Assembly: GCA_017634975.1 (NCBI GenBank)
Contig: JAGBMJ010000025.1
Coordinates: 124,001-188,000, forward strand
DNA length: 64,000 nt
Direction: 5' to 3'
Origin: Lachnospiraceae bacterium
GTDB lineage: Bacteria; Bacillota; Clostridia; Lachnospirales; Lachnospiraceae
Positions within the stretch are counted from its first letter, which is position 1. Every line of letters begins with the position of its first letter. Position numbers and translations under genes: made by a program. Below, piece after piece: positions 1 to 64,000 of the stretch. The notes under the pieces were generated by a model. That model was given only the letters and a program-made list of their open reading frames with translations. It was not told where the DNA came from and ran no database searches.

Positions 1-1
1 A

Positions 2-100
2 ACCTTTACAGCCCAGTTGTTTTGCTTTATAATCTGTGATGTTCTGCTTGCGGGAAAGATACTGGGTACTATGGAGATGCGAGGTAAGACAGGTGAGTAG
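2..100 (+). CDS. 3' end of a DUF6056-like membrane protein (partial)
   Basis: The frame starting at base 2 is open from the window edge to a TAG at 98-100. It encodes about 32 residues that begin TFTAQLF and continue FIICDVLL. The same words, with small changes, occur at the C-terminus of the next gene (TFTAQLFSFILCDVLL), so this is the tail of a paralogous multi-membrane protein whose body lies outside the window. Its last codons overlap the GTG start of the next gene by 8 bases, which points to translational coupling in one operon. The function cannot be judged from the fragment. Confidence 0.7.
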   Translation, partial: TFTAQLFCFIICDVLLAGKILGTMEMRGKTGE

Positions 101-2429
101 TGTGGCCGGGAGCGATAAGAAAAAAAAGACAGAGTATCCGGGCTGGATGGATATTGCGATACTCCTGGATGTGTTATCTGTATATATCGGAAGTCTCGGA
201 GAAGCATCCGGTGCATTTACCACCTATGTATTTGCATTTAATGTGCCGCTCTTTTTCTTTCTGATGGGCTGCCGGTGCAAGTATTCCGAAACAGATAAGC
301 TGTCATGGCACTATATCGTAAAGCAGATCAGGACGCTGCTGCTGCCGATGTGGGTCCTGACGGCAGTGGTGACGGGACTGCATTATTTCCTGCTGGCGGC
401 ACCGAAAGAAAGTATCCCGATGCTGCTTCTCGTTATGGCAAAGGGAGATATCCGGAACGAACCGATCAGTGGTGCTTCCTGGCTCATCTCCTGCCTGTTT
501 GTGATGGACCTTCTGTTCCGTCTGCTTCTGCTTCTGAAGAAGCGATGGGCGGTTCTGTTGAGCAGTGTTGTGTTATATGCAATGACGCTGCTGCTATTCC
601 CTGCGGCACCCAGGGTGGCGCCTACATGGATCTATAATGCAGACAGCGCGATCCATTATGTGCTGTTTTATACGGCGGGGTATTTTCTGGTACCGTATAT
701 CACGACATTGTTTGCGATGGACCGGCCGAAAAAAAAGATGGCTGTGATCGTCAGTTTTTGCGGAGCATGTGTGGTTTCGGCGGTCTTTTTCCTCTATCCG
801 AAGGAAGTATACGGGATCTTTTCCGGGGGAGATCTGTTCTGGGAACTGGGATGCTTTCTCCTGATCCCAGCGATCCTGTCGTGGGTGCTCCTTTGTCTGG
901 CACGGTTTGCCGATCGATGGAAACTGCCGGCAAAGGCCGGAAAAGAATATGTTTTGCTGCTCTGCAATGAGCAGGTATTTGCGGTGCTGGTTGCGGCACT
1001 CTATGTTTCCGGTATCGTTCTGCCGCTGCACGGTGTGGTGTATGCTGCGATCCGTATCGTGCTTGCATGTCTTGTGTTTATTCCGGTTGAAAAGCAGATC
1101 GCGAGAGCGGTGAAGTTTCTGATCTTCGGGACGGCCGGCTATACACCGATTTCCGAACGCAGTGTTTACGCAGGACAGGACAGGATCGTGCTGGCCGTGG
1201 TATCCTGCATTTTTATCGGACTGGTCTGGTTCCTGCATATGCCGATGCAGATCATTTCAGATGATGCGATCAATGTGGAATACATGAAAGAGGTTGGCGG
1301 CCTGTTTGAAAATATCTATTACCGGTATATGTCCAACGGAAAATGTCTGACAGACGGTCTGGCGGCAACGGTATCGTATATGATACCTTTTACTCTGTGG
1401 AAGGTGCTGGATACGATGTTGTACGGCGTGCTCCTTTATCTGATCTGGGATCTGTTTACGGACAGATCGGCGCGGATGATGATCGTCTGCGGGGTAGCGG
1501 TATTGCTCTTTCCGTTCAGTACCTATCTCAGTTCCGCAGGATTCATCGCCACTACGACCAATTACGTATATACGTTCCTTGGGATCCTTTTCGGGGCGGC
1601 TCCGCTGATTAAGATGTGCCGCGGAAGAAAGGCCGGTATCTTCTCCTATCTGTTTGCATTCGCGGGACTGGTCTATGCGGAGAATCAGGATCAGACGGCG
1701 GCGATCGCGATCGGTCTGTTCCTGATGTTCGGAGGCTATTATCTGGTCCGGTGGCTGCGGGGGCATAAAGAGGAAGATAAAAGACTGGTATCGCAGAGTT
1801 TCCGTTTTCTTGTGATCGCAGTGCTCATTTATCTGTGGATGTTTTATATGCCGGGGCATATTTTCCGGATGACCAATGACTGGGAGATGGATAACTATCT
1901 GCCGCAGTTCCGTGACTGGACACTTTCCTATAAGCTGTACAGAGGAATGGCGACGACGTTTGCGAATCTTTTCTTTCTGCAGCCGACGGTTTATGTGATC
2001 TTCTGTTTATTGCTGATCGCTCACATCTTTTTGTACAACAGGAAACAGCTGTGGTGTGGTATACTTCTTTCGGTACTTGCCCTGGCGGCGAACGTGCTGG
2101 ATAAGAGATGGTTTATCACCTATCCGCTATATGGGGCAGGGATGCCGGATCTTACGGATGGAGCCGGCAGTGTACTCTTCAGTGTGGCTTTGTTCCTGTC
2201 ACTGATCCTGGCAGTATATGCCGTCGGCAGGGTGAATGAGCGCCTGGCACTGGTACTATTTACCATCAATGTGCTGGGGTTCGGATCCAGGATCATGATG
2301 GGAATGTCTCCGACATTGTACATTTCATCGTTCCGGACTTTTACGGCGCAGCTGTTCAGTTTCATTCTTTGTGATGTATTGCTGATGCAGGATATATTGA
2401 AATCTTTGAAGGGAAGGGAAACAGTATGA
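93..2429 (+). CDS. Membrane protein: acyltransferase-3-like N-terminus fused to DUF6056-like C-terminus
   Basis: Polytopic membrane protein of about 778 residues. I place the start at GTG 93, because GAGG at 81-84 lies 8 bases upstream and the start overlaps the stop of the upstream gene; an in-frame GTG/ATG pair at 36/39 has no such support. Residues ~15-350 look like an acyltransferase-3 membrane domain (WMDIAILL, then FAFNVPLFFFLMG). The His normally found in the first helix region is not visible, so O-acyl transfer is doubtful. Residues ~380-770 resemble DUF6056-type membrane proteins (SDDAINVEY near the start, later a PGHIFR motif), thought to be GT-C-like glycosyltransferases. The following GT2 gene overlaps by four bases (ATGA). 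Likely role: building or modifying a surface glycan. The two-domain fusion is unusual. Confidence 0.65.
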   Translation: MSSVAGSDKKKKTEYPGWMDIAILLDVLSVYIGSLGEASGAFTTYVFAFNVPLFFFLMGCRCKYSETDKLSWHYIVKQIRTLLLPMWVLTAVVTGLHYFLLAAPKESIPMLLLVMAKGDIRNEPISGASWLISCLFVMDLLFRLLLLLKKRWAVLLSSVVLYAMTLLLFPAAPRVAPTWIYNADSAIHYVLFYTAGYFLVPYITTLFAMDRPKKKMAVIVSFCGACVVSAVFFLYPKEVYGIFSGGDLFWELGCFLLIPAILSWVLLCLARFADRWKLPAKAGKEYVLLLCNEQVFAVLVAALYVSGIVLPLHGVVYAAIRIVLACLVFIPVEKQIARAVKFLIFGTAGYTPISERSVYAGQDRIVLAVVSCIFIGLVWFLHMPMQIISDDAINVEYMKEVGGLFENIYYRYMSNGKCLTDGLAATVSYMIPFTLWKVLDTMLYGVLLYLIWDLFTDRSARMMIVCGVAVLLFPFSTYLSSAGFIATTTNYVYTFLGILFGAAPLIKMCRGRKAGIFSYLFAFAGLVYAENQDQTAAIAIGLFLMFGGYYLVRWLRGHKEEDKRLVSQSFRFLVIAVLIYLWMFYMPGHIFRMTNDWEMDNYLPQFRDWTLSYKLYRGMATTFANLFFLQPTVYVIFCLLLIAHIFLYNRKQLWCGILLSVLALAANVLDKRWFITYPLYGAGMPDLTDGAGSVLFSVALFLSLILAVYAVGRVNERLALVLFTINVLGFGSRIMMGMSPTLYISSFRTFTAQLFSFILCDVLLMQDILKSLKGRETV

Positions 2430-3385
2430 TCTCAGTTGTCATTCCGGCATATAATGAAGAAAAAATGATCGCGAAAACTACGGATGTGATCTGCGGAATC
2501 CTGAAAGATGCATCGATCGCATACGAATTGGTCTTTGTGGATGACGGCTCCAAGGACGGAACCTGGAAGGAAGTGCAGAAAGCTTCCGAGGGATATCCGG
2601 GAGTGCGCGGCATCAGTTTTTCGCGGAATTTCGGGAAGGAATCGGCGATCTTTGCGGGGCTGGCCGCTGCAAAAGGGGAATGCGCGGTGGTGATCGACTG
2701 TGACCTGCAGCATCCGCCCGAAAAGATCGTGGAAATGTACCGTTTGTGGGAAGAAGGATACGAGATCGTGGAGGGCATCAAAGCCAGCAGAGGCAAAGAG
2801 AGTGTGATGCATGCGTTTGCGGCGAAGTGTTTTTACAGTATGATCAGTGATGCCACGGGAATCGATATGTCCCGTGCATCCGATTATAAGCTGCTGGACC
2901 GAAATGCGATCAATGTACTTCTGAATATGCGGGAGAAGAAAGTATTCTTCCGGGCGCTGTCCTCCTGGATCGGATTTAAGACGACACAGATCGAGTATGA
3001 CGTGATGGGACGGGAAGCCGGCGAGTCCAAGTGGTCTACCCGTTCGCTGATCCGTTACGCGCTCACCAATATCACGTCCTTTACCGTGGCTCCCCTGCAG
3101 CTGATCACGGTGCTGGGCATCCTGCTGTTTGTAGTGACGGTAGCACTGAGCATACAGACGGTGGTCTATAAGATCATGGGGATCGCGGCAGAGGGCTTTA
3201 CCACGATCATCATCCTGCAGTGCTTTACCAGCAGTACGATCATGATGAGTCTTGGGATCATGGGCTATTATATCGCAAAGATCTACGAAGAGATCAAAGG
3301 AAGACCGAAGTATATCGTTGCAGAGGAGACCGGTAAAGGAAGAACGTCCTATTCGGAAGGCATGGATCGGAAAGTATCGGAATAA
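2426..3385 (+). CDS. GtrB/DPM1-like polyprenyl-phosphate glycosyltransferase (GT2)
   Basis: A 319-residue family 2 glycosyltransferase with the classic N-terminal SVVIPAYNEE start, VDDGSKDGT nucleotide-binding loop (residues ~38-46) and DCDLQH metal-binding motif (~92-97). Two hydrophobic segments near residues 225-250 and 260-285 are the usual membrane anchor of GtrB/ArnC/DPM1 enzymes. Members transfer a sugar from a nucleotide donor to undecaprenyl phosphate on the inner membrane face. The lipid-linked sugar is then flipped and used by GT-C enzymes outside. The start overlaps the previous stop (ATGA), so it sits in the same operon as the DUF6056-like proteins, which are plausible users of the lipid-linked sugar. 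The actual sugar cannot be told. Confidence 0.88.
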   Translation: MISVVIPAYNEEKMIAKTTDVICGILKDASIAYELVFVDDGSKDGTWKEVQKASEGYPGVRGISFSRNFGKESAIFAGLAAAKGECAVVIDCDLQHPPEKIVEMYRLWEEGYEIVEGIKASRGKESVMHAFAAKCFYSMISDATGIDMSRASDYKLLDRNAINVLLNMREKKVFFRALSSWIGFKTTQIEYDVMGREAGESKWSTRSLIRYALTNITSFTVAPLQLITVLGILLFVVTVALSIQTVVYKIMGIAAEGFTTIIILQCFTSSTIMMSLGIMGYYIAKIYEEIKGRPKYIVAEETGKGRTSYSEGMDRKVSE

Positions 3386-3396
3386 GGAGAAACAGG

Positions 3397-4872
3397 TTGC
3401 TGTTTAATACCGCTGATTATTTAATATTTCTCCCGGTTATCGTCATCCTGTACTACTGCATCCCGACCGGATGGAGATATCTGTGGCTGCTGGGTGCCAG
3501 TTATTATTTCTATATGCAGTGGAATCCGGCCTACGTCCTGCTGCTGCTGGCCGTAACAGTCATCACATTTGCCGGGGGGCTGCTTCTGGAAAAGACGGAG
3601 TCTGCCGGCAGGAGAAAGGCCTGTCTGGTCACGGTGATCTCGGTCAATCTGCTATTGCTGGGATATTTCAAATATTCCGGTATGCTGACCGGATACCTTA
3701 ACCGTGTGGTCACCTGGGCAGGCGGCGGAGAGATACCGTGGGATCATGAGATCGTGCTTCCGGTGGGGATCTCTTTTTTTACGTTGCAGGCGATCGGATA
3801 TCTGATCGATGTATATCGCAGGGAGATCTATGCCGAGCATAACTTTTTCCGTTATGCGCTGTTCATTTCCTTCTTTCCGCAGCTGGTGGCGGGGCCGATC
3901 GAGAGGTCCAAAAATCTGCTGAAGCAGCTGGCCGAAAAGCAGAAGTGTTCCTACGAAAATATCCGGCGTGGATTATTGCAGGTGCTGTACGGTCTGTTTC
4001 TGAAGATGGTGATCGCGGACCGGCTGGCCGTCTTTGTGGACCACGTATACAGTGATACAGCATCGTATCCCGGATTCTATATCGTGGTTGCCACAGCTCT
4101 TTTTGCTATCCAGATCTATTGTGATTTCTACGGGTATTCCGTGATCGCCAGGGGAAGTGCCCTGCTCATGGGGATCCGTCTGATGGATAATTTTAAGGCA
4201 CCGTTTCTTTCGAGGGATACCAATGAGTTCTGGAGAAGATGGCATATCTCTCTTTCGTCGTGGTTTCGGGATTATCTGTATATTCCCCTGGGGGGGAACC
4301 GGAAAGGGGAAGTAAGGAAATACATAAATCTTTTGTTCACGTTCGCGATGAGCGGGCTCTGGCACGGCGCTTCCATGGCATTTATTACCTGGGGGCTGCT
4401 CAACGGGATCTTTCAGGTTACGGGACAGGTCGTGCGCAGGCTCCTGCGGAAGAGAGGCCTGTTAAAGGAAGCAAAAGAAAAGGAGGTGTTCAGCGGCAAA
4501 GTGCTGCAGACGATGATCACCTTTCTGCTCTTCTGTTTTTCCGTGCTTTTTTTCCGGTCGAACAATATGGTGGATGCATGGCACAATCTGTGCCGGCTGT
4601 TTTCCGTAAACAACTGGTATGTTTTGTTTGATCACTCTCTGACAGAGCTTGGTATTTCTGCGGAGTATTTTTACGTGCTGGCCGTCTCCGTGCTGATCCT
4701 TTTTGGCGTAGACCGGCTGAAATACAGGGAGCAGGATGTGACCGTGCTTTTTTTCCGGCAGCAGCTGTGGTTCCGGATCCTGACGGTCACGGTATTGACG
4801 GTTATGATACTGCTCTTCGGATGCTACGGAAGCATCTATGATGTGCAGCAGTTTATTTATTTTCAGTTCTGA
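3397..4872 (+). CDS. MBOAT family membrane O-acyltransferase (AlgI/PatA-like)
   Basis: A 491-residue polytopic membrane protein of the MBOAT family. It starts at TTG 3397, with AAGGAG at 3384-3389 seven bases upstream. Typical signatures are the MLFNTADYLIFLPV start, the WRRWHISLSSWFRDYLYIPLGGN block (residues ~280-302, given here in parts: WRRWHISLSSW, then FRDYLYIPLGGN) and the catalytic-His region SGLWHGASMAF (~325-335). AlgI, PatA and DltB relatives move acyl groups, often acetyl, across the membrane for O-acylation of extracellular polysaccharides or teichoic acids. The next gene encodes an SGNH-like protein, the normal partner. The pair lies just upstream of the first shared-module surface protein, so acylation of a wall polymer bound by that family is an attractive inference. 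Confidence 0.9.
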   Translation: MLFNTADYLIFLPVIVILYYCIPTGWRYLWLLGASYYFYMQWNPAYVLLLLAVTVITFAGGLLLEKTESAGRRKACLVTVISVNLLLLGYFKYSGMLTGYLNRVVTWAGGGEIPWDHEIVLPVGISFFTLQAIGYLIDVYRREIYAEHNFFRYALFISFFPQLVAGPIERSKNLLKQLAEKQKCSYENIRRGLLQVLYGLFLKMVIADRLAVFVDHVYSDTASYPGFYIVVATALFAIQIYCDFYGYSVIARGSALLMGIRLMDNFKAPFLSRDTNEFWRRWHISLSSWFRDYLYIPLGGNRKGEVRKYINLLFTFAMSGLWHGASMAFITWGLLNGIFQVTGQVVRRLLRKRGLLKEAKEKEVFSGKVLQTMITFLLFCFSVLFFRSNNMVDAWHNLCRLFSVNNWYVLFDHSLTELGISAEYFYVLAVSVLILFGVDRLKYREQDVTVLFFRQQLWFRILTVTVLTVMILLFGCYGSIYDVQQFIYFQF

Positions 4873-4884
4873 CGGGTGGAGGAT

Positions 4885-6300
4885 ATGGCAAAAAGGATCA
4901 GAAAAACGGCAGCCGCCTGGATCATCGGGATCGTGTTTTTTGTGCTGGTCTGTAAAGGACTGGATTTTTTGTTTGTCACATATGACCCCTGGCACAGGAT
5001 CCTGTTTCACTCCTATTATGAACAGGAGCGGATCGACAATCTGTTTGTGGGATCCTCTCACGTGTTCTGCGATGTGGATCCGGCTCTGCTGGACAGCATC
5101 AACGGGCAGCAGAATTTCAATCTGGCTACGCCGGGGCAGCGGTGGGACGATACCTATTATCTGCTGAAGGATGCACTGGACCGATATGATGTGGGGCATG
5201 TATATCTGGAATGTTACTATATGTTAATGACGGAGCACGAGATCTGGACCGGACAGGGACAGGAATTTACACGCGTGGATTATTGCAGGGATCCGGCCAA
5301 TTACCAGTACCCATGGATGATCACTTACGAGATGCACCCGTCTGCCGAAACGCTGGCGATGCAGCTGCACGCAGCCGACCGGGAGCACCTGCCGGAAACG
5401 ATATTTCCGTTTGTGCGCTACCGTGCCAATCTGTTTGATGAAAATGCAATACGCAATAATATAGAAGAAAAAACCGGTGATGCATACCGGGAGTACCGTT
5501 ATCACACGGACCTGACGGAATGGGACGGCACGCCCTGGTGCCAGGAGTACAGGGAGAAAGGGTTCTTTTATTCGGACGGGATATTGACGGACCGCGAAAA
5601 GAACATCCTGCAGACCAGGGATCTGGGAAACTATGGGATCGGAAAGGAAGACGGCACCTGGCTGAAAAAGACGATCGAACTGTGCCGTGCCAGGGGTGTG
5701 GAGATCGCATTATTCATCTCGCCGGTCTATGATGTGCAGCTTTTGAGTACGGAAGACTATGACCGGTTTCTGGGGGAGCTGCGGGATACGGCTGCCGGAT
5801 ACGGGGTGCCGCTGTATGATTTCAATCTGGTCAGAGAAGAAGTTCTTCCTATAAAAAAGGGAGAGTATTTCATGGATGCGGGGCATCTGAACGGGGCAGG
5901 TGCGGCTCTTTTTACACCCGTGCTGTGGCGTGCTGTCACTTCTCCGGAGGAAGAAACGCGGGAATGGTTCTATGATTCCTATAAAGAACGGCTGCTTGCA
6001 GAGACACCGCAGATCTATGGCCTGTACTTTCAGGAGACGGATCTGAGCGATCTTCCCTACGAAGACGGAAGCCTGCGGTATATGAGCAGACGGTATACGA
6101 TCGCGGCCAACCGGGAGGATATGAAGTATCGGATCGCCCGGCTGCCCAAAAACGCAGCGGATGCGGAAGAGCCGATCTGGGAAGCTATCGAAGGAAACAG
6201 CTTTATACTGCCCACCGGAAGCGATGAACTGATCATGATCGAAGGCAGCTGCGGAGACGAAAAATGCGGGATCACCGTGGATATCGGGGTGTGGAATTAG
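4885..6300 (+). CDS. SGNH/AlgX-like O-acetyltransferase partner of the MBOAT protein
   Basis: About 471 residues: one N-terminal membrane segment (residues ~8-28) followed by an extracytoplasmic SGNH-like domain. The Ser motif GSSH lies near residue 57 and the DxxH-type motif DAGHLNGAG near residue 335, matching the catalytic layout of AlgJ/AlgX/PatB proteins that pass acetyl groups from an MBOAT protein to a glycan. The start is ambiguous: ATG 4885 follows GGAGG very closely (2 bases), while the in-frame GTG 4876 lacks a ribosome site. The gene follows the MBOAT gene by about a dozen bases and is the last of the operon. A ~100-residue tail after the SGNH core (from ~375) looks beta-rich and could bind the glycan, which is a guess. 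Confidence 0.75.
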   Translation: MAKRIRKTAAAWIIGIVFFVLVCKGLDFLFVTYDPWHRILFHSYYEQERIDNLFVGSSHVFCDVDPALLDSINGQQNFNLATPGQRWDDTYYLLKDALDRYDVGHVYLECYYMLMTEHEIWTGQGQEFTRVDYCRDPANYQYPWMITYEMHPSAETLAMQLHAADREHLPETIFPFVRYRANLFDENAIRNNIEEKTGDAYREYRYHTDLTEWDGTPWCQEYREKGFFYSDGILTDREKNILQTRDLGNYGIGKEDGTWLKKTIELCRARGVEIALFISPVYDVQLLSTEDYDRFLGELRDTAAGYGVPLYDFNLVREEVLPIKKGEYFMDAGHLNGAGAALFTPVLWRAVTSPEEETREWFYDSYKERLLAETPQIYGLYFQETDLSDLPYEDGSLRYMSRRYTIAANREDMKYRIARLPKNAADAEEPIWEAIEGNSFILPTGSDELIMIEGSCGDEKCGITVDIGVWN

Positions 6301-6371
6301 TGCATTTGAAACAATTACGACACGGAATATGAAAAAAATGTCGTGAAATTGCAAAAAAATATAAAAAGACC

Positions 6372-6400
6372 TTTACAAAAAAAATAATAAGTGTTATCAT
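6372..6400 (+). promoter_or_regulatory. Sigma-A-type promoter for the stand-alone module gene
   Basis: TTTACA at 6372-6377 and TATCAT at 6395-6400 are separated by 17 bases. The implied leader is about 95 bases, and GGGAGG at 6491-6496 is a strong ribosome site seven bases before the ATG. Confidence 0.6.
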
Positions 6401-6503
6401 CAACCCTGTAAATTCAAATTGGCTTATTTAATGGGCCGGAAAAAATGTGATGGGGGCCTAGTACTCCCGCAAAAAAAAATTATTCCGAAAGGGAGGAAAG
6501 AAA

Positions 6504-7277
6504 ATGAAGGCAAATTTTGTTAAAGCAATGGGCGTGATCGCAACTGTAGCTTCTGTAGCAGGTGCACCTCTGATGGCTATGGCAGCTGAAGGCGAAGGTA
6601 GCGGCAGCTCCATCCCGGCAATCGCTCTGGATGACCTTACATCTGAAGAGGGTGTTAAGGTTGGCGAAGTTGTTCTGAAGGCAACAGCTGATGAAGAGGG
6701 TAACATCGAGTCCCTTAAGGTTTTGAAGGCTGACGGAACTGTTGATACAGATTTCGATGGTTTGCAGAACGTTGCATTCAAGGGCGGCAAGGCTGAGACT
6801 CTGGTAGTCATCGATGGTGAGTGGAACACCAAGTATGATTCCGCTAAAGACGGTGCATTCAAGATGGGCGACAACGAGTACTACGTAGCAGGTGGTGTTG
6901 TTAACCAGAACGCAAACGGTCTGATCTTTACCGGCGAGAAGGACGGTTTCCGTTTCCTGACAGCTGGTCGTGTAGCTACCGGCAACAAGGGTCTGGTAAT
7001 GTACAACAATGAGTGGTTCTACATCGATGACAACGGTAACTGCGACACAACCTACAATGCAGTTGTTGATTGGAACGATGCTAAGTTCGTTGTAACAGAT
7101 GGTCAGCTGAGACTTGACTACACCGGTTTCGTTGCAGAGCCGACCGAGATCAAGACCAGCACCACAATGAAGTACTATGTACTGGGTGGCCAGCTGTTCG
7201 GTGATGGCGAGATCACAGCTATCGGTTCCGACGGTGCTATGCATACTGAGACTGTTGCAGCAGGTGTTGTAAAGTAA
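6504..7277 (+). CDS. Small secreted protein consisting only of the shared wall-binding-type module
   Basis: 257 residues. A signal peptide (basic start, hydrophobic core, MAMA cleavage site near residue 27) is followed by a short Gly/Ser-rich stretch. The remainder (~40-257) is the module found in ten further proteins downstream. Diagnostic words are [48 protein letters not shown] and LRLDYTGF. No other domain is present and there is no C-terminal anchor. This is the most divergent copy (FVVTDGQLRLDYTG where others read [14 protein letters not shown]). Codon choice (GTT, GCT, AAC, GGT, CTG) resembles dnaK in this window and differs from most sister genes, which suggests strong expression. A consensus-like promoter, strong ribosome site and perfect terminator frame it. 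It could be an abundant coat or competitor protein for the module's ligand; its function is unknown. Confidence 0.9.
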   Translation: MKANFVKAMGVIATVASVAGAPLMAMAAEGEGSGSSIPAIALDDLTSEEGVKVGEVVLKATADEEGNIESLKVLKADGTVDTDFDGLQNVAFKGGKAETLVVIDGEWNTKYDSAKDGAFKMGDNEYYVAGGVVNQNANGLIFTGEKDGFRFLTAGRVATGNKGLVMYNNEWFYIDDNGNCDTTYNAVVDWNDAKFVVTDGQLRLDYTGFVAEPTEIKTSTTMKYYVLGGQLFGDGEITAIGSDGAMHTETVAAGVVK

Positions 7278-7320
7278 TTTTATCGACATCATTGTTGAAC
7301 AATTGATCTGAACGAATGAG

Positions 7321-7351
7321 GAGAGAGTTGTTTTTTGCAACTCTCTCTTTT
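7321..7351 (+). terminator. Rho-independent terminator after the stand-alone module gene
   Basis: A perfect 10-bp stem (GAGAGAGTTG at 7321-7330, CAACTCTCTC at 7338-7347) with a 7-base loop, followed by TTTT. I see no clear promoter between it and the peptidase gene at 7388, so partial read-through may feed the next genes. Confidence 0.85.
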
Positions 7352-7387
7352 CAGTTAAAGAAACGAAACGGATGGGAGATCAGGGGA

Positions 7388-9859
7388 ATGAAGGGAAGAT
7401 GGTCCAATAAAGGTTTCAGCAGACTGTGGAATAGCGGCTGTGCTTTGATGATCGGGGCACAGATCCTGGCGGGCAATGTGCTGACTGCAGCAGCAGAGGA
7501 ACCGGAAGAGACGCCGGTTTCGGAGCAGCAGGAGACGGGATCGGAAGAAAAATCTACAGCGGAACCGCAGGAGGCAGGGCCGGCAGAAGAAGCTGCAACG
7601 GAACCGCAGCAGGCAGGCACGGAAGAGGAAACTATAGTGGAACCGCAGGAGACAGAGCCGGAAGAGGAAGATGCTCAGGAAGAAGCGGAATCCGAAACGG
7701 ACGCATTGTCCGGATATATCGGTATGCCGGAAGAATATGATGTACCGGGGCTGGAGAGTGATCTGGATTATGATACTCTGCGCGGTATGCTGGTGGACGG
7801 ACAGGGATCGGAAGAACCGCTGCTGATGACAGCTCCCGAAACAGACTCACTGCCCGCAGCGTTTCCCTGCAAATATACCCAGTCGTGGCTGGAGTACATG
7901 ACGAAACATTACCCTGTCACCAGGAATCAGGGATCCTATGGTTCATGCTGGGCACATACTTCGGTAGCACTGGCGGAGTTTAACCTGATCAATCAAAAAA
8001 AAGCGGCTGCGGATATTGATCTGAGTGAACTGCATCTTTCTTACTGGGCCTATACAAAAGGCACAGCATCGGAAGCAGCGGGAGATACAGGGGATAATGT
8101 GACCTTTCAGACCGGCGGCAGATCGATCCTGAATAACGGCGGCAGTATGGGGATTGCAGCGCAGACACTGATGCGTCAGAGAGGTTACGCAAAGGAAGCC
8201 ACAGCGCCTTATTACACCAAGGCGGACGATGTAGCAAACGGCGAAGCGCTGGATGCATCGACGGAGCGGCAGGATGTTGCTTATCTGCAAAATGCATACC
8301 TGATCAATATCCGGGATGATGTGGATCTGGTAAAAGAGGCGATCCGGACGAATGGTGCGGTCGGCGCATCGATCTACGAAAGCTATTCCTATTACAACGC
8401 CGAAACCAATGCATATTATGAATGTACGCATACGGAAAAACAGATCAACCACGCGATCACGATCGTGGGCTGGGACGATGATTTTCCGAGAGATTCCTTT
8501 AAAACATGTAACGGGAAACTGCCGGAAAAGAATGGTGCCTGGCTGGTACGCAACAGCTGGTCTGCCAAAGCAGAGGCATCGTATCAGTCCTATCACTGGC
8601 TTTCCTATGAGGATACCTCTATATTGGGAGCATGGGTTTTTGAGGCGGGTACGGATTTTCCTTATGATAATCATTACTATTACGACAGCACAGTACACAA
8701 TGCCGCTTTTTATCGTGGTATGCGCGGCGCTAATATCTATACGGTAGACGGCCCGGCACAGGCCTCGGAAGAAAAACTGGCGGCAGTCAGCTTTGAAGTG
8801 GCAGCGGTCGGAGAAGAACCTTCGAAGTATACCGTGCAGATCTACCGGGACCTGAGCGGTAACACACCAAACAGCGGTGTGCTGGTTGAGGAGGCCACGA
8901 CTACGGGGACGATCGCCTTTAAGGGGCAGTATACGATTCCCCTGGCCGCACCGGTACTTCTGAATAAGGGAGAGAAGTTTGCTGTTGTTGTCTGGTTCGA
9001 CGATAAGTCTTATGCGTTGGAACAGGAACGCTCGATCTCCGATTACGGTTCGGTCAATGTAACGGTGGCATCCGCGAAGGGACAGAGTTTTCGCTCGTCG
9101 AACGGAACATCCTGGACGGATATGGGAACCGAGGGGAATCTGGTGATCTCTGCGCTGACGAAGAATGCAGGTGTGATACCCAAGCCGGTACCGACGCTGG
9201 AGGAGTACGTGGAAGGCGTGGTATTTGAAGATGATCCGCAGCATATCGTAAAAGCCGAAACCGATGCGAACGGTAATCTCAGAATGGTCAGGGTATATTC
9301 GAACGGAGGGACATCGATTGATAAGAATGTAGATTCACTGCTTCGAAACATACGGCTCAAAGGAAAGGACGGAAAGACGTATATTTATACGCTGGTATTT
9401 ACCGATGGCATATGGGACACCACGTATGATTCCGGTACCCGTGGAGCCTATACTTACAAAGGGGAATCCTACTTTGTGGCCGGCGGTGTGGTAAACCAGA
9501 ATGCCAACGGGCTGATCTATACCGGTGATAAAGAGGGATGGAAATTCCTTGCAGCGGGCCGGGTGGTAACGGATCATGCCGGACTGGTCATGTATGCGGA
9601 TAAATGGTTCTGGATCGATGGCGCCGGCAGCTGTGATCAGGAGTATGCAGCGATCGTGAAGTGGAACGGCGCTGACTTCCTGGTACATGGTGGCAGACTG
9701 CGTACGGATTATACAGGCTTCACTTACGATCCGCAGGACAGTGATACGTGGTATCACATCACCAACGGCCAGGTATGGGGCGATGGCGAGATCACGGACA
9801 TAAGCATTGAAGGCGGCGAGATCACACGGAATGTTGTTGGTGGTGTAGTACAAGAGTAA
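7388..9859 (+). CDS. Secreted C1A (papain-like) peptidase with lectin-like domain and C-terminal shared module
   Basis: 823 residues. I choose ATG 7388 (GGGAG at 7374-7378, spacer 9); the longer frame would run back through the terminator. Signal peptide ~1-35, then a Glu/Pro/Thr-rich linker (~36-105) in place of a recognisable inhibitor propeptide. The C1A domain has the oxyanion Gln and nucleophile in NQGSYGSCWAH (Cys187), His355 in NHAITIVGWDDD and Asn389 in LVRNSWS, so the catalytic triad is complete. PYDNHYYYDS begins the lectin-like domain (~425-570) usually found beside such clostridial peptidases. The shared module fills ~601-823. It is probably co-transcribed with the next peptidase gene 59 bases downstream. 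Role: cell-surface proteolysis; the substrate is unknown. Confidence 0.9.
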   Translation: MKGRWSNKGFSRLWNSGCALMIGAQILAGNVLTAAAEEPEETPVSEQQETGSEEKSTAEPQEAGPAEEAATEPQQAGTEEETIVEPQETEPEEEDAQEEAESETDALSGYIGMPEEYDVPGLESDLDYDTLRGMLVDGQGSEEPLLMTAPETDSLPAAFPCKYTQSWLEYMTKHYPVTRNQGSYGSCWAHTSVALAEFNLINQKKAAADIDLSELHLSYWAYTKGTASEAAGDTGDNVTFQTGGRSILNNGGSMGIAAQTLMRQRGYAKEATAPYYTKADDVANGEALDASTERQDVAYLQNAYLINIRDDVDLVKEAIRTNGAVGASIYESYSYYNAETNAYYECTHTEKQINHAITIVGWDDDFPRDSFKTCNGKLPEKNGAWLVRNSWSAKAEASYQSYHWLSYEDTSILGAWVFEAGTDFPYDNHYYYDSTVHNAAFYRGMRGANIYTVDGPAQASEEKLAAVSFEVAAVGEEPSKYTVQIYRDLSGNTPNSGVLVEEATTTGTIAFKGQYTIPLAAPVLLNKGEKFAVVVWFDDKSYALEQERSISDYGSVNVTVASAKGQSFRSSNGTSWTDMGTEGNLVISALTKNAGVIPKPVPTLEEYVEGVVFEDDPQHIVKAETDANGNLRMVRVYSNGGTSIDKNVDSLLRNIRLKGKDGKTYIYTLVFTDGIWDTTYDSGTRGAYTYKGESYFVAGGVVNQNANGLIYTGDKEGWKFLAAGRVVTDHAGLVMYADKWFWIDGAGSCDQEYAAIVKWNGADFLVHGGRLRTDYTGFTYDPQDSDTWYHITNGQVWGDGEITDISIEGGEITRNVVGGVVQE

Positions 9860-9918
9860 ACGGTATATTAAAAGAACAGAATCAAAACAGGTGGCGTGTG
9901 AGCAGGAGGTATTGTTAA

Positions 9919-12354
9919 GTGAAAAAAAGAGCAATCAGCAGAATGCTGACAACGGTGCTTTCATCGGCGATGATCATAGGCCGGATGGGAACATCAATCC
10001 ATGTGCTGGCGGAAGGAGATACGTCGGAACCGGTCTGCGGGGAGGAAATAACAGAGGAAGAGCCTGTTGAGATCATAGAAGAAGATTTTGTGGAGGCTGA
10101 AGAAGAGAGTGTCGCAGAATGCGATGATACAGGATCCGTCATGGAACAGGATGGGCAGCCTTTTGGGAAGGGATATCAGATATCGCCGGAGGATCCGAAG
10201 GTACCCGCACTGAATAGCGCGCTTAGTTATGCGGAAATGCGTTCGGAGCTGGTGGAAGGAGATGATGATTTTCCGCTTGTTATGACAACTACACACCGTA
10301 TGGCTGCGGAGAGTGCGTACCCGGTAAGTTATGACGGGGAATGGCTGCAGTATATGAAAGATACCTTTCCGGCAACCAGAAGCCAGGGCATATACGGAAC
10401 CTGCTGGGCGTATGCGGCAGTTTTTCTGGGCGAGGCCTCGCTGATCAAACAGGGGCTGGCAGATAACAGCATTGATCTGAGTGAGCTGCATCTCGTGTAC
10501 TGGTCTTTTATGGACGGAACTCCTTCCAAAGCGGCAGGCGGCAGTGGGGATCGCATTGTCTTTTCGTCGGATGACGTACGAAATGATATGATGTATCTGG
10601 CGGGAAACGAAGCACTTGCAGTCCAGACTCTGATGCGTCAGAGAGGATATGCGGAGGAAAGTACAGCGCCTTACGATATGGCGGATGAGATTGAAAATGG
10701 CGGAAGTCTGGATGCAGCTACGGAGAGACAGGACAGCGCATATCTGGTGAATGCCTATCAGCTGAATATTGCGGAAGATCCGGAACTGGTAAAGGGTGCG
10801 ATCAAATTTAACGGCGGAGTGTCGGCCGGGATCCATGCGGATACCGATCGTATCGGCTATAACAGCAGCACCAATGCATACTGGAATTCGACGTCTGTCC
10901 GGCCGGATCACAATGTGGTACTGGTGGGATGGGATGATGATTATCCGAAGGAAAACTTTGTGGCAGCAGACGGGACATCCCCGGAACATAATGGCGCATG
11001 GCTGGTCCGTAACAGCTGGTCAGACACGGCTGAGGCTGATTACAGGTCATATTTCTGGCTGTCGTATGAGGACCGGTCTCTGGCACGGAGCGCATGGGCC
11101 TTTGAAGCAGACCGGAGTTTTCCGTATGACAATCATTATTATTACGACTCGGAGTATCATTTCAGCAGTGCTTATTGCTATGACAGCTTTGCCAATGTCT
11201 ATACGGTGAATGGAGAAGCAGGAGCCGAAAAGGAAATTTTGAAGGCGGTTGATTTTGCCGTAACTCTCGGAGAGACATCAACGGAGTATACGGTGGAAAT
11301 ATACAAGGACCTTGCAGGAGACCGGCCGGACACGGGAGTCCTTGCCTCTGTGGTGAAGGGAAAGGTCTTTTTTCCGGGGAACTACACGGTAGAACTCAGT
11401 GAGCCGGTAACGCTGGAGCGTGGGAGCAGTTTCGCCGTGGTGATCCGTTTTGACCGGACGGATGCGGCTGTTCCCATGGAATATATCGTTTCGGGAGAGG
11501 GCGCCGTGCAGTTTGTGGCACATCCGGAAGGGAAGAGTTTCTATCAGGCGGGAAATACCTCCTGGCGTAAGAACAGTTCCGGTGATTTTTCCATCGGTGC
11601 ACTTACTGTGGATTCCGGAAATACGGTAATACCCACGCCGACAGAGAAACCGGACGTTACGCCGACACCGGCAGATCCCGGCAGCAATTCATATCACAAA
11701 GAGGATGCTGTGGCAGGGGTATCTGCAATGGACGCGGAACATACCCTGCGCTTAACACTCGATCAGAAGGGGAATTTCTCGGACGCTGTGATCCTTGGTG
11801 CCGACGGAGAGGTTGATACATCGGTGGATTCCTATATTGCCAATATCTTTACCGGCAATAAGAATGCAGACGGTACGGAGGAGTTTTATTCCCTGGTATT
11901 TACCAACGGCAGGTGGGATACTTCCTACGATTCCGGGAAGATGGGAGCGTACACTTATCAGGGGGAATCCTATTTTGTAGCCGGTGGCGTGGTAAACCAG
12001 AATGCGAACGGCCTGATCTATACGGGAGATGCCGGCTGGAAGTTTCTGGCAGCCGGACGGGTAGTAACCGGGAATGCCGGTCTGGTGATGTATGGCGACC
12101 GGTGGTTTTGGATCGACGATACCGGAAGCTGTGATGACAGTTATGCTGCGATCGTGAAATGGAACGGTGCGGACTTTCTGGTGCATGGCGGCAGGCTTCG
12201 CACGGACTATACCGGTTTCACCTATGATCCGCAGGACAGGAGCAGGTGGTATCACATCACTGCAGGGCAGGTATGGGGAGACGGAGAGATCACTGATATC
12301 AGCATCGAAGGCGGCGAGATCACGCGGAAGGTAATAAACGGTGTGGTGGAGTAA
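9919..12354 (+). CDS. Second secreted C1A peptidase with lectin-like domain and shared module
   Basis: 811 residues from GTG 9919, with AGGAGGT at 9904-9910. Signal peptide ~1-31 (ending VLA), then an acidic stretch to ~75. Catalytic residues are all present: Cys162 in GTCWAYAA, His331 in DHNVVLVGWDDD, Asn365 in LVRNSWS. The lectin-like domain begins at PYDNHYYYDS and runs to ~550. A short TPTEKPDVTPTP linker (~573-584) leads into the shared module (~590-811). It is a clear paralog of the preceding gene: identical domain order and many shared phrases such as QTLMRQRGYA and IDLSELHL. No promoter is evident in the 59-base gap upstream and a strong terminator follows, so the two peptidases probably form one transcript. 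Confidence 0.9.
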   Translation: MKKRAISRMLTTVLSSAMIIGRMGTSIHVLAEGDTSEPVCGEEITEEEPVEIIEEDFVEAEEESVAECDDTGSVMEQDGQPFGKGYQISPEDPKVPALNSALSYAEMRSELVEGDDDFPLVMTTTHRMAAESAYPVSYDGEWLQYMKDTFPATRSQGIYGTCWAYAAVFLGEASLIKQGLADNSIDLSELHLVYWSFMDGTPSKAAGGSGDRIVFSSDDVRNDMMYLAGNEALAVQTLMRQRGYAEESTAPYDMADEIENGGSLDAATERQDSAYLVNAYQLNIAEDPELVKGAIKFNGGVSAGIHADTDRIGYNSSTNAYWNSTSVRPDHNVVLVGWDDDYPKENFVAADGTSPEHNGAWLVRNSWSDTAEADYRSYFWLSYEDRSLARSAWAFEADRSFPYDNHYYYDSEYHFSSAYCYDSFANVYTVNGEAGAEKEILKAVDFAVTLGETSTEYTVEIYKDLAGDRPDTGVLASVVKGKVFFPGNYTVELSEPVTLERGSSFAVVIRFDRTDAAVPMEYIVSGEGAVQFVAHPEGKSFYQAGNTSWRKNSSGDFSIGALTVDSGNTVIPTPTEKPDVTPTPADPGSNSYHKEDAVAGVSAMDAEHTLRLTLDQKGNFSDAVILGADGEVDTSVDSYIANIFTGNKNADGTEEFYSLVFTNGRWDTSYDSGKMGAYTYQGESYFVAGGVVNQNANGLIYTGDAGWKFLAAGRVVTGNAGLVMYGDRWFWIDDTGSCDDSYAAIVKWNGADFLVHGGRLRTDYTGFTYDPQDRSRWYHITAGQVWGDGEITDISIEGGEITRKVINGVVE

Positions 12355-12379
12355 AACAGAACAGAGAAAGACAAAAAAT

Positions 12380-12404
12380 GTCGCCTGCGATGGGCGACTT
12401 TTTT
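12380..12404 (+). terminator. Rho-independent terminator after the second peptidase gene
   Basis: Stem GTCGCC (12380-12385) pairs with GGCGAC (12393-12398) across a 7-base loop, followed by six T. Confidence 0.85.
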
Positions 12405-12405
12405 G

Positions 12406-12434
12406 TTGTTTTTCGGGAACAGGTATATTATACT
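12406..12434 (+). promoter_or_regulatory. Sigma-A-type promoter for the Ig/Big_2 proline-repeat protein
   Basis: TTGTTT at 12406-12411, a 17-base spacer and TATACT at 12429-12434. It lies directly behind the preceding terminator, which makes this gene its own transcription unit. Confidence 0.55.
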
Positions 12435-12550
12435 TGTTAGCGTTAACTGCATATACTGCGGAGATGATTCTGAAATGGCAATCAGATGGATTCGCTAGTA
12501 TATACGGATCGTGTTTTAGCAATATGGGAAGTAGATCAGGAGGTACTACG

Positions 12551-15500
12551 ATGGCAAGACGATGGGCGAGAAAACTCGGACGCGGAATGGCAGTGATTAT
12601 GGCCGTTTCACAGATGAGCGGAATGGCGGTATGGGCTGCTCCGGAAGATGCTCAGAACGAAACAGAGGTGGAACAGGCGGAATATGAGGAACATGAGCTT
12701 GTTCACGGAGTGACGATAACGCCAGTGGGGGGGACAACTGTAACTCCACATTTTAACGAGGCTTTTACCCTGCAGGTACAGGTTACAAAGGATGATGATG
12801 CGGCGTATACGTATGAATGGTATAAAGATTTTCGGTCAAATGGCAACAAGCTAAATGTTCACACAGAAGAACTGACAGTTACGGAAGGTGTTTCGGCAAC
12901 GCAGCAGGCATATATATTTTGCGTGTTTCAGGATGGAATGACCCAGCCTGTAGCTGAGAAGACGTTTACGGTCAAACCGACCAATGATCTGGAAGCGCAT
13001 GTTAAAGGAGATCCGGATAGTCAATCTAAAAATTTATGCTTGCCGTACGGTTCTTCGGTGACATTGAGTGTGGAAGCGAGCGCGCATGATGAATCCAATA
13101 TGAATTACACTTGGCGTAATGTGGATATACGTAATTTAGTATCGGGGACAGCTTGTACCGATTATACGATCGATAAGGTGGAAAAGAACGACACCTATAC
13201 ATGTTATGTTTCAGACGGAATATCGACTTTTGATGCGTTGGTGGATTTTATTATTACAATAGACAATGCGTTTGTCGCATATCCGGAGGGAGAGGCGGAA
13301 ACAGAAACCACAAAGACCATAAATGCTGAGACAGGCAGTGAGCTGACCCTGAAGGTGATCGCATCCTGTAAAGATAATTCGTTGGGGTATGGCTGGGGAT
13401 CAAAGACAGCGCGGCAGTCAGCTTATACAACGGTACTAGGGGCAGCAAGTGATACATATACAGTAACCGTGGGCAGTGAAGAGATGTACTACCGGTGCAG
13501 TGTATATGATCAATTTAAGAATAATAAGCAGATCGTATTTATCGTGAAGCCGGTAACACCGACGCCTACGACAGTTGCTGTGACCGGTGTTACTTTGGAT
13601 AAAGGTACACTGGAATTACAGGCAGGAGAGAGTACGACTCTTACAGCAACCGTAAATCCGACCGATGCCAGCAATAAGAATGTGAGCTGGAGCAGCAGTG
13701 CTCCGGGTGTGGCTGCGGTAAGCGCAAGCGGTGAAGTGACGGCCGTGTCTGCCGGAACGGCAACGATCACGGCGCGTACGGAAGACGGTGATCATGAGGC
13801 AACCTGTGCAGTAACGGTAACGGAGACAGAGCCTAGTCCGAGTCCAAGCCCGGAGACGACGGAAACACCGAGTCCAAGCCCGGAGACAACAGGAACGCCG
13901 AGTCCGAGCCCGGAGACAACGGGAACACCGAGTCCGAGCCCGGAGACAACAGGAACACCGAGTCCGAGTCCGGAGACAACAGGAACGCCAAGCCCGAGCC
14001 CGGAGACAACGGGAACGCCAAGCCCGAGCCCGGAGACAACAGGAACGCCGAGCCCGAGTCCGGAGACAGAGCCTAGTCCGAGTCCGAGCCCGGAGACAAC
14101 AGGAACCCCAAGCCCAAGCCCGGAGACAACGGGAACACCGAGTCCGAGTCCGGAGACAACGGGAACGCCGAGTCCGAGTCCGGAGACAACAGGAACGCCG
14201 AGTCCGAGCCCGGAAACAACGGGAACACCGAGTCCGAGTCCGGAGACGACGGGAACGCCGAGTCCGAGTCCGGAGACAACAGGAACGCCAAGCCCGAGCC
14301 CGGAGACAACGGGAACACCGAGTCCGAGCCCGGAGACGACGGGAACGCCAAGCCCGAGCCCGGAGACGACAGAAACGCCGAGTCCGAGCCCGAAGACAAC
14401 AGAAACCCCAAGCCCGAGCCCGGAAACAACGGGAACGCCGAGTCCGAGTCCGGAGACAACGGAAACGCCGAGTCCGAGCCCGGAGACAACGGGAACGCCA
14501 AGCCCGAGCCCGGAGACAACAGGAACACCGACGCCGAGTCCGAGCCCGGAAGCAACAGGAACCCCGACGCCGACACCTGTCCCCACTCCGGTAAAGGTGA
14601 CCGGCGTAAGTCTGAATAAGACAACACTGAATCTGCTGGTTGGGACCACGTCCACGCTGGCGGCAGATGTGAATCCGGCAAATGCAGCTGACCGGAAGGT
14701 AAGCTGGTCCAGCAGCGATCCGGCCGTGGCAGCCGTAGATGAGAACGGAACCGTAACGGCGGCAGCAGCAGGCAGGGCAACCATTACGGTAAAGACTGCG
14801 GACGGTGGTTTTACCGCAGACTGTGAAGTAAATGTAACGGAAGAAACCATAGCATTGACCGGTATCCGTATAGACCGGGAAGAACTGACACTGACCGAAG
14901 GCGATACCGCTGCCCTGATCGTGAGTATGGTACCGGAGAACGCTACCGAGCAGAAAACCGTATTCGGCAGCAGTGACGAAAACGTAGTGACGGTTGATCC
15001 AAACGGAAAGATCACGGCAATAGGAGCAGGAACGGCGACGGTCACGGCGTCGACCGAAGACGGAGCATTTACGGCAGCCTGTCAAGTGACCGTAGAAGCA
15101 AAGCCGGTGGTAACAAGTGTAAGTCTGAATGTGACAACACTGGAGCTGGTGGTCGGCAGGACGGCCGTGCTGGAGCCGGGATTTGTGCCGGAGGATGCGC
15201 AGAATAAGGATGTAACCTGGAGCAGCAGCAATGAAGCGGCAGCAACTGTTGATGAGAACGGAAAGGTGACCGCCGTAGCCGCAGGTACTGCTGTGATCAC
15301 GGTGACCACGGCAGAGGGCGGACTGACAGCGGAATGTACGGTAACGGTTACAGAAAAGACGGAGATCAGTAACAATACTTTCTCTGTCGATCAGGCAGCC
15401 GAAGGGGTGCCGGTCATCAACAACAGCGATTATACCCTGAAACTGGATATGGATGCGGAGAAGGGAACGATCCGTTCCGCGGCGATCTATGATACGGAAG

Positions 15501-16051
15501 GCAATGTGGCAGAAGAGATCGATTCTTATATGGTAAACATTGTTACGGATTATGATACCGACGGCAAGACACCGAAGACCTTCTATACGCTGGTATTTAC
15601 GGATGGCAAGTGGGATACCTCATATGATTCCGGCACGAAGGGCGCTTATGAGTATAAGGGGGTAGAGTATTTTGTAGCAGGCGGTGTAGTAAACCAGAAC
15701 GCAAACGGTCTGATCTATACCGGTGCTGACGGATGGAGATTCCTTGCGGCAGGTCACGTGGTGACCGGTTATGAAGGGCTGGTGATGTATGCCGATAAGT
15801 GGTTCTGGATCGATGCGAATGGTAAATGTGATGAGAACTATGCTGCGATCGTGGACTGGAACGGTGCGAAATTCCTCGTACACGGCGGCCGACTGCGTAC
15901 GGATTATACCGGCTTTACCTACGATCCGCAGAATCCGGGCACGTGGTATCATATCACCGCAGGCCAGGTATGGGGGGACGGAGTGATCACAGACAAGAGT
16001 ATCGAAGGCGGCGAGATCACCAGGACCGTAGTAAATGGTGTAGTGCAGTAA
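12551..16051 (+). CDS. Secreted Ig-like/Big_2 protein with long SPSPETTGTP repeat and C-terminal shared module
   Basis: 1166 residues from ATG 12551 (AGGAGGT at 12538-12544, spacer 6). Signal peptide ~1-33. Residues ~45-333 form about three Ig-like domains that match the first three of the giant protein at 27837 (compare HFNEAFTLQVQV with HFNETFTLEMVV). A Big_2 domain (~335-425), a Pro/Ser/Thr/Glu stalk of about 23 ten-residue units (~427-660), three more Big_2 domains (~681-935) and the shared module (~940-1166) follow. No catalytic domain is visible, so a structural or adhesive role on the cell surface is likely. The stalk should be an extended rod that lifts the N-terminal domains from the wall. 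Confidence 0.9.
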   Translation: MARRWARKLGRGMAVIMAVSQMSGMAVWAAPEDAQNETEVEQAEYEEHELVHGVTITPVGGTTVTPHFNEAFTLQVQVTKDDDAAYTYEWYKDFRSNGNKLNVHTEELTVTEGVSATQQAYIFCVFQDGMTQPVAEKTFTVKPTNDLEAHVKGDPDSQSKNLCLPYGSSVTLSVEASAHDESNMNYTWRNVDIRNLVSGTACTDYTIDKVEKNDTYTCYVSDGISTFDALVDFIITIDNAFVAYPEGEAETETTKTINAETGSELTLKVIASCKDNSLGYGWGSKTARQSAYTTVLGAASDTYTVTVGSEEMYYRCSVYDQFKNNKQIVFIVKPVTPTPTTVAVTGVTLDKGTLELQAGESTTLTATVNPTDASNKNVSWSSSAPGVAAVSASGEVTAVSAGTATITARTEDGDHEATCAVTVTETEPSPSPSPETTETPSPSPETTGTPSPSPETTGTPSPSPETTGTPSPSPETTGTPSPSPETTGTPSPSPETTGTPSPSPETEPSPSPSPETTGTPSPSPETTGTPSPSPETTGTPSPSPETTGTPSPSPETTGTPSPSPETTGTPSPSPETTGTPSPSPETTGTPSPSPETTGTPSPSPETTETPSPSPKTTETPSPSPETTGTPSPSPETTETPSPSPETTGTPSPSPETTGTPTPSPSPEATGTPTPTPVPTPVKVTGVSLNKTTLNLLVGTTSTLAADVNPANAADRKVSWSSSDPAVAAVDENGTVTAAAAGRATITVKTADGGFTADCEVNVTEETIALTGIRIDREELTLTEGDTAALIVSMVPENATEQKTVFGSSDENVVTVDPNGKITAIGAGTATVTASTEDGAFTAACQVTVEAKPVVTSVSLNVTTLELVVGRTAVLEPGFVPEDAQNKDVTWSSSNEAAATVDENGKVTAVAAGTAVITVTTAEGGLTAECTVTVTEKTEISNNTFSVDQAAEGVPVINNSDYTLKLDMDAEKGTIRSAAIYDTEGNVAEEIDSYMVNIVTDYDTDGKTPKTFYTLVFTDGKWDTSYDSGTKGAYEYKGVEYFVAGGVVNQNANGLIYTGADGWRFLAAGHVVTGYEGLVMYADKWFWIDANGKCDENYAAIVDWNGAKFLVHGGRLRTDYTGFTYDPQNPGTWYHITAGQVWGDGVITDKSIEGGEITRTVVNGVVQ
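13831..14530 (+). repeat. 30-bp coding tandem repeat (SPSPETTGTP stalk)
   Basis: About 23 in-frame 30-bp units encode PSPSPETTGT with small variants (TET, TKT, TEPS). Units differ mostly at synonymous third positions. The array is inside one reading frame with no spacers, so it is a VNTR-like coding repeat and not a CRISPR array. Confidence 0.95.
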
Positions 16052-16070
16052 ACATAATATTATATTCCTG

Positions 16071-16140
16071 AGACAGGCAGAGGGACGGTTCTTGTTGTCG
16101 GATGAAATCAGACAAAAGAAGAGTCTCTCTGTCTTTTTGT
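16071..16140. repeat. Degenerate REP-like palindrome, possibly acting as terminator
   Basis: Arms at about 16071-16099 and 16110-16134 pair imperfectly (AGACAG...TTCTTGTTGTC against GACAAAAGAAGAG...CTGTCT) and end in TTTTT. The core GGGACGGTTCTTGT also occurs in the intact palindrome at 56443-56522, so this is probably a decayed copy of the same element that also ends transcription of the upstream gene. Confidence 0.6.
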
Positions 16141-16141
16141 C

Positions 16142-16170
16142 TTGAAAAAAGACCGGATATCTGTTACAAT
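16142..16170 (+). promoter_or_regulatory. Sigma-A-type promoter for the PPC-domain protein
   Basis: TTGAAA at 16142-16147, a 17-base spacer and TACAAT at 16165-16170, with an extended -10 TG at 16162-16163. Confidence 0.65.
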
Positions 16171-16218
16171 CAACAAGGTTACATAAGATTGCCAACTACG
16201 GAAAGGAAGGTGCTTAAC

Positions 16219-18171
16219 ATGCAAAAATGGAAACGCAGTCTGCTGGGACTTGCCGGTTCCGTGATGATCAGCGGCGGGATGATCCTCAACCCGTTACTGG
16301 ACGGGATGGCATTGCAGGCATTTGCGATGACGGAGAAAGAGTGGAATAACAATAGAGGTGACGCAAATGTGTTTGATCCGGGAGAGACGCTCAAGGGTAC
16401 GATCGACAAATCGGACGATGACGATTATTACAAGTTCGTGCTCGATGAGGCCGGTGAATTTTCGGTGGATATCACTTCTTATCTGAAGACCTATACACTG
16501 CAGCTGTATAAGGGGGATGACCGGATCTGGGAAGCAGCCAAGAAATCGCTGGACAATGGTGCTTCTTCCCGGAAGGATTCCTACAATTTTGATCTGGATA
16601 TCGGCACATACTATCTGATGGTTTCCGGAAACGATACCACCGGTGATTACTCGATCGAAACCGATTTTGATGATCTGGATCTGACCGAAAGGGAGAGCAA
16701 TGATACGCGCGAGAAGGCAAATTCATTTGTGCTCGGAAATACGATCCGCGGTATGATCGGCAAGGGAGATGAGTACGATTATTACAAGTTTGACGTAACC
16801 GCCGATCAGAAGGTCAACTTTACGGTGCGGTCTTATCTGGGATCCGCCATTTTCCGTGTTTATGACGGAAACGGCAGCAAGATCTACGATTCCGATGATA
16901 TTAAGCTCGATTCCGGAAAGGATTACAAGAAATTTACCAAAGAGATGAATTTTACTAAAGGTACTTATTACCTCTGCTTTACGAACAGCGGTGACAAGGG
17001 TACCTACACCGGCAGATACGAGATCGAGACCAAGAGTACGGCGTCCAACTATACCGAGGTGGAAAACAATGGCAGTATCGCATCTGCAAACGATATCGGT
17101 CTTCCCACGGAGATCCGGGCTTGTATCGGAGAAGGTGATGAATACGATTATTTCAAATTCCAGATCGTAACCGGCGGCAACCTCAACGTGGATGTAAAGT
17201 CCTGGGTGCAGAAGTACAGTGTACGACTTTTTGATTCGAACGGAAGCCGGATCTGGACACAGGATCTGGACCGCAGCAGCGATGATAAGTCCAGATATGA
17301 TGGTTTCAATGTAGATATGAAAGCCGGAACCTATTACATCTGCTTTACCAACCGGGACGGTGATTACAAGGGCGACTATACGATCAATCTGAGTATGGAC
17401 GGTCAGTCTCCGACACCGACCACTTCGCCGACACCGACCACTTCGCCGACCCCGACGACAGCACCGACTCCGACCGCAGCACCGACTCCGGCGGTAAACA
17501 ATACCTTTAACAAGCAGGATGCGGCAGCAGGCGTCAGAGTGATCGACGGTCAGCATACCCTGTGGCTGGGAGTGAATTCGGACGGCAATATCACCGGAGC
17601 AGCGATCACGGATTCCACGGGTAGTGTAGATACAAGTGTAGATTCCTATATCTGCAATATCGTGACCAAGAGAGATGCAAACAATAACCCGCAGGAATTC
17701 TATTCCCTGATCTTTTCGGATGGTAAGTGGGATACCGCTTATGATTCCGGAACCAGAGGCTCGTATGTATATCTGGGTGTGGAGTACTTCGTAGCCGGCG
17801 GTGTTGTGAACCAGAATGCCAACGGCCTGACCTATACGGGTGAAGCGAACGGATGGAGATTCCTGGCTGCAGGCCACGTGGTAAAAGATAACGGCGGTCT
17901 GGTAATGTACGGAGACAAGTGGTTCTGGATCGATAATAACGGCAAATGCGATAACAACTATGCTGCGATCGTTAAGTGGAACGGAGGAAACTTCTTAGTA
18001 CATGGCGGCAGACTGCGTACGGATTATACCGGCTTTACATATGATCCCCAGAATAAGAATAACTGGTATCATATCACCAACGGCCAGGTATGGGGCGACG
18101 GCCTGATCACCGATGCCAGCATCGAAGGCGGTATGATGACCCGCAATGTAAAGAACGGTGTAGTACAGTAA
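16219..18171 (+). CDS. Secreted protein with three PPC-type domains and C-terminal shared module
   Basis: 650 residues. ATG 16219 is chosen because GGAAGG at 16205-16210 lies 8 bases upstream and a signal peptide follows directly (residues ~1-35). Three bacterial pre-peptidase C-terminal (PPC) type beta domains occupy ~38-150, ~155-275 and ~280-395; each has a DDYYKF/DYYKF/DYFKF strand and a GTYYL/GTYYI closing strand. A PTPTTSPTPT linker (~397-425) connects to the shared module (~426-650). PPC domains normally accompany secreted peptidases or hydrolases, but no catalytic domain is present here. It may act as an adhesin or as an accessory to the neighbouring peptidases; that is conjecture. 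The unit has its own promoter and a strong terminator. Confidence 0.88.
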   Translation: MQKWKRSLLGLAGSVMISGGMILNPLLDGMALQAFAMTEKEWNNNRGDANVFDPGETLKGTIDKSDDDDYYKFVLDEAGEFSVDITSYLKTYTLQLYKGDDRIWEAAKKSLDNGASSRKDSYNFDLDIGTYYLMVSGNDTTGDYSIETDFDDLDLTERESNDTREKANSFVLGNTIRGMIGKGDEYDYYKFDVTADQKVNFTVRSYLGSAIFRVYDGNGSKIYDSDDIKLDSGKDYKKFTKEMNFTKGTYYLCFTNSGDKGTYTGRYEIETKSTASNYTEVENNGSIASANDIGLPTEIRACIGEGDEYDYFKFQIVTGGNLNVDVKSWVQKYSVRLFDSNGSRIWTQDLDRSSDDKSRYDGFNVDMKAGTYYICFTNRDGDYKGDYTINLSMDGQSPTPTTSPTPTTSPTPTTAPTPTAAPTPAVNNTFNKQDAAAGVRVIDGQHTLWLGVNSDGNITGAAITDSTGSVDTSVDSYICNIVTKRDANNNPQEFYSLIFSDGKWDTAYDSGTRGSYVYLGVEYFVAGGVVNQNANGLTYTGEANGWRFLAAGHVVKDNGGLVMYGDKWFWIDNNGKCDNNYAAIVKWNGGNFLVHGGRLRTDYTGFTYDPQNKNNWYHITNGQVWGDGLITDASIEGGMMTRNVKNGVVQ

Positions 18172-18203
18172 AGAAATGTTTTTGTAACAGAAGTATAAGA
18201 CAG

Positions 18204-18239
18204 ACGGCTTCCGGAAAGAATGTTCCGGAAGCCGTTTTT
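18204..18239 (+). terminator. Rho-independent terminator after the PPC protein gene
   Basis: A 13-bp perfect stem, ACGGCTTCCGGAA (18204-18216) with TTCCGGAAGCCGT (18223-18235), is followed by a T run. Confidence 0.9.
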
Positions 18240-18280
18240 GTCTTAGAAATACCGGCACACGTGCAGAACGCAGATTCGTA

Positions 18281-18309
18281 TTGCAAAGACACTTTTTTTC
18301 TTATATAGT
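18281..18309 (+). promoter_or_regulatory. Sigma-A-type promoter for the GH9 gene
   Basis: TTGCAA at 18281-18286, a 17-base spacer and TATAGT at 18304-18309. Confidence 0.6.
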
Positions 18310-18347
18310 AATAGCAATTTCAGTAATTAAAACGACGGAGGTAAGCA

Positions 18348-20768
18348 ATGAACAGAAAAAAGAAGATCCTGAAAAGTATGACCGGAGGACTGCTCAGCGC
18401 AGCGATGCTGTTTTCTACGGTGAACGGTTTCGGCACCATGAAGGTGTCGGCAGCAGAAGAAAAGGATTATGGTGAAGCACTGGCAACATCGCTGTATTTC
18501 TTTGATGAAAACGCGTGCGGTTCGGATGTGGATACCCTTGGTATCAAGTGGAGGGGAGACTGCCATACCTATGATGCACAGGCACTGATCTCGCAGGCAG
18601 ATGGTTTTCCGGCGGCCTTCACATCCCTGATCGATCCGGATGGTGACGGCAAGGTGGATGTAAGCGGCGGTTATCACGATGCCGGAGATCATGTGAAGTT
18701 TAATGTGACGATGGGATTTGCCGGTTCCTCTCTGGCAATGGCGGAATACCTGTTTCCGGGGGCTTATGAAAAAGCGGGATGCCGGGATCATCTGGAAAAG
18801 ATCGTGAGGCGGAATGCGGATTACCTGATGAAGACCACTTGGCTGGATGAAAAGGGCGAAGTGGCTGCAGTATGTCATGTCGTGGCAGATGGGAATGCGG
18901 ATCACAGTCATTGGGAAGCGCCGGAGAAGCAGACCTATGAGCGGAAGACCTACTGGCTGAACCGTGATTCCAACAATTCGGTCGTATGCTGCGAGATGGC
19001 AGCGGCGCTGGCAGGATGCGCCTATGTGGTGAAGGACACGGATGCGTCTTATGCGGAAGAATGTGTGAAGTATGCCAGGGCGCTGGTGGATTTTGCGACT
19101 GCTTATCCGGGAAGCGAGGGCCGGGGAAACAGTTCCTTTTATGCAACGGATGCACAGTATCAGGATGACCTGGCGCTGGCACAGTGCTGGCTGTGGATCC
19201 TCGGAGAGGGCGAGAGACCTTCTTTCCAGCCGACGGGAAACGGCAGCTATAACAACCAGTATTATGACTACCATCTGTATTGCTGGGATAAGGTATGGCA
19301 GGGCTATTCGGCGATGATGTATAAGAAGACCGGCGAACAGGCCTTTGCCGATGAACTGCGTTTTGAGCTGAACAATAAGGGCGGCCTCAGCACCGGCAGC
19401 TATAATACCCTGGGCGTGACATGGGGTGTATCCCGTGCCAACTGTGCATTCCAGATGGACGCACTGACACTGGCGGCCGGGAATGCGGAATCGGAAGATG
19501 CAAAGGCGGCGAAATACCAGATGGATTATCTGCTGGGCAACAACGATTACGGATACAGCTTCCTGATCGGGTATGGCGAGAAGTATCCTTCCCATATCCA
19601 TCACCGTGCAGCCAATCCGAATGAGGGAGAAGCAACCTATGTCCTGAAGGGGGCTCTGATCGGCGGACCGGATGAGAACGGATATGCCGACGATACGTCT
19701 TCCTACCAGTATACGGAACCGGCACTGGATTATAACGGATGTTTCGCCCTGGCATGCGCCGGCTTGACAGATCTGTACGGGACTGCGGCATCCGGCGGGA
19801 ACAGTGAGGAGCCGACAGAGACACCGACAGAGACACCGACGGAGACACCGACAGAGACACCGACGGAGACACCGACGGAGACACCGACAGAGACACCGAC
19901 GGAGACACCGACGGAGACACCGACGGAGACACCGACAGAGACACCGACGGAGACACCGACAGGGACACCGACGGAGACACCGACAGAGACACCGACGGAG
20001 ACACCGACAGAGACACCGACAGAGACACCGACACCGAGTCAAAAGCCGACTGTAACACCAACACCGGCAGATAAGACTGAGATCAGTAATAATACCTTTT
20101 CCGTCGATCAGGCAGCCGAAGGCGTGCCGGTCATCTATAACAGTGGCTACACTCTGAAACTGGAGCGGAATGCTGAGACAGATACAATCCTGTCCGGGAC
20201 GATCCTTAATGCGGATGGTAATGCGGCAGAAGAGATCGATTCCTATCTCGCAAATATCGTCACGGAATATGCAGCAGACGGCAAGACGCCGAAGACCTTC
20301 TATACCCTGGTATTTACGGACGGTGTGTGGGATACTTCCTATGATTCCGCTCAAAAAGGTGCGTATGAGTATCAGGGCACGGAATACTTTGTGGCAGGCG
20401 GCGTTGTCAACCAGAATGCCAACGGCCTGATCTATACCGGTGCAGACGGATGGAGATTTCTGGCGGCGGGACATGTGGTCACGGGACATGCCGGTCTGGT
20501 AATGTACGCTGATAAGTGGTTCTGGATCGATAACGAAGGCAGGTGTGACGACACGTATGCAGCGATCGTAGCGTGGAACGGAGCAGACTTCCTGGTACAC
20601 GGCGGCAGACTGCGTACCGATTACACGGGCTTTACCTACGATCCGAAGAACACGGGGAAATGGTATCATATCATGAACGGTCAGGTATGGGGCAACGGTG
20701 AGATCACGGATCGGAGCATTGAGGGCGGCACGATCACCCGGACGGTTGTAAATGGTGTGGTTCAGTAA
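18348..20768 (+). CDS. Secreted GH9 glucanase with TETP linker and C-terminal shared module
   Basis: 806 residues. Signal peptide ~1-35, then a glycoside hydrolase family 9 catalytic domain (~37-480). It has the [10 protein letters not shown] motif with the paired acids Asp111 and Asp114, the HHRAANPN substrate-binding motif and the catalytic Glu457 in [11 protein letters not shown]9 enzymes are inverting endo- or processive beta-1,4-glucanases acting on cellulose or related glucans. There is no Ig cap, CBM3 or dockerin. A Thr/Glu/Pro linker of about 18 TETP units (~488-562) precedes the shared module (~579-806), so this enzyme seems to be held on the cell surface by the module and not by a cellulosome. 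It links the family to plant-fibre use. Own promoter; no clear T-tailed terminator follows. Confidence 0.93.
19812..20034 (+). repeat. 12-bp coding tandem repeat (TETP linker)
   Basis: About 18 uninterrupted 12-bp units of the type CCGACAGAGACA encode TETP, with one TGTP. They are almost identical at the DNA level, so the array should be prone to length change. Confidence 0.95.
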
Positions 20769-20789
20769 CCAATCTCCCTTGCCTTCGGG

Positions 20790-20819
20790 TTGACGATGGA
20801 GGCGGTTTGGTAGTAGAAT
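20790..20819 (+). promoter_or_regulatory. Promoter for the Fn3-like module protein
   Basis: TTGACG at 20790-20795, an 18-base spacer and TAGAAT at 20814-20819, shortly before the gene at 20881. Confidence 0.5.
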
Positions 20820-20880
20820 GTGCAAGGGGCGGAGGAGAACCGGCCCGGAATATTATGGAATCATCAGAAAGGGGATAGGT

Positions 20881-22398
20881 ATGAAAAAGAAACTGATAGG
20901 CTGTCTGCTGGCAGGCCTGCTGGTGTCGACTACACTGGTCTGGCAGTCCGGAATGGCGGTGCAGGCAGGACAGGAGATCGATTACTCGGAAGAAGAGTAT
21001 ATCGAATATGAGGCAGACGGCGGGTTTGCGCCGGCGGACGAGGAAACAGAGCTGGTATATGCATCTGCAGCAGAGCTGATCCCGCCGGTGGAACTGCACT
21101 GGGAAGGTCCGGGAAATGTAGCGTTCCGGCCGGTATCAACGGAAGCGATGACTTATCATACGGAAGTATATAAGGACGGCAAACTTGTCGGCGCTCTGGG
21201 GTCTGCTACGGTACACAAAAATATTGATGACGACGGTTTCTATCGCAGCAATACCGCAACCATGTTTTTTGAAGGATCCGGCGTATATACATTGAAGGTG
21301 TATGTAGGGACGTCCTCAGACAGGGTATATGCCGAGGAGGCTGTTGATATCGAATGGACGATGCCGGAAGAACGTGTGGCAACCCCCAGAAACCTGCGTT
21401 GGGAAAAAAGAAGTGACGAGAAATTTGCGGTGGCAGTGTGCGATACGGTAGAGCATGCGGCAAAGTATAATTTTACACTCTATGAGGATGACGAGAAGAA
21501 AACTTCTGCTACGGCATCGAAGAACGAATACAATGCTTCTGCAAAGATCGAAGATATGACGGCGCATGCCTATACTTTTACGGTAAGGGTTTCCAGTGAA
21601 GATCTTACGCAGTTTGCCAACAGCAAAGTGACGACCAGATCGGACGTGCTGGGACAGGAAAAGACAGAACCGACGCCTGCGCCGGAACCGTCTCCGGAGC
21701 CTACCCCGGAACCGACACCGGAGCCGGTGAATAACACCTTTGCCGAAGAGAACGCTGTAAAAGGACTGATGATCGATGCGCAGCACATCTTAAAGGTAGA
21801 GACCAACGAGAAGGGTGAGTATACTTCCGCAAAGATCCTTAAGACAGACGGAAAGGTGGATGAAGAGTTTGATTCCTACATTGCCAATATCGTAAAGAAA
21901 TACGATGCAGACGGAAAACCGGAAGAGTTTTATTCTCTGGTATTTACGGACGGCCAGTGGGATACCGCTTACGATTCCGCGACCAAAGGAGCTTATGCGT
22001 TCAACGGGGATTCCTATTTTGTAGCCGGTGGTGTGGTAAACCAGAACGCGAACGGTCTGATCTATACCGGGGAAGCGGGATGGAAATTCCTGGCAGCAGG
22101 CCGTGTGGTAACGAAGAATGCGGGACTGGTAATGTATGCGGACCAATGGTTCTGGATCGACGATACCGGCAGCTGCGATGACAGCTATGCGGCGATCGTG
22201 AAGTGGAACGGAGCAGATTTCCTGGTACACGGCGGCAGACTCCGCGTGGATTATACCGGATTTGCCAATGACCCGAAGAACGAGAGCGTATGGTACCATA
22301 TCGAGAAAGGTCAGGTATGGGGCAACGGTGAGATCACGGACAAGAGCATTGAAGGCGGCGAGATCACACGAAATGTCGTAAACGGTGTAGTACAGTAA
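20881..22398 (+). CDS. Secreted Fn3-like protein with C-terminal shared module
   Basis: 505 residues from ATG 20881 (AAAGGGG just upstream). Signal peptide ~1-30 (ending VQA), acidic stretch to ~55, then two beta-sandwich domains that look like fibronectin type III (~60-160 and ~165-255; PRNLRWEKRSDEKF and YNFTLYEDD are typical strand words). A PTPEPTPEP linker (~262-280) leads to the shared module (~282-505). No enzyme domain. Its module is closest in wording to those of the peptidase at 9919 and the LRR protein at 24236 (the ID/DxxH type near its start). It probably serves as a surface binding or spacer protein. Confidence 0.85.
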   Translation: MKKKLIGCLLAGLLVSTTLVWQSGMAVQAGQEIDYSEEEYIEYEADGGFAPADEETELVYASAAELIPPVELHWEGPGNVAFRPVSTEAMTYHTEVYKDGKLVGALGSATVHKNIDDDGFYRSNTATMFFEGSGVYTLKVYVGTSSDRVYAEEAVDIEWTMPEERVATPRNLRWEKRSDEKFAVAVCDTVEHAAKYNFTLYEDDEKKTSATASKNEYNASAKIEDMTAHAYTFTVRVSSEDLTQFANSKVTTRSDVLGQEKTEPTPAPEPSPEPTPEPTPEPVNNTFAEENAVKGLMIDAQHILKVETNEKGEYTSAKILKTDGKVDEEFDSYIANIVKKYDADGKPEEFYSLVFTDGQWDTAYDSATKGAYAFNGDSYFVAGGVVNQNANGLIYTGEAGWKFLAAGRVVTKNAGLVMYADQWFWIDDTGSCDDSYAAIVKWNGADFLVHGGRLRVDYTGFANDPKNESVWYHIEKGQVWGNGEITDKSIEGGEITRNVVNGVVQ

Positions 22399-22415
22399 GA
22401 AACAGTAAATACCAA

Positions 22416-22445
22416 CGGCTTCCCTTTCGGGAAGCCGCTTTTTGT
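22416..22445 (+). terminator. Rho-independent terminator after the Fn3-like gene
   Basis: Perfect 9-bp stem CGGCTTCCC (22416-22424) / GGGAAGCCG (22429-22437), a 4-base loop and then CTTTTT. Confidence 0.9.
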
Positions 22446-22480
22446 CTGATAGAAAATGACTTTGCAGGCAGAATGCTTTC

Positions 22481-23986
22481 TTATTGCCAGAATACGATAT
22501 ATTTTTGAAATTTATCCAGCACCTCCGGGAAATGGTAGGTGTAGTTTTCATCGTAAGGCACAAAGAACATCAGCGTGCTCTCGATCATCATCAGATAACT
22601 CCAAAGGAAGAAGACCGTCTCGGTCCGTTTTTGGTTCTGTGAATTTTTGCAATAGGCGATGATGGCGGAAAAGGAAAGGATGCTGCAGATCCAATAGATA
22701 TCGGTATTGTACCGGCCGCCCAGTCCGGAGGCAAACATAAACTGCAGGAACGGTATGACGAGCAGCAGCAGATACAGCGATACCATGACCGGGAAGAAGC
22801 GGTTTTTCCGTATCGAGGCAGACACCTTCCGGTCCAGAAAAGCTGTGATCAGAACCAGGAAGATATTGAAATTGATAAAGATCCCGTTATATCCCGTAAA
22901 CGGAAAGGTTTTGTACTGGCTTTCCAGCTTGAAATAATTCCGGAATACTTCAAAGAGGATGTAGCGCACTCCCTGTTCCATACGCATCTTCGGGTAGGCA
23001 GTCATATCGTCATAGGTCAGCTGGTAGGACGCGCCGAAATCTGTGACGCTTTTAAAACGCAGGTAGTTGTACAGCATAAGCGCAATGCCGACGAAGACAT
23101 ATGGAGAGAGCCCGATGATCAGACGGCGGAGGTCCTTCTTTTCGAAGGGCTTTTCTTTCCAATACAGGTACAGCACGGGGAGCAGCACGATATTGGCGAG
23201 GGCTACAGGTGGACGGCAGCCGAAGGCCAGAGCGCCGCATAAGGAACCCAGTCCCAGCCACAGGGTTCTTTTGCTGTTGGCCGCGGTCAGGAACAACAGG
23301 AAAAAGTACAGACTCCAGACTTCCATACAGACGGCTGCAGAGATCGCCGTGCAGTAGAGTGCCGGTGCATCGGCAAAATACCACACGCTGATCATGGAAA
23401 ACGAAACCGACATGATCCAGTAAAGTCCGATCTTCATTTCCTTATAGAGTGTTTTTGCCAGCTGATAAAACAGCAGGAAAAAGCCGATCACGATCAGCGC
23501 CGCATAAGCCTGTGTAGCGTGATACGTGGTGAGATCGCTGCCGGTGATGAGCCGGTAGGGCAGGAAAAACATGAGTACCGGCACGACGCCGAAGTACATA
23601 TAGTAATGGCCGTTGTAATAGGCGTGGTCTTCGTGATAAAAGACGCCCAGTTCCCGGCGTGCTTCGGTATCGTAGGGATTCTCCATCGTCAGGAGTTTCT
23701 CATCCACACCGCCGTAATCAATGTACAGATGCCCTTCCAGCAGGGCTTCCGCCATTTTTTCGTACTGGTTTCTGGGGCCGGGGTTTTCTCCGTTCCACAG
23801 CGGCGCCAGTCCCATCGGGAGCGTGCAGCCCAGTATGGTGACACCGGCGATCAGGACGGTCAGGACAGAGGCTTTTTTGTCAAAGTCTGCGATCCGGCGT
23901 GTCCGGAAATAGCCGGTTTTCATAGCCAGCACCGGCGCGGCGATCAGCAGGATCCAGAACAGGATGCCGATAAGATATACTTTCAT
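22481..23986 (-). CDS. Polytopic membrane protein, GT-C-type glycosyltransferase-like
   Basis: 501 residues with ten or more hydrophobic segments, on the minus strand inside the array of plus-strand surface-protein genes. An extracytoplasmic loop after the second helix carries NQYEKMAEALLEGHLYID and, further on, YYNGHYYMYFGVVPVL. This arrangement resembles PMT/ArnT-like and other GT-C membrane glycosyltransferases that use polyprenyl-linked sugars, but no decisive catalytic motif can be assigned from sight. It could decorate the wall glycan or glycosylate the Thr/Ser-rich stalks of neighbouring proteins, which would fit the location; this is only inference. The stop lies 35 bases past the terminator of the convergent gene. 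Confidence 0.65.
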   Translation of the reverse strand: MKVYLIGILFWILLIAAPVLAMKTGYFRTRRIADFDKKASVLTVLIAGVTILGCTLPMGLAPLWNGENPGPRNQYEKMAEALLEGHLYIDYGGVDEKLLTMENPYDTEARRELGVFYHEDHAYYNGHYYMYFGVVPVLMFFLPYRLITGSDLTTYHATQAYAALIVIGFFLLFYQLAKTLYKEMKIGLYWIMSVSFSMISVWYFADAPALYCTAISAAVCMEVWSLYFFLLFLTAANSKRTLWLGLGSLCGALAFGCRPPVALANIVLLPVLYLYWKEKPFEKKDLRRLIIGLSPYVFVGIALMLYNYLRFKSVTDFGASYQLTYDDMTAYPKMRMEQGVRYILFEVFRNYFKLESQYKTFPFTGYNGIFINFNIFLVLITAFLDRKVSASIRKNRFFPVMVSLYLLLLVIPFLQFMFASGLGGRYNTDIYWICSILSFSAIIAYCKNSQNQKRTETVFFLWSYLMMIESTLMFFVPYDENYTYHFPEVLDKFQKYIVFWQ

Positions 23987-24147
23987 TACAGGTAAGATCC
24001 TTTCTTTTCTTCTTGAACGTATTCATTAAAAGTATCCGTTTTTGTACGGGTTTGTCAATAAGCAGCGGGAGAAAATATCAGCCGTCTCCTTCCGTTTTCG
24101 TGTAAAATTGCCGATAATGCGTATTTTATTTTGAAAAATATTATAAG

Positions 24148-24176
24148 TTGCATTATAGGGGGCAAAGTGATATAAT
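24148..24176 (+). promoter_or_regulatory. Strong promoter for the LRR protein gene
   Basis: TTGCAT at 24148-24153, a 17-base spacer and perfect TATAAT at 24171-24176 with an extended -10 TG (24168-24169). The stretch from 23987 to 24147 is otherwise AT-rich with nothing recognisable. Confidence 0.75.
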
Positions 24177-24235
24177 ACAGCGCAGGTGTAAGAAATACAC
24201 TCAAACTATACATTAGTATGAAAGGGGATCAAAAG

Positions 24236-27200
24236 ATGAAGAAACGTAATGCAAAAGTGTTTGCGCTGTTTATGTCGGTCGCTATGGCTATGCCGAACGT
24301 AGCAGCAGCTATGCCGGTTTACGCTGCTCCGGAAGCAGAGGAGATCGAAGCAGAAGCTGAAGAAGACGTTGAGGAAGTCGAAGTAGACGAAGTTGAGGTT
24401 GAGGAAGAGACCGAAGCTGAGACCGAGGAAGAAGAGATCGTTGAAGGCGAAGCAGAGGACAACAGCGATGTTTCCAGGATCAAGGTTCTTGATAACTCCG
24501 CAATCGTTGACCAGGGTGACTGTGGTGCGGTTGTAACCGATAGTGTTAAGTGGGAACTTCGAGAGAGCGGTAACTTCTACCTGACTGCTACTGCAAGTGA
24601 AACTGCTGATGGTAAAGACAGAGCAATGACCGCATATGCTGTTGGAAGCAGACCTTGGGAAGCTTACATAGACCAGATCAAGCAGGTGGTAGTAGACAAT
24701 GAGCTGTACAACATCAGCGACGAAGCATTCAAGGAATGTAAAAATCTGGAAAGAGTTATCATCAACTCTCATGTACAGGAGATCGGAGTCAGTGCATTTG
24801 AAAAGTGTACTAACCTTACTCTGGTAACCTATCCGAGTAACGATCAGGCAAATGTAAAGTACTATCGTGAAGCAGCATTCAAAGATTGTACTTCCCTGAC
24901 TACGATCACATTTACAAAAGAACTGACAGAGATCAATGCTTTCTGCTTCTACAACTGCAAGAGCCTTGCTTTCCCGAACGGTCTGAACCTGCAGGGTAAA
25001 CTTGATACGATCGAGACCGCAGCTTTCTGGGGATGCGAAAGTCTTACTTCCCTGATCCTTCCGGCGAACGTTAAGGTGATCGAGGGCGGCTATGATAATA
25101 CTATATATACCAGTTTGGATCAGGCTTCCAACCCGAACAAGCTGGAAGGCAAGTGGGGTGCTTTCGCCGGATGTACCGGACTGACCTCTGTTGAATTCAA
25201 GCCGAACAACGGTAAAGGTATTGAGTATATCGGAGAGTTTGCATTCTACAAGTGCACCAGCCTTGCGGATGTGAAGTTGCCGTTCACCCTTTGGGTAGTT
25301 GACGATTATGCGTTTGAGGATTGTACAGGCCTTTCTTCCGTTACTATGGAAGACAGCAAGGTTACGGAACTGTATGGTACTTTCAAGAGATGTAATTCCC
25401 TGTCTACCTTCAAGGTGATCCCGACCGAGACACTGACCGGATATACAGGCTCTCTTTATATCATCGGTAAGGAGACCTTCCAGAGCTGCACCAGCCTTGC
25501 AAATGTGGATCTGGCACCGAAGGCAGATCACGGACCGGTAGGTCTTTCCGATTATGAGATCAACGAGTCTGCATTCAGAGATTGTACCAACCTGGCTTCC
25601 ATCATCCTTCCGGAAGATCTGAAGAAACTGGGTGACAGTGCATTCGAAGGCTGCACCGCACTGACCACGATCGATATCCCGGACGGAGCGGTATCCCTCG
25701 GAAAGAACTGCTTCTACAATGACATCAAACTGGATGATATTTATCTCCCGCTCAGCCTTACAGAAATCGGTGGTAGTGCATTCAGCTGCAACAATAACGC
25801 ACTGGAAACCATGAGACTGATGGATGTATACTATGGCGGAACAGATGATGATTGGGATGCATTGCTTGCTTCCGGTAAGGTAGGACCTTCCAACGAACTG
25901 CTGACCACACCGGCCGGCCCGGAAGGCAAGAATTTCAGATACAAAGCAAACAAGTACTTTGACAGCCGTATTGAACTGCCGGTTCCGCAGATCAAGAAGG
26001 TGGAGTACATCAAGGGCGGCGTAAGCATTTCTTGGGACAAGGTCAGCGTTACCGTAGGTGATCAGGTGATCAGCCCTGAGTACTATCACATCTATCAGAA
26101 CCACGATACCAGCAAGACCGTCAACCAGCAGTGGGAGCAGCAGACTCCGCTGTGGACCGAGGTTGGTTATGTATCCGGTTCCGAAGATAAGTATGTATAC
26201 AGCATCACCGAGACCATGAAGCCGGGCGATGTTTACAACTTCCGTATCGTTGCAGAATTCGACCTGGATGAAGACGGCAACTACGGTACTCCGGAGGAGG
26301 GTGAGAACAGTAAGCTGGGAACCTACTTCGAGTATGAAGTACCGGTAAGCGAGGATGATTTCGTAGCGACTACAGATCTTGACTTTGAGAAGCCGAGCTA
26401 CACTCTGATCCTGAATGCAGAAGATGAGAAGGCAGGACAGGTCACTGTTCCTGTACAGATCACTCCGGATAACGCTTCCAAGCAGAACTACGCTTGGGAA
26501 TCCAAGGATCCGTCCGTTGCAGTTGCAACCGTATCCGATGACAAGAAGTCCGTACTGGTTACCGCTAAGGGCGTAGGTAATACGACCGTTTCCGTAACTA
26601 CCGCAGACGGCAAGATCACTGCTTCCTTCAAGGTATTCGTAGTAGATGCAGATACTATCCTGCCGACCAAGATCAGCTTTGATACTCAGAAGGTAGAGGT
26701 TGCTGAGAACGGTACCGCTAAGGTATCCATCAACATCGAGCCGAGTGATGCAAAGGCTTCCTACATCTGGGAGAGCGACAACACCAAGTATGCTACCGTT
26801 AAGGTTGCAGAAGATGAGAAGTCCGCTGTTGTTACCGGCGTACTGGCTGGCGAGACCAAGATCATCGTTACTTCCAGCAACGGTATCACCGCTGAGATCC
26901 CGGTAGTAGTAGGCAAGGGCACTGTGACTCCGGAAAAGGTTAACAATACCTTCTCCAAGGAAGATGCTGTGATCGGCGCTAAGATCGATGCAAACCACAA
27001 CGTCAAGCTGGACGTAGATGCAGACGGTAACTTCACCGGCGCAACCATCACGAATGCTAAGGGCGAGGTTGATAAGGATGCAGATTCCAATCTGGTTAAT
27101 ATCGTTACCGAGTACAACACGGACGGTACACCGAAGACCTTCTACACATTGGTATTTACCGATGGTAAGTGGGATACTTCCTACGATTCCGCTACAAAGG

Positions 27201-27610
27201 GTGCTTACACTTACAACGGTGTTGATTACTTCGTAGCAGGTGGTGTTGTAAACCAGAACGCAAACGGTCTGATCTTCACCGGTAGTGACGGATGGAAGTT
27301 CCTGGCAGCTGGTCACGTAGTAACCGGCAACAAGGGTCTGGTAATGTACAACGGTGAGTGGTTCTGGATCGATGATAAGGGCAGCTGTGATGATACTTAT
27401 GCAGCAATCGTTAAGTGGAACGGATCTGACTTCCTTGTACACGGTGGCAGACTGCGTACCGACTACACAGGCTTCACCTATGATCCGCAGAAGAAGAGTG
27501 ACTGGTATCACATCACCAACGGTCAGGTATGGGGCGATGGCACCATCACTGATATCAGCATCGAAGGTGGCACGATCACCCGTAACGTAGTGGGTGGTAA
27601 GGTTCAGTAA
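24236..27610 (+). CDS. BspA-like leucine-rich-repeat surface protein with Big_2 domains and C-terminal shared module
   Basis: 1124 residues. ATG 24236 is preferred over ATG 24218 because GGGG at 24224-24227 is well spaced for it. Signal peptide ~1-33, then a strongly acidic Glu/Val segment (~34-75). Residues ~130-565 hold about ten BspA/LRR_5 repeats (CTSLADVKLP, INESAFRDCTNLASIILP). A beta domain (~575-710), two Big_2-like domains (~715-895) and the shared module (~901-1124) follow. BspA-type repeats mediate binding to host or microbial partners, so an adhesin role is likely. Codon use (GTT, GCT, AAC, ACC) is close to dnaK and the stand-alone module gene, and with the strong promoter it suggests abundant expression. 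Confidence 0.92.
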   Translation: MKKRNAKVFALFMSVAMAMPNVAAAMPVYAAPEAEEIEAEAEEDVEEVEVDEVEVEEETEAETEEEEIVEGEAEDNSDVSRIKVLDNSAIVDQGDCGAVVTDSVKWELRESGNFYLTATASETADGKDRAMTAYAVGSRPWEAYIDQIKQVVVDNELYNISDEAFKECKNLERVIINSHVQEIGVSAFEKCTNLTLVTYPSNDQANVKYYREAAFKDCTSLTTITFTKELTEINAFCFYNCKSLAFPNGLNLQGKLDTIETAAFWGCESLTSLILPANVKVIEGGYDNTIYTSLDQASNPNKLEGKWGAFAGCTGLTSVEFKPNNGKGIEYIGEFAFYKCTSLADVKLPFTLWVVDDYAFEDCTGLSSVTMEDSKVTELYGTFKRCNSLSTFKVIPTETLTGYTGSLYIIGKETFQSCTSLANVDLAPKADHGPVGLSDYEINESAFRDCTNLASIILPEDLKKLGDSAFEGCTALTTIDIPDGAVSLGKNCFYNDIKLDDIYLPLSLTEIGGSAFSCNNNALETMRLMDVYYGGTDDDWDALLASGKVGPSNELLTTPAGPEGKNFRYKANKYFDSRIELPVPQIKKVEYIKGGVSISWDKVSVTVGDQVISPEYYHIYQNHDTSKTVNQQWEQQTPLWTEVGYVSGSEDKYVYSITETMKPGDVYNFRIVAEFDLDEDGNYGTPEEGENSKLGTYFEYEVPVSEDDFVATTDLDFEKPSYTLILNAEDEKAGQVTVPVQITPDNASKQNYAWESKDPSVAVATVSDDKKSVLVTAKGVGNTTVSVTTADGKITASFKVFVVDADTILPTKISFDTQKVEVAENGTAKVSINIEPSDAKASYIWESDNTKYATVKVAEDEKSAVVTGVLAGETKIIVTSSNGITAEIPVVVGKGTVTPEKVNNTFSKEDAVIGAKIDANHNVKLDVDADGNFTGATITNAKGEVDKDADSNLVNIVTEYNTDGTPKTFYTLVFTDGKWDTSYDSATKGAYTYNGVDYFVAGGVVNQNANGLIFTGSDGWKFLAAGHVVTGNKGLVMYNGEWFWIDDKGSCDDTYAAIVKWNGSDFLVHGGRLRTDYTGFTYDPQKKSDWYHITNGQVWGDGTITDISIEGGTITRNVVGGKVQ

Positions 27611-27650
27611 TTGATCCTGTCATACTGACAATACAAAAGTAATACCCAAG

Positions 27651-27680
27651 AGCCGTCGCACGAAAGTGCGGCGGCTTTTA
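27651..27680 (+). terminator. Rho-independent terminator after the LRR gene
   Basis: Stem AGCCGTCGCA (27651-27660) with TGCGGCGGCT (27667-27676), one G-T pair, then TTTT-like tail. Confidence 0.8.
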
Positions 27681-27733
27681 TGTTAATAAAAAATGATATA
27701 AAACAGATATAAAAATTTGTATATAATTCATGC

Positions 27734-27762
27734 TTGAGAAGATATAATCGGTATTATATAAT
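27734..27762 (+). promoter_or_regulatory. Promoter for the giant Ig-like protein
   Basis: TTGAGA at 27734-27739, a 17-base spacer and TATAAT at 27757-27762. A second TATAAT at 27743-27748 has a poorly spaced upstream partner. A small hairpin (GGTGT-TTTT-ACACC) follows near 27777-27790 in the leader. Confidence 0.6.
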
Positions 27763-27836
27763 AGAAAAATCGAGTGGGTGTTTTTACACCTGTCTTTTAT
27801 ATATATAAAATATATATTCAAGAGGAGGAATCCTGA

Positions 27837-30800
27837 ATGAAAAGGACGACGAAACAAAGGCTGAGCAGAGCGATGGCTGCGATCATGCTGATCTCGCAGT
27901 TTTCGCCCATGGGTGTCTACGCGGCATCGGACGATACGGGTATAGAGATCGTATCGGAAGAAGCGGTTGAAGAAACAGGTGAAGAGAGCACCGTAGAAGC
28001 CGCTTCCGAAGATGCTATGGACGAAGCATCTGTTGAAGAGAGTGCAGCAGACGAAGTCACTGCAAACGATGCGGATTCGGAAGATACTGCAGATGCAGAT
28101 TCCGAAGAGGATGCAGCTGTTTCGGATACAGAAGCAGATTCTGAAGATGACGAGACTGCTTCTGATGAAGAAGCGGCAGATCCGGAAGATGAGCTGACCG
28201 AAGAAGAGATCGAAGAGGATCTTGAGGAAGTTGAATTCTACGATGAAGAAGTAGTAGAAGTAGAAGACGAGGAACCGGAACGCCTGGGATCGGTTTCTGT
28301 AGAACCGATTGATGGTATATATACTATTGAACCGCATTTTAATGAAACGTTTACTCTTGAAATGGTAGTTACACAGGATGATGATGAGGCATACACTTAT
28401 GAATGGTATGAGGATGGAAATAGAAAATACGGTACCAAAATGGATTCTACTACTACAACGTTGACAGTAGAAGATGGTGTTGATCGTTATACGCCGTACT
28501 ATTTCTATGTGATTGATAGTGGTGATAAGGTTGTAGATTACACTACAATATATGTGTATCCGACTAATGATCTTGAAGCATACGTGAAAGACGATGAAAA
28601 TAAGGCTAGGTCTGCAAATCTGTCGGTGCCTTATGGTGAATCCGTTACGCTGAGTGTTGTAGCGAGTGCATATGATGATGAGAATATCACATATCAGTGG
28701 TATGGACCGGATGGAAAGGATGAAGAAGCAAAAGATCCCGATTACACTATTGATAAGGTGACGGACAAAGTTACCTGGTACTGTGTAGTAAATGACGGAT
28801 ATGGTAGTGAACAAGTATGGTTTTATATTACTGTAGATAATTCTTTTGTTGCTTATCCGGAAGGTGAAGAAGAAACAGCAACATACAAGAATGTAAACGT
28901 GCTTGTTGGAGATGATGTCACTCTGAAGGTGATTGCAGAATCTTCAGAAGGCGATCTCACCTATGAATGGGGTAGCTACTATGCATCTGGTGTTTTAGGA
29001 GACAAAGCATCTCTTGAATTGACCGATGTTACAGAGGCAACTAGTTACTACTGTCATGTAAGTGATCAGTTTGGAAACAGCAAATACATTTACTTTTATA
29101 TACAGCTGGATAATGAATTCAGCATTAAGGCTTATGTAAATGACGAAGAAAAAGAGGTTCCGGGGTCTTCTTATACTAATATCGAAGTAAAAGAAGATGC
29201 AGGAACGAAGGTGGAACTGAAGGTAGAAGGTTCCGCGCATGAAGACAGCGAGATGAAGTATCAGTGGTCTGTGCGTTCATTGAACAGTAACGGATATACA
29301 ACGATCGAAGATGCAACCGGAAAAACATATACTCCGGAAGCAAGTGGTTATTATCGTTGTATGGTATCGGATGGCTACAGCAATAATAGCTTGACGGTTA
29401 CTTTTTACGTAGTTTTTGATAATGATTTCAAGGCATATCCGGATGGTGAGGAAGAGGATGCCTTCAGTACAACGATTGCAGCAGAAGTGGGCAGTGAAGC
29501 TGTTCTGAAAGTTGCAGTAAGTGGCAAGGATACCACAGATGTCACCTATAAATGGACGAATGACAGCAACGATGACCTGAGTAACGAAACAGGTAAGAGT
29601 CTGACGATAAGTGAAGTCAGCAAAAAAGAGGTTTACTATTGCACAGTTACGGATAAGTATGGTACATCCAGGCGTATCACATTTAATGTGATCGTGGATA
29701 ACAGTTTTGTTGCGTATCCGGAAGGAGAAGATGAGACTGCAACAAGTAAGGATGTAACTGTTCTTGCCGGGGATGATGCAACATTGAAGGTGATCGCATC
29801 CTCTACAGATAAGAGTATTACTTACCAGTGGAAAAAATATGATTCTGACAACTGGAAGTGGGTGGATCTGGAAGAGGAAACCACGGAATCCCTGAAACTG
29901 GAAAAAGTTAAAGCTGCGGCGAACTATCGCTGTTTGGTAAGTGACCAGTATGGCAATAAAAAAGAAATAGCATTTACTGTTCACGTAGATAACAAATTCA
30001 ACGCATATCCGGAGGGAACGGAACCAGGTACCGGTTATGTCAGTATTAATGCAGATCCGGGTGATACGGTAGAGCTGAAAGTTGTTGTTGAAGCGCATGA
30101 TGACAGCCAGATGAAGTATGAATGGCATGGGAATGGCATTATCGAAGGAGCGGAGAAGGCTTCCTACAGTGTTACCAAGAGTGGTTCCTATTACTGTACC
30201 GTGAGTGATGGATATGGCAACCGTAAATATGTAAATTTCGATGTGAAGATTGATAATGCATTTAAGGCGTATCCGTATGGAGAGGATGAGGATGCGGCTT
30301 CTACGACGATCGCAGTAAAGAAAGGTGCAGATGCTGAACTGAAGGTGGTTACCAGCGGAAATGATCTTACCGGTGTGACTTACCTTTGGGAAAGCAATGA
30401 TCAGCAGGAAGATCTGAGTGCGAATACAGGCAGCAGTCTGACGGTAAAGAATATAACAGAAAAGAAGGTATATCATTGTACCGTGAATGACAAGTATGGC
30501 TCGTCTTCCAGATATATCACGTTTAATGTGATCGTGGAGAATGGGTTTGATGCATATCCGGCGGGAGCAAAAACGGGGATCACTACGGTTGATCATACCG
30601 TAAAATTCGGACAGGATATCACACTTGAGGTGATCGCAACTGCTACGGATAAGAGTCTTACTTATGAATGGGATAGAAATTATGATGCTCTTGAGGAAAC
30701 CTCAGGGAAACTGGTACTGACGGGAGTGAAGGCCAGCGGTACGTATCACTGCAAGGTCAGTGATCAGTTTAACAACAGCAAAACGCTGACATTTAATGTA

Positions 30801-33800
30801 AATGCGGATAATGAGTTTGTAGCTCATCCTGACGGGGTTAATGAGGATACCAATATACTGTATATGACCGTTTTGGGCAGTGAGACTCCGGCAGCATTGA
30901 AAGTTGTAACGGGAGCGCTGGATGACAGTAAGCTTTCTGTCGAGTGGTACTCGGGTTATCATTATTCCTATGGGTATGGCGGAACGAAGCTGGAGGAAAC
31001 AGGAACAACGCTTTCGGTAAGTGAGAGTGGTACATATACCTGTTACGTAACAGACGGATATGAATCCTCCAAATGCATATATTTCTATGTGACAGTGGAT
31101 AACGGATTTGCTGCATATCCGGAAGGATGTGAAAAAGACAGTTCCGAAGCGGATATTGCTGTAGCAGCAAAGGGCGATACAGCAACGCTTAAAGTAGCTG
31201 TAGACGCACTGGATAAGAGCAAGATCACATATGCATGGTCCGGCAGCACGGCAGTGAGCAGCGAGACCGGTGCTTCTGTAGAGGTGGCTGTAGATAAGAA
31301 GGCAGTTTATCGTTGTACCGTAAGCGATCCGTACGGAAACAGCAAAACGGTTACCTTTAATGTATCGGTAAACAGCGCATTGACGGCAGCTCTGATGCTG
31401 AATGGTGAAAACGTCACAGATACGGACTCAGACGGGGTTGTTACTGTAAAGTCTACGGATAAGCTGGAACTGAAGATGGTGGCTGATGCCGAGAATAAGG
31501 AAGGATTGAAGTATCAGTGGACGAATAACGGAGTCGTTGCCGGATCTTCCGATACACTTGTATATGAAGATCTGTCGAAAACGATACCGGGTACGATCTC
31601 GTGTACAGTTACGGATCAATATGGCAATACTGTAACAAAGAGTATTGAAATCGTAATTGATAATGCGTTTTATGCATATCCTGCCGGCTCGGAAAGTAAA
31701 GAGTCCTATGGTACGATAGTGACAGTAAAGGCCGGTGGTAACGATACGATTGAAGTGACGGCAGAAGCAATGGCCGGAGAGCTTCATTACAGTTGGTCAG
31801 GTGGAACATCAGATACAAATAAACTGCCGGTTTCCAAGAGCGGAACCTATACCTGTACGGTACGTGATGATTATGGGCATAGCAAGTCTGTTGTGTTTGG
31901 CGTAACAGCAGATAATGCCCTGGATGCTTATCCCGAAGGCGCAGTGAATGGTCTGAGTATCACTAAGAATGTGACAGCGAACGAAGCATTCACAATGAAG
32001 GCATTCGCTACGGCCAACGACAAAGAGAGTATTTCTTACAAATGGACCAAAGGCAGCGCGAGAAACACAGTGATCGGTAAGACGGCCGAGCTCTCTGTAG
32101 GAGGTATCGATAAGAATACTACCTATTATTGTGTTGTGTCGGATACTTATGGTAATTCAAAGACGCTGACATTCAATATGGTAGTATTTGATAACGAATT
32201 CCGTGCATGGGCATCGGGGTATGATGCGAGCAGTACTTCAGTCTATATCTACAGAGGTGATGATGTTGAACTGAAAGTAGAAGTAAGCGGTAAGGATACG
32301 GAAGGAGTAACCTATTCGTGGAGAAGAGGATACGGTAGTTCAACGATTGCCGGTGAAACCACGGATACTCTGAAACTTTCTTCTGTAACAGAACAGAATT
32401 ATTACTATTGCGATGTAAAGGATGCATATGGTAACAGCCAATCGGTATATTTCTATATTAGTTTTAATTCGAAGTATCAGGTTTATGCCGGAGATGAGGA
32501 TGTGACAGATGCAACAGTAAACGTAAAACCTGGTGATGATGCGGTATTGAAAGTACGTGTAGTTTCCGAGGAAGAACTGCAGCTGAAGTATTACTGGAGT
32601 AAAAACGGAAGAACCATAAGCGGAACGACAGCCACACAAACGATTTCTGCAAAGGATCTGAAAAATGGTGACAGATATAGCTGTATGGTAAAGGACAGCA
32701 ACGGAAATCAGACACAGGTATCTTTTGCAATCTCGGTAGATAATGGTTTTTCTGCTTATGTAGCAGGGACGGAAGAAACTACGGCAACCATCAAAGCGCT
32801 CGCAGGTGCTACCGTAGAATTGGCGGTAGATGCAAAGGCAGATGACGGCAAGCTGACGTATTCCTGGAAAAAAGATTCAGAGACGATTTCGGAGACTTCA
32901 GCCGTTCTGAAAGATACCGCTGACAAAAATGCTGATTACAGCTGTACGGTAACAGACAGTTATGGGCATAGTACGTTAATAACGTTTAACGTGAATGTTC
33001 GGAACAGATTTACCGTGCATCCGGAAGGCACTAAGCTGGATACGGCTTATATTACGGTGCCGGCCGGAAAGGACACCGTTCTGAAAGTAGAAGCGGAAGG
33101 AACGGATCTTAAGGATGTAGTGTATCATTGGGCAAAGTATAACCCGTATACTTCCAACTACGATTTACTGGATGGCAATAAAGAAAGCTTGACATTGACG
33201 GCAGTTAAAACGGCGGCGCAGTACAGGTGTGTCGTGACAGATGCGTATGGCAATAGTTCTACGGTATACTTCAATGTAGAAGCAGATAACCAGTTTGTAG
33301 TGAAGGCAGCTTGCGATACGGATCAGACCGTGGCACCGAACTCAGACGTTAAACTTTCGGTAAGTGTTTCTGCTTCCGACAAGGAGGGAATCACATACCA
33401 GTGGTATAAGGGGGCTCCTTACGGAACGGATGCCCGGATCAATGGTGTTGACGGCGATGCATTTACCGTGAAAGGATTAACGGAGTCAACATATTATTAC
33501 TGTCGGGTAGAGGATGCGTATGGTAACAGCGAGTTTGTAACGTTCCGTTTGACGGTAGATAATGCATTTGATGCATATGCCGCAGGCTATGAAGTAAAGG
33601 AGACCTATGCTTATATCTACGTTGATTATGGTAAGAGCGCAACGTTGGAAGTGGCTGTCGAAGCTAAGGATGACAGCAAGGTGACCTATTCCTGGAGCAA
33701 ATCCTGGACTACCGGTTATTCTGCAAAGGATTCGAAATATGTACTTGATAAAGTGACCAAAGCAGAAACGTATCGCTGCACTGTAAGCGATGGTTACGGA

Positions 33801-36800
33801 AACTCCAAAACAATCTACTTCTATGTACAGGTTGAGAACTCACTGTCACTGAAGGCCGATGGTGATAACTATGTAACGGCAGAGTATGGCAAACCGCTCA
33901 CATTGGCGGTCACAGCGGAAGCAAATGATGCAGATCATCTGGTATTTGACTGGGGCGGAGCAAAAGGTACCGAGAAAGTCGATGGCACCAAAGCATCTCT
34001 GACGCTGGACGCAGTAAAGAAGAGCGGAGATTATGTCTGTACAGTAAGAGATCAGTACGGTAATTCTCGTCAGGTTACGTTCTATGTGAAAGTAGAGAAT
34101 AATCTGAAGGCAACGGCTGATAAATCGGAAGTGACCGTGGAATACGGAAAGGATGCTACGCTGAAGGTGAGCGTGACCGCAAATGAAACGAAGGGGATTA
34201 CCTATGCTTGGAGCGGTTCCGAGTACGATAAAGAAGCTGGTTACAATAAGAACATCGTTCTGAGAGATGCGGATGAAGCACAGCTGACCGTTAAGAATGT
34301 ATGCAAAACAGCCCGGTATACCTGCATCGTTACAGACGCATTCGGAAACAGACAAACCGTAGAGTTTACGGTAGCGATCGATAACAAACTGGATGTACAG
34401 CTGAACGATCAGACCGTGAAGTATGGTGACAGCGCAACGCTGAGTGCAACAGTCAGTGCAGGCAATAAAGAGGGGATCACTTATGAATGGTTTAGCAGCG
34501 AAAGAGTAAGTGACAGTTATCGGATCATCGGCGAGAAGGAAAGCAGCCTGAAGGTAGGTAGTGTAAAAGTAACACGTACTTATACCATCAAGGCTACCGA
34601 TATCTATGGTAATACGGCTACAGCAAGTGCTACAGTTAACGTAGATAACGGACTGACCATAGCTGTGGATGGTGATGCGGAATTTGTTGCAGCACAGGGT
34701 GATAAAGTGACCATGAAGGTTACGGCAACGGCAGCAAGCGGCAACATCACTTATACCTGGAATAAGTACTATTACTATGCAGAAACAGACAGATGGTCTT
34801 CTTACGGTGAAGTGGCAAATGCCAATAAGAACAGTTATACTTCTACAGTATATACAACAACCAAGTTTGTATGTACGGCAACAGATGATTTTAACAACAG
34901 AAAAAGCGTAGAATTTGTCATCCGGATAAAGGGTGATGAACCGATCGCAGTCACCGGTGTGACACTGGACAAGGGTGAGCTCATCCTGGCAGTAGGTGAT
35001 ACGGCAACCCTGACCGAAACAGTTGCTCCGCAGGGCGCAGACAACAGGAAGGTGACCTGGACGAGCAGCGATACGGCAGTGGCAACTGTAGATGAGAAGG
35101 GTAATGTCAAGGCAGTGGCAGCAGGTACGGCAATCGTTACGGTGAAGACCGAAGATGGCGGATTTACAGCGACCTGTGAAGTGACGGTAGAAGAGCAGCT
35201 TACTCCGGTAACAGGTGTGACTCTCGACAAGAAGACACTGGAAATGGAAACCGGTGACAAGGCAGTGCTTACGGCAACCGTAGCACCGGAAGGAGCAAGC
35301 AACAAGAAGGTAAGCTGGAGCAGCGACAAAGCAGATGTAGCAAAGGTAGATGAAAAGGGTAACGTGACTGCAGTGACTGCAGGAACAGCAAAGATCACGG
35401 TAACAACCGAGGACGGCGAGTTTACAGACACCTGTGAAGTGACCGTTACGGCAAAAGAAGTTCCGGTAGAGGGCGTGAGCCTGAACAAGAACAAACTGAG
35501 TCTGGTGATCGGTGACAAGTATACCCTGGCAGCAGCAGTGAAGCCGATGGATGCTTCCAACCAGAACGTAAGCTGGACGACAAGTGATGAAGCGGTAGCA
35601 ACTGTAAATGAGAACGGCGAAGTGATCGCAGTGGCAGCCGGTAAGGCAACGATCACGGTAACAACGGAAGACGGTGAGCAAAAGGCAGTCTGTGAAGTGA
35701 CTGTGACGGAAGAAGCTGTAGCATTGACAGGCATCACCGTAGATCAGGAAGAAGTGACACTGAAGGAAGGCGAAACAGCAACCCTGATCGTAAGCATGGT
35801 ACCGGAAGATGCAACCGAGCAGAAAGTAGTCTTCAGCAGCAGTGACGGAGCGGTAGCATCGGTGGATCAGGATGGTACGATCACGGCAGTGGCAGCAGGT
35901 AAGGCAACGATCACCGTGAAGACCGAAGACGAAGCATTCTCGGCTACCTGCGAAGTCACAGTAGAAGCAGCAACAACCGTAACAAGCGTAAGCCTGAATG
36001 AGGTCAAACTGGAACTGGTAGTCGGCAAGACTGCACAGCTGGTGGCAACGGTAGAACCGGAAGACGCACAGAACAAGGAAGTGACCTGGACCATTGACAA
36101 ACCTGCAGTAGCAACGGTAGATGAAAACGGTAAAGTAACGGCCGTAGCAGCAGGCAAGGCAACGATCACCGTGACTACGGTAGATGGTGAACTGACTGCA
36201 ACGTGTGAGGTGACGGTGAACAAAAAGACCGAGATCAGCGGAAATACGTTCTCTCTGGAACAGGCGGCGAAAGGCGTACCTGTGATCAACAACAGTGATT
36301 ACACGCTGAAGATCGAGCGCAATGAGAAGGGAGCGATCGTATCTGCAACGATCTATGGTCCGGACGACAAGGTGGCAACAGAGATTGATTCCTATATCGC
36401 AAACATTGTTACCGAGTACGATACGGACGGTAAGACACCGAAGACCTTCTATTCGCTGGTATTTACGAATGGCCAGTGGGATATCAAGTACGATTCCGGC
36501 ACCAAGGGTGCTTATAAGTATCTGGGTGTAGAGTACTTTGTAGCAGGTGGCGTAGTAAACCAGAATGCAAACGGTCTGATCTATACCGGCGCAGACGGCT
36601 GGAGATTCCTGGCTGCAGGCCATGTAGTAACAGGGCACAAAGGTCTGGTAATGTATGCCAACGAATGGTTCTGGATCGATGATGAAGGCAGATGTGATGA
36701 CACCTATGCAGCGATCGTGAAGTGGAACGGAGCAAACTTCCTGGTACACGGCGGCAGACTGCGTACGGATTACACTGGATTTACTTATGATCCGCAGAAT

Positions 36801-36920
36801 ACCAAAGTCTGGTATCATATCACCAACGGCCAGGTATGGGGCGAAGGTGAGATCACCGATATCAGCATCGAAGGCGGAGAGATCACACGTAACTGTGTAA
36901 ATGGTGCAGTCGTGGGCTGA
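27837..36920 (+). CDS. Giant secreted protein: ~24 Ig-like domains, five Big_2 domains and C-terminal shared module
   Basis: 3027 residues from ATG 27837 (GGAGG eight bases upstream). Signal peptide ~1-30, a very acidic Glu/Asp/Ala stretch to ~155, then about 24 tandem Ig-like domains of ~90-95 residues (~158-2366). Each unit typically opens with a FxAYPEG-like strand, has a central Y-x-W and a YxCxVxDxYGN strand, and ends VDN. The conserved Cys in the second motif usually has no partner Cys in the unit, so these are not classic disulfide Ig folds. Five Big_2 domains (~2370-2798; GVTLDK starts, TATVDENGKVTAVAAG cores) and the shared module (~2800-3027) complete it. It probably forms a long flexible fibre projecting from the cell. 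Its first three domains are paralogous to the 12551 protein. Confidence 0.93.
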   Translation: MKRTTKQRLSRAMAAIMLISQFSPMGVYAASDDTGIEIVSEEAVEETGEESTVEAASEDAMDEASVEESAADEVTANDADSEDTADADSEEDAAVSDTEADSEDDETASDEEAADPEDELTEEEIEEDLEEVEFYDEEVVEVEDEEPERLGSVSVEPIDGIYTIEPHFNETFTLEMVVTQDDDEAYTYEWYEDGNRKYGTKMDSTTTTLTVEDGVDRYTPYYFYVIDSGDKVVDYTTIYVYPTNDLEAYVKDDENKARSANLSVPYGESVTLSVVASAYDDENITYQWYGPDGKDEEAKDPDYTIDKVTDKVTWYCVVNDGYGSEQVWFYITVDNSFVAYPEGEEETATYKNVNVLVGDDVTLKVIAESSEGDLTYEWGSYYASGVLGDKASLELTDVTEATSYYCHVSDQFGNSKYIYFYIQLDNEFSIKAYVNDEEKEVPGSSYTNIEVKEDAGTKVELKVEGSAHEDSEMKYQWSVRSLNSNGYTTIEDATGKTYTPEASGYYRCMVSDGYSNNSLTVTFYVVFDNDFKAYPDGEEEDAFSTTIAAEVGSEAVLKVAVSGKDTTDVTYKWTNDSNDDLSNETGKSLTISEVSKKEVYYCTVTDKYGTSRRITFNVIVDNSFVAYPEGEDETATSKDVTVLAGDDATLKVIASSTDKSITYQWKKYDSDNWKWVDLEEETTESLKLEKVKAAANYRCLVSDQYGNKKEIAFTVHVDNKFNAYPEGTEPGTGYVSINADPGDTVELKVVVEAHDDSQMKYEWHGNGIIEGAEKASYSVTKSGSYYCTVSDGYGNRKYVNFDVKIDNAFKAYPYGEDEDAASTTIAVKKGADAELKVVTSGNDLTGVTYLWESNDQQEDLSANTGSSLTVKNITEKKVYHCTVNDKYGSSSRYITFNVIVENGFDAYPAGAKTGITTVDHTVKFGQDITLEVIATATDKSLTYEWDRNYDALEETSGKLVLTGVKASGTYHCKVSDQFNNSKTLTFNVNADNEFVAHPDGVNEDTNILYMTVLGSETPAALKVVTGALDDSKLSVEWYSGYHYSYGYGGTKLEETGTTLSVSESGTYTCYVTDGYESSKCIYFYVTVDNGFAAYPEGCEKDSSEADIAVAAKGDTATLKVAVDALDKSKITYAWSGSTAVSSETGASVEVAVDKKAVYRCTVSDPYGNSKTVTFNVSVNSALTAALMLNGENVTDTDSDGVVTVKSTDKLELKMVADAENKEGLKYQWTNNGVVAGSSDTLVYEDLSKTIPGTISCTVTDQYGNTVTKSIEIVIDNAFYAYPAGSESKESYGTIVTVKAGGNDTIEVTAEAMAGELHYSWSGGTSDTNKLPVSKSGTYTCTVRDDYGHSKSVVFGVTADNALDAYPEGAVNGLSITKNVTANEAFTMKAFATANDKESISYKWTKGSARNTVIGKTAELSVGGIDKNTTYYCVVSDTYGNSKTLTFNMVVFDNEFRAWASGYDASSTSVYIYRGDDVELKVEVSGKDTEGVTYSWRRGYGSSTIAGETTDTLKLSSVTEQNYYYCDVKDAYGNSQSVYFYISFNSKYQVYAGDEDVTDATVNVKPGDDAVLKVRVVSEEELQLKYYWSKNGRTISGTTATQTISAKDLKNGDRYSCMVKDSNGNQTQVSFAISVDNGFSAYVAGTEETTATIKALAGATVELAVDAKADDGKLTYSWKKDSETISETSAVLKDTADKNADYSCTVTDSYGHSTLITFNVNVRNRFTVHPEGTKLDTAYITVPAGKDTVLKVEAEGTDLKDVVYHWAKYNPYTSNYDLLDGNKESLTLTAVKTAAQYRCVVTDAYGNSSTVYFNVEADNQFVVKAACDTDQTVAPNSDVKLSVSVSASDKEGITYQWYKGAPYGTDARINGVDGDAFTVKGLTESTYYYCRVEDAYGNSEFVTFRLTVDNAFDAYAAGYEVKETYAYIYVDYGKSATLEVAVEAKDDSKVTYSWSKSWTTGYSAKDSKYVLDKVTKAETYRCTVSDGYGNSKTIYFYVQVENSLSLKADGDNYVTAEYGKPLTLAVTAEANDADHLVFDWGGAKGTEKVDGTKASLTLDAVKKSGDYVCTVRDQYGNSRQVTFYVKVENNLKATADKSEVTVEYGKDATLKVSVTANETKGITYAWSGSEYDKEAGYNKNIVLRDADEAQLTVKNVCKTARYTCIVTDAFGNRQTVEFTVAIDNKLDVQLNDQTVKYGDSATLSATVSAGNKEGITYEWFSSERVSDSYRIIGEKESSLKVGSVKVTRTYTIKATDIYGNTATASATVNVDNGLTIAVDGDAEFVAAQGDKVTMKVTATAASGNITYTWNKYYYYAETDRWSSYGEVANANKNSYTSTVYTTTKFVCTATDDFNNRKSVEFVIRIKGDEPIAVTGVTLDKGELILAVGDTATLTETVAPQGADNRKVTWTSSDTAVATVDEKGNVKAVAAGTAIVTVKTEDGGFTATCEVTVEEQLTPVTGVTLDKKTLEMETGDKAVLTATVAPEGASNKKVSWSSDKADVAKVDEKGNVTAVTAGTAKITVTTEDGEFTDTCEVTVTAKEVPVEGVSLNKNKLSLVIGDKYTLAAAVKPMDASNQNVSWTTSDEAVATVNENGEVIAVAAGKATITVTTEDGEQKAVCEVTVTEEAVALTGITVDQEEVTLKEGETATLIVSMVPEDATEQKVVFSSSDGAVASVDQDGTITAVAAGKATITVKTEDEAFSATCEVTVEAATTVTSVSLNEVKLELVVGKTAQLVATVEPEDAQNKEVTWTIDKPAVATVDENGKVTAVAAGKATITVTTVDGELTATCEVTVNKKTEISGNTFSLEQAAKGVPVINNSDYTLKIERNEKGAIVSATIYGPDDKVATEIDSYIANIVTEYDTDGKTPKTFYSLVFTNGQWDIKYDSGTKGAYKYLGVEYFVAGGVVNQNANGLIYTGADGWRFLAAGHVVTGHKGLVMYANEWFWIDDEGRCDDTYAAIVKWNGANFLVHGGRLRTDYTGFTYDPQNTKVWYHITNGQVWGEGEITDISIEGGEITRNCVNGAVVG

Positions 36921-36944
36921 CCGGTCGGATGAACAAGTCTTAAT

Positions 36945-36985
36945 AAGGGGGCTGTCGTACTTTCGTACGGCGGCCTCCTTTTCTT
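36945..36985 (+). terminator. Rho-independent terminator after the giant gene
   Basis: AAGGGGGCTGTCGTAC (36945-36960) pairs with GTACGGCGGCCTCCTT (36965-36980) over a TTTC loop with minor mismatches, followed by a T-rich tail. Confidence 0.8.
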
Positions 36986-37077
36986 TTGCCTTATAGGAAA
37001 TTGCACAACACGGAGGAAGGTTCTTTGGCTGTTCGTGACAAAGAAGCGGTTACAGTCTTATAAAAACTATGGAATTC

Positions 37078-37106
37078 TTGAACATTGATCCTTGAGGTTG
37101 TATACT
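37078..37106 (+). promoter_or_regulatory. Promoter for the third peptidase gene
   Basis: TTGAAC at 37078-37083, a 17-base spacer and TATACT at 37101-37106. The interval from the upstream terminator (36986) to this site holds nothing recognisable. Confidence 0.6.
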
Positions 37107-37125
37107 GAAAAGTAATGAAAAATCC

Positions 37126-37167
37126 ATCGTAACCGGAGGGAGCCGAAGGGTTCAAAACGGTTACGAT
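37126..37167 (+). other. Leader hairpin before the third peptidase gene
   Basis: A perfect 10-bp stem, ATCGTAACCG (37126-37135) with CGGTTACGAT (37158-37167), encloses a 22-base purine-rich loop. It lies between the promoter and the ribosome site (GGAGG, 37176-37180) and has no T run, so it may be a stabilising or regulatory leader structure or a protein-binding dyad. Confidence 0.45.
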
Positions 37168-37189
37168 CCATCCATGGAGGAAGCAGCCG

Positions 37190-40100
37190 ATGAAAAGAAG
37201 GAATAAGCGAAACCTGAACAGGGCACTGGCTCTGCTTACCAGCGGTGCAATGCTGGCCGGAGATCTGTTACCGGTACTTGCTGCCGAACCGACAGAGGGT
37301 GCTGTGAAGGAAGCATCGGAAGGGAACGGGGAAGAAGGGTATTTTCCGTTTGTTCCGGGCTATATCCCGGAGGATGACGATGTTCCTGCGGTAGTGAGCG
37401 GATTGAGCTATGCACAGATGCGCGAGGAACAGGTATCGACGGATGAGGAGCGTCTGTTTACGGCACCTTCCAGTGATGCCACCGAGAGCGCCTATCCGAT
37501 GTCCTATACAGAGGACTGGCTGACCTATATGAAAACCACATATCCGACGACCCGTAATCAGGGCAGTTACGGAACATGCTGGGCGCATTCCGCCATGTTT
37601 TTGGGAGAAGCGTATCTGATCAAACATGGTAAGGCAGATACGAGCATTGATCTGAGCGAACTGCATCACGCCTACTGGAGTTATACGACCGGAACCGGTT
37701 CAGCAGCCGCCGGCTATACGGGAGACAAAGCAGTATATACCAAGTCGGAAGATGCGGAGACGATCCTCGATAACGGCGGCAATCTGAGTTATTCGGCACA
37801 GAGTCTTATGCGTCAGCGCGGCTACGCAAAAGAGAGTGTTGCACCCTATTCCGATGCCGCAAAAGTTGCGGCCGGAAACGGTTTGGATGCAAGTACGGAG
37901 CGGAATGATTCGTTTTATCTGACGAATGCATATGAACTTAATATTCAAGAGAATCCCGGGCTGGTAAAGAGCGCCATCAAGGAAAACGGAGCCGTTGGTG
38001 TTTCCATCTATGCGCAGTCCTACAAAAATCCGCCCACCGGACCGGATTTCTATAACGATTCTAATAATGCGTACTGGTGTCCGCAGGCGTATTCGACCAA
38101 TCACGCCGTGGCCATCGTCGGCTGGGATGATGATTTCCCGGCGGATAGATTTGCTGAACAGGGCGGTCTGCTCCCGGAAGGAGACGGTGCATGGCTGATC
38201 CGGAACAGCTGGTCAACGACGACAAAGGAAGATTATTTTTCTTATTTCTGGTTGTCCTATTATGATGCTTCTCTGCTGAAAAAGCCGGTTGCATGGGCTT
38301 ATGAGGCGGATAACAAATTCCCGTATGACAATCATTATTATTACGATTCCCAGATACATAAGACAGGCTATATCAGTAATTCGACTATACCACTTCACTA
38401 TGCCAATATCTATACCGTGAACGGAGCGGCCGGCGCGGAAAAAGAAGTGCTGGAAGCGGTTGATTTTGAAGTACATTCGGTCCCCGGGGAAGGCGTGGGT
38501 TATACGGTCGAGGTATATACTGACCTGACCGGTGATACGCCGGCAACCGGTACAAAGGTTTCTGCGGCAACGACAACAGGACAGTTGTACTTTAATGGTG
38601 ATTATACGGTGAAACTGGCAGAGCCGGTAAGTCTGACGAAAGGAAGCCGATTTGCGATCGTACTGTATTTTGACAAAGCGGGAATGGGTGTTGCACGCGA
38701 AGTGAGCACACAATTCGGCGCGGTCGCGATAACCGCTGCATCAGCGGGAAACAGCTGTTACCTGAGCGGAAGCACATGGAAAAACAGTGACTATGATTTT
38801 GTATTGGGTGCGCTGACGACAGACGGTGAGGGCGGTGAATCGGTGACCCATGTGACAGGTGTCAGCCTGAATACGGACAGCCTGCAGATGCGTCCGGAGG
38901 ATACGGCGACACTCGTGGCGACCGTAGAGCCGGAAGATGCAGACGATCCGTCCGTGAGCTGGAGCAGCGATGAACCGACGGTAGCGATCGTAGATGCTAA
39001 CGGCAAAGTGACGGCGGTGGCAGAAGGAACGGCAACGATCACCGCAACGACCACCGACGGAGGCTATACGGCGGACTGTGAAGTGACGGTCACGGATGCG
39101 GATGATCTGAAGATCTCTTTTGGAATATCCTCGATTACTTTATGCATGGGGACAAAGGGATATCTGGAGGCAACGGTGATGCCGGAACCGGAGAATCCGC
39201 CGACCTTCATCTGGAGCAGTGGTGATGAAAGCATTGTGACGGTTAAAGAATCCGGAGATGGGGTGGAACTGACACCGGTAGCACTGGGAACGACGGTGGT
39301 TACGGTGAAGACATCAGACGGAAAATCGTCTGCTTCTATTCCGGTGACGGTTAAGGGGATTGATGTGATCGGCGTAACACTGGATAAAGAAACGCTGGAA
39401 TTGAAAGAAGGAGAGAGTGAGACTCTTACAGCATCGATAAAACCGACCGGAGCAACAAATAAGAATGTGATCTGGAGCAGCAGTGATGAGGATGTGGCAA
39501 CGGTAAGTGCAAGCGGTAAAGTAACCGCAGTGTCTGCCGGAACAGCAACAATCACGGTGGTCACGGAAGACGGAGATTTTGATGCGACATGTGAAGTGAC
39601 GGTAACGGAAGCAGAACCGAGCCCGAGTCCGACAGAGCCGGAACCGGTGACGGTCGATGTGACCGGAGTTACTTTGAGTGAAGATACACTGGAGTTAAAA
39701 GAAGGAGAGAGTGCGACCCTTACAGCGACAGTAGAACCGGAAGATGCCACCAATCCGAAGGTAAGCTGGAGCAGCGATGATCCGGATGTGGCAACGGTAA
39801 GTGATAGCGGCAAAGTAACCGCAGTGTCTGCCGGAACGGCAACGATCACGGTGCTCACGGAAGACGGGAACTTTGAAGCAATCTGTGAAGTGACGGTAAC
39901 GGAAGCAGAACCGAGCCCTTCGCCGTCGCCGACGGAACCGGAACCTGTGACAGTCGATGTGACCGGTGTTACTTTGAGCGAAGATACACTGGAGCTAAAA
40001 GAGGGAGAGAGCACAACCCTTACAGCGACAGTAGAACCGGAAGATGCCACCAATCCGAAGGTAAGCTGGAGCAGCGATGATCCGGATGTGGCAACGGTAA

Positions 40101-42091
40101 GTGATAGCGGTAAAGTAACCGCAGTGTCTGCCGGAACGGCAACGATCACAGTGCTCACGGAAGACGGGAACTTTGAAGCAATCTGTGAAGTGACGGTAAC
40201 GGAAGCAGAACCGAGCCCGAGTCCGACAGGGCCGGAAGACGATCCGGAGCCGACAGAGCCGGAAGACGATCCGGAGCCGACAGAGCCGGAAGATGATCCG
40301 GAGCCGACAGAGCCGGAAGATGACCCGGAGCCGACAGAGCCGGAAGATCCGACACCGACAGAGCCGGAAGATCCGACACCTACGGAGCCGGAAGCCCCGA
40401 CGCCTACGGAGCCGGAAGCCCCGACGCCTACGGAGCCGGAAGACCCGACGCCTACGGAGCCGGAAGCCCCGACGCCTACGGAGCCGGAAGACCCGACGCC
40501 TACAGAGCCGGAAGACCCGACGCCTACGGAGCCGGAAGCCCCGACGCCTACGGAGCCGGAAGCCCCGACGCCTACAGAGCCGGAAGACCCGACGCCTACG
40601 GAGCCGGAAGACCCGACGCCTACAGAGCCGGAAGATCCGACGCCTACAGAGCCGGAAGACCCGACGCCTACAGAGCCGGAAGACCCGACGCCTACAGAGC
40701 CGGAAGACCCGACGCCGACAGAGCCGGAAGATCCGACACCTACGGAGCCGGAAGACCCGACGCCTACGGAGCCGGAAGACGATCCGAGTCCGACGCCGGT
40801 ATCGATGGAAGATGCAGCTGCACAGATCGAGGAAAAGGGTGTAGATGCCGTAGTTGAAAGTATTAAGGACAGCGACAGTGCAAGCATTGCGGAGGCAATG
40901 TCCGACCCGAAGCAGGTGGCGGCGCTGGCGCTGATCGAAGATAGTTACAAAGAGGCACACAATATCACGGAGAAGACGCCGGAATCTAAAGTAGAAGGGA
41001 TCGACGCATCCAGGATAGAAATGACGGGTGCTGCATTGAATATCGATTCCGGTTCGGTTGGTCTGGTGATCACCGAGCCGCAGAATACAGAAAAGATCGA
41101 CCGGGACGGATATGGCAAGCTGTTTCTGTTTGATATGACGGTGGATGCAGTCAAAGAGGATGGTTCCAAAGCGGACTATTCCGAAGAGCTGGATATCCCG
41201 GTAACGATCACGATGCCGGTTCCGGAGGTTGTCTCGTTGGACAGCCTGAGCCTCGTACACTTTGACAAGGACGGTCATGGTACGGAACTGAAAATGCTTC
41301 TGGATACAGAGAAGCGTTCGATCACCTTTACGGTGACGCATTTCAGTCTGTTTGCTTTTGCGAATGTGGCGGAAGAACAGGACAAGCCGGAAGAACCCAA
41401 GGAGCCGGTAAGCGGCAATACCTTCTCCGTAGAGGCAGCAGCAAAAGAGGGTATCCCTGTGATCCAAAAGGGGTATACCCTGAAGCTGGAGACGGATCCT
41501 CAGACCGGAGCATTTAAGTCTGCAACGATCTGCGATGCGGAAGGCAAGCCGGCAGATGTGGATTCCTATCTGGCCAATATGGTTACGGAGTATGAAGCGG
41601 ACGGCAAAACACCGAAGACTTTCTACACCCTCGTATTTACGGACGGCAAGTGGGATACTTCCTACGATTCCGGAGAAAAAGGCGCATATGAGTATAAGGG
41701 TGTAGAGTACTTTGTTGCCGGTGGTGTTGTGAACCAGAATGCGAACGGCCTGATCTATACCGGTGCAGCCGGCTGGAGATTCCTGGCGGCAGGTCATGTG
41801 GTAACAGATAATGAAGGCCTGGTAATGTATGCCGACAAGTGGTTCTGGATCGATGCGCAGGGCAAATGTGATGATACATACGCGGCAATCGTGATGTGGA
41901 ACGGAGCGAACTTCTTAGTACACGGCGGCAGACTGCGTACGGATTACACGGGATTTACCTACGATCCTCAGAATACGGCCAAGTGGTATCATATCACGGC
42001 CGGTCAGGTATGGGGCGACGGAGAGATCACCGACATGAGCATCGAAGGCGGCGAGATCACACGTACGGTAGTGAACGGAGTAGTACAATAA
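37190..42091 (+). CDS. Large C1A peptidase with lectin-like, Big_2, PEDPT-repeat and shared-module domains
   Basis: 1633 residues. Signal peptide ~1-31. C1A peptidase (~100-380) with Cys130 in NQGSYGTCWAHS, His305 in NHAVAIVGWDDD and Asn339 in LIRNSWS. Lectin-like domain (~385-535) starting PYDNHYYYDS. Five Big_2-like domains (~554-1003) follow; the last two are near-identical because of a 300-bp duplication. Then come a TEPEDPTP stalk (~1013-1203), a mixed domain of ~200 residues (~1204-1400) whose end (PVTITMPVPEV, then ITFTVTHFSLFAFA) resembles a closing beta-sandwich of clostridial surface proteins, and the shared module (~1407-1633). It is the longest of the three peptidase paralogs. No terminator is visible before the next gene 47 bases away, so the two are probably co-transcribed. 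Confidence 0.92.
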   Translation: MKRRNKRNLNRALALLTSGAMLAGDLLPVLAAEPTEGAVKEASEGNGEEGYFPFVPGYIPEDDDVPAVVSGLSYAQMREEQVSTDEERLFTAPSSDATESAYPMSYTEDWLTYMKTTYPTTRNQGSYGTCWAHSAMFLGEAYLIKHGKADTSIDLSELHHAYWSYTTGTGSAAAGYTGDKAVYTKSEDAETILDNGGNLSYSAQSLMRQRGYAKESVAPYSDAAKVAAGNGLDASTERNDSFYLTNAYELNIQENPGLVKSAIKENGAVGVSIYAQSYKNPPTGPDFYNDSNNAYWCPQAYSTNHAVAIVGWDDDFPADRFAEQGGLLPEGDGAWLIRNSWSTTTKEDYFSYFWLSYYDASLLKKPVAWAYEADNKFPYDNHYYYDSQIHKTGYISNSTIPLHYANIYTVNGAAGAEKEVLEAVDFEVHSVPGEGVGYTVEVYTDLTGDTPATGTKVSAATTTGQLYFNGDYTVKLAEPVSLTKGSRFAIVLYFDKAGMGVAREVSTQFGAVAITAASAGNSCYLSGSTWKNSDYDFVLGALTTDGEGGESVTHVTGVSLNTDSLQMRPEDTATLVATVEPEDADDPSVSWSSDEPTVAIVDANGKVTAVAEGTATITATTTDGGYTADCEVTVTDADDLKISFGISSITLCMGTKGYLEATVMPEPENPPTFIWSSGDESIVTVKESGDGVELTPVALGTTVVTVKTSDGKSSASIPVTVKGIDVIGVTLDKETLELKEGESETLTASIKPTGATNKNVIWSSSDEDVATVSASGKVTAVSAGTATITVVTEDGDFDATCEVTVTEAEPSPSPTEPEPVTVDVTGVTLSEDTLELKEGESATLTATVEPEDATNPKVSWSSDDPDVATVSDSGKVTAVSAGTATITVLTEDGNFEAICEVTVTEAEPSPSPSPTEPEPVTVDVTGVTLSEDTLELKEGESTTLTATVEPEDATNPKVSWSSDDPDVATVSDSGKVTAVSAGTATITVLTEDGNFEAICEVTVTEAEPSPSPTGPEDDPEPTEPEDDPEPTEPEDDPEPTEPEDDPEPTEPEDPTPTEPEDPTPTEPEAPTPTEPEAPTPTEPEDPTPTEPEAPTPTEPEDPTPTEPEDPTPTEPEAPTPTEPEAPTPTEPEDPTPTEPEDPTPTEPEDPTPTEPEDPTPTEPEDPTPTEPEDPTPTEPEDPTPTEPEDPTPTEPEDDPSPTPVSMEDAAAQIEEKGVDAVVESIKDSDSASIAEAMSDPKQVAALALIEDSYKEAHNITEKTPESKVEGIDASRIEMTGAALNIDSGSVGLVITEPQNTEKIDRDGYGKLFLFDMTVDAVKEDGSKADYSEELDIPVTITMPVPEVVSLDSLSLVHFDKDGHGTELKMLLDTEKRSITFTVTHFSLFAFANVAEEQDKPEEPKEPVSGNTFSVEAAAKEGIPVIQKGYTLKLETDPQTGAFKSATICDAEGKPADVDSYLANMVTEYEADGKTPKTFYTLVFTDGKWDTSYDSGEKGAYEYKGVEYFVAGGVVNQNANGLIYTGAAGWRFLAAGHVVTDNEGLVMYADKWFWIDAQGKCDDTYAAIVMWNGANFLVHGGRLRTDYTGFTYDPQNTAKWYHITAGQVWGDGEITDMSIEGGEITRTVVNGVVQ
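39632..40230 (+). repeat. Exact 300-bp tandem duplication of a Big_2 domain
   Basis: Bases 39721-39780 recur identically at 40021-40080, and 39781-39840 recur at 40081-40140 with one change (C to T). The period is exactly 300, one Big_2 domain plus its PSPSPTEP linker. The low divergence points to a recent duplication or homogenisation. Confidence 0.95.
40228..40795 (+). repeat. 24-bp coding tandem repeat (TEPEDPTP stalk)
   Basis: About 23 units. The first four encode the longer type PEDDPEPTE, the rest TEPEDPTP or TEPEAPTP. Units vary mainly at third positions and at the Asp/Ala codon. The array is in frame and codes for an acidic, proline-rich rod. Confidence 0.95.
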
Positions 42092-42138
42092 GAGAAACTG
42101 TATAGAGCTGTTTTCGGAAAAGACAGGAGGAGTGCGGT

Positions 42139-43977
42139 ATGAAGAGAATGTTGTTGCAAAGACTTTTTGCCGGAACGATGACATCGGTGGTATTGATCAC
42201 ACAACCCGTGATGCAGGCGTATGCCTTTGAGGAAGCAGCCGATACGGAGGAGATCCCGGATGAAGAAGAGACGGAAGAGGATCTCGAAGAGATCGAATAT
42301 TATGATGTAGAAGAAGTTTTGGAAGAAGAGGAAGAACCGGAAGAGGCGGAGGCAGAAGAAGCAAGGGTTGCCTCCGGCGAAAAGGGGATCGGCAATACGT
42401 TTTCTAAAGAAGATGCGGAAACGGGAGTGACTGCCGTAGATGCCGATCACACCCTGAAGCTGGAGACGAATGCCAAAGGTCTGTTTGTTTCGGCGGAGAT
42501 CCGGAAAAACAACGGAACCGTTGATAAAAGTATCAGCTCCTATCTGGCGAATATCGTTACGGAGTACGAAAACGACGGTGTTACGCCGAAGACGTTTTAC
42601 ACGCTGGTATTTACGGACGGCAAATGGGATACTTCCTACGATTCCGGAGAAAAGGGCGCGTATGAGTACAAGGGTGTCGAGTACTTTGTTGCCGGCGGTG
42701 TGGTAAATCAGAATGCGAACGGTTTGATCTATACCGGTGCAGCCGGCTGGAGATTCCTGGCGGCAGGGCATGTGGTGACGGACAATGCCGGTCTGGTAAT
42801 GTACAACGGTGACTGGTTCTGGATCGATGCGCAGGGCAAATGTGATGATACATACGCGGCGATCGTGAAGTGGAACGGAGCGGATTTCCTGGTGCACGGA
42901 GGCAGACTGCGGACGGATTACTCCGGTTTTACCTACGATCCGGAACATAAGGATGACTGGTACCATATCGTGAACGGCCAGGTATGGGGGGACGGCAAGA
43001 TCACGGATCAGAGTATCGAGGGCGGCACGATCACCCGCAACGTAGTGAACGGAAAGGTATCCGGTGGAGAACCGAAGGAATACATCAATCCGGTGACCGA
43101 CAAGGAGTTTACCGTGATCCCGGATGACGGCATCGATGATACGGCGGAGATCAATCACGCATTGACGGTAGCTGCGGTAGATACCGATCATCACACTGTC
43201 TATCTGCCGGCCGGCGTATACGATATCAGTATACAGGGCGGGGAAGGAAAGAGCGCCCTCCTGTTCCAGTATGAAGGCCAGAAACTGATCATGGATGAAA
43301 ATGCCGTCCTGCGGTTGTCTTCCAACGGTTATCACGGATACAATGCGATCCTGGTGCATGCAGATAATGTAACGATCAAAGGAGGACAGCTGATCGGTGA
43401 GCGTGCGGGGCATTCCGCGGATGAACTCGGATACGGACACGGTATCGCGATCGACCGGGCCCATGCCGGTATCTATGATATGAAGATCTGCTCCAACAGG
43501 GGAGACGGCATCTATCTGGCAGACCGGGGAAGCAAGGTCGAGTGCTATGATGTAACGATCAATAATTGTGAGGTCTATGACAATGCACGCAGCAACATTT
43601 CGATCGTCCGGGCCGATGATGTCAGCATCACGGGTTGTGATCTGCACGGTGCCTATGGGACTGCACCGATGGCAGGACTGAATATCGAACCCAACCGGTC
43701 GTCTTCGGGAAGCTTTTATTGCTGCAACCGGATCACGGTGAAAGATACGGTCTTCTCCAGTTATCAGAATGTGGCTCCGTTCCTCGGGGATGACGGATTG
43801 TGGTGCGGATATGCGTATCTGGTACTGTCTCACACCGGCGGCATTGTTGCCACGGATGTTACTCTTCAGAACTGCACCTTTAACGGGGCATTTGATAACG
43901 GGGATACGAGCGGGACTTATGTAAAGGACTGCGTATTCAACGGAGATATTTTTGAAAGAAGTCCGATCACGTATTAA
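42139..43977 (+). CDS. Secreted beta-helix protein with an INTERNAL shared module
   Basis: 612 residues from ATG 42139 (AGGAGG upstream). Signal peptide ~1-29, acidic linker to ~78, then the shared module at ~84-308 (NTFSKEDAETGVTAVDADH start; VVNGKVSGG end). Unlike all its sisters the protein goes on: residues ~312-612 form a right-handed parallel beta-helix of the pectate-lyase/polysaccharide-hydrolase type (GVYDISIQGGEGK, NVTIKGGQLIGE, GIAIDRAHAGIYD, ISIVRADDVSITG). A catalytic triad for pectin cleavage cannot be assigned by eye, so the substrate is open. The module is closest in wording to that of the upstream peptidase (DSGEKGAYEYKG and [17 protein letters not shown] in both), which fits local duplication. 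A strong terminator follows. Confidence 0.9.
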   Translation: MKRMLLQRLFAGTMTSVVLITQPVMQAYAFEEAADTEEIPDEEETEEDLEEIEYYDVEEVLEEEEEPEEAEAEEARVASGEKGIGNTFSKEDAETGVTAVDADHTLKLETNAKGLFVSAEIRKNNGTVDKSISSYLANIVTEYENDGVTPKTFYTLVFTDGKWDTSYDSGEKGAYEYKGVEYFVAGGVVNQNANGLIYTGAAGWRFLAAGHVVTDNAGLVMYNGDWFWIDAQGKCDDTYAAIVKWNGADFLVHGGRLRTDYSGFTYDPEHKDDWYHIVNGQVWGDGKITDQSIEGGTITRNVVNGKVSGGEPKEYINPVTDKEFTVIPDDGIDDTAEINHALTVAAVDTDHHTVYLPAGVYDISIQGGEGKSALLFQYEGQKLIMDENAVLRLSSNGYHGYNAILVHADNVTIKGGQLIGERAGHSADELGYGHGIAIDRAHAGIYDMKICSNRGDGIYLADRGSKVECYDVTINNCEVYDNARSNISIVRADDVSITGCDLHGAYGTAPMAGLNIEPNRSSSGSFYCCNRITVKDTVFSSYQNVAPFLGDDGLWCGYAYLVLSHTGGIVATDVTLQNCTFNGAFDNGDTSGTYVKDCVFNGDIFERSPITY

Positions 43978-43994
43978 TGATCTTTAGGAAAGCG

Positions 43995-44028
43995 AAACGG
44001 CGGCAGTACACGAAACTGCCGCCGTTTT
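43995..44028 (+). terminator. Rho-independent terminator closing the surface-protein array
   Basis: Perfect 13-bp stem AAACGGCGGCAGT (43995-44007) / ACTGCCGCCGTTT (44015-44027) with a 7-base loop. Confidence 0.9.
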
Positions 44029-44043
44029 ATACGTTACAGAAAA

Positions 44044-44072
44044 TTGACATTTTATGTAGTACATATTATAAT
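44044..44072 (+). promoter_or_regulatory. Consensus promoter of the polysaccharide assembly locus
   Basis: Perfect TTGACA (44044-44049) and perfect TATAAT (44067-44072) with a 17-base spacer: the best sigma-A match in the window. Confidence 0.85.
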
Positions 44073-44116
44073 CAACTCGATTTTAACAGAGAAAACACCC
44101 GGGGAAAAACGATTCC

Positions 44117-45622
44117 ATGAAAGGTCTGAAAAATATAGAAAATGCCATGCTGGTTCTGTGCCTGGGCGCAGAAGCCATGGCTTATGTATATGCGCTGCTG
44201 TTCCGGTATGTCCTGCTGAACTGGTATTATACCAATCCCACCAGAGAGAATGATTTCTACAAACTGTTCGGAGGGATCCTGTTGTTCTTATACTGGGCAG
44301 TCTTTTTGTACCGTAAGAAAAAGAGAGCGGTAGTCTGGGAACAGGACAACTGGGACAGGGCTTTGGAAGTATTCAAACATCATATCACGATGATCATTAC
44401 CGTAGTGATCTTCCTGTTCTTTATCGGATGGTCCGCCAGGATATCCCGTACGGTCCTGGCTCTGACGGCATCGTTTGGTATGATCTTTGATCTGGTGATC
44501 CGCTGGCAGTTCGGAGAAAGAGTAGCCAGAAGACGCCAGAAAACGGAAAAGATACAGCAGGTGGTCCTGATCGCATGTGAAGAAGAAAGCGAACGCCTGC
44601 GCTGGTGTATCGAACGGTACGGATATAATAATGAATGGAAAGAGATCCACAGCCGCTGTAAAGTCGTGCAGACGGTCACTCCGCAGGAGTGGGAACCTGC
44701 CGCGGAAGCGGACATGATCTATTTATCGGACCGGGCAAAGAGGATGCTGAAGGAGGAACAGCTGCAGCAGCTGGAAGGGTATGGCATTCCGCTATGCAGC
44801 GAGCTGAAGCCATGGGCACAGTCTCCCGGAACGGATATGGTGGTGAAGAATGGCGGAAATGCGGTATTGTTCCGTAGTCTGATGAACCGGCGGTCACCGG
44901 TTTTGGGCGTCAATTATACGACAGCCAATATCACGGAGGTGGCTTCCTATCTGATCAGTCACTCCGCGGAACTGGGCGGTAAGTATATCTGTTTTTCCAA
45001 TGTCCATACGACGGTGATGGCGGCGGATCAGCCGGAATACAAAGAGATACTGAACGGTTCGGCCATGACATTTCCCGACGGGATGCCGATCGCAAAAAAG
45101 ATCCGGCAGAACGGATATTATGAGGCGGAGAGAGTAGCGGGACCGGATCTGATGGAAGAGCTTTTCCGCCAGAGCATGGGGAGCGGGAAAAAACATTATT
45201 TCTACGGCTCAACGGAAACTACGGTAGAGAAACTGAAGGAACGTCTGTCGGAACGGTTTCCCTGGATGGAGATCGTCGGTATGGTCTCCCCGCCGTTCCG
45301 GGAACTGACGGAGGAAGAGGATGACGAGGCCGTCCGGCAGATCAACGAAAGCGGTGCGGACTTTGTCTGGATCGGACTTGGGGCGCCGAAGCAGGAACGC
45401 TGGATGAAGGCTCATGCAGGAAAGATCCACGCGGTGATGCTGGGAGTGGGTGCAGGGTTTGACTTTCATGCCGGTACGATCCGCAGGGCGCCGAGGATCA
45501 TACAAAAACTGGGGCTGGAATGGCTGTACCGTCTGTTTCAGAATCCGGGGAGGTTATTCCGGCGGTATTTTGTCACAAATATAAAATTTTTCCTGTACAC
45601 AAAGTTGAAAAGCAAACGATAG
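44117..45622 (+). CDS. WecG/TagA-type (GT26) glycosyltransferase fused to an N-terminal membrane domain
   Basis: 501 residues. Four hydrophobic segments lie in residues ~10-135, and a linker region (~145-240) contains the Rossmann-like phrase QQVVLIACEEESERL. The WecG/TagA/CpsF (GT26) domain fills ~255-500, with FPDGMPIAKKI, GKKHYFYGS and the signature WIGLGAPKQERWM. GT26 enzymes add a ManNAc-type residue to a lipid-linked acceptor early in wall teichoic acid or enterobacterial antigen synthesis. Usual family members are ~240-residue soluble or peripheral proteins. Here the N-terminal half resembles the membrane and sensor part of a sugar-1-phosphate transferase, as if its catalytic end had been swapped for GT26. 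The next gene encodes a complete enzyme of that other type. Confidence 0.85.
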   Translation: MKGLKNIENAMLVLCLGAEAMAYVYALLFRYVLLNWYYTNPTRENDFYKLFGGILLFLYWAVFLYRKKKRAVVWEQDNWDRALEVFKHHITMIITVVIFLFFIGWSARISRTVLALTASFGMIFDLVIRWQFGERVARRRQKTEKIQQVVLIACEEESERLRWCIERYGYNNEWKEIHSRCKVVQTVTPQEWEPAAEADMIYLSDRAKRMLKEEQLQQLEGYGIPLCSELKPWAQSPGTDMVVKNGGNAVLFRSLMNRRSPVLGVNYTTANITEVASYLISHSAELGGKYICFSNVHTTVMAADQPEYKEILNGSAMTFPDGMPIAKKIRQNGYYEAERVAGPDLMEELFRQSMGSGKKHYFYGSTETTVEKLKERLSERFPWMEIVGMVSPPFRELTEEEDDEAVRQINESGADFVWIGLGAPKQERWMKAHAGKIHAVMLGVGAGFDFHAGTIRRAPRIIQKLGLEWLYRLFQNPGRLFRRYFVTNIKFFLYTKLKSKR

Positions 45623-45632
45623 GTGGCAATAA

Positions 45633-47075
45633 ATGTATCAGAAGAACAGAAACGTATTTAAACATTTTGATTTTATGCTGATCGATATCCTTGTGACGCA
45701 GCTGGCATTTGCACTGGCTTATTATCTGCGGCAATGGGATTTTACGCTCTACTCCAAGAGTACCTATCAGAATCTGCTCGTAATACTTGTAGCAGCGGCT
45801 TTTCTGAATACTTTTTTTATGGAAAACTACAAGAGTGTTATGAAACGCGGATTCCTGAAAGAGCTGGTCTCCGTGGTGGAGTATGTTCTTGTGGATGCGC
45901 TGCTGATGATGGGCTGGCTCTTCTTTATTAAAGAGAGTGACCTGTTTTCGCGTAGTGTGCTGGTTTATTTTGTTCTTATTTCTATCGTTGTGATATATCC
46001 CATACGTAATATATGGAAGGTATATATCCGCAAGAGAAATAACCGGATCGGCGGCGGTCAGATGCGTTATCTGGTGGTGACGCACAGCTCCATCGCGGAA
46101 GAGGTGGTCAGTGATTTTGTAACACACCAGTACGAGCCGACGGAGGTGGTCGGTGTGGTCACGCTGGACGACGGCTTGGAAGTCGGAAGCACGGCAGGCG
46201 GCGTGGAGGTCGTTGCAAAATATGAGGATACGGTATCCTATATCCAGGTAAACTGGGTTGATGCGGTCTTTATCAAGCTCCCGGCCGGACAGAAAGTATC
46301 CGAAAATCTGCTGAACCGCTGTGCGACCATGGGTGTGACGACCTGCCAGTGTATCGTGACGGATACGAAACGCAGCGTGGTCCAGTCGATCGACAAGATC
46401 GCCGGCAACGTGGTACTCGTGGAAAGTATGAATATGGTACCGTTTCGCAGGCTGTTTGCAAAGCGGGTGATGGACATCCTGGGCGGACTGGTCGGTGTGG
46501 CCATTACGGCGATCCTGGTTCTCTTTGTGGGACCGGTGATCTACTTTACGGATCCCGGGCCGATCTTTTTCAGCCAGGACAGAGTAGGCAAGAACGGACG
46601 TATCTTCCGGATCTACAAGTTCCGCAGTATGTACCGGGATGCGGAAAAGCGCAAGAAAGAGCTGATGGATAAGAATACGATGACGGGGCTGATGTTCAAG
46701 ATGGATGATGATCCGCGTATCCTGGGCAGCGGGAAAGACGGGAAGAAGCATGGCGTGGGCTGGTTCATCCGCAAGACATCCATAGACGAATTCCCGCAGT
46801 TCTGGAATGTATTGAAAGGCGAGATGTCCCTGGTGGGGACGCGTCCGCCGACGGTGGATGAGTGGGAGCAGTACAAGCTGCATCACCGGGCTCGACTGGC
46901 TATGAAACCGGGCATCACCGGTCTGTGGCAGACCAGCGGCAGAAGCGAGATCACGGATTTTGAGGATGTGATCAAGCTGGATCTGGAATATATCAACAAC
47001 TGGTCCGTTGCCGGGGATATCCGTCTGATCTTAAAGACTGTAGGCGAGGTGTTCAACCCGAAAGGGGCAAAATAG
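45633..47075 (+). CDS. Polyprenyl-phosphate sugar-1-phosphate transferase (WbaP/CpsE-like)
   Basis: 480 residues. Four N-terminal membrane helices (~12-140), a Rossmann-like domain (~150-270), a further helix (~285-310) and the C-terminal bacterial sugar transferase domain: KRVMDILGG start, DPGPIFFSQDRVGKNG, FRIYKFRSMY, SLVGTRPP and KPGITGLWQ are all present. It starts repeat-unit synthesis by moving a sugar-1-phosphate from a nucleotide sugar to undecaprenyl phosphate. The sugar cannot be told from sequence. It follows the GT26 fusion by 10 bases and so shares its transcript. A large hairpin follows the stop. Confidence 0.93.
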   Translation: MYQKNRNVFKHFDFMLIDILVTQLAFALAYYLRQWDFTLYSKSTYQNLLVILVAAAFLNTFFMENYKSVMKRGFLKELVSVVEYVLVDALLMMGWLFFIKESDLFSRSVLVYFVLISIVVIYPIRNIWKVYIRKRNNRIGGGQMRYLVVTHSSIAEEVVSDFVTHQYEPTEVVGVVTLDDGLEVGSTAGGVEVVAKYEDTVSYIQVNWVDAVFIKLPAGQKVSENLLNRCATMGVTTCQCIVTDTKRSVVQSIDKIAGNVVLVESMNMVPFRRLFAKRVMDILGGLVGVAITAILVLFVGPVIYFTDPGPIFFSQDRVGKNGRIFRIYKFRSMYRDAEKRKKELMDKNTMTGLMFKMDDDPRILGSGKDGKKHGVGWFIRKTSIDEFPQFWNVLKGEMSLVGTRPPTVDEWEQYKLHHRARLAMKPGITGLWQTSGRSEITDFEDVIKLDLEYINNWSVAGDIRLILKTVGEVFNPKGAK

Positions 47076-47089
47076 AAAAAACGTGGGAT

Positions 47090-47135
47090 ACAGGCTGTGA
47101 AAAACGGTGACGGATACCGTGCTTTCACAGCCTGT
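47090..47135 (+). terminator. Hairpin after the sugar transferase gene
   Basis: ACAGGCTGTGAAA (47090-47102) pairs perfectly with TTTCACAGCCTGT (47123-47135), with an inner ACGGT/ACCGT pair. There is no T run after it, so it may be a weak terminator or a processing structure. Confidence 0.55.
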
Positions 47136-47199
47136 TATGTAAATTAAGAAGATACAAGGAATCCGTTCCGGATTGTAAAATCTTTATGAATTCTGTTGA

Positions 47200-47228
47200 T
47201 TGACTTTCCCGATCTTATCATCTATACT
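47200..47228 (+). promoter_or_regulatory. Promoter for the LCP gene
   Basis: TTGACT at 47200-47205, a 17-base spacer and TATACT at 47223-47228. Confidence 0.65.
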
Positions 47229-47288
47229 ATTGCATATTGCGATTTTTGTCGTTTTTTTTGTATATCCAAAAAGAAAGGTAGGAATGCT

Positions 47289-48503
47289 ATGAAAAAAGTG
47301 GTATTGAGGATCTTGCTTGGATTACTGGCAATAGTATTGGTCGTAGCCGGAGTGGTCGGTGTTTTATATTTATCAGGTCGTAACAAGATGCGGAGTGAGG
47401 TACTGGCCGGATCCGATTTCAGTTCGATCGGCGGTTTTGATGATCCGCTCCCGACGCAGCTGCCGGTAGTTACGGTCGATGAAAACGGTGAGATCGTCAT
47501 TCCGGAAACAACCGTGACTCCGACTCCGGATGGGGAGCCGGCACAGACCGGAGAGGAACCGGCACCGACAGAAGCACCGGCAGAAACACCGGCAGATGCG
47601 GATGTACCTTCCGCGATTACTCCTGCGGAAGTAGCAGTGAGTACGGATGATGAAGACGGTGTGGTGACTTACAAAGGGCAGAGATATCGTTATAATGATG
47701 ATCTGATCAATATTCTGGTCATGGGTATCGATAAGAATTCCGTAGTGACGCAGGCACAGCACGGTACGGACGGTGGTCAGGCGGATGCGATCTTTTTGCT
47801 GATGCTGGACGGAAGTACCGGAACGATCAATATTGTAACCGTCAACCGCAATTCCATGGTTCCGGTGGATATTTATACCAGATCCGGCAAGTATTACGGT
47901 CAGGGCGTGATGCAGATCACCTTACAGCATTCCTACGGTGACGGTATGGCGATCAGCAACGAGAGAATGGCGGAAACAGTATCACGTATGTTCCATAATA
48001 TCCCGATCCATGCATATGCATCCATTAATATGGGCGGTATTGCCACTCTGAACGATGCGATCGGCGGTGTATCCCTTACCCCGATGATGGACATACCGGG
48101 GACTTCCATCAAGCAGGGCCAGCCGATTACCCTGATGGGCAGGGATGCGTATGACTATGTTCACTGGCGTGATTATAAAAATGAATTTGCTTCTGCGGAT
48201 AAACGTCTGGAACGCCAGAAACAGTATCTGGATGTATTCGGCAGAAAAGCGCTGGCGGAGATGAAACAGAATCCCGGCATCGTTGCGGATCTCTACAATA
48301 TTATGAAACAGTATATGGTGACCGATCTTACTCTGGATCGTGTGACGTATCTTGCTGCCGAGGCAGGTGGTTATAAATTCAATTCATCCAACATCTACAG
48401 TGTTCCGGGAACTACACGGATGGGAACCCTGTATGAGGAATATTATGTGGATGAAGAAGGGCTTCGTGAACTGATCATCAAGTTATTCTTTAAACAGATT
48501 TAA
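47289..48503 (+). CDS. LytR-CpsA-Psr (LCP) family polymer-to-wall transferase
   Basis: 404 residues from ATG 47289 (an AAAGG/TAGGA region upstream; the longer open frame starts inside the promoter). One membrane anchor near residues 5-28, a Pro/Thr/Glu-rich extracellular linker (~55-125), then the LCP domain (~135-390): NILVMGIDKN, IFLLMLDGSTGTINIVTVNR, and the polyprenyl-binding Arg region WRDYKNEFASADKRLERQKQYL read in parts (WRDYKNEFAS, ADKRLERQKQ). LCP enzymes attach lipid-linked wall polymers to peptidoglycan. The usual R-D of the first active-site motif reads NRNSMVPVD here, so it is a divergent member. It lies between the assembly enzymes and two chain-length proteins. Confidence 0.87.
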   Translation: MKKVVLRILLGLLAIVLVVAGVVGVLYLSGRNKMRSEVLAGSDFSSIGGFDDPLPTQLPVVTVDENGEIVIPETTVTPTPDGEPAQTGEEPAPTEAPAETPADADVPSAITPAEVAVSTDDEDGVVTYKGQRYRYNDDLINILVMGIDKNSVVTQAQHGTDGGQADAIFLLMLDGSTGTINIVTVNRNSMVPVDIYTRSGKYYGQGVMQITLQHSYGDGMAISNERMAETVSRMFHNIPIHAYASINMGGIATLNDAIGGVSLTPMMDIPGTSIKQGQPITLMGRDAYDYVHWRDYKNEFASADKRLERQKQYLDVFGRKALAEMKQNPGIVADLYNIMKQYMVTDLTLDRVTYLAAEAGGYKFNSSNIYSVPGTTRMGTLYEEYYVDEEGLRELIIKLFFKQI

Positions 48504-48538
48504 TATTTTGAAATAAAGTATGAGGTGGAGGAAGCAGA

Positions 48539-50074
48539 GTGAAAATCGAAGATGAAAACATGTTTCGGACAGAAGAGAGTCGAATGCCGGAACGGACATC
48601 CCAGATCAATCTGGTGATGAACAATACGCAGGACGAGGAAGATACGATCGACCTGGGTAAAGTATTCCGAAAGATGAAAGCGGAAACCGGGAAGTATCTG
48701 TGGGTTATGCTGTTGCTGTTGGTTTTGGGCGTGAGTGTATCTCTTCTGGTTTATCAGCTGAAGAAGGATCCCGGACAGGTATCGTCGGTTGTTACGCTGA
48801 AGTATACCGTAAACGGACAGGAAGTGACCGATCTGACTGCTCCGGATGGAACAGAGCTGGATCTGTCCCAGTTCACATCTTCGTATGTATTAAACAATGC
48901 TCTGGATGGGCTGCAGTTATCGCAGCCGATCACAGTAGAAGCATTGCGGAAAAATCTGGATATTCAGAAGGTCATTACCAAAGAGACCAGACGCCAGCAG
49001 GAACTGCTCTCCGAAATGATGGAAGGCAAAGATAAGGACGCCTATTCGCAGGCCAGCGAGCTGAAACTGGTTTATCAGAATAATCTTATGGTAAGCCTGC
49101 GCAACGGTTTTTCCAATGATCAGTCCGATAAAACGGTGGAGCTGACGCAGGAAGAGCTGCAGGTGCTTCTGGAGCGTGTGATCGGTTCTTATAACGATTA
49201 TCTTTGCCTTACTTATGCAGACCAGCAGATGCCCAGCGATGAGTTTTCCGTGATCGATCATAACAATCTGGATATTCTGGACAGTCTCGATCAGCTGAGT
49301 GCCGGCGTGGAAAAGCTGTATGAATATTGTGATGCCAGAACGGCGGATGAAAAAAGCTATCGTTCCTGGAAAACGGGACATTCCCTGACAGAACTGATGG
49401 AATCCCTGCGTATTGTTCAGGACGTAGACATCAATTATCTCCGGTCCTATGTGGAGTACGAAGAAGTGACCAATGATGCAGAGGGTATTCTGACAAAATA
49501 CAGATACCAGCTGCGTCAGAAAGAAATCCAGATCGAGGAACTGAAAGAGAAGATTGCTACAGCCGGCGATATCCTGGCCAGCTATAAAAATGACAGTGTA
49601 TTGGTATCCTCGCAGGAGAGTGCCACCAACCTGTCTACCGGCACTACGACGGAATACTACAATGAGCTGGTTGTAACACAGGCGAAGAATTATGAGCGGC
49701 TTTCCAAGCTGTCCGCTTCTTATGAGATATTGTCGAATAAGATCGTAAAACTGGAAGAGGAAGCCCGTTCCGGGGAAGTATCCCAGGAAGTATTGAATGA
49801 ACTGAATGTTGTATTTGAAGATGTACAGATTCTGTATCAGGCGATCAATGATCAGATGCTCGAGGTCAGGGAGAGACCGCTTCATTATAATTTTGTCGAC
49901 CATACCGCAGCACAGGGCAAGAATGAGAGCTTTCTGAAAGCAGGAAGCAAGAATATGCTGATCGGTGCGGGTGCCGGGATCTTTATTACGTTTGCATTAT
50001 GGTTTATGGCAGCCTTAGTGCCGGAACTGATGAGTGAAAACGGGACCGGGGAAAAGAAGGAGACGGCAAAATGA
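48539..50074 (+). CDS. Wzz-like chain-length determinant / polysaccharide co-polymerase (first)
   Basis: 511 residues from GTG 48539 (GGAGG upstream). A cytoplasmic N-terminus of ~50 residues, a membrane helix at ~54-74, a long mostly helical extracytoplasmic region with coiled-coil character (~270-450, rich in Glu/Lys/Leu heptads) and a second helix at ~478-500. This two-helix hairpin layout is that of Wzz/CapA-type co-polymerases, which set chain length in Wzy-dependent polymer synthesis. There is no attached or neighbouring tyrosine kinase. Its stop overlaps the start of the next, similar gene (ATGA). Confidence 0.75.
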   Translation: MKIEDENMFRTEESRMPERTSQINLVMNNTQDEEDTIDLGKVFRKMKAETGKYLWVMLLLLVLGVSVSLLVYQLKKDPGQVSSVVTLKYTVNGQEVTDLTAPDGTELDLSQFTSSYVLNNALDGLQLSQPITVEALRKNLDIQKVITKETRRQQELLSEMMEGKDKDAYSQASELKLVYQNNLMVSLRNGFSNDQSDKTVELTQEELQVLLERVIGSYNDYLCLTYADQQMPSDEFSVIDHNNLDILDSLDQLSAGVEKLYEYCDARTADEKSYRSWKTGHSLTELMESLRIVQDVDINYLRSYVEYEEVTNDAEGILTKYRYQLRQKEIQIEELKEKIATAGDILASYKNDSVLVSSQESATNLSTGTTTEYYNELVVTQAKNYERLSKLSASYEILSNKIVKLEEEARSGEVSQEVLNELNVVFEDVQILYQAINDQMLEVRERPLHYNFVDHTAAQGKNESFLKAGSKNMLIGAGAGIFITFALWFMAALVPELMSENGTGEKKETAK

Positions 50075-51666
50075 AAAAGTTAGATGGAAAGCGTATATTA
50101 AAAAGTAAGTACTTCATTATCCTGATAACCAGCCTTTTGGTTGGAGTGGTCGTTACCTGTGTTGTGTTCTTCAAAGACAGCGGAAGGAATGCGGCTGTTT
50201 CCTCGATCCTGTTTTCCTTTGATGGTGCGGCAGACGGCTGTACACCGGATGGTGAAGAATTTGATGTGAGCGCAATGGCAGATGATGCTATCCTGGAAGC
50301 GGCGCTGGAACAGTGCAACATGTCAGGAAAATATGCTGCAGATGCATTGCGCAGCAGTCTGTATATCCGTGGTGAATATCCGGAGAATATTGCGAGTGAG
50401 ATCTTAAGCTTCGAGTCTATGTTTGATTATGAAGCGAGTAAGACATTTACCCACGACGGTTTTCACGCAACGCAGTATACGATCGCACTTTATAATGATT
50501 TTGACAGAAGCATTTCCAAGGCACAGCTGAATCAGCTGCTTACTGCGATCCTGAAAGAATATGGAGAATCTTTTAAAACGACTCATGGAAAGACATGGCA
50601 GGCAAATCTGCTGAAGCTGGATCTGGATGATTATGACTACATCCAGCAGCTGGCAATCCTGGAAAATCGTATGGATGAGGTTTCCGATTATGCGATGGAG
50701 TTGTATCAGAAGAATCCGGGGATCATAACCGGAGGAGAGGGATTCAACGATATTGCCATCAAGATGGATAATCTTTCGGATAATGAGATACCGCGGCTGC
50801 AGGCGCTGGTGATCATGGGAGGTTTGTCCAAGAATTACGAGAGACTGCTGATCCAGTACGAATATGAGATCGAGGATCTGTGCGTTGAGCTGAAATACCA
50901 GTCGGAACGTCTGACAGAAGTAGAAAAACTGCTGAATTCCTATGAAAAGAATGATGTGCTCTATATCAGTTCCGGAGAGGAATTGGTAAAGATCGACGGT
51001 AATTCTTCCCAGACATACGATAAGCTGGTAGCAGAACGCAGAAATGTAGCAGACGGGATTACCGGTATAAAATCAGATATCTCGGAACGGCTACTGCGTA
51101 TGCAGGATATCCTCGGGGATGAAGCGGGAAATTCTGAGGTTTACGCAAAAGTTAACGAGATCCTGGCGGATCAGATGGGCGAAGAGCAATACGAGCAGCT
51201 GCTGGACGGTATTGATACAGAGGATCAGGAAATCGTTGATGGATCCGGCGAGGGTACCGGTGAGCCGGAGGAGAATCCGGAAGAAAACCTGGAAGAAAAC
51301 CCGGACGAGAATTCGGATACGGATAAAGTTCCGGAGGACAATACCCAGGCATCCATCCATAAGGGACGTGGTGATATGACTACGCAGATTGCAGCACTGG
51401 AAGCGGACATTAAGGGGCTGGAAGAAAAGGTAGTTGCCATCGAAGGTGATTTCAGCAATATGCTTATTGCGTATAATGAGATGCAGCTGAACGACACTAC
51501 GATATCTCTCGGGCAGACACAGATGGTTTCGAAGGAAGTGCTTTCCGGCGCCTTCATCAAAACCGGTATCAAATGTGCCGGGCCGTTCGTATCGATCGGC
51601 ATCATGATCTGTGTTGTGATGGTCCTGTTGGATAAGAAGAAAAAAGAAAAGAATACAGAAGTATAA
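50071..51666 (+). CDS. Wzz-like chain-length determinant / polysaccharide co-polymerase (second)
   Basis: 531 residues. Membrane helix at ~13-35, a long extracytoplasmic helical region with coiled-coil segments (~255-320 and ~440-490) and a closing helix at ~505-525 followed by a lysine-rich tail. A short acidic low-complexity insert (~390-425; Glu/Pro/Asn/Asp) is unusual for the family. It has the same topology as the preceding gene with little sequence likeness visible, and overlaps it by four bases. Two such proteins in tandem may form a hetero-oligomer. A strong terminator follows. Confidence 0.7.
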   Translation: MKKLDGKRILKSKYFIILITSLLVGVVVTCVVFFKDSGRNAAVSSILFSFDGAADGCTPDGEEFDVSAMADDAILEAALEQCNMSGKYAADALRSSLYIRGEYPENIASEILSFESMFDYEASKTFTHDGFHATQYTIALYNDFDRSISKAQLNQLLTAILKEYGESFKTTHGKTWQANLLKLDLDDYDYIQQLAILENRMDEVSDYAMELYQKNPGIITGGEGFNDIAIKMDNLSDNEIPRLQALVIMGGLSKNYERLLIQYEYEIEDLCVELKYQSERLTEVEKLLNSYEKNDVLYISSGEELVKIDGNSSQTYDKLVAERRNVADGITGIKSDISERLLRMQDILGDEAGNSEVYAKVNEILADQMGEEQYEQLLDGIDTEDQEIVDGSGEGTGEPEENPEENLEENPDENSDTDKVPEDNTQASIHKGRGDMTTQIAALEADIKGLEEKVVAIEGDFSNMLIAYNEMQLNDTTISLGQTQMVSKEVLSGAFIKTGIKCAGPFVSIGIMICVVMVLLDKKKKEKNTEV

Positions 51667-51675
51667 TTTATGCAT

Positions 51676-51702
51676 CGGGAGCCGTTCGGCTCCCGGTTTT
51701 TT
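51676..51702 (+). terminator. Rho-independent terminator of the polysaccharide locus
   Basis: Perfect 8-bp stem CGGGAGCC (51676-51683) / GGCTCCCG (51688-51695), a 4-base loop, then GTTTTTT. Confidence 0.92.
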
Positions 51703-51742
51703 CTTGCCGTCCAAGGTATTTCAAAAAACTTTACAAAAGTTA

Positions 51743-51771
51743 TTGACATTCCACCAAACAAGTGCTACTTT
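51743..51771 (+). promoter_or_regulatory. Promoter of the grpE-dnaK operon
   Basis: TTGACA at 51743-51748, a 17-base spacer and TACTTT at 51766-51771 with an extended -10 TG (51763-51764). It lies just ahead of the CIRCE operator. Confidence 0.75.
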
Positions 51772-51782
51772 ATTATCAGATG

Positions 51783-51809
51783 TTAGCACTCCAACCAATT
51801 GAGTGCTAA
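51783..51809 (+). promoter_or_regulatory. CIRCE operator (HrcA binding site)
   Basis: A perfect TTAGCACTC-N9-GAGTGCTAA dyad. CIRCE is the operator of the heat-shock repressor HrcA. It sits at the transcript start of grpE. No hrcA gene lies upstream in this window, so the repressor must be encoded elsewhere. Confidence 0.98.
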
Positions 51810-51838
51810 CAAGAACAGAAAAGAGGGACCGGAGGAAT

Positions 51839-54492
<2,654 letters not shown>

Positions 54493-54515
54493 GCAATCAA
54501 AACCATAAGCTGAAA

Positions 54516-54552
54516 AGGCAGGGGCGCCGTCACGGCGACCCCGCCTTGTTTC
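54516..54552 (+). terminator. GC-rich hairpin between dnaK and dnaJ
   Basis: GGCAGGGGCGCCGT pairs with ACGGCGACCCCGCC around 54517-54546 with small bulges, then TTGTTT. It probably reduces read-through so that dnaJ is made at a lower level. Confidence 0.65.
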
Positions 54553-54678
54553 GTACAGGAAGGTATACTCTGATTCCCGGCTTTCCCTTTGGAAGCAGGC
54601 GCGAGAATTGTTCTTCGCCCTCCCCCGGGAAGCGAAACAGTACATTATTATATAAATATAGATTAGGAATACATTACC

Positions 54679-55860
54679 ATGGCAGAAAAAAGAGATTACT
54701 ACGAGGTCCTTGGCGTGGATAAATCCGCGGATGACGCAACGATCAAGGCAGCCTATCGTAAACTGGCAAAGAAATATCACCCGGATATGAATCCCGGCGA
54801 CAAAGATGCGGAAGCAAAGTTTAAGGAAGCATCCGAGGCGTATGCGGTGCTTTCCGATGCGGAGAAGCGCAAACAGTACGACCAGTTTGGTCACGCAGCT
54901 TTCGAGGGTGGCGCAGGTGGTGCCGGTGGCTTCGATTTCAGCAGTATGGATTTTGAAGATCTGTTCGGCGGTATCTTCGGCGATCTGTTCGGCGGTGGGC
55001 GCAGGGGCGGCGGCCGCAGCAACGGGCCGATGAAAGGTGCCAATCTGCGTACCAGCGTGCGGATGAAATTTGAGGAAGCGGTTTTCGGCTGTACCAAAGA
55101 GATCGAGCTGACCGTAAAGGAAACCTGTAAGACATGTAACGGCAGCGGTGCAAAGCCGGGCAGCAGTGTAGATACATGTTCCAAGTGCGGCGGCAAGGGT
55201 AAAGTGGTATATTCCCAGCAGTCGTTCTTCGGTGTGATGCAGAATGTACAGACGTGTCCGGACTGTAACGGTACCGGTAAGGTGATCCGTGACAAATGCC
55301 CGGACTGCCACGGAAGCGGGTTTATTCCGATGCGGAAGAAATATGCCGTGGAATTTCCGGCTGGTGTGGACAATGGTCAGTGCAAGCGTATGCAGGGTCT
55401 GGGAGAGCCGGGGCAGAACGGTGGCCCGAGAGGCGATGTGCTTGTAGAGGCAGTGGTTGACCGCCATCCGATCTTCCAGAGAGAAGACCGCGATCTCTAT
55501 TCTACCGTACCCATCTCCTTTGCGGTAGCGGCATTGGGCGGCGAGATCATGATCGATACCGTAGACGGCAGGCCTGTTGTATACGAGGTGAAGCCGGGAA
55601 CGGCTACAGATACCCGTATCCGTCTGCGCGGCAAGGGTGTACCGTCCCTGCGCGATCCCAAGAGCCGTGGAGATCATTACGTGCTCCTGACGGTTCAGGT
55701 ACCGACACGGATGAGCGCAAAAGCCAAGGAGCTGCTGAAGCAGTTCGATGCGGAATGCGGTGATACCCTTGGCGCAGCCGATCGCTATCGTGCGGAACAT
55801 GCCGATGCCGGCGATGGCACTGACCCTAAGAAAAAGAAGAAAAAAGGCCTGTTTGGCTGA
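54679..55860 (+). CDS. dnaJ: DnaJ (Hsp40) co-chaperone
   Basis: 393 residues. J domain at 1-70 with the YHPDMNPGD motif, a Gly/Phe-rich segment (~75-115), and four zinc-binding CxxCxGxG repeats ([32 protein letters not shown]; ~152-220). The C-terminal substrate domains follow. All family hallmarks are present, so it is a full type I DnaJ that delivers clients to DnaK. It lies 186 bases after dnaK behind a hairpin; an AT-rich stretch near 54645-54665 could hold its own promoter but gives no clear match. Confidence 0.98.
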
Positions 55861-55878
55861 TGCTGATCGGGACATTTA

Positions 55879-55990
55879 AAAAACCGGGGGCAAAACCATG
55901 GGGAAAACCACGGGGACGGACCTGGTGGTACTAAAGTACCACCAGGTCCGTCCCCGTGGTTTTCCCCATGGTTTTTGCCCACCCGGTTTT
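55879..55990. repeat. Long near-perfect palindrome (REP-like element)
   Basis: Arms of about 50 bases pair around a centre at 55933-55934 (CTGGTGGTACT-AA-AGTACCACCAG), with the outer part CATGGGGAAAACCACGGGG / CCCCGTGGTTTTCCCCATG and one single-base bulge. The CGGGGACGG/CCGTCCCCG core recurs in the palindrome at 56443-56522. The element is intergenic, downstream of dnaJ, and likely a non-autonomous repeat. It can also act as a transcription stop. Confidence 0.9.
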
Positions 55991-56026
55991 CCGACAGACA
56001 AAAATAAAATCTTAGCACAATCCCTA

Positions 56027-56055
56027 TTGACAAATTAAATTGCATGTGATTTAAT
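56027..56055 (+). promoter_or_regulatory. trxA promoter
   Basis: TTGACA at 56027-56032, a 17-base spacer and TTTAAT at 56050-56055 with an extended -10 TG (56047-56048). Confidence 0.7.
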
Positions 56056-56079
56056 TAGATTGTAAACAATCAAATAGCA
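56050..56079 (+). promoter_or_regulatory. OhrR-type operator-like site over the trxA -10/start region
   Basis: The dyad GATTGT-AA-ACAATC (56058-56071) lies in an array AATTA-ATTGTA-ACAAT--AAT whose spacing fits, from memory, the tandem OhrR box known from Bacillus subtilis ohrA (alternating ACAATT and AATTGT half-sites). A regulator of that family is encoded 1.5 kb downstream, and a cleaner site lies before trxB. Confidence 0.5.
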
Positions 56080-56109
56080 ATCAAACAATATATAAAGGAG
56101 GTTACGACC

Positions 56110-56430
56110 ATGGAAGTTATGACGATTACAAGTGAGAATTTTGAAAAGGAAGTATTGCAGTCCGCGGAGCCGGTACTGATCGATTTCTGGGCATCGTGGT
56201 GCGGGCCCTGCCGTATGCTTTCCCCGATCGTGGATCAGGTAGCGCAGGAAGCAACCGGCGGTTTCAAGGTGGGCAAGATCAATGTGGACGATGAAGGAGA
56301 ACTGGCAGAGAAGTATGGTATTATGAACATCCCCTGCCTGATCGTATTCAAAGATGGCCAGGTGGCAAACAAGTCGGTTGGCATGATCCCGAAGCCGAAG
56401 GTTGAAGAACTGGTAAAATCCGTGTTATGA
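56110..56430 (+). CDS. trxA: Thioredoxin
   Basis: 106 residues, normal size, with the redox motif WCGPC (in FWASWCGPCRM, residues ~28-38) and the cis-Pro region NIPCLIVF. The start at ATG 56110 has AAAGGAGG eight bases upstream. It reduces protein disulfides and is recycled by TrxB, encoded just downstream. A Cys beside the cis-Pro (IPC) replaces the more usual Thr, a variation seen in some clostridial thioredoxins. Confidence 0.97.
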   Translation: MEVMTITSENFEKEVLQSAEPVLIDFWASWCGPCRMLSPIVDQVAQEATGGFKVGKINVDDEGELAEKYGIMNIPCLIVFKDGQVANKSVGMIPKPKVEELVKSVL

Positions 56431-56442
56431 TATAACCAGCTA

Positions 56443-56522
56443 CAGGTGAGCCATGGGGACGGTTCTTGTGGCTAAAGATCTTTGATCTTGTTGCCACAAG
56501 AACCGTCCCCGTGGCTCGCCTG
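56443..56522. repeat. Second long palindrome (REP-like element)
   Basis: CAGGTGAGCCATGGGGACGG and the following TTCTTGTGGC (56443-56472) pair with GCCACAAGAA and CCGTCCCCGTGGCTCGCCTG (56493-56522), with two or so mismatches and an inner AAGATC/GATCTT stem. It shares GGGGACGG/CCGTCCCC with the element at 55879-55990 and the longer GGGACGGTTCTTGT with the decayed copy at 16071. It sits between trxA and trxB. Confidence 0.9.
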
Positions 56523-56545
56523 TGGTTAGAAAAAAAACATTGTAA

Positions 56546-56560
56546 TACAATTTGATTGTA
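56546..56560 (+). promoter_or_regulatory. OhrR-type operator-like site in the trxB promoter
   Basis: TACAATTTGATTGTA is a near-perfect dyad that matches the TACAATT-AATTGTA type box of OhrR regulators. It overlaps a TATAAT at 56559-56564, where a bound repressor would block transcription of trxB. A -35 with good spacing is not obvious. Confidence 0.6.
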
Positions 56561-56582
56561 TAATATTAATTAGGAGAAAAAC

Positions 56583-57482
56583 ATGTACGACATCATCATC
56601 ATAGGAGCAGGAACGGCAGGACTTTCCGCCGCAATCTACGGCCTGCGTGCAGGCAAAAAAGTCCTTGTTCTGGAGCAGCTGAGCTATGGCGGCCAGATCA
56701 TCAATACGCCGGAGATCGAGAACTACCCGGGCATCAGGAATATTTCCGGTTTCGATTTTGCGACCAGCCTGTATGAGCAGGCAACCGCATTGGGGGCCGA
56801 AGTAAAGTACGAGCAGGTGACCGGCATCACAGACGGCGCGGAGAAGCAGGTAACCACTACAGAGGGAACCTATTCCTGCAAGGCGATCATCATCGCGACA
56901 GGGGCCAAGAACCGTCCTTTGGGATTGGATCGTGAGACAGAACTGGTTGGCGGCGGCGTATCCTACTGTGCGACCTGTGACGGCGCATTTTATAAGAAAC
57001 GTCCGGTCGCAGTAAACGGCGGCGGAAATACGGCGCTGGAGGATGCCCTGTTCCTTTCCGGCTATTGCAGCAAGGTCTATCTGATCCATCGCCGGGATAC
57101 CTTCCGCGGGGAAGTGAAACAGGTCGAGCAGCTTAAGGCTAAGGAAAATGTCGAATTCGTTTTGAATTCCACCGTAACGGCACTGCTTGGTGAAGATCAG
57201 GTGGAAGGCATCGAGGTAACCGACAAGCTCACAGGAGAGAAGCGCACCCTGCAGGTAGACGGACTCTTTATCGCGATCGGCCAGATGCCGGAGAACGCAG
57301 TATTTGCACCGCTTATCAACCTGGATCCGGCGGGATATGTTGTAGCCGGGGAAGACTGTAAGACCAATGTGGAAGGCATCTATGCCGCCGGTGACTGCCG
57401 TACCAAGGCGGTACGCCAGCTTACCACCGCAGCAGCGGACGGTGCCGTTGCCGCCCTTGCAGCCTGTGCCTACATCGGCTAA
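56583..57482 (+). CDS. trxB: Thioredoxin reductase
   Basis: 299 residues. FAD-binding GAGTAGLSAAIYG at ~8-20, the redox-active CATC pair in SYCATCDGAF (~130-139), an NAD(P)H-binding GGGNTALEDAL region (~149-159) and the closing FAD motif GIYAAGDCR. Complete low-molecular-weight TrxB that reduces thioredoxin with NADPH. TAGGAG precedes the start. It is followed closely by an OhrR-like regulator gene, and an operator-like dyad sits over its promoter. Confidence 0.97.
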   Translation: MYDIIIIGAGTAGLSAAIYGLRAGKKVLVLEQLSYGGQIINTPEIENYPGIRNISGFDFATSLYEQATALGAEVKYEQVTGITDGAEKQVTTTEGTYSCKAIIIATGAKNRPLGLDRETELVGGGVSYCATCDGAFYKKRPVAVNGGGNTALEDALFLSGYCSKVYLIHRRDTFRGEVKQVEQLKAKENVEFVLNSTVTALLGEDQVEGIEVTDKLTGEKRTLQVDGLFIAIGQMPENAVFAPLINLDPAGYVVAGEDCKTNVEGIYAAGDCRTKAVRQLTTAAADGAVAALAACAYIG

Positions 57483-57487
57483 AAACA

Positions 57488-57577
57488 TCTCGCCTTCCCT
57501 TGAGGGCGCTAAGCGTCAGTGGCGCTTGTTCAGCGAGGATCGAGCCGGCAGGCGAGACAGGTGTCGCCGAAGGCGAC
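57488..57577. other. Structured intergenic stretch between trxB and the regulator gene
   Basis: TCTCGCCT (57488-57495) pairs with AGGCGAGA (57550-57557). Inside are AAGCG/CGCTT pairs, and GTCGCC-GAA-GGCGAC (57563-57577) forms a perfect small hairpin. There is no T run. It may be another degenerate intergenic repeat or a folded leader. Confidence 0.4.
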
Positions 57578-57628
57578 GGTTGAGGTGTAAAATGAGCAAT
57601 AATACTCTTTTAAGGATAAATTGCTGCT

Positions 57629-58195
57629 ATGTCGAAGAAGGAAAAAAAAGCCAAAAAAGAGAAATCAAAAAAAGGTCTGATCTCGTCTGAAACCGCGCGG
57701 GAATATGTGACTCATACCGGACCGGATCTGTCGGATACCGACGGGATGCAGAAGCTGTCGAAGGCGGATGGCGATGATTGCCTGAAACTGGAGAACCAGC
57801 TTTGTTTCCCGCTGTATGCCTGTGCGAAAGAAGTGGTGCGCCGCTATCGTCCCCTGTTGGATCCCTTTGATCTGACCTATACCCAGTACATCGTGATGAT
57901 GGTGCTCTGGTCGGAAAAGCAGATCAATGTAAAGACCCTGGGTGAAAAGCTTTATCTTGACTCGGGTACGCTCACGCCCCTGCTCAAGAAGCTGGAAAGC
58001 AAGGGTTATGTGAAACGTGAACGTTCCCTGCAGGATGAACGAAATCTGAACGTGTCCATTACCGAAGAAGGTGAACGACTCAAATCCCTGCTGCATGATG
58101 TGCCCGCTTCGATGCAGGCGTGTGTGTGTCTTGAGGAAAAGGAGGCAATGGAACTGCACCGTCTCTTGAATAAAATACTGAAGGTGATTAAATGA
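57629..58195 (+). CDS. ohrR: OhrR-like MarR family redox-sensing repressor
   Basis: 188 residues. The winged-helix domain (~55-188) has the OhrR hallmarks: LENQLCFPLYACAKEVVR with the peroxide-reactive Cys (~58), YRPLLDPFDLTYTQYIVM, LGEKLYLDSGTLTPLLKKLE and the wing RSLQDERNLNVSIT. OhrR proteins repress until an organic peroxide oxidises the Cys. The N-terminus bears ~50 extra residues with a Lys-rich head; an internal ATG at 57746 would give a normal-length protein, but no better ribosome site marks it. Position after trxB and operator-like sites before trxA and trxB suggest it controls the thioredoxin system. Its stop overlaps the ispE start (ATGA). Confidence 0.82.
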   Translation: MSKKEKKAKKEKSKKGLISSETAREYVTHTGPDLSDTDGMQKLSKADGDDCLKLENQLCFPLYACAKEVVRRYRPLLDPFDLTYTQYIVMMVLWSEKQINVKTLGEKLYLDSGTLTPLLKKLESKGYVKRERSLQDERNLNVSITEEGERLKSLLHDVPASMQACVCLEEKEAMELHRLLNKILKVIK

Positions 58196-59118
58196 AAGAA
58201 ACAGAGATCAGGGAACTGACCCTGAAAGCATATGCAAAGATCAATCTGGTGCTGGACATCACCGGACGGCGTCCCGACGGTTATCACGATCTGGCTTCGG
58301 TGATGCAGGAGATCGGGTTGTACGATACCGTAACGATACGGAAAACAGCGACTGGCATAAAACTGAAGGTGGAATTTGATGATGGCGTGGAGCGTGGCTT
58401 CTCCCTGGTGCCGGACGATACGAAAAATCTGGCTTACCGAGCCGCGGAGCTGCTTTTAAGCGATGCCAAAGTGGATGGCGGAGTGGAGATCATCCTGCAC
58501 AAGAATATCCCGGTCGCGGCGGGCCTGGCGGGCGGCAGTACCGATGCAGCTACCGTACTGCGCGGCATTAATGTCCTCTATGACCTGTATTATGATACCG
58601 GCCGTCTGTGCGAACTGGGCGTAAAGCTCGGAGCTGACGTACCGTTCTGTATCGTGGGCGGGACGATGCTTGCGGAAGGCATCGGTGAGAAGCTGCAGGC
58701 ACTGTCGATCCCGGGATCGGTCTATGTACTGCTGGCAAAGCCGCCGGTCGCGGTATCGACAAAGGAAGTGTATCAGGCGTATGATAAACTTCTGGAAGAG
58801 GATCCGCCGGAACTTGCCGATATCGAAAAGGTAAAGAGTGCGATCGAAAAGGGCGATGCGCCTGCCCTGGCATCCTGCCTGTATAATGCATTGGCGCTGG
58901 TAACGGAGCCGCTGCATCCCGAGATCGTGGCCCTTCGCGAAGAAATCCTGAAGGAAGGTGCTAAGGGTGCGCTGATGAGCGGATCCGGACCTTCGGTCTT
59001 CGGACTGTATGACGATCTTGCGGCAGCCAAAGCAGCGGCAGACCGTCTGCAGGAACGTTTCCCGGAAGTTTTTTTCGCGGCAGTGCCGTTTTGCTATAAC
59101 CATAAGGAGCTTGACTAG
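58192..59118 (+). CDS. ispE: 4-diphosphocytidyl-2-C-methyl-D-erythritol kinase
   Basis: 308 residues, a GHMP kinase. The substrate motif AYAKINLVLDITGRRPDGYH (residues ~10-29), the ATP-binding loop PVAAGLAGGSTDAATVL (~105-121) and the C-terminal MSGSGPSVFGLY (~262-273) are intact. It phosphorylates CDP-methylerythritol in the non-mevalonate isoprenoid pathway, which also feeds undecaprenyl phosphate for the surface polymers here. It is translationally coupled to the upstream regulator gene by a four-base overlap. Confidence 0.97.
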   Translation: MKETEIRELTLKAYAKINLVLDITGRRPDGYHDLASVMQEIGLYDTVTIRKTATGIKLKVEFDDGVERGFSLVPDDTKNLAYRAAELLLSDAKVDGGVEIILHKNIPVAAGLAGGSTDAATVLRGINVLYDLYYDTGRLCELGVKLGADVPFCIVGGTMLAEGIGEKLQALSIPGSVYVLLAKPPVAVSTKEVYQAYDKLLEEDPPELADIEKVKSAIEKGDAPALASCLYNALALVTEPLHPEIVALREEILKEGAKGALMSGSGPSVFGLYDDLAAAKAAADRLQERFPEVFFAAVPFCYNHKELD

Positions 59119-59121
59119 ACA

Positions 59122-59574
59122 ATGACAAAAGATGTACTGATCTCGATCAAGGGGCTGCAGTTTGAAGGCCCTATGGATGACCGTCACGAGCAGGTGGAAC
59201 TGATCGTGGCCGGAAGTTATTATTTCAAGAACGGCGTACATTACCTGATGTACGATGAACAGATGGAGGGCTTCCCGGAGCCGTCCCGCACGATGATCCG
59301 GATCTCACCGGAGCGCGTGGAGATGTCCAAACAGGGTGGCTTCGCCGTATCCATGATCTTTATCGAAGGCCAAAAAAACATGAGCAGTTACCGTACACCG
59401 TTCGGTAACATGATGATGGCTGTCGATACCACCGACATTCACATTGATGAAACCGAGGACAGTCTGGATCTGGAGATCCTCTATCATCTGGATATGAACT
59501 ACGAATTCTTTGCAGAATGCCGCGTTCAGATCCGCGCATGCTCCAAGGAAGCGGGAGCCGTATTATTCAAATGA
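59122..59574 (+). CDS. DUF1934 (YwiB-like) beta-barrel protein
   Basis: 150 residues, three bases after ispE. All-beta pattern with DVLISIKGLQ start, GSYYFKNGVHYLMYDEQ and GNMMMAVDTTDIHID strands, and ending LDLEILYHLDMNYEFFAECR (20 residues), as in DUF1934 proteins, which adopt a lipocalin-like barrel. The family is common in Firmicutes and its function is unknown. No signal peptide, so it is cytoplasmic. A bidirectional terminator follows. Confidence 0.88.
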   Translation: MTKDVLISIKGLQFEGPMDDRHEQVELIVAGSYYFKNGVHYLMYDEQMEGFPEPSRTMIRISPERVEMSKQGGFAVSMIFIEGQKNMSSYRTPFGNMMMAVDTTDIHIDETEDSLDLEILYHLDMNYEFFAECRVQIRACSKEAGAVLFK

Positions 59575-59613
59575 TCCCCTTACCGCCTTCTTTGAACAAC
59601 CAAATACTCAAAT

Positions 59614-59643
59614 AAAAAACGGAATCTTATGATTCCGTTTTTT
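59614..59643. terminator. Bidirectional rho-independent terminator
   Basis: AAAAAACGGAATC (59614-59626) and GATTCCGTTTTTT (59631-59643) form a perfect 13-bp stem with a 4-base loop, with T runs in both directions, between convergent genes. Confidence 0.93.
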
Positions 59644-59656
59644 GTTTCATAATATT

Positions 59657-60133
59657 TTACTTCAGCGGCTTCGCTCCTGCCTTTTCCTGCATCTTCTCCA
59701 CCCACTGCTTAAACTTGCTCTTTTTCTTGACATCCTTCTGGATCTTGGTACCGTGGATACCCTTCACACCCACCAGATACATACCGCTCACTTCCGCCTT
59801 GATCTCCTTCTTAACCGGAACCAGATCGAAAATGCCTTCATCACAGAACAGGGTCATGATCTGCGGACCGATCTTTACCTTTACGAGCGGCGCCTTCATA
59901 TTGCGGGAGATCTTCGGCATCTGAGCCATCACTTCCGCCGGCAGTTTGGCCTCCTTGAGCTTCATCCGTTTCTTGTCAATGACCAGCAGCGATACGGTCT
60001 GCTTGTTCGCCTCGATCATTGCTTTCTGTTCATCCTGCTTGGCCTGCATCTTCTTGCCGGCAAAATACAGCAGTACCATCAATATGATAAATATAACCAA
60101 AACAACAATAAATATGATCCAACCGGTACTCAT
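59657..60133 (-). CDS. Small single-pass membrane protein of unknown function
   Basis: 158 residues on the minus strand, with AAAGGAGA at good distance before the ATG. An N-terminal membrane helix (~5-26, GWIIFIVVLVIFIILMVLLY) is followed by a basic charged cytoplasmic region. That region has beta-like segments (TVSLLVIDKKRMKLKEAKLP, GPQIMTLFCDEGIFDLVPV) and a Lys-rich end. I do not recognise a named domain. It shares only the bidirectional terminator with its neighbour. Confidence 0.8.
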   Translation of the reverse strand: MSTGWIIFIVVLVIFIILMVLLYFAGKKMQAKQDEQKAMIEANKQTVSLLVIDKKRMKLKEAKLPAEVMAQMPKISRNMKAPLVKVKIGPQIMTLFCDEGIFDLVPVKKEIKAEVSGMYLVGVKGIHGTKIQKDVKKKSKFKQWVEKMQEKAGAKPLK

Positions 60134-60237
60134 CAGAAAAATTCTCCTTTACATCTGGCAAAATCAAAACATAACCTTTCAAAGTATATCATTTCTTTTA
60201 AAAGTATGCAACTATAAACGTCCCTGTGCCTCGCCAC

Positions 60238-60265
60238 TTGCATTCCTGTGGATTTCTGCTAAAAT
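60238..60265 (+). promoter_or_regulatory. Promoter for the FakA-domain gene
   Basis: TTGCAT at 60238-60243, a 16-base spacer and TAAAAT at 60260-60265 with an extended -10 TG (60257-60258). The bases just upstream (60218-60236, CGTCCCTGTGCCTCGCC) look like a decayed half of the palindromes at 56 kb. Confidence 0.55.
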
Positions 60266-60298
60266 AGAACAAGCAAAAATACCGAAGGGAGTACTGCA

Positions 60299-60565
60299 AT
60301 GGCTGAACAATCGATTGAATTTCGTTATGACACCCAGCTTCTGATCGACGGGGAGGATCTCGACGAGGACGAAGTAAACGATTATATTAAAGAGCATTTC
60401 AAGGGCGACTGCCTGCTGGCAGTAGGTGGTGACGGGGATCCCATCAAGATCCACTATCATACCAATGAACCGTGGCTTGTACTGGAGTACTGCCGCAGCC
60501 TGGGCGAGATCTACGATATCGTCGTAGAAGACATGGATCGTCAGGCAAGAGGGCTGCATGGCTAA
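60299..60565 (+). CDS. Stand-alone small domain resembling the C-terminal part of FakA/DAK-type proteins
   Basis: 88 residues from ATG 60299 (GGGAG upstream). The pattern YDTQLLIDGEDLDEDEV, then FKGDCLLAVGGDGDPIKIHYHTN and GEIYDIVVEDMDRQ (quoted in pieces) matches the region of fatty-acid kinase FakA (DAK/DegV-associated proteins) that reads YxTEFLI, GDSLVVVxDDxxVKVHVHTNxP and NMxxQ. In FakA this domain is part of a protein of ~550 residues. Here it is separate, with no kinase domain nearby. It could be a regulatory or phosphate-handling partner of a remote protein. The downstream membrane protein gene overlaps by eight bases. Confidence 0.72.
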   Translation: MAEQSIEFRYDTQLLIDGEDLDEDEVNDYIKEHFKGDCLLAVGGDGDPIKIHYHTNEPWLVLEYCRSLGEIYDIVVEDMDRQARGLHG

Positions 60566-62003
60566 GCAAAAGGCTCTGAGCCGGAAACAACAGGTTCAGA
60601 AGTATCTTACAGCGGAAAATGTCATCCTTTTTTTGACGATGCTTTTACCGCTTTTTTCTGTATATTACGATGATGCCAATTCGATCATACGACAGGGCAT
60701 GAATGTCTGGGAAGCGCTGTTTTCCGGGCGTTTTTTTCATTATTTCAGTCTATGCAATGAAAGCGTGCAGCAGGGGCTGATGGTACACCAGGCTAACTAT
60801 GGCCTGGTGATGAACCTGATCCTTGCCGTATGGAATCTGCCGCTTTGGATCGCGGAAAAGGCGGCCGGTGGTAATATCCTGGATCATTTTGCGGCGCGCG
60901 TGTGGGGCAAGAGCGAGATGCTGCTCTGCGCTTGGATCTGTATGGGACTGTTAAAACGTATCGCCGGTAAGTTTGGGTTTGACGAGAAGAAGAAGCAGCT
61001 GCTGGGATTTTTGTTCCTGACCAGTGCATGGCTGGTGCTCGGTGCGTTGGTGGTGGCGCAGATCGATATCATCTGTATGGTCTTTATACTGCTGGCATTT
61101 GAAGCATTTCTGGACGAGAACACCCGGAAATTCCTGCTTTTTTTTACTCTTTCCGTACTGACCAAAGAGTTCGCAATATTCGTATTTCTTCCCATTATAC
61201 TTTTGAAAGAAAAGAATCTGATCCGGGCAGGCGTTGCAATGGTACTGCCGTTTGCGGTATCCGTTTTACTGAACCTGCCGTTCAAATGGGCGGATCCTGC
61301 GGGAGCAGCCCTGAAAAAACCGCGTACGTGGGTAATGATCGACCAGCTTACCCGTATGCGCATCACACTCTTTGGTGAGATCCGGATCCCGGCATTTTTT
61401 ATCGCCTTAGCGGCGGTGGTCGTGGTTTCCTATATGACGGTGGTTCCGGACAAAAAGGAGCTGCCCAAATGGATGACCTATATGGGCTTGATCGGAATGC
61501 TGCCGGTTTTTGTATGTGCTTATTCTTATCCGTACTGGGGGGCATTACTGCTTCCGTTTGTACTGCTGCTGATGCTGTGGGAGGACGACAAGCGATTCCT
61601 GAAACTGTTTCTGGAGACAGCGGCAATCCTGTCACTGATCGTAGCGGATATGATCGAGTTTCCCTGGGTATTCCAGATGGTTGGCGGCATGCTGCCGGAT
61701 TTCCTGTTCGGACTGCAGGGAGAGGCACCCGGTATCACAGAACAGATCAGTGAGTTTTTAAAACAGGATATGTATTTCAATATGTGGACACTGGCTTATG
61801 CACCGTTTGTGGTGTGGCTGATCGACAGCCTGATCCGCTTCTGGCCGGGGCGGAAGGCAGACACGGCAAAAACGGCAATAAAAGCTTCTGCAAACGACTG
61901 GATCGACGGAACCGACCGGAGCATTCGTATCCTCGCCATCCTCCGGGCGATCGGTGCTTTCGTTTTATGTGATATTGAGATCTTTCTGATACTGATTTTA
62001 TAG
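60558..62003 (+). CDS. Polytopic membrane protein, GT-C (GT87-like) glycosyltransferase candidate
   Basis: 481 residues with about ten hydrophobic segments. The first loop contains YYDDANSIIRQGMNVWEAL (19 residues), with the acidic pair DD after the first helix as in GT-C transferases that use polyprenyl-phosphate sugars. Later the WVMIDQLTRMRITL segment lies in an extracytoplasmic loop. The next gene encodes a GT2-GtrA fusion, the sort of enzyme that makes and flips a polyprenyl-linked sugar, so the two may act in sequence on a surface glycan. Family assignment is by topology and context only. Confidence 0.62.
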   Translation: MAKQKALSRKQQVQKYLTAENVILFLTMLLPLFSVYYDDANSIIRQGMNVWEALFSGRFFHYFSLCNESVQQGLMVHQANYGLVMNLILAVWNLPLWIAEKAAGGNILDHFAARVWGKSEMLLCAWICMGLLKRIAGKFGFDEKKKQLLGFLFLTSAWLVLGALVVAQIDIICMVFILLAFEAFLDENTRKFLLFFTLSVLTKEFAIFVFLPIILLKEKNLIRAGVAMVLPFAVSVLLNLPFKWADPAGAALKKPRTWVMIDQLTRMRITLFGEIRIPAFFIALAAVVVVSYMTVVPDKKELPKWMTYMGLIGMLPVFVCAYSYPYWGALLLPFVLLLMLWEDDKRFLKLFLETAAILSLIVADMIEFPWVFQMVGGMLPDFLFGLQGEAPGITEQISEFLKQDMYFNMWTLAYAPFVVWLIDSLIRFWPGRKADTAKTAIKASANDWIDGTDRSIRILAILRAIGAFVLCDIEIFLILIL

Positions 62004-62016
62004 AAGATACAAATAT

Positions 62017-63111
62017 ATGAAAAACAAAGAATCCGTCTCCCCTACAATTCAAGATATTCTCGCCCTGATCCCGGCCTACAATCCGGACAAGGGTATGATC
62101 ACTCTGGTAGAAGAACTGGCAGAGCATTTTTTGCATATCGTGATCGTCGATGATGGCTGCGGGGAGACCTTTGCGCCGATCTTTGAGAAGGTGTCTGTAT
62201 TTCCGCAGGTAGTGATCCTTAGGCATGAAGAGAATAAGGGCAAGGGCCGTGCAATCAAGACGGGCTTTTCCTATATCACAGATCACTATCCGGACGCAGC
62301 AGGCGTAGTCACCTTGGATGCGGACGGGCAGCATACAGTGGCGGATACGCTGAAATGCTGTGAAAAATTCCTGGAAAATCCGGAGGGGATCGTTTTCGGC
62401 TGCAGGGACTTCGCCTCGGATCTGCAGATCCCGGCGCGCAGCCGTTTCGGCAACCGGCTGACCAGCCGCCTGATGAAGTTCTTTTGCGATATCTCCCTGT
62501 CGGATACCCAGACCGGGCTGCGTGTGCATTCCATGAGTTATCTTCCGCAGCTTTTGGAAGTCGAGGGAGAGCGTTACGAATACGAGATGAACGTGATCTT
62601 TTATCTGAAGGAAGCAAACGTTCCTTTCACGGAAGTGCCCATTGAGGTCATCTATCTCAATAATAATGAGAGTTCCCATTTCAATCCGATCGTGGACTCG
62701 TATAAGATATACAAGGTCTTCTTCAAGTTCTGCATCTCGTCCTTCGGGTCTGCCATTCTGGACTATCTGCTCTTTATGCTGATGATAGCACTGTTGGGAA
62801 AGTATGCTGCGGAAGGCTCTTTTGCACATACGTATTACATTGAGATCTCCACGGTGATCGCCAGGATTTGCTCCGGGCTGTTTAATTACAATTTTAACCG
62901 AAAGATCTTTCGATCAAGAGAAGGCGTGGTCTCCTCCGGTTCACGTTATCTGCTGCTGTGGCTGGTGCAGATGTGCATATCCGCGATGGCGGTCAAAGGT
63001 CTGGTATTTCTGGCCGGCGGTCTCGAATGGCTGATCAAGCCGGTGGTCGATACCATGCTGTTCTTTCTCAGCTACAAGATCCAGCAGCTCTGGGTCTTCC
63101 GTAAAAAATAG
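62017..63111 (+). CDS. GT2 glycosyltransferase fused to GtrA-like flippase domain
   Basis: 364 residues. The N-terminal GT2 domain (~10-235) carries ALIPAYNPDKGM, IVDDGCGE and the metal-binding DADGQH. The C-terminal GtrA domain (~240-364) has four helices and ends LSYKIQQLWVFRKK with the typical NYNFNRKIF loop. GT2 enzymes of this type attach a sugar to undecaprenyl phosphate, and GtrA proteins are proposed to flip it. Having both in one chain is a known arrangement. It starts 13 bases after the GT-C-like gene and ends that operon. Confidence 0.9.
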   Translation: MKNKESVSPTIQDILALIPAYNPDKGMITLVEELAEHFLHIVIVDDGCGETFAPIFEKVSVFPQVVILRHEENKGKGRAIKTGFSYITDHYPDAAGVVTLDADGQHTVADTLKCCEKFLENPEGIVFGCRDFASDLQIPARSRFGNRLTSRLMKFFCDISLSDTQTGLRVHSMSYLPQLLEVEGERYEYEMNVIFYLKEANVPFTEVPIEVIYLNNNESSHFNPIVDSYKIYKVFFKFCISSFGSAILDYLLFMLMIALLGKYAAEGSFAHTYYIEISTVIARICSGLFNYNFNRKIFRSREGVVSSGSRYLLLWLVQMCISAMAVKGLVFLAGGLEWLIKPVVDTMLFFLSYKIQQLWVFRKK

Positions 63112-63188
63112 TTTTATAACTGTAAAAATCGCCCGGAGCACTTGCTGATGAGGACGTAAGAAAACATAAATTCAGTTACATAATTCAT

Positions 63189-63216
63189 AAAAAAGGGGTG
63201 TTTACCCTTTTTTTTT
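63189..63216 (+). terminator. Rho-independent terminator
   Basis: AAAAAAGGG (63189-63197) and CCCTTTTTT (63205-63213) with a 7-base loop, followed by more T. The bases 63112-63188 hold nothing else recognisable. Confidence 0.75.
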
Positions 63217-63235
63217 CTGTATAATTTTACTGAAA

Positions 63236-63246
63236 TATGCTATAAT
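63236..63246 (+). promoter_or_regulatory. Extended -10 promoter element
   Basis: TGCTATAAT (63238-63246) is a perfect extended -10. No good -35 is seen at the usual distance. Confidence 0.5.
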
Positions 63247-63274
63247 ATACAGTAGTTAAGGGGAATGCGTGCTT

Positions 63275-64000
63275 ATGAGATCTGGTATTTTGCGTAAAAT
63301 CGGAATATATGGTGTTTTGGCTGCGACAACACTCACGATGTTGTTATTGCCGATGTCCTCGGATGCGGCAGCAGTTGTTACCACCGGCGTGGTCAGCAAC
63401 AATATCCATGATAACGATTATACGCAGTACAGGCAGGTGGCTCAGAGCTACCTGTGCAATAACGGGGATGGCACCTTAAGCCGCGTGGAAAATTTCGGCG
63501 ACATCGTTATGGTGGAATACTTTGACGGCACCTACAACGTGATCGGGCACAAATTCCTGAAAATGGAGCTGCCGAAATTTGGCGGCTGCTGGTGCGGCGC
63601 AAAATATAATTATGTGCTTTTCGGTCAGGACAATCCGGAGAAAAAGGGCGATGTGGAGTGCATCCGCGTTGTCCAGTATAATAAAAACTGGGACCGTGTG
63701 GGGGCTCTTTCCATTAAGAACTGCTATACCACGATCCCGTTTGACGAATGTAATACGGATATGACGGAGTACGGGGATGAGCTGTATATCCGTATGGGCC
63801 ACAGGACCTATGACGACCGGCAGGCAACGATGACCATCGCGATGCGTCAGTCCAACCGCAGCAAGATCCAGGTACAGGCCAATGTAGCTGCGGGATCCGG
63901 TGCCTACGGGGATGTGGTCGCCACCTTTATCGACAGTTCCGATGAAAAGATCGTGACCGTGGACCACAGCTTAAACTATCCGAGAGGGATCAATGCTTCG
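63275..64000 (+). CDS. Secreted protein of unknown function, beta-propeller-like (3' end outside window)
   Basis: Open to the window edge, 242 codons seen from ATG 63275. An in-frame GTG at 63269 is better spaced from AAGGGGA and may be the true start. Signal peptide to about residue 33 (ends SSDAAA). The mature part has repeated beta-strand words (NFGDIVMVEYFDG, YNYVLFGQDNPEKKG, IRVVQYNKNWDRVG, EYGDELYIRMGHRTY) that suggest a propeller or Kelch-like fold, and several Cys. The shared module of the 6-44 kb array is not present in the visible part; whether one lies further downstream cannot be seen. No function is assigned. Confidence 0.75.
   Translation, partial: MRSGILRKIGIYGVLAATTLTMLLLPMSSDAAAVVTTGVVSNNIHDNDYTQYRQVAQSYLCNNGDGTLSRVENFGDIVMVEYFDGTYNVIGHKFLKMELPKFGGCWCGAKYNYVLFGQDNPEKKGDVECIRVVQYNKNWDRVGALSIKNCYTTIPFDECNTDMTEYGDELYIRMGHRTYDDRQATMTIAMRQSNRSKIQVQANVAAGSGAYGDVVATFIDSSDEKIVTVDHSLNYPRGINAS

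Follow-up and report, generated by a model that had tools for sequence, protein, structure and literature searches.

The window, a 64,000-nucleotide stretch of contig C11 of a Lachnospiraceae draft genome (G000; assembly completeness 99.13%, estimated contamination 7.46%), holds a cluster of twelve genes between positions 6504 and 43977, eleven of which encode proteins with a common module of 222–226 residues. The organism is related to rumen Lachnospiraceae and seems to hold these varied secreted proteins on its surface by means of the module. Signal peptides were assigned by visual inspection of the N-terminal sequences. The module stands at the C-terminus, or makes up the whole mature protein, in ten of the eleven proteins, and in the beta-helix protein it is internal (residues 85–309 of 612). 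The initial annotation had described an eleven-member family with one module on unrelated partners, and this description holds, its module coordinates agreeing with those given below within ~25 bases.

All copies lie on the forward strand. The first (6609–7274; gene 6504–7277) belongs to a stand-alone secreted protein made of a signal and the module only, in which Pfam finds no partner domain. Three proteins contain a Peptidase_C1 domain, each followed by a Lectin_like domain that had previously gone unmentioned: those with copy 2 (9191–9856; gene 7316–9859), copy 3 (11686–12351; gene 9919–12354) and copy 10 (41414–42088; gene 37190–42091), the last with Big_2 as well. Copy 4 (15371–16048) is encoded by the ORF 12341–16051, together with Big_2 domains and a Pro/Thr/Ser-rich tandem-repeat linker; the true start of this ORF is probably downstream of the listed GTG. 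The partners are PPC domains for copy 5 (17497–18168; gene 16102–18171), Glyco_hydro_9 (GH9) with a (TETP)n linker for copy 6 (20088–20765; gene 18348–20768), LRR_5 with Big_2 for copy 8 (26942–27607; gene 24218–27610), Ig and Big_2 in a 3,027-residue protein for copy 9 (36240–36917; gene 27837–36920) and Beta_helix, positioned after the module, for copy 11 (42391–43065; gene 42139–43977). The C1A peptidase (three), GH9, beta-helix, PPC, LRR and Ig/Big_2 partners named earlier, and the one protein with none, are thus confirmed by Pfam, but the Fn3-like partner proposed for gene 20818–22398, which carries copy 7 (21730–22395), is not, as this partner has no Pfam match above cut-off.

Linkers between cargo and anchor include tandem repeats at 13838–14573, 19812–20033 and 40249–40780, with units of 30, 12 and 24 bp, which encode Pro/Thr/Ser- or Pro/Thr/Glu-rich stretches. 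The sole cluster gene without the module, 22481–23986 on the minus strand, encodes a hydrophobic, apparently membrane-bound protein of 501 residues for which no Pfam model passes its cut-off.

Pairwise identity among the eleven copies is 44–81%, the most divergent being that of gene 6504–7277, an outlier at 44–49%. They score 304–404 bits against a profile built from the same eleven copies; this excludes chance likeness, but the scores measure coherence and not independent discovery. The alignment has 69 invariant columns. It is extremely improbable that the family expanded merely as a side effect of tandem duplication, with no function shared by its members: many copies do stand in tandem in one island, but so many invariant columns at this level of identity on unrelated cargo indicate constraint, six measured pairs show purifying selection (dN 0.13–0.23 versus dS 0.75–1.68), and copies are present on other contigs too.

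Copies in this and other genomes

The module profile finds 33 matches in G000. The genome-wide count proposed by the initial annotation gives 22 distinct copies, 11 in the window and 11 elsewhere, the latter on C11 outside the window and on contigs C20, C120, C122, C128, C130 and C142. Four matches on contig C105 repeat those of C11: over its first 20 kb this contig, 28.8 kb long, matches a segment of C11 at 100% identity, and three matches beyond the identical stretch are equal in length and score to their C11 counterparts, and C105 is probably an assembly duplicate. The modules on C128 and C142 are truncated at the ends of their contigs, C120 carries a 73-residue module remnant, and in the C122 copy (L050:18219–19378, minus strand) the N-terminal part is out of frame with the rest, pointing to a broken gene or a sequence error. 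Two further proteins of G000, on C81 and C131, bear Choline_bind_4 arrays and not the module.

Full modules were found in G000 only among the 35 genomes of the genus, and none outside it in the samples of relatives, family and order, which are drafts and overlap one another. Any match at all was obtained in 3 of 98 relatives (G000, and partial ones in G021 and G032), in 4 of 397 genomes of the family sample (G000; partial in G132, G230 and G461) and in 3 of 392 of the order sample (G000; partial in G736 and G531). A search of genome contigs returned one locus with a partial match, and searches of viral contigs, plasmids and phages returned none.

Relationship to choline-binding repeats

No Pfam family reaches its cut-off over any of the 11 module copies; the best sub-threshold matches are Choline_bind_1 (E 0.045, two members) and Choline_bind_4 (E 3.4, one member). 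In NCBIfam, searched with ten of the eleven proteins (that of gene 27837–36920 left out), only matches in Big_2 regions pass the cut-off. Comparison of profiles by hhalign, however, matches columns 66–204 of the module to the Choline_bind_4 (PF21540) arrays of relatives (probability 99.6%, E 3e-24, 137 columns). The AlphaFold model of copy 9 is a stacked beta-hairpin solenoid, with about five hairpins by reading of its strands, and matches choline-binding, CROP and glucan-binding solenoids in a structure search of the PDB. By sequence, neither the module (E up to 1) nor the Choline_bind_4 arrays (E up to 0.001) had a PDB match. The C-terminal part, about 60% of the module, is, by profile homology and predicted fold, a diverged array of CWB1 choline-binding-type beta-hairpin repeats. 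Such repeats are described in Lachnospiraceae among other families, and three or more of them are given as needed for a choline-binding solenoid (PMC5817068).

The initial annotation could not match the module to SLH, CWB2, LysM, LPXTG or dockerin systems, and Pfam indeed lists none of these for the eleven proteins at E up to 1, but the kinship to choline-binding (CWB1) repeats had not been named there. The known anchor family covers only the C-terminal part, which in copy 9 spans 36534–36836; the N-terminal ~95 residues (98 residues in copy 9, 36240–36533) have no relative found outside this genome and do not match the Choline_bind_4 arrays (hhalign 1.9%). A domain shared by this N-terminal part and the stand-alone DUF4214 proteins of genomes G006 and G021 was considered from their likeness by eye and rejected, as hhalign gives only 0.5%. 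The module as a whole shows no detectable homology to DUF4214 (hhalign 0.06%), and PF13946 (DUF4214) has no match in G000.

The module thus resembles CWB1 proteins (PF01473, PF21540) in its predicted solenoid, in its mostly C-terminal place on varied secreted cargo and in the homology of the repeats, and differs from them in falling short of the Pfam cut-offs, in the added N-terminal part, in a changed C-terminal tail and in its motifs. The aromatic motif of choline sites in canonical repeats is TGW, which is absent from all 22 modules and equally from 31 Choline_bind_4-type arrays, whereas GW is present in 19 of the 22 modules versus 2 of the 31 arrays. A Cys in a G-x-C-D turn (e.g. near 36693) is found in 22 of 22 modules, where the Choline_bind_4 consensus has Leu; this residue may belong to the core or pair in a disulfide.

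It is very unlikely that the module is an ordinary choline-binding domain with phosphocholine on teichoic acid as its ligand. Fold and homology to choline-binding repeats speak for it, as do LicD genes in 26 of the 35 genomes of the genus, G021 and G032 among them. Against it stand the 0 of 11 copies that pass a Pfam choline-binding cut-off, the lack of TGW (which the Choline_bind_4-type arrays share) and the failure to find LicD in G000 at 99.13% completeness, a weak point in that eight other genomes of the genus are also without it. Choline as ligand is, from these sequence features, unlikely. In one subspecies, choline-binding proteins are reported to go with choline teichoic acid genes, with one exception (PMC6722419). 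The absence of a LicD match in G000 first suggested that the anchor changed because choline decoration had been lost; this idea was rejected, as LicD occurs in 26 of 35 genomes versus 3 of 35 for Choline_bind_4 and neither repeat type has TGW.

Genomic surroundings

The cluster is flanked on both sides by candidate glycan genes on the same forward strand. Upstream (36–6297) are four genes, with Acyl_transf_3, Glycos_transf_2, MBOAT and no Pfam match, which may serve glycan modification; directly downstream (44117–48500) are Glyco_tran_WecG, Bac_transf (a sugar-phosphate transferase) and LytR_cpsA_psr, candidates for glycan assembly and attachment. The right-hand edge of the island is formed by grpE, dnaK and dnaJ (51803–55857). 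The left-hand one is a gene at C11:110498–111529, which we take to be hrcA; grpE starts at C11:175803, leaving ~64 kb between the two.

An island of anchor genes with polysaccharide-assembly genes splits hrcA from grpE in both G000 and G006, the gap in the latter being ~12.4 kb and containing genes for an LRR-DUF4214 protein and a small DUF4214 protein, homologues of WecG, Bac_transf and LCP, and two more genes. In G032, an LRR_5 gene with Choline_bind_4 begins 330 bp after hrcA and the contig ends before grpE. In G021, hrcA and grpE are adjacent and the order hrcA-grpE-dnaK-dnaJ is intact, its anchor genes being located on different contigs. Genes for a Wzm/Wzt-type exporter come immediately after an anchor gene in G000, the same exporter (95–97%) directly follows a different anchor gene in G032, and a distant one (29–36%) shares a contig with the DUF4214 genes of G021. 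The idea that WecG marks an anchor locus conserved throughout the genus was rejected, since visual inspection of the WecG neighbours in nine other genomes showed no anchor gene.

The WecG and Bac_transf proteins of G000 share 65–69% identity with their counterparts in G032, G006 and G021; among the latter three the figure is 74–82%, while most of the core genes compared are >90% identical. This divergence relative to the core suggests, at the level of sequence, that the glycan of G000 may differ from that of the other three.

Putative function of the module

The module is most likely a non-covalent wall-glycan anchor. The signal peptide would export the protein, and the module would bind a wall or capsular glycan and hold the protein at the wall; the most likely source of this glycan is the set of polysaccharide genes in the island itself. 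In several of the proteins, long Pro/Thr/Ser-rich linkers would lift the cargo outward. The N-terminal ~95 residues would be a beta-rich addition, which among the genomes searched occurs in this one alone. The module would then be a new, compact display module. The dedicated surface-display system put forward by the initial annotation fits the 22 copies, the apparent exchange, described below, with known wall-binding repeats at the equivalent position of related proteins and the linkage to polysaccharide export and ligation genes; the surface location is what we infer from these.

A different function, that of a substrate-binding (CBM-like) domain for plant or host polysaccharides instead of the cell's own wall, is suggested by partners such as GH9, beta-helix and peptidase domains and by the related repeats of glucansucrases and CROPs, identified by title among the structure matches. 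Those repeats bind glucans or host glycans; clostridial CROPs and the glucan-binding repeats share the fold of the predicted module, but sit on toxins or glucansucrases. The same module, however, is also carried by Ig, Big_2 and LRR proteins and by one protein with no partner at all, and its genes lie among those for glycan export and ligation. Moreover, relatives carry DUF4214 instead, which in segmented filamentous bacteria is considered likely to anchor proteins to the surface (PMC12780176); another report simply lists peptides of DUF4214 proteins (PMC6034559). A substrate-binding role is for these reasons unlikely, and an anchor remains the preferred reading.

Proposed exchange of anchors between related genomes

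The non-anchor parts (cargo) of the 22 module proteins were compared with those of 31 Choline_bind_4-type proteins, 26 of them from G032, 3 from G021 and 2 from G000. Seventeen of the 22 have a cargo match at E ≤ 1e-5, and 14 have one beyond Big_2 and the signal region. In G032, of the same genus, the matching cargo is borne on Choline_bind_4 arrays in place of the module, a relation beyond what the sequence of the window alone could show. The closest pairs are all with G032: a protein that we presume to be clostripain-like (95%), LRR (89%), GH9 (78%), beta-helix (77%, with the anchor internal in both genomes) and PPC (66%).

The anchors of the clostripain-like and LRR pairs give no DNA-level alignment. 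For the former, a single DNA match of 2,227 bp at 93.6% was obtained, with none on either side within the stretches compared. Between G000 and G032, dS for the clostripain-like and LRR cargo is 0.28 and 0.71, respectively; it is 0.53 for HrcA, 0.67 and 0.67 for two aminotransferase-like genes and 0.26–1.01 for four other core genes. The LRR value, being within the core range, fits a shared ancestral gene whose anchor was later replaced; for the clostripain-like cargo, transfer from one lineage to another is possible. In the other cargo pairs divergence is higher, from dS 1.08 up to saturation, which makes them weaker evidence. G000 and G032 are close relatives and nothing more specific, as their placement as sister species came from DnaJ alone, and HrcA and the aminotransferase-like protein do not clearly separate G032 from G006.

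It may be asked if the pairs are simply old paralogues, of which different sets were kept in each species after duplication and loss, without any exchange. The module paralogues of the six G000 pairs, at the dS values given above, are as diverged as the core genes between species or more so, which implies that the family predates the species split, and for several cargo pairs dS is saturated. On the other hand, the dS values of the clostripain-like and LRR cargo fall in the core range, yet the anchors of these two pairs do not align as DNA. Such an origin without exchange is unlikely, and anchor exchange is favored.

A third anchor type, DUF4214, is found in 2 of the 35 genomes of the genus (PF13946; G006 and G021, 16 matches each), compared with 3 of 35 for PF21540. 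A related LRR protein of G006 and G021, 49% and 62% identical to the G000 cargo, ends in four DUF4214 repeats, as does a small secreted-type protein encoded beside it; DUF4214 thus takes the same C-terminal place as the module, in spite of having no detectable homology to it, and gains further genomic support as a surface anchor. DUF4214 cargo in these two genomes also resembles Choline_bind_4 cargo of G032: a transglutaminase-like protein, so called because it resembles L035, in which Pfam recognizes that domain, is 56–59% identical over 432–520 residues, and an LRR_5-like one ~29–31%. The dominant anchor is the module in G000, the Choline_bind_4 array in G032, DUF4214 in G006, and DUF4214 and Choline_bind_4 in G021, which suggests that such bacteria swap the anchor and keep the cargo.

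While the cargo repertoire (proteases, GH9, beta-helix, LRR, Ig) overlaps among close relatives, the dominant anchor differs by lineage, and recombination at the cargo-anchor junction would either swap anchors or drop cargo into the resident signal-anchor frame. The explanation as a whole, a non-covalent surface anchor made of CWB1-type repeats and an N-terminal addition, exchanged at this junction, is in our judgment probable. A broader proposal, possible but tentative, is that species of the genus share a pool of cargo but mount it on anchors that differ between them and are in part non-homologous, with every anchor fitted to the wall glycan of its co-localized locus, the anchor acting as a lineage-specific address code and the cargo as mobile cassettes that recombine into the resident frame of each lineage. 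The choice of anchor would in that case follow the resident glycan. How a wall anchor is replaced across many proteins without loss of the surface proteome is a puzzle, and the way in which three module types replace one another on corresponding cargo across four related genomes, in part within the same island, makes the co-evolution of anchor and ligand directly testable.

No report of anchor exchange across a cargo repertoire was found in the open-access literature searched. A precedent for a single family is PspC of Streptococcus pneumoniae, described with a choline-binding anchor (PspC/CbpA) or an LPxTG anchor (PspC2) (PMC6107515). As here, one cargo family is held by two anchors, but that case concerns one protein family in one species, as opposed to many cargo families, three module types and four related genomes.

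Another arrangement of anchor genes was observed in G032, where two LRR_5-like Choline_bind_4 genes face each other around a Phage_integrase gene (L066, G032:C149:8586–28585; the genes at 11589–19681 and the integrase at 15186–16193). Their 5' ends form a 285-bp inverted repeat with 93.7% identity, and the pair is possibly an invertible surface-gene switch.
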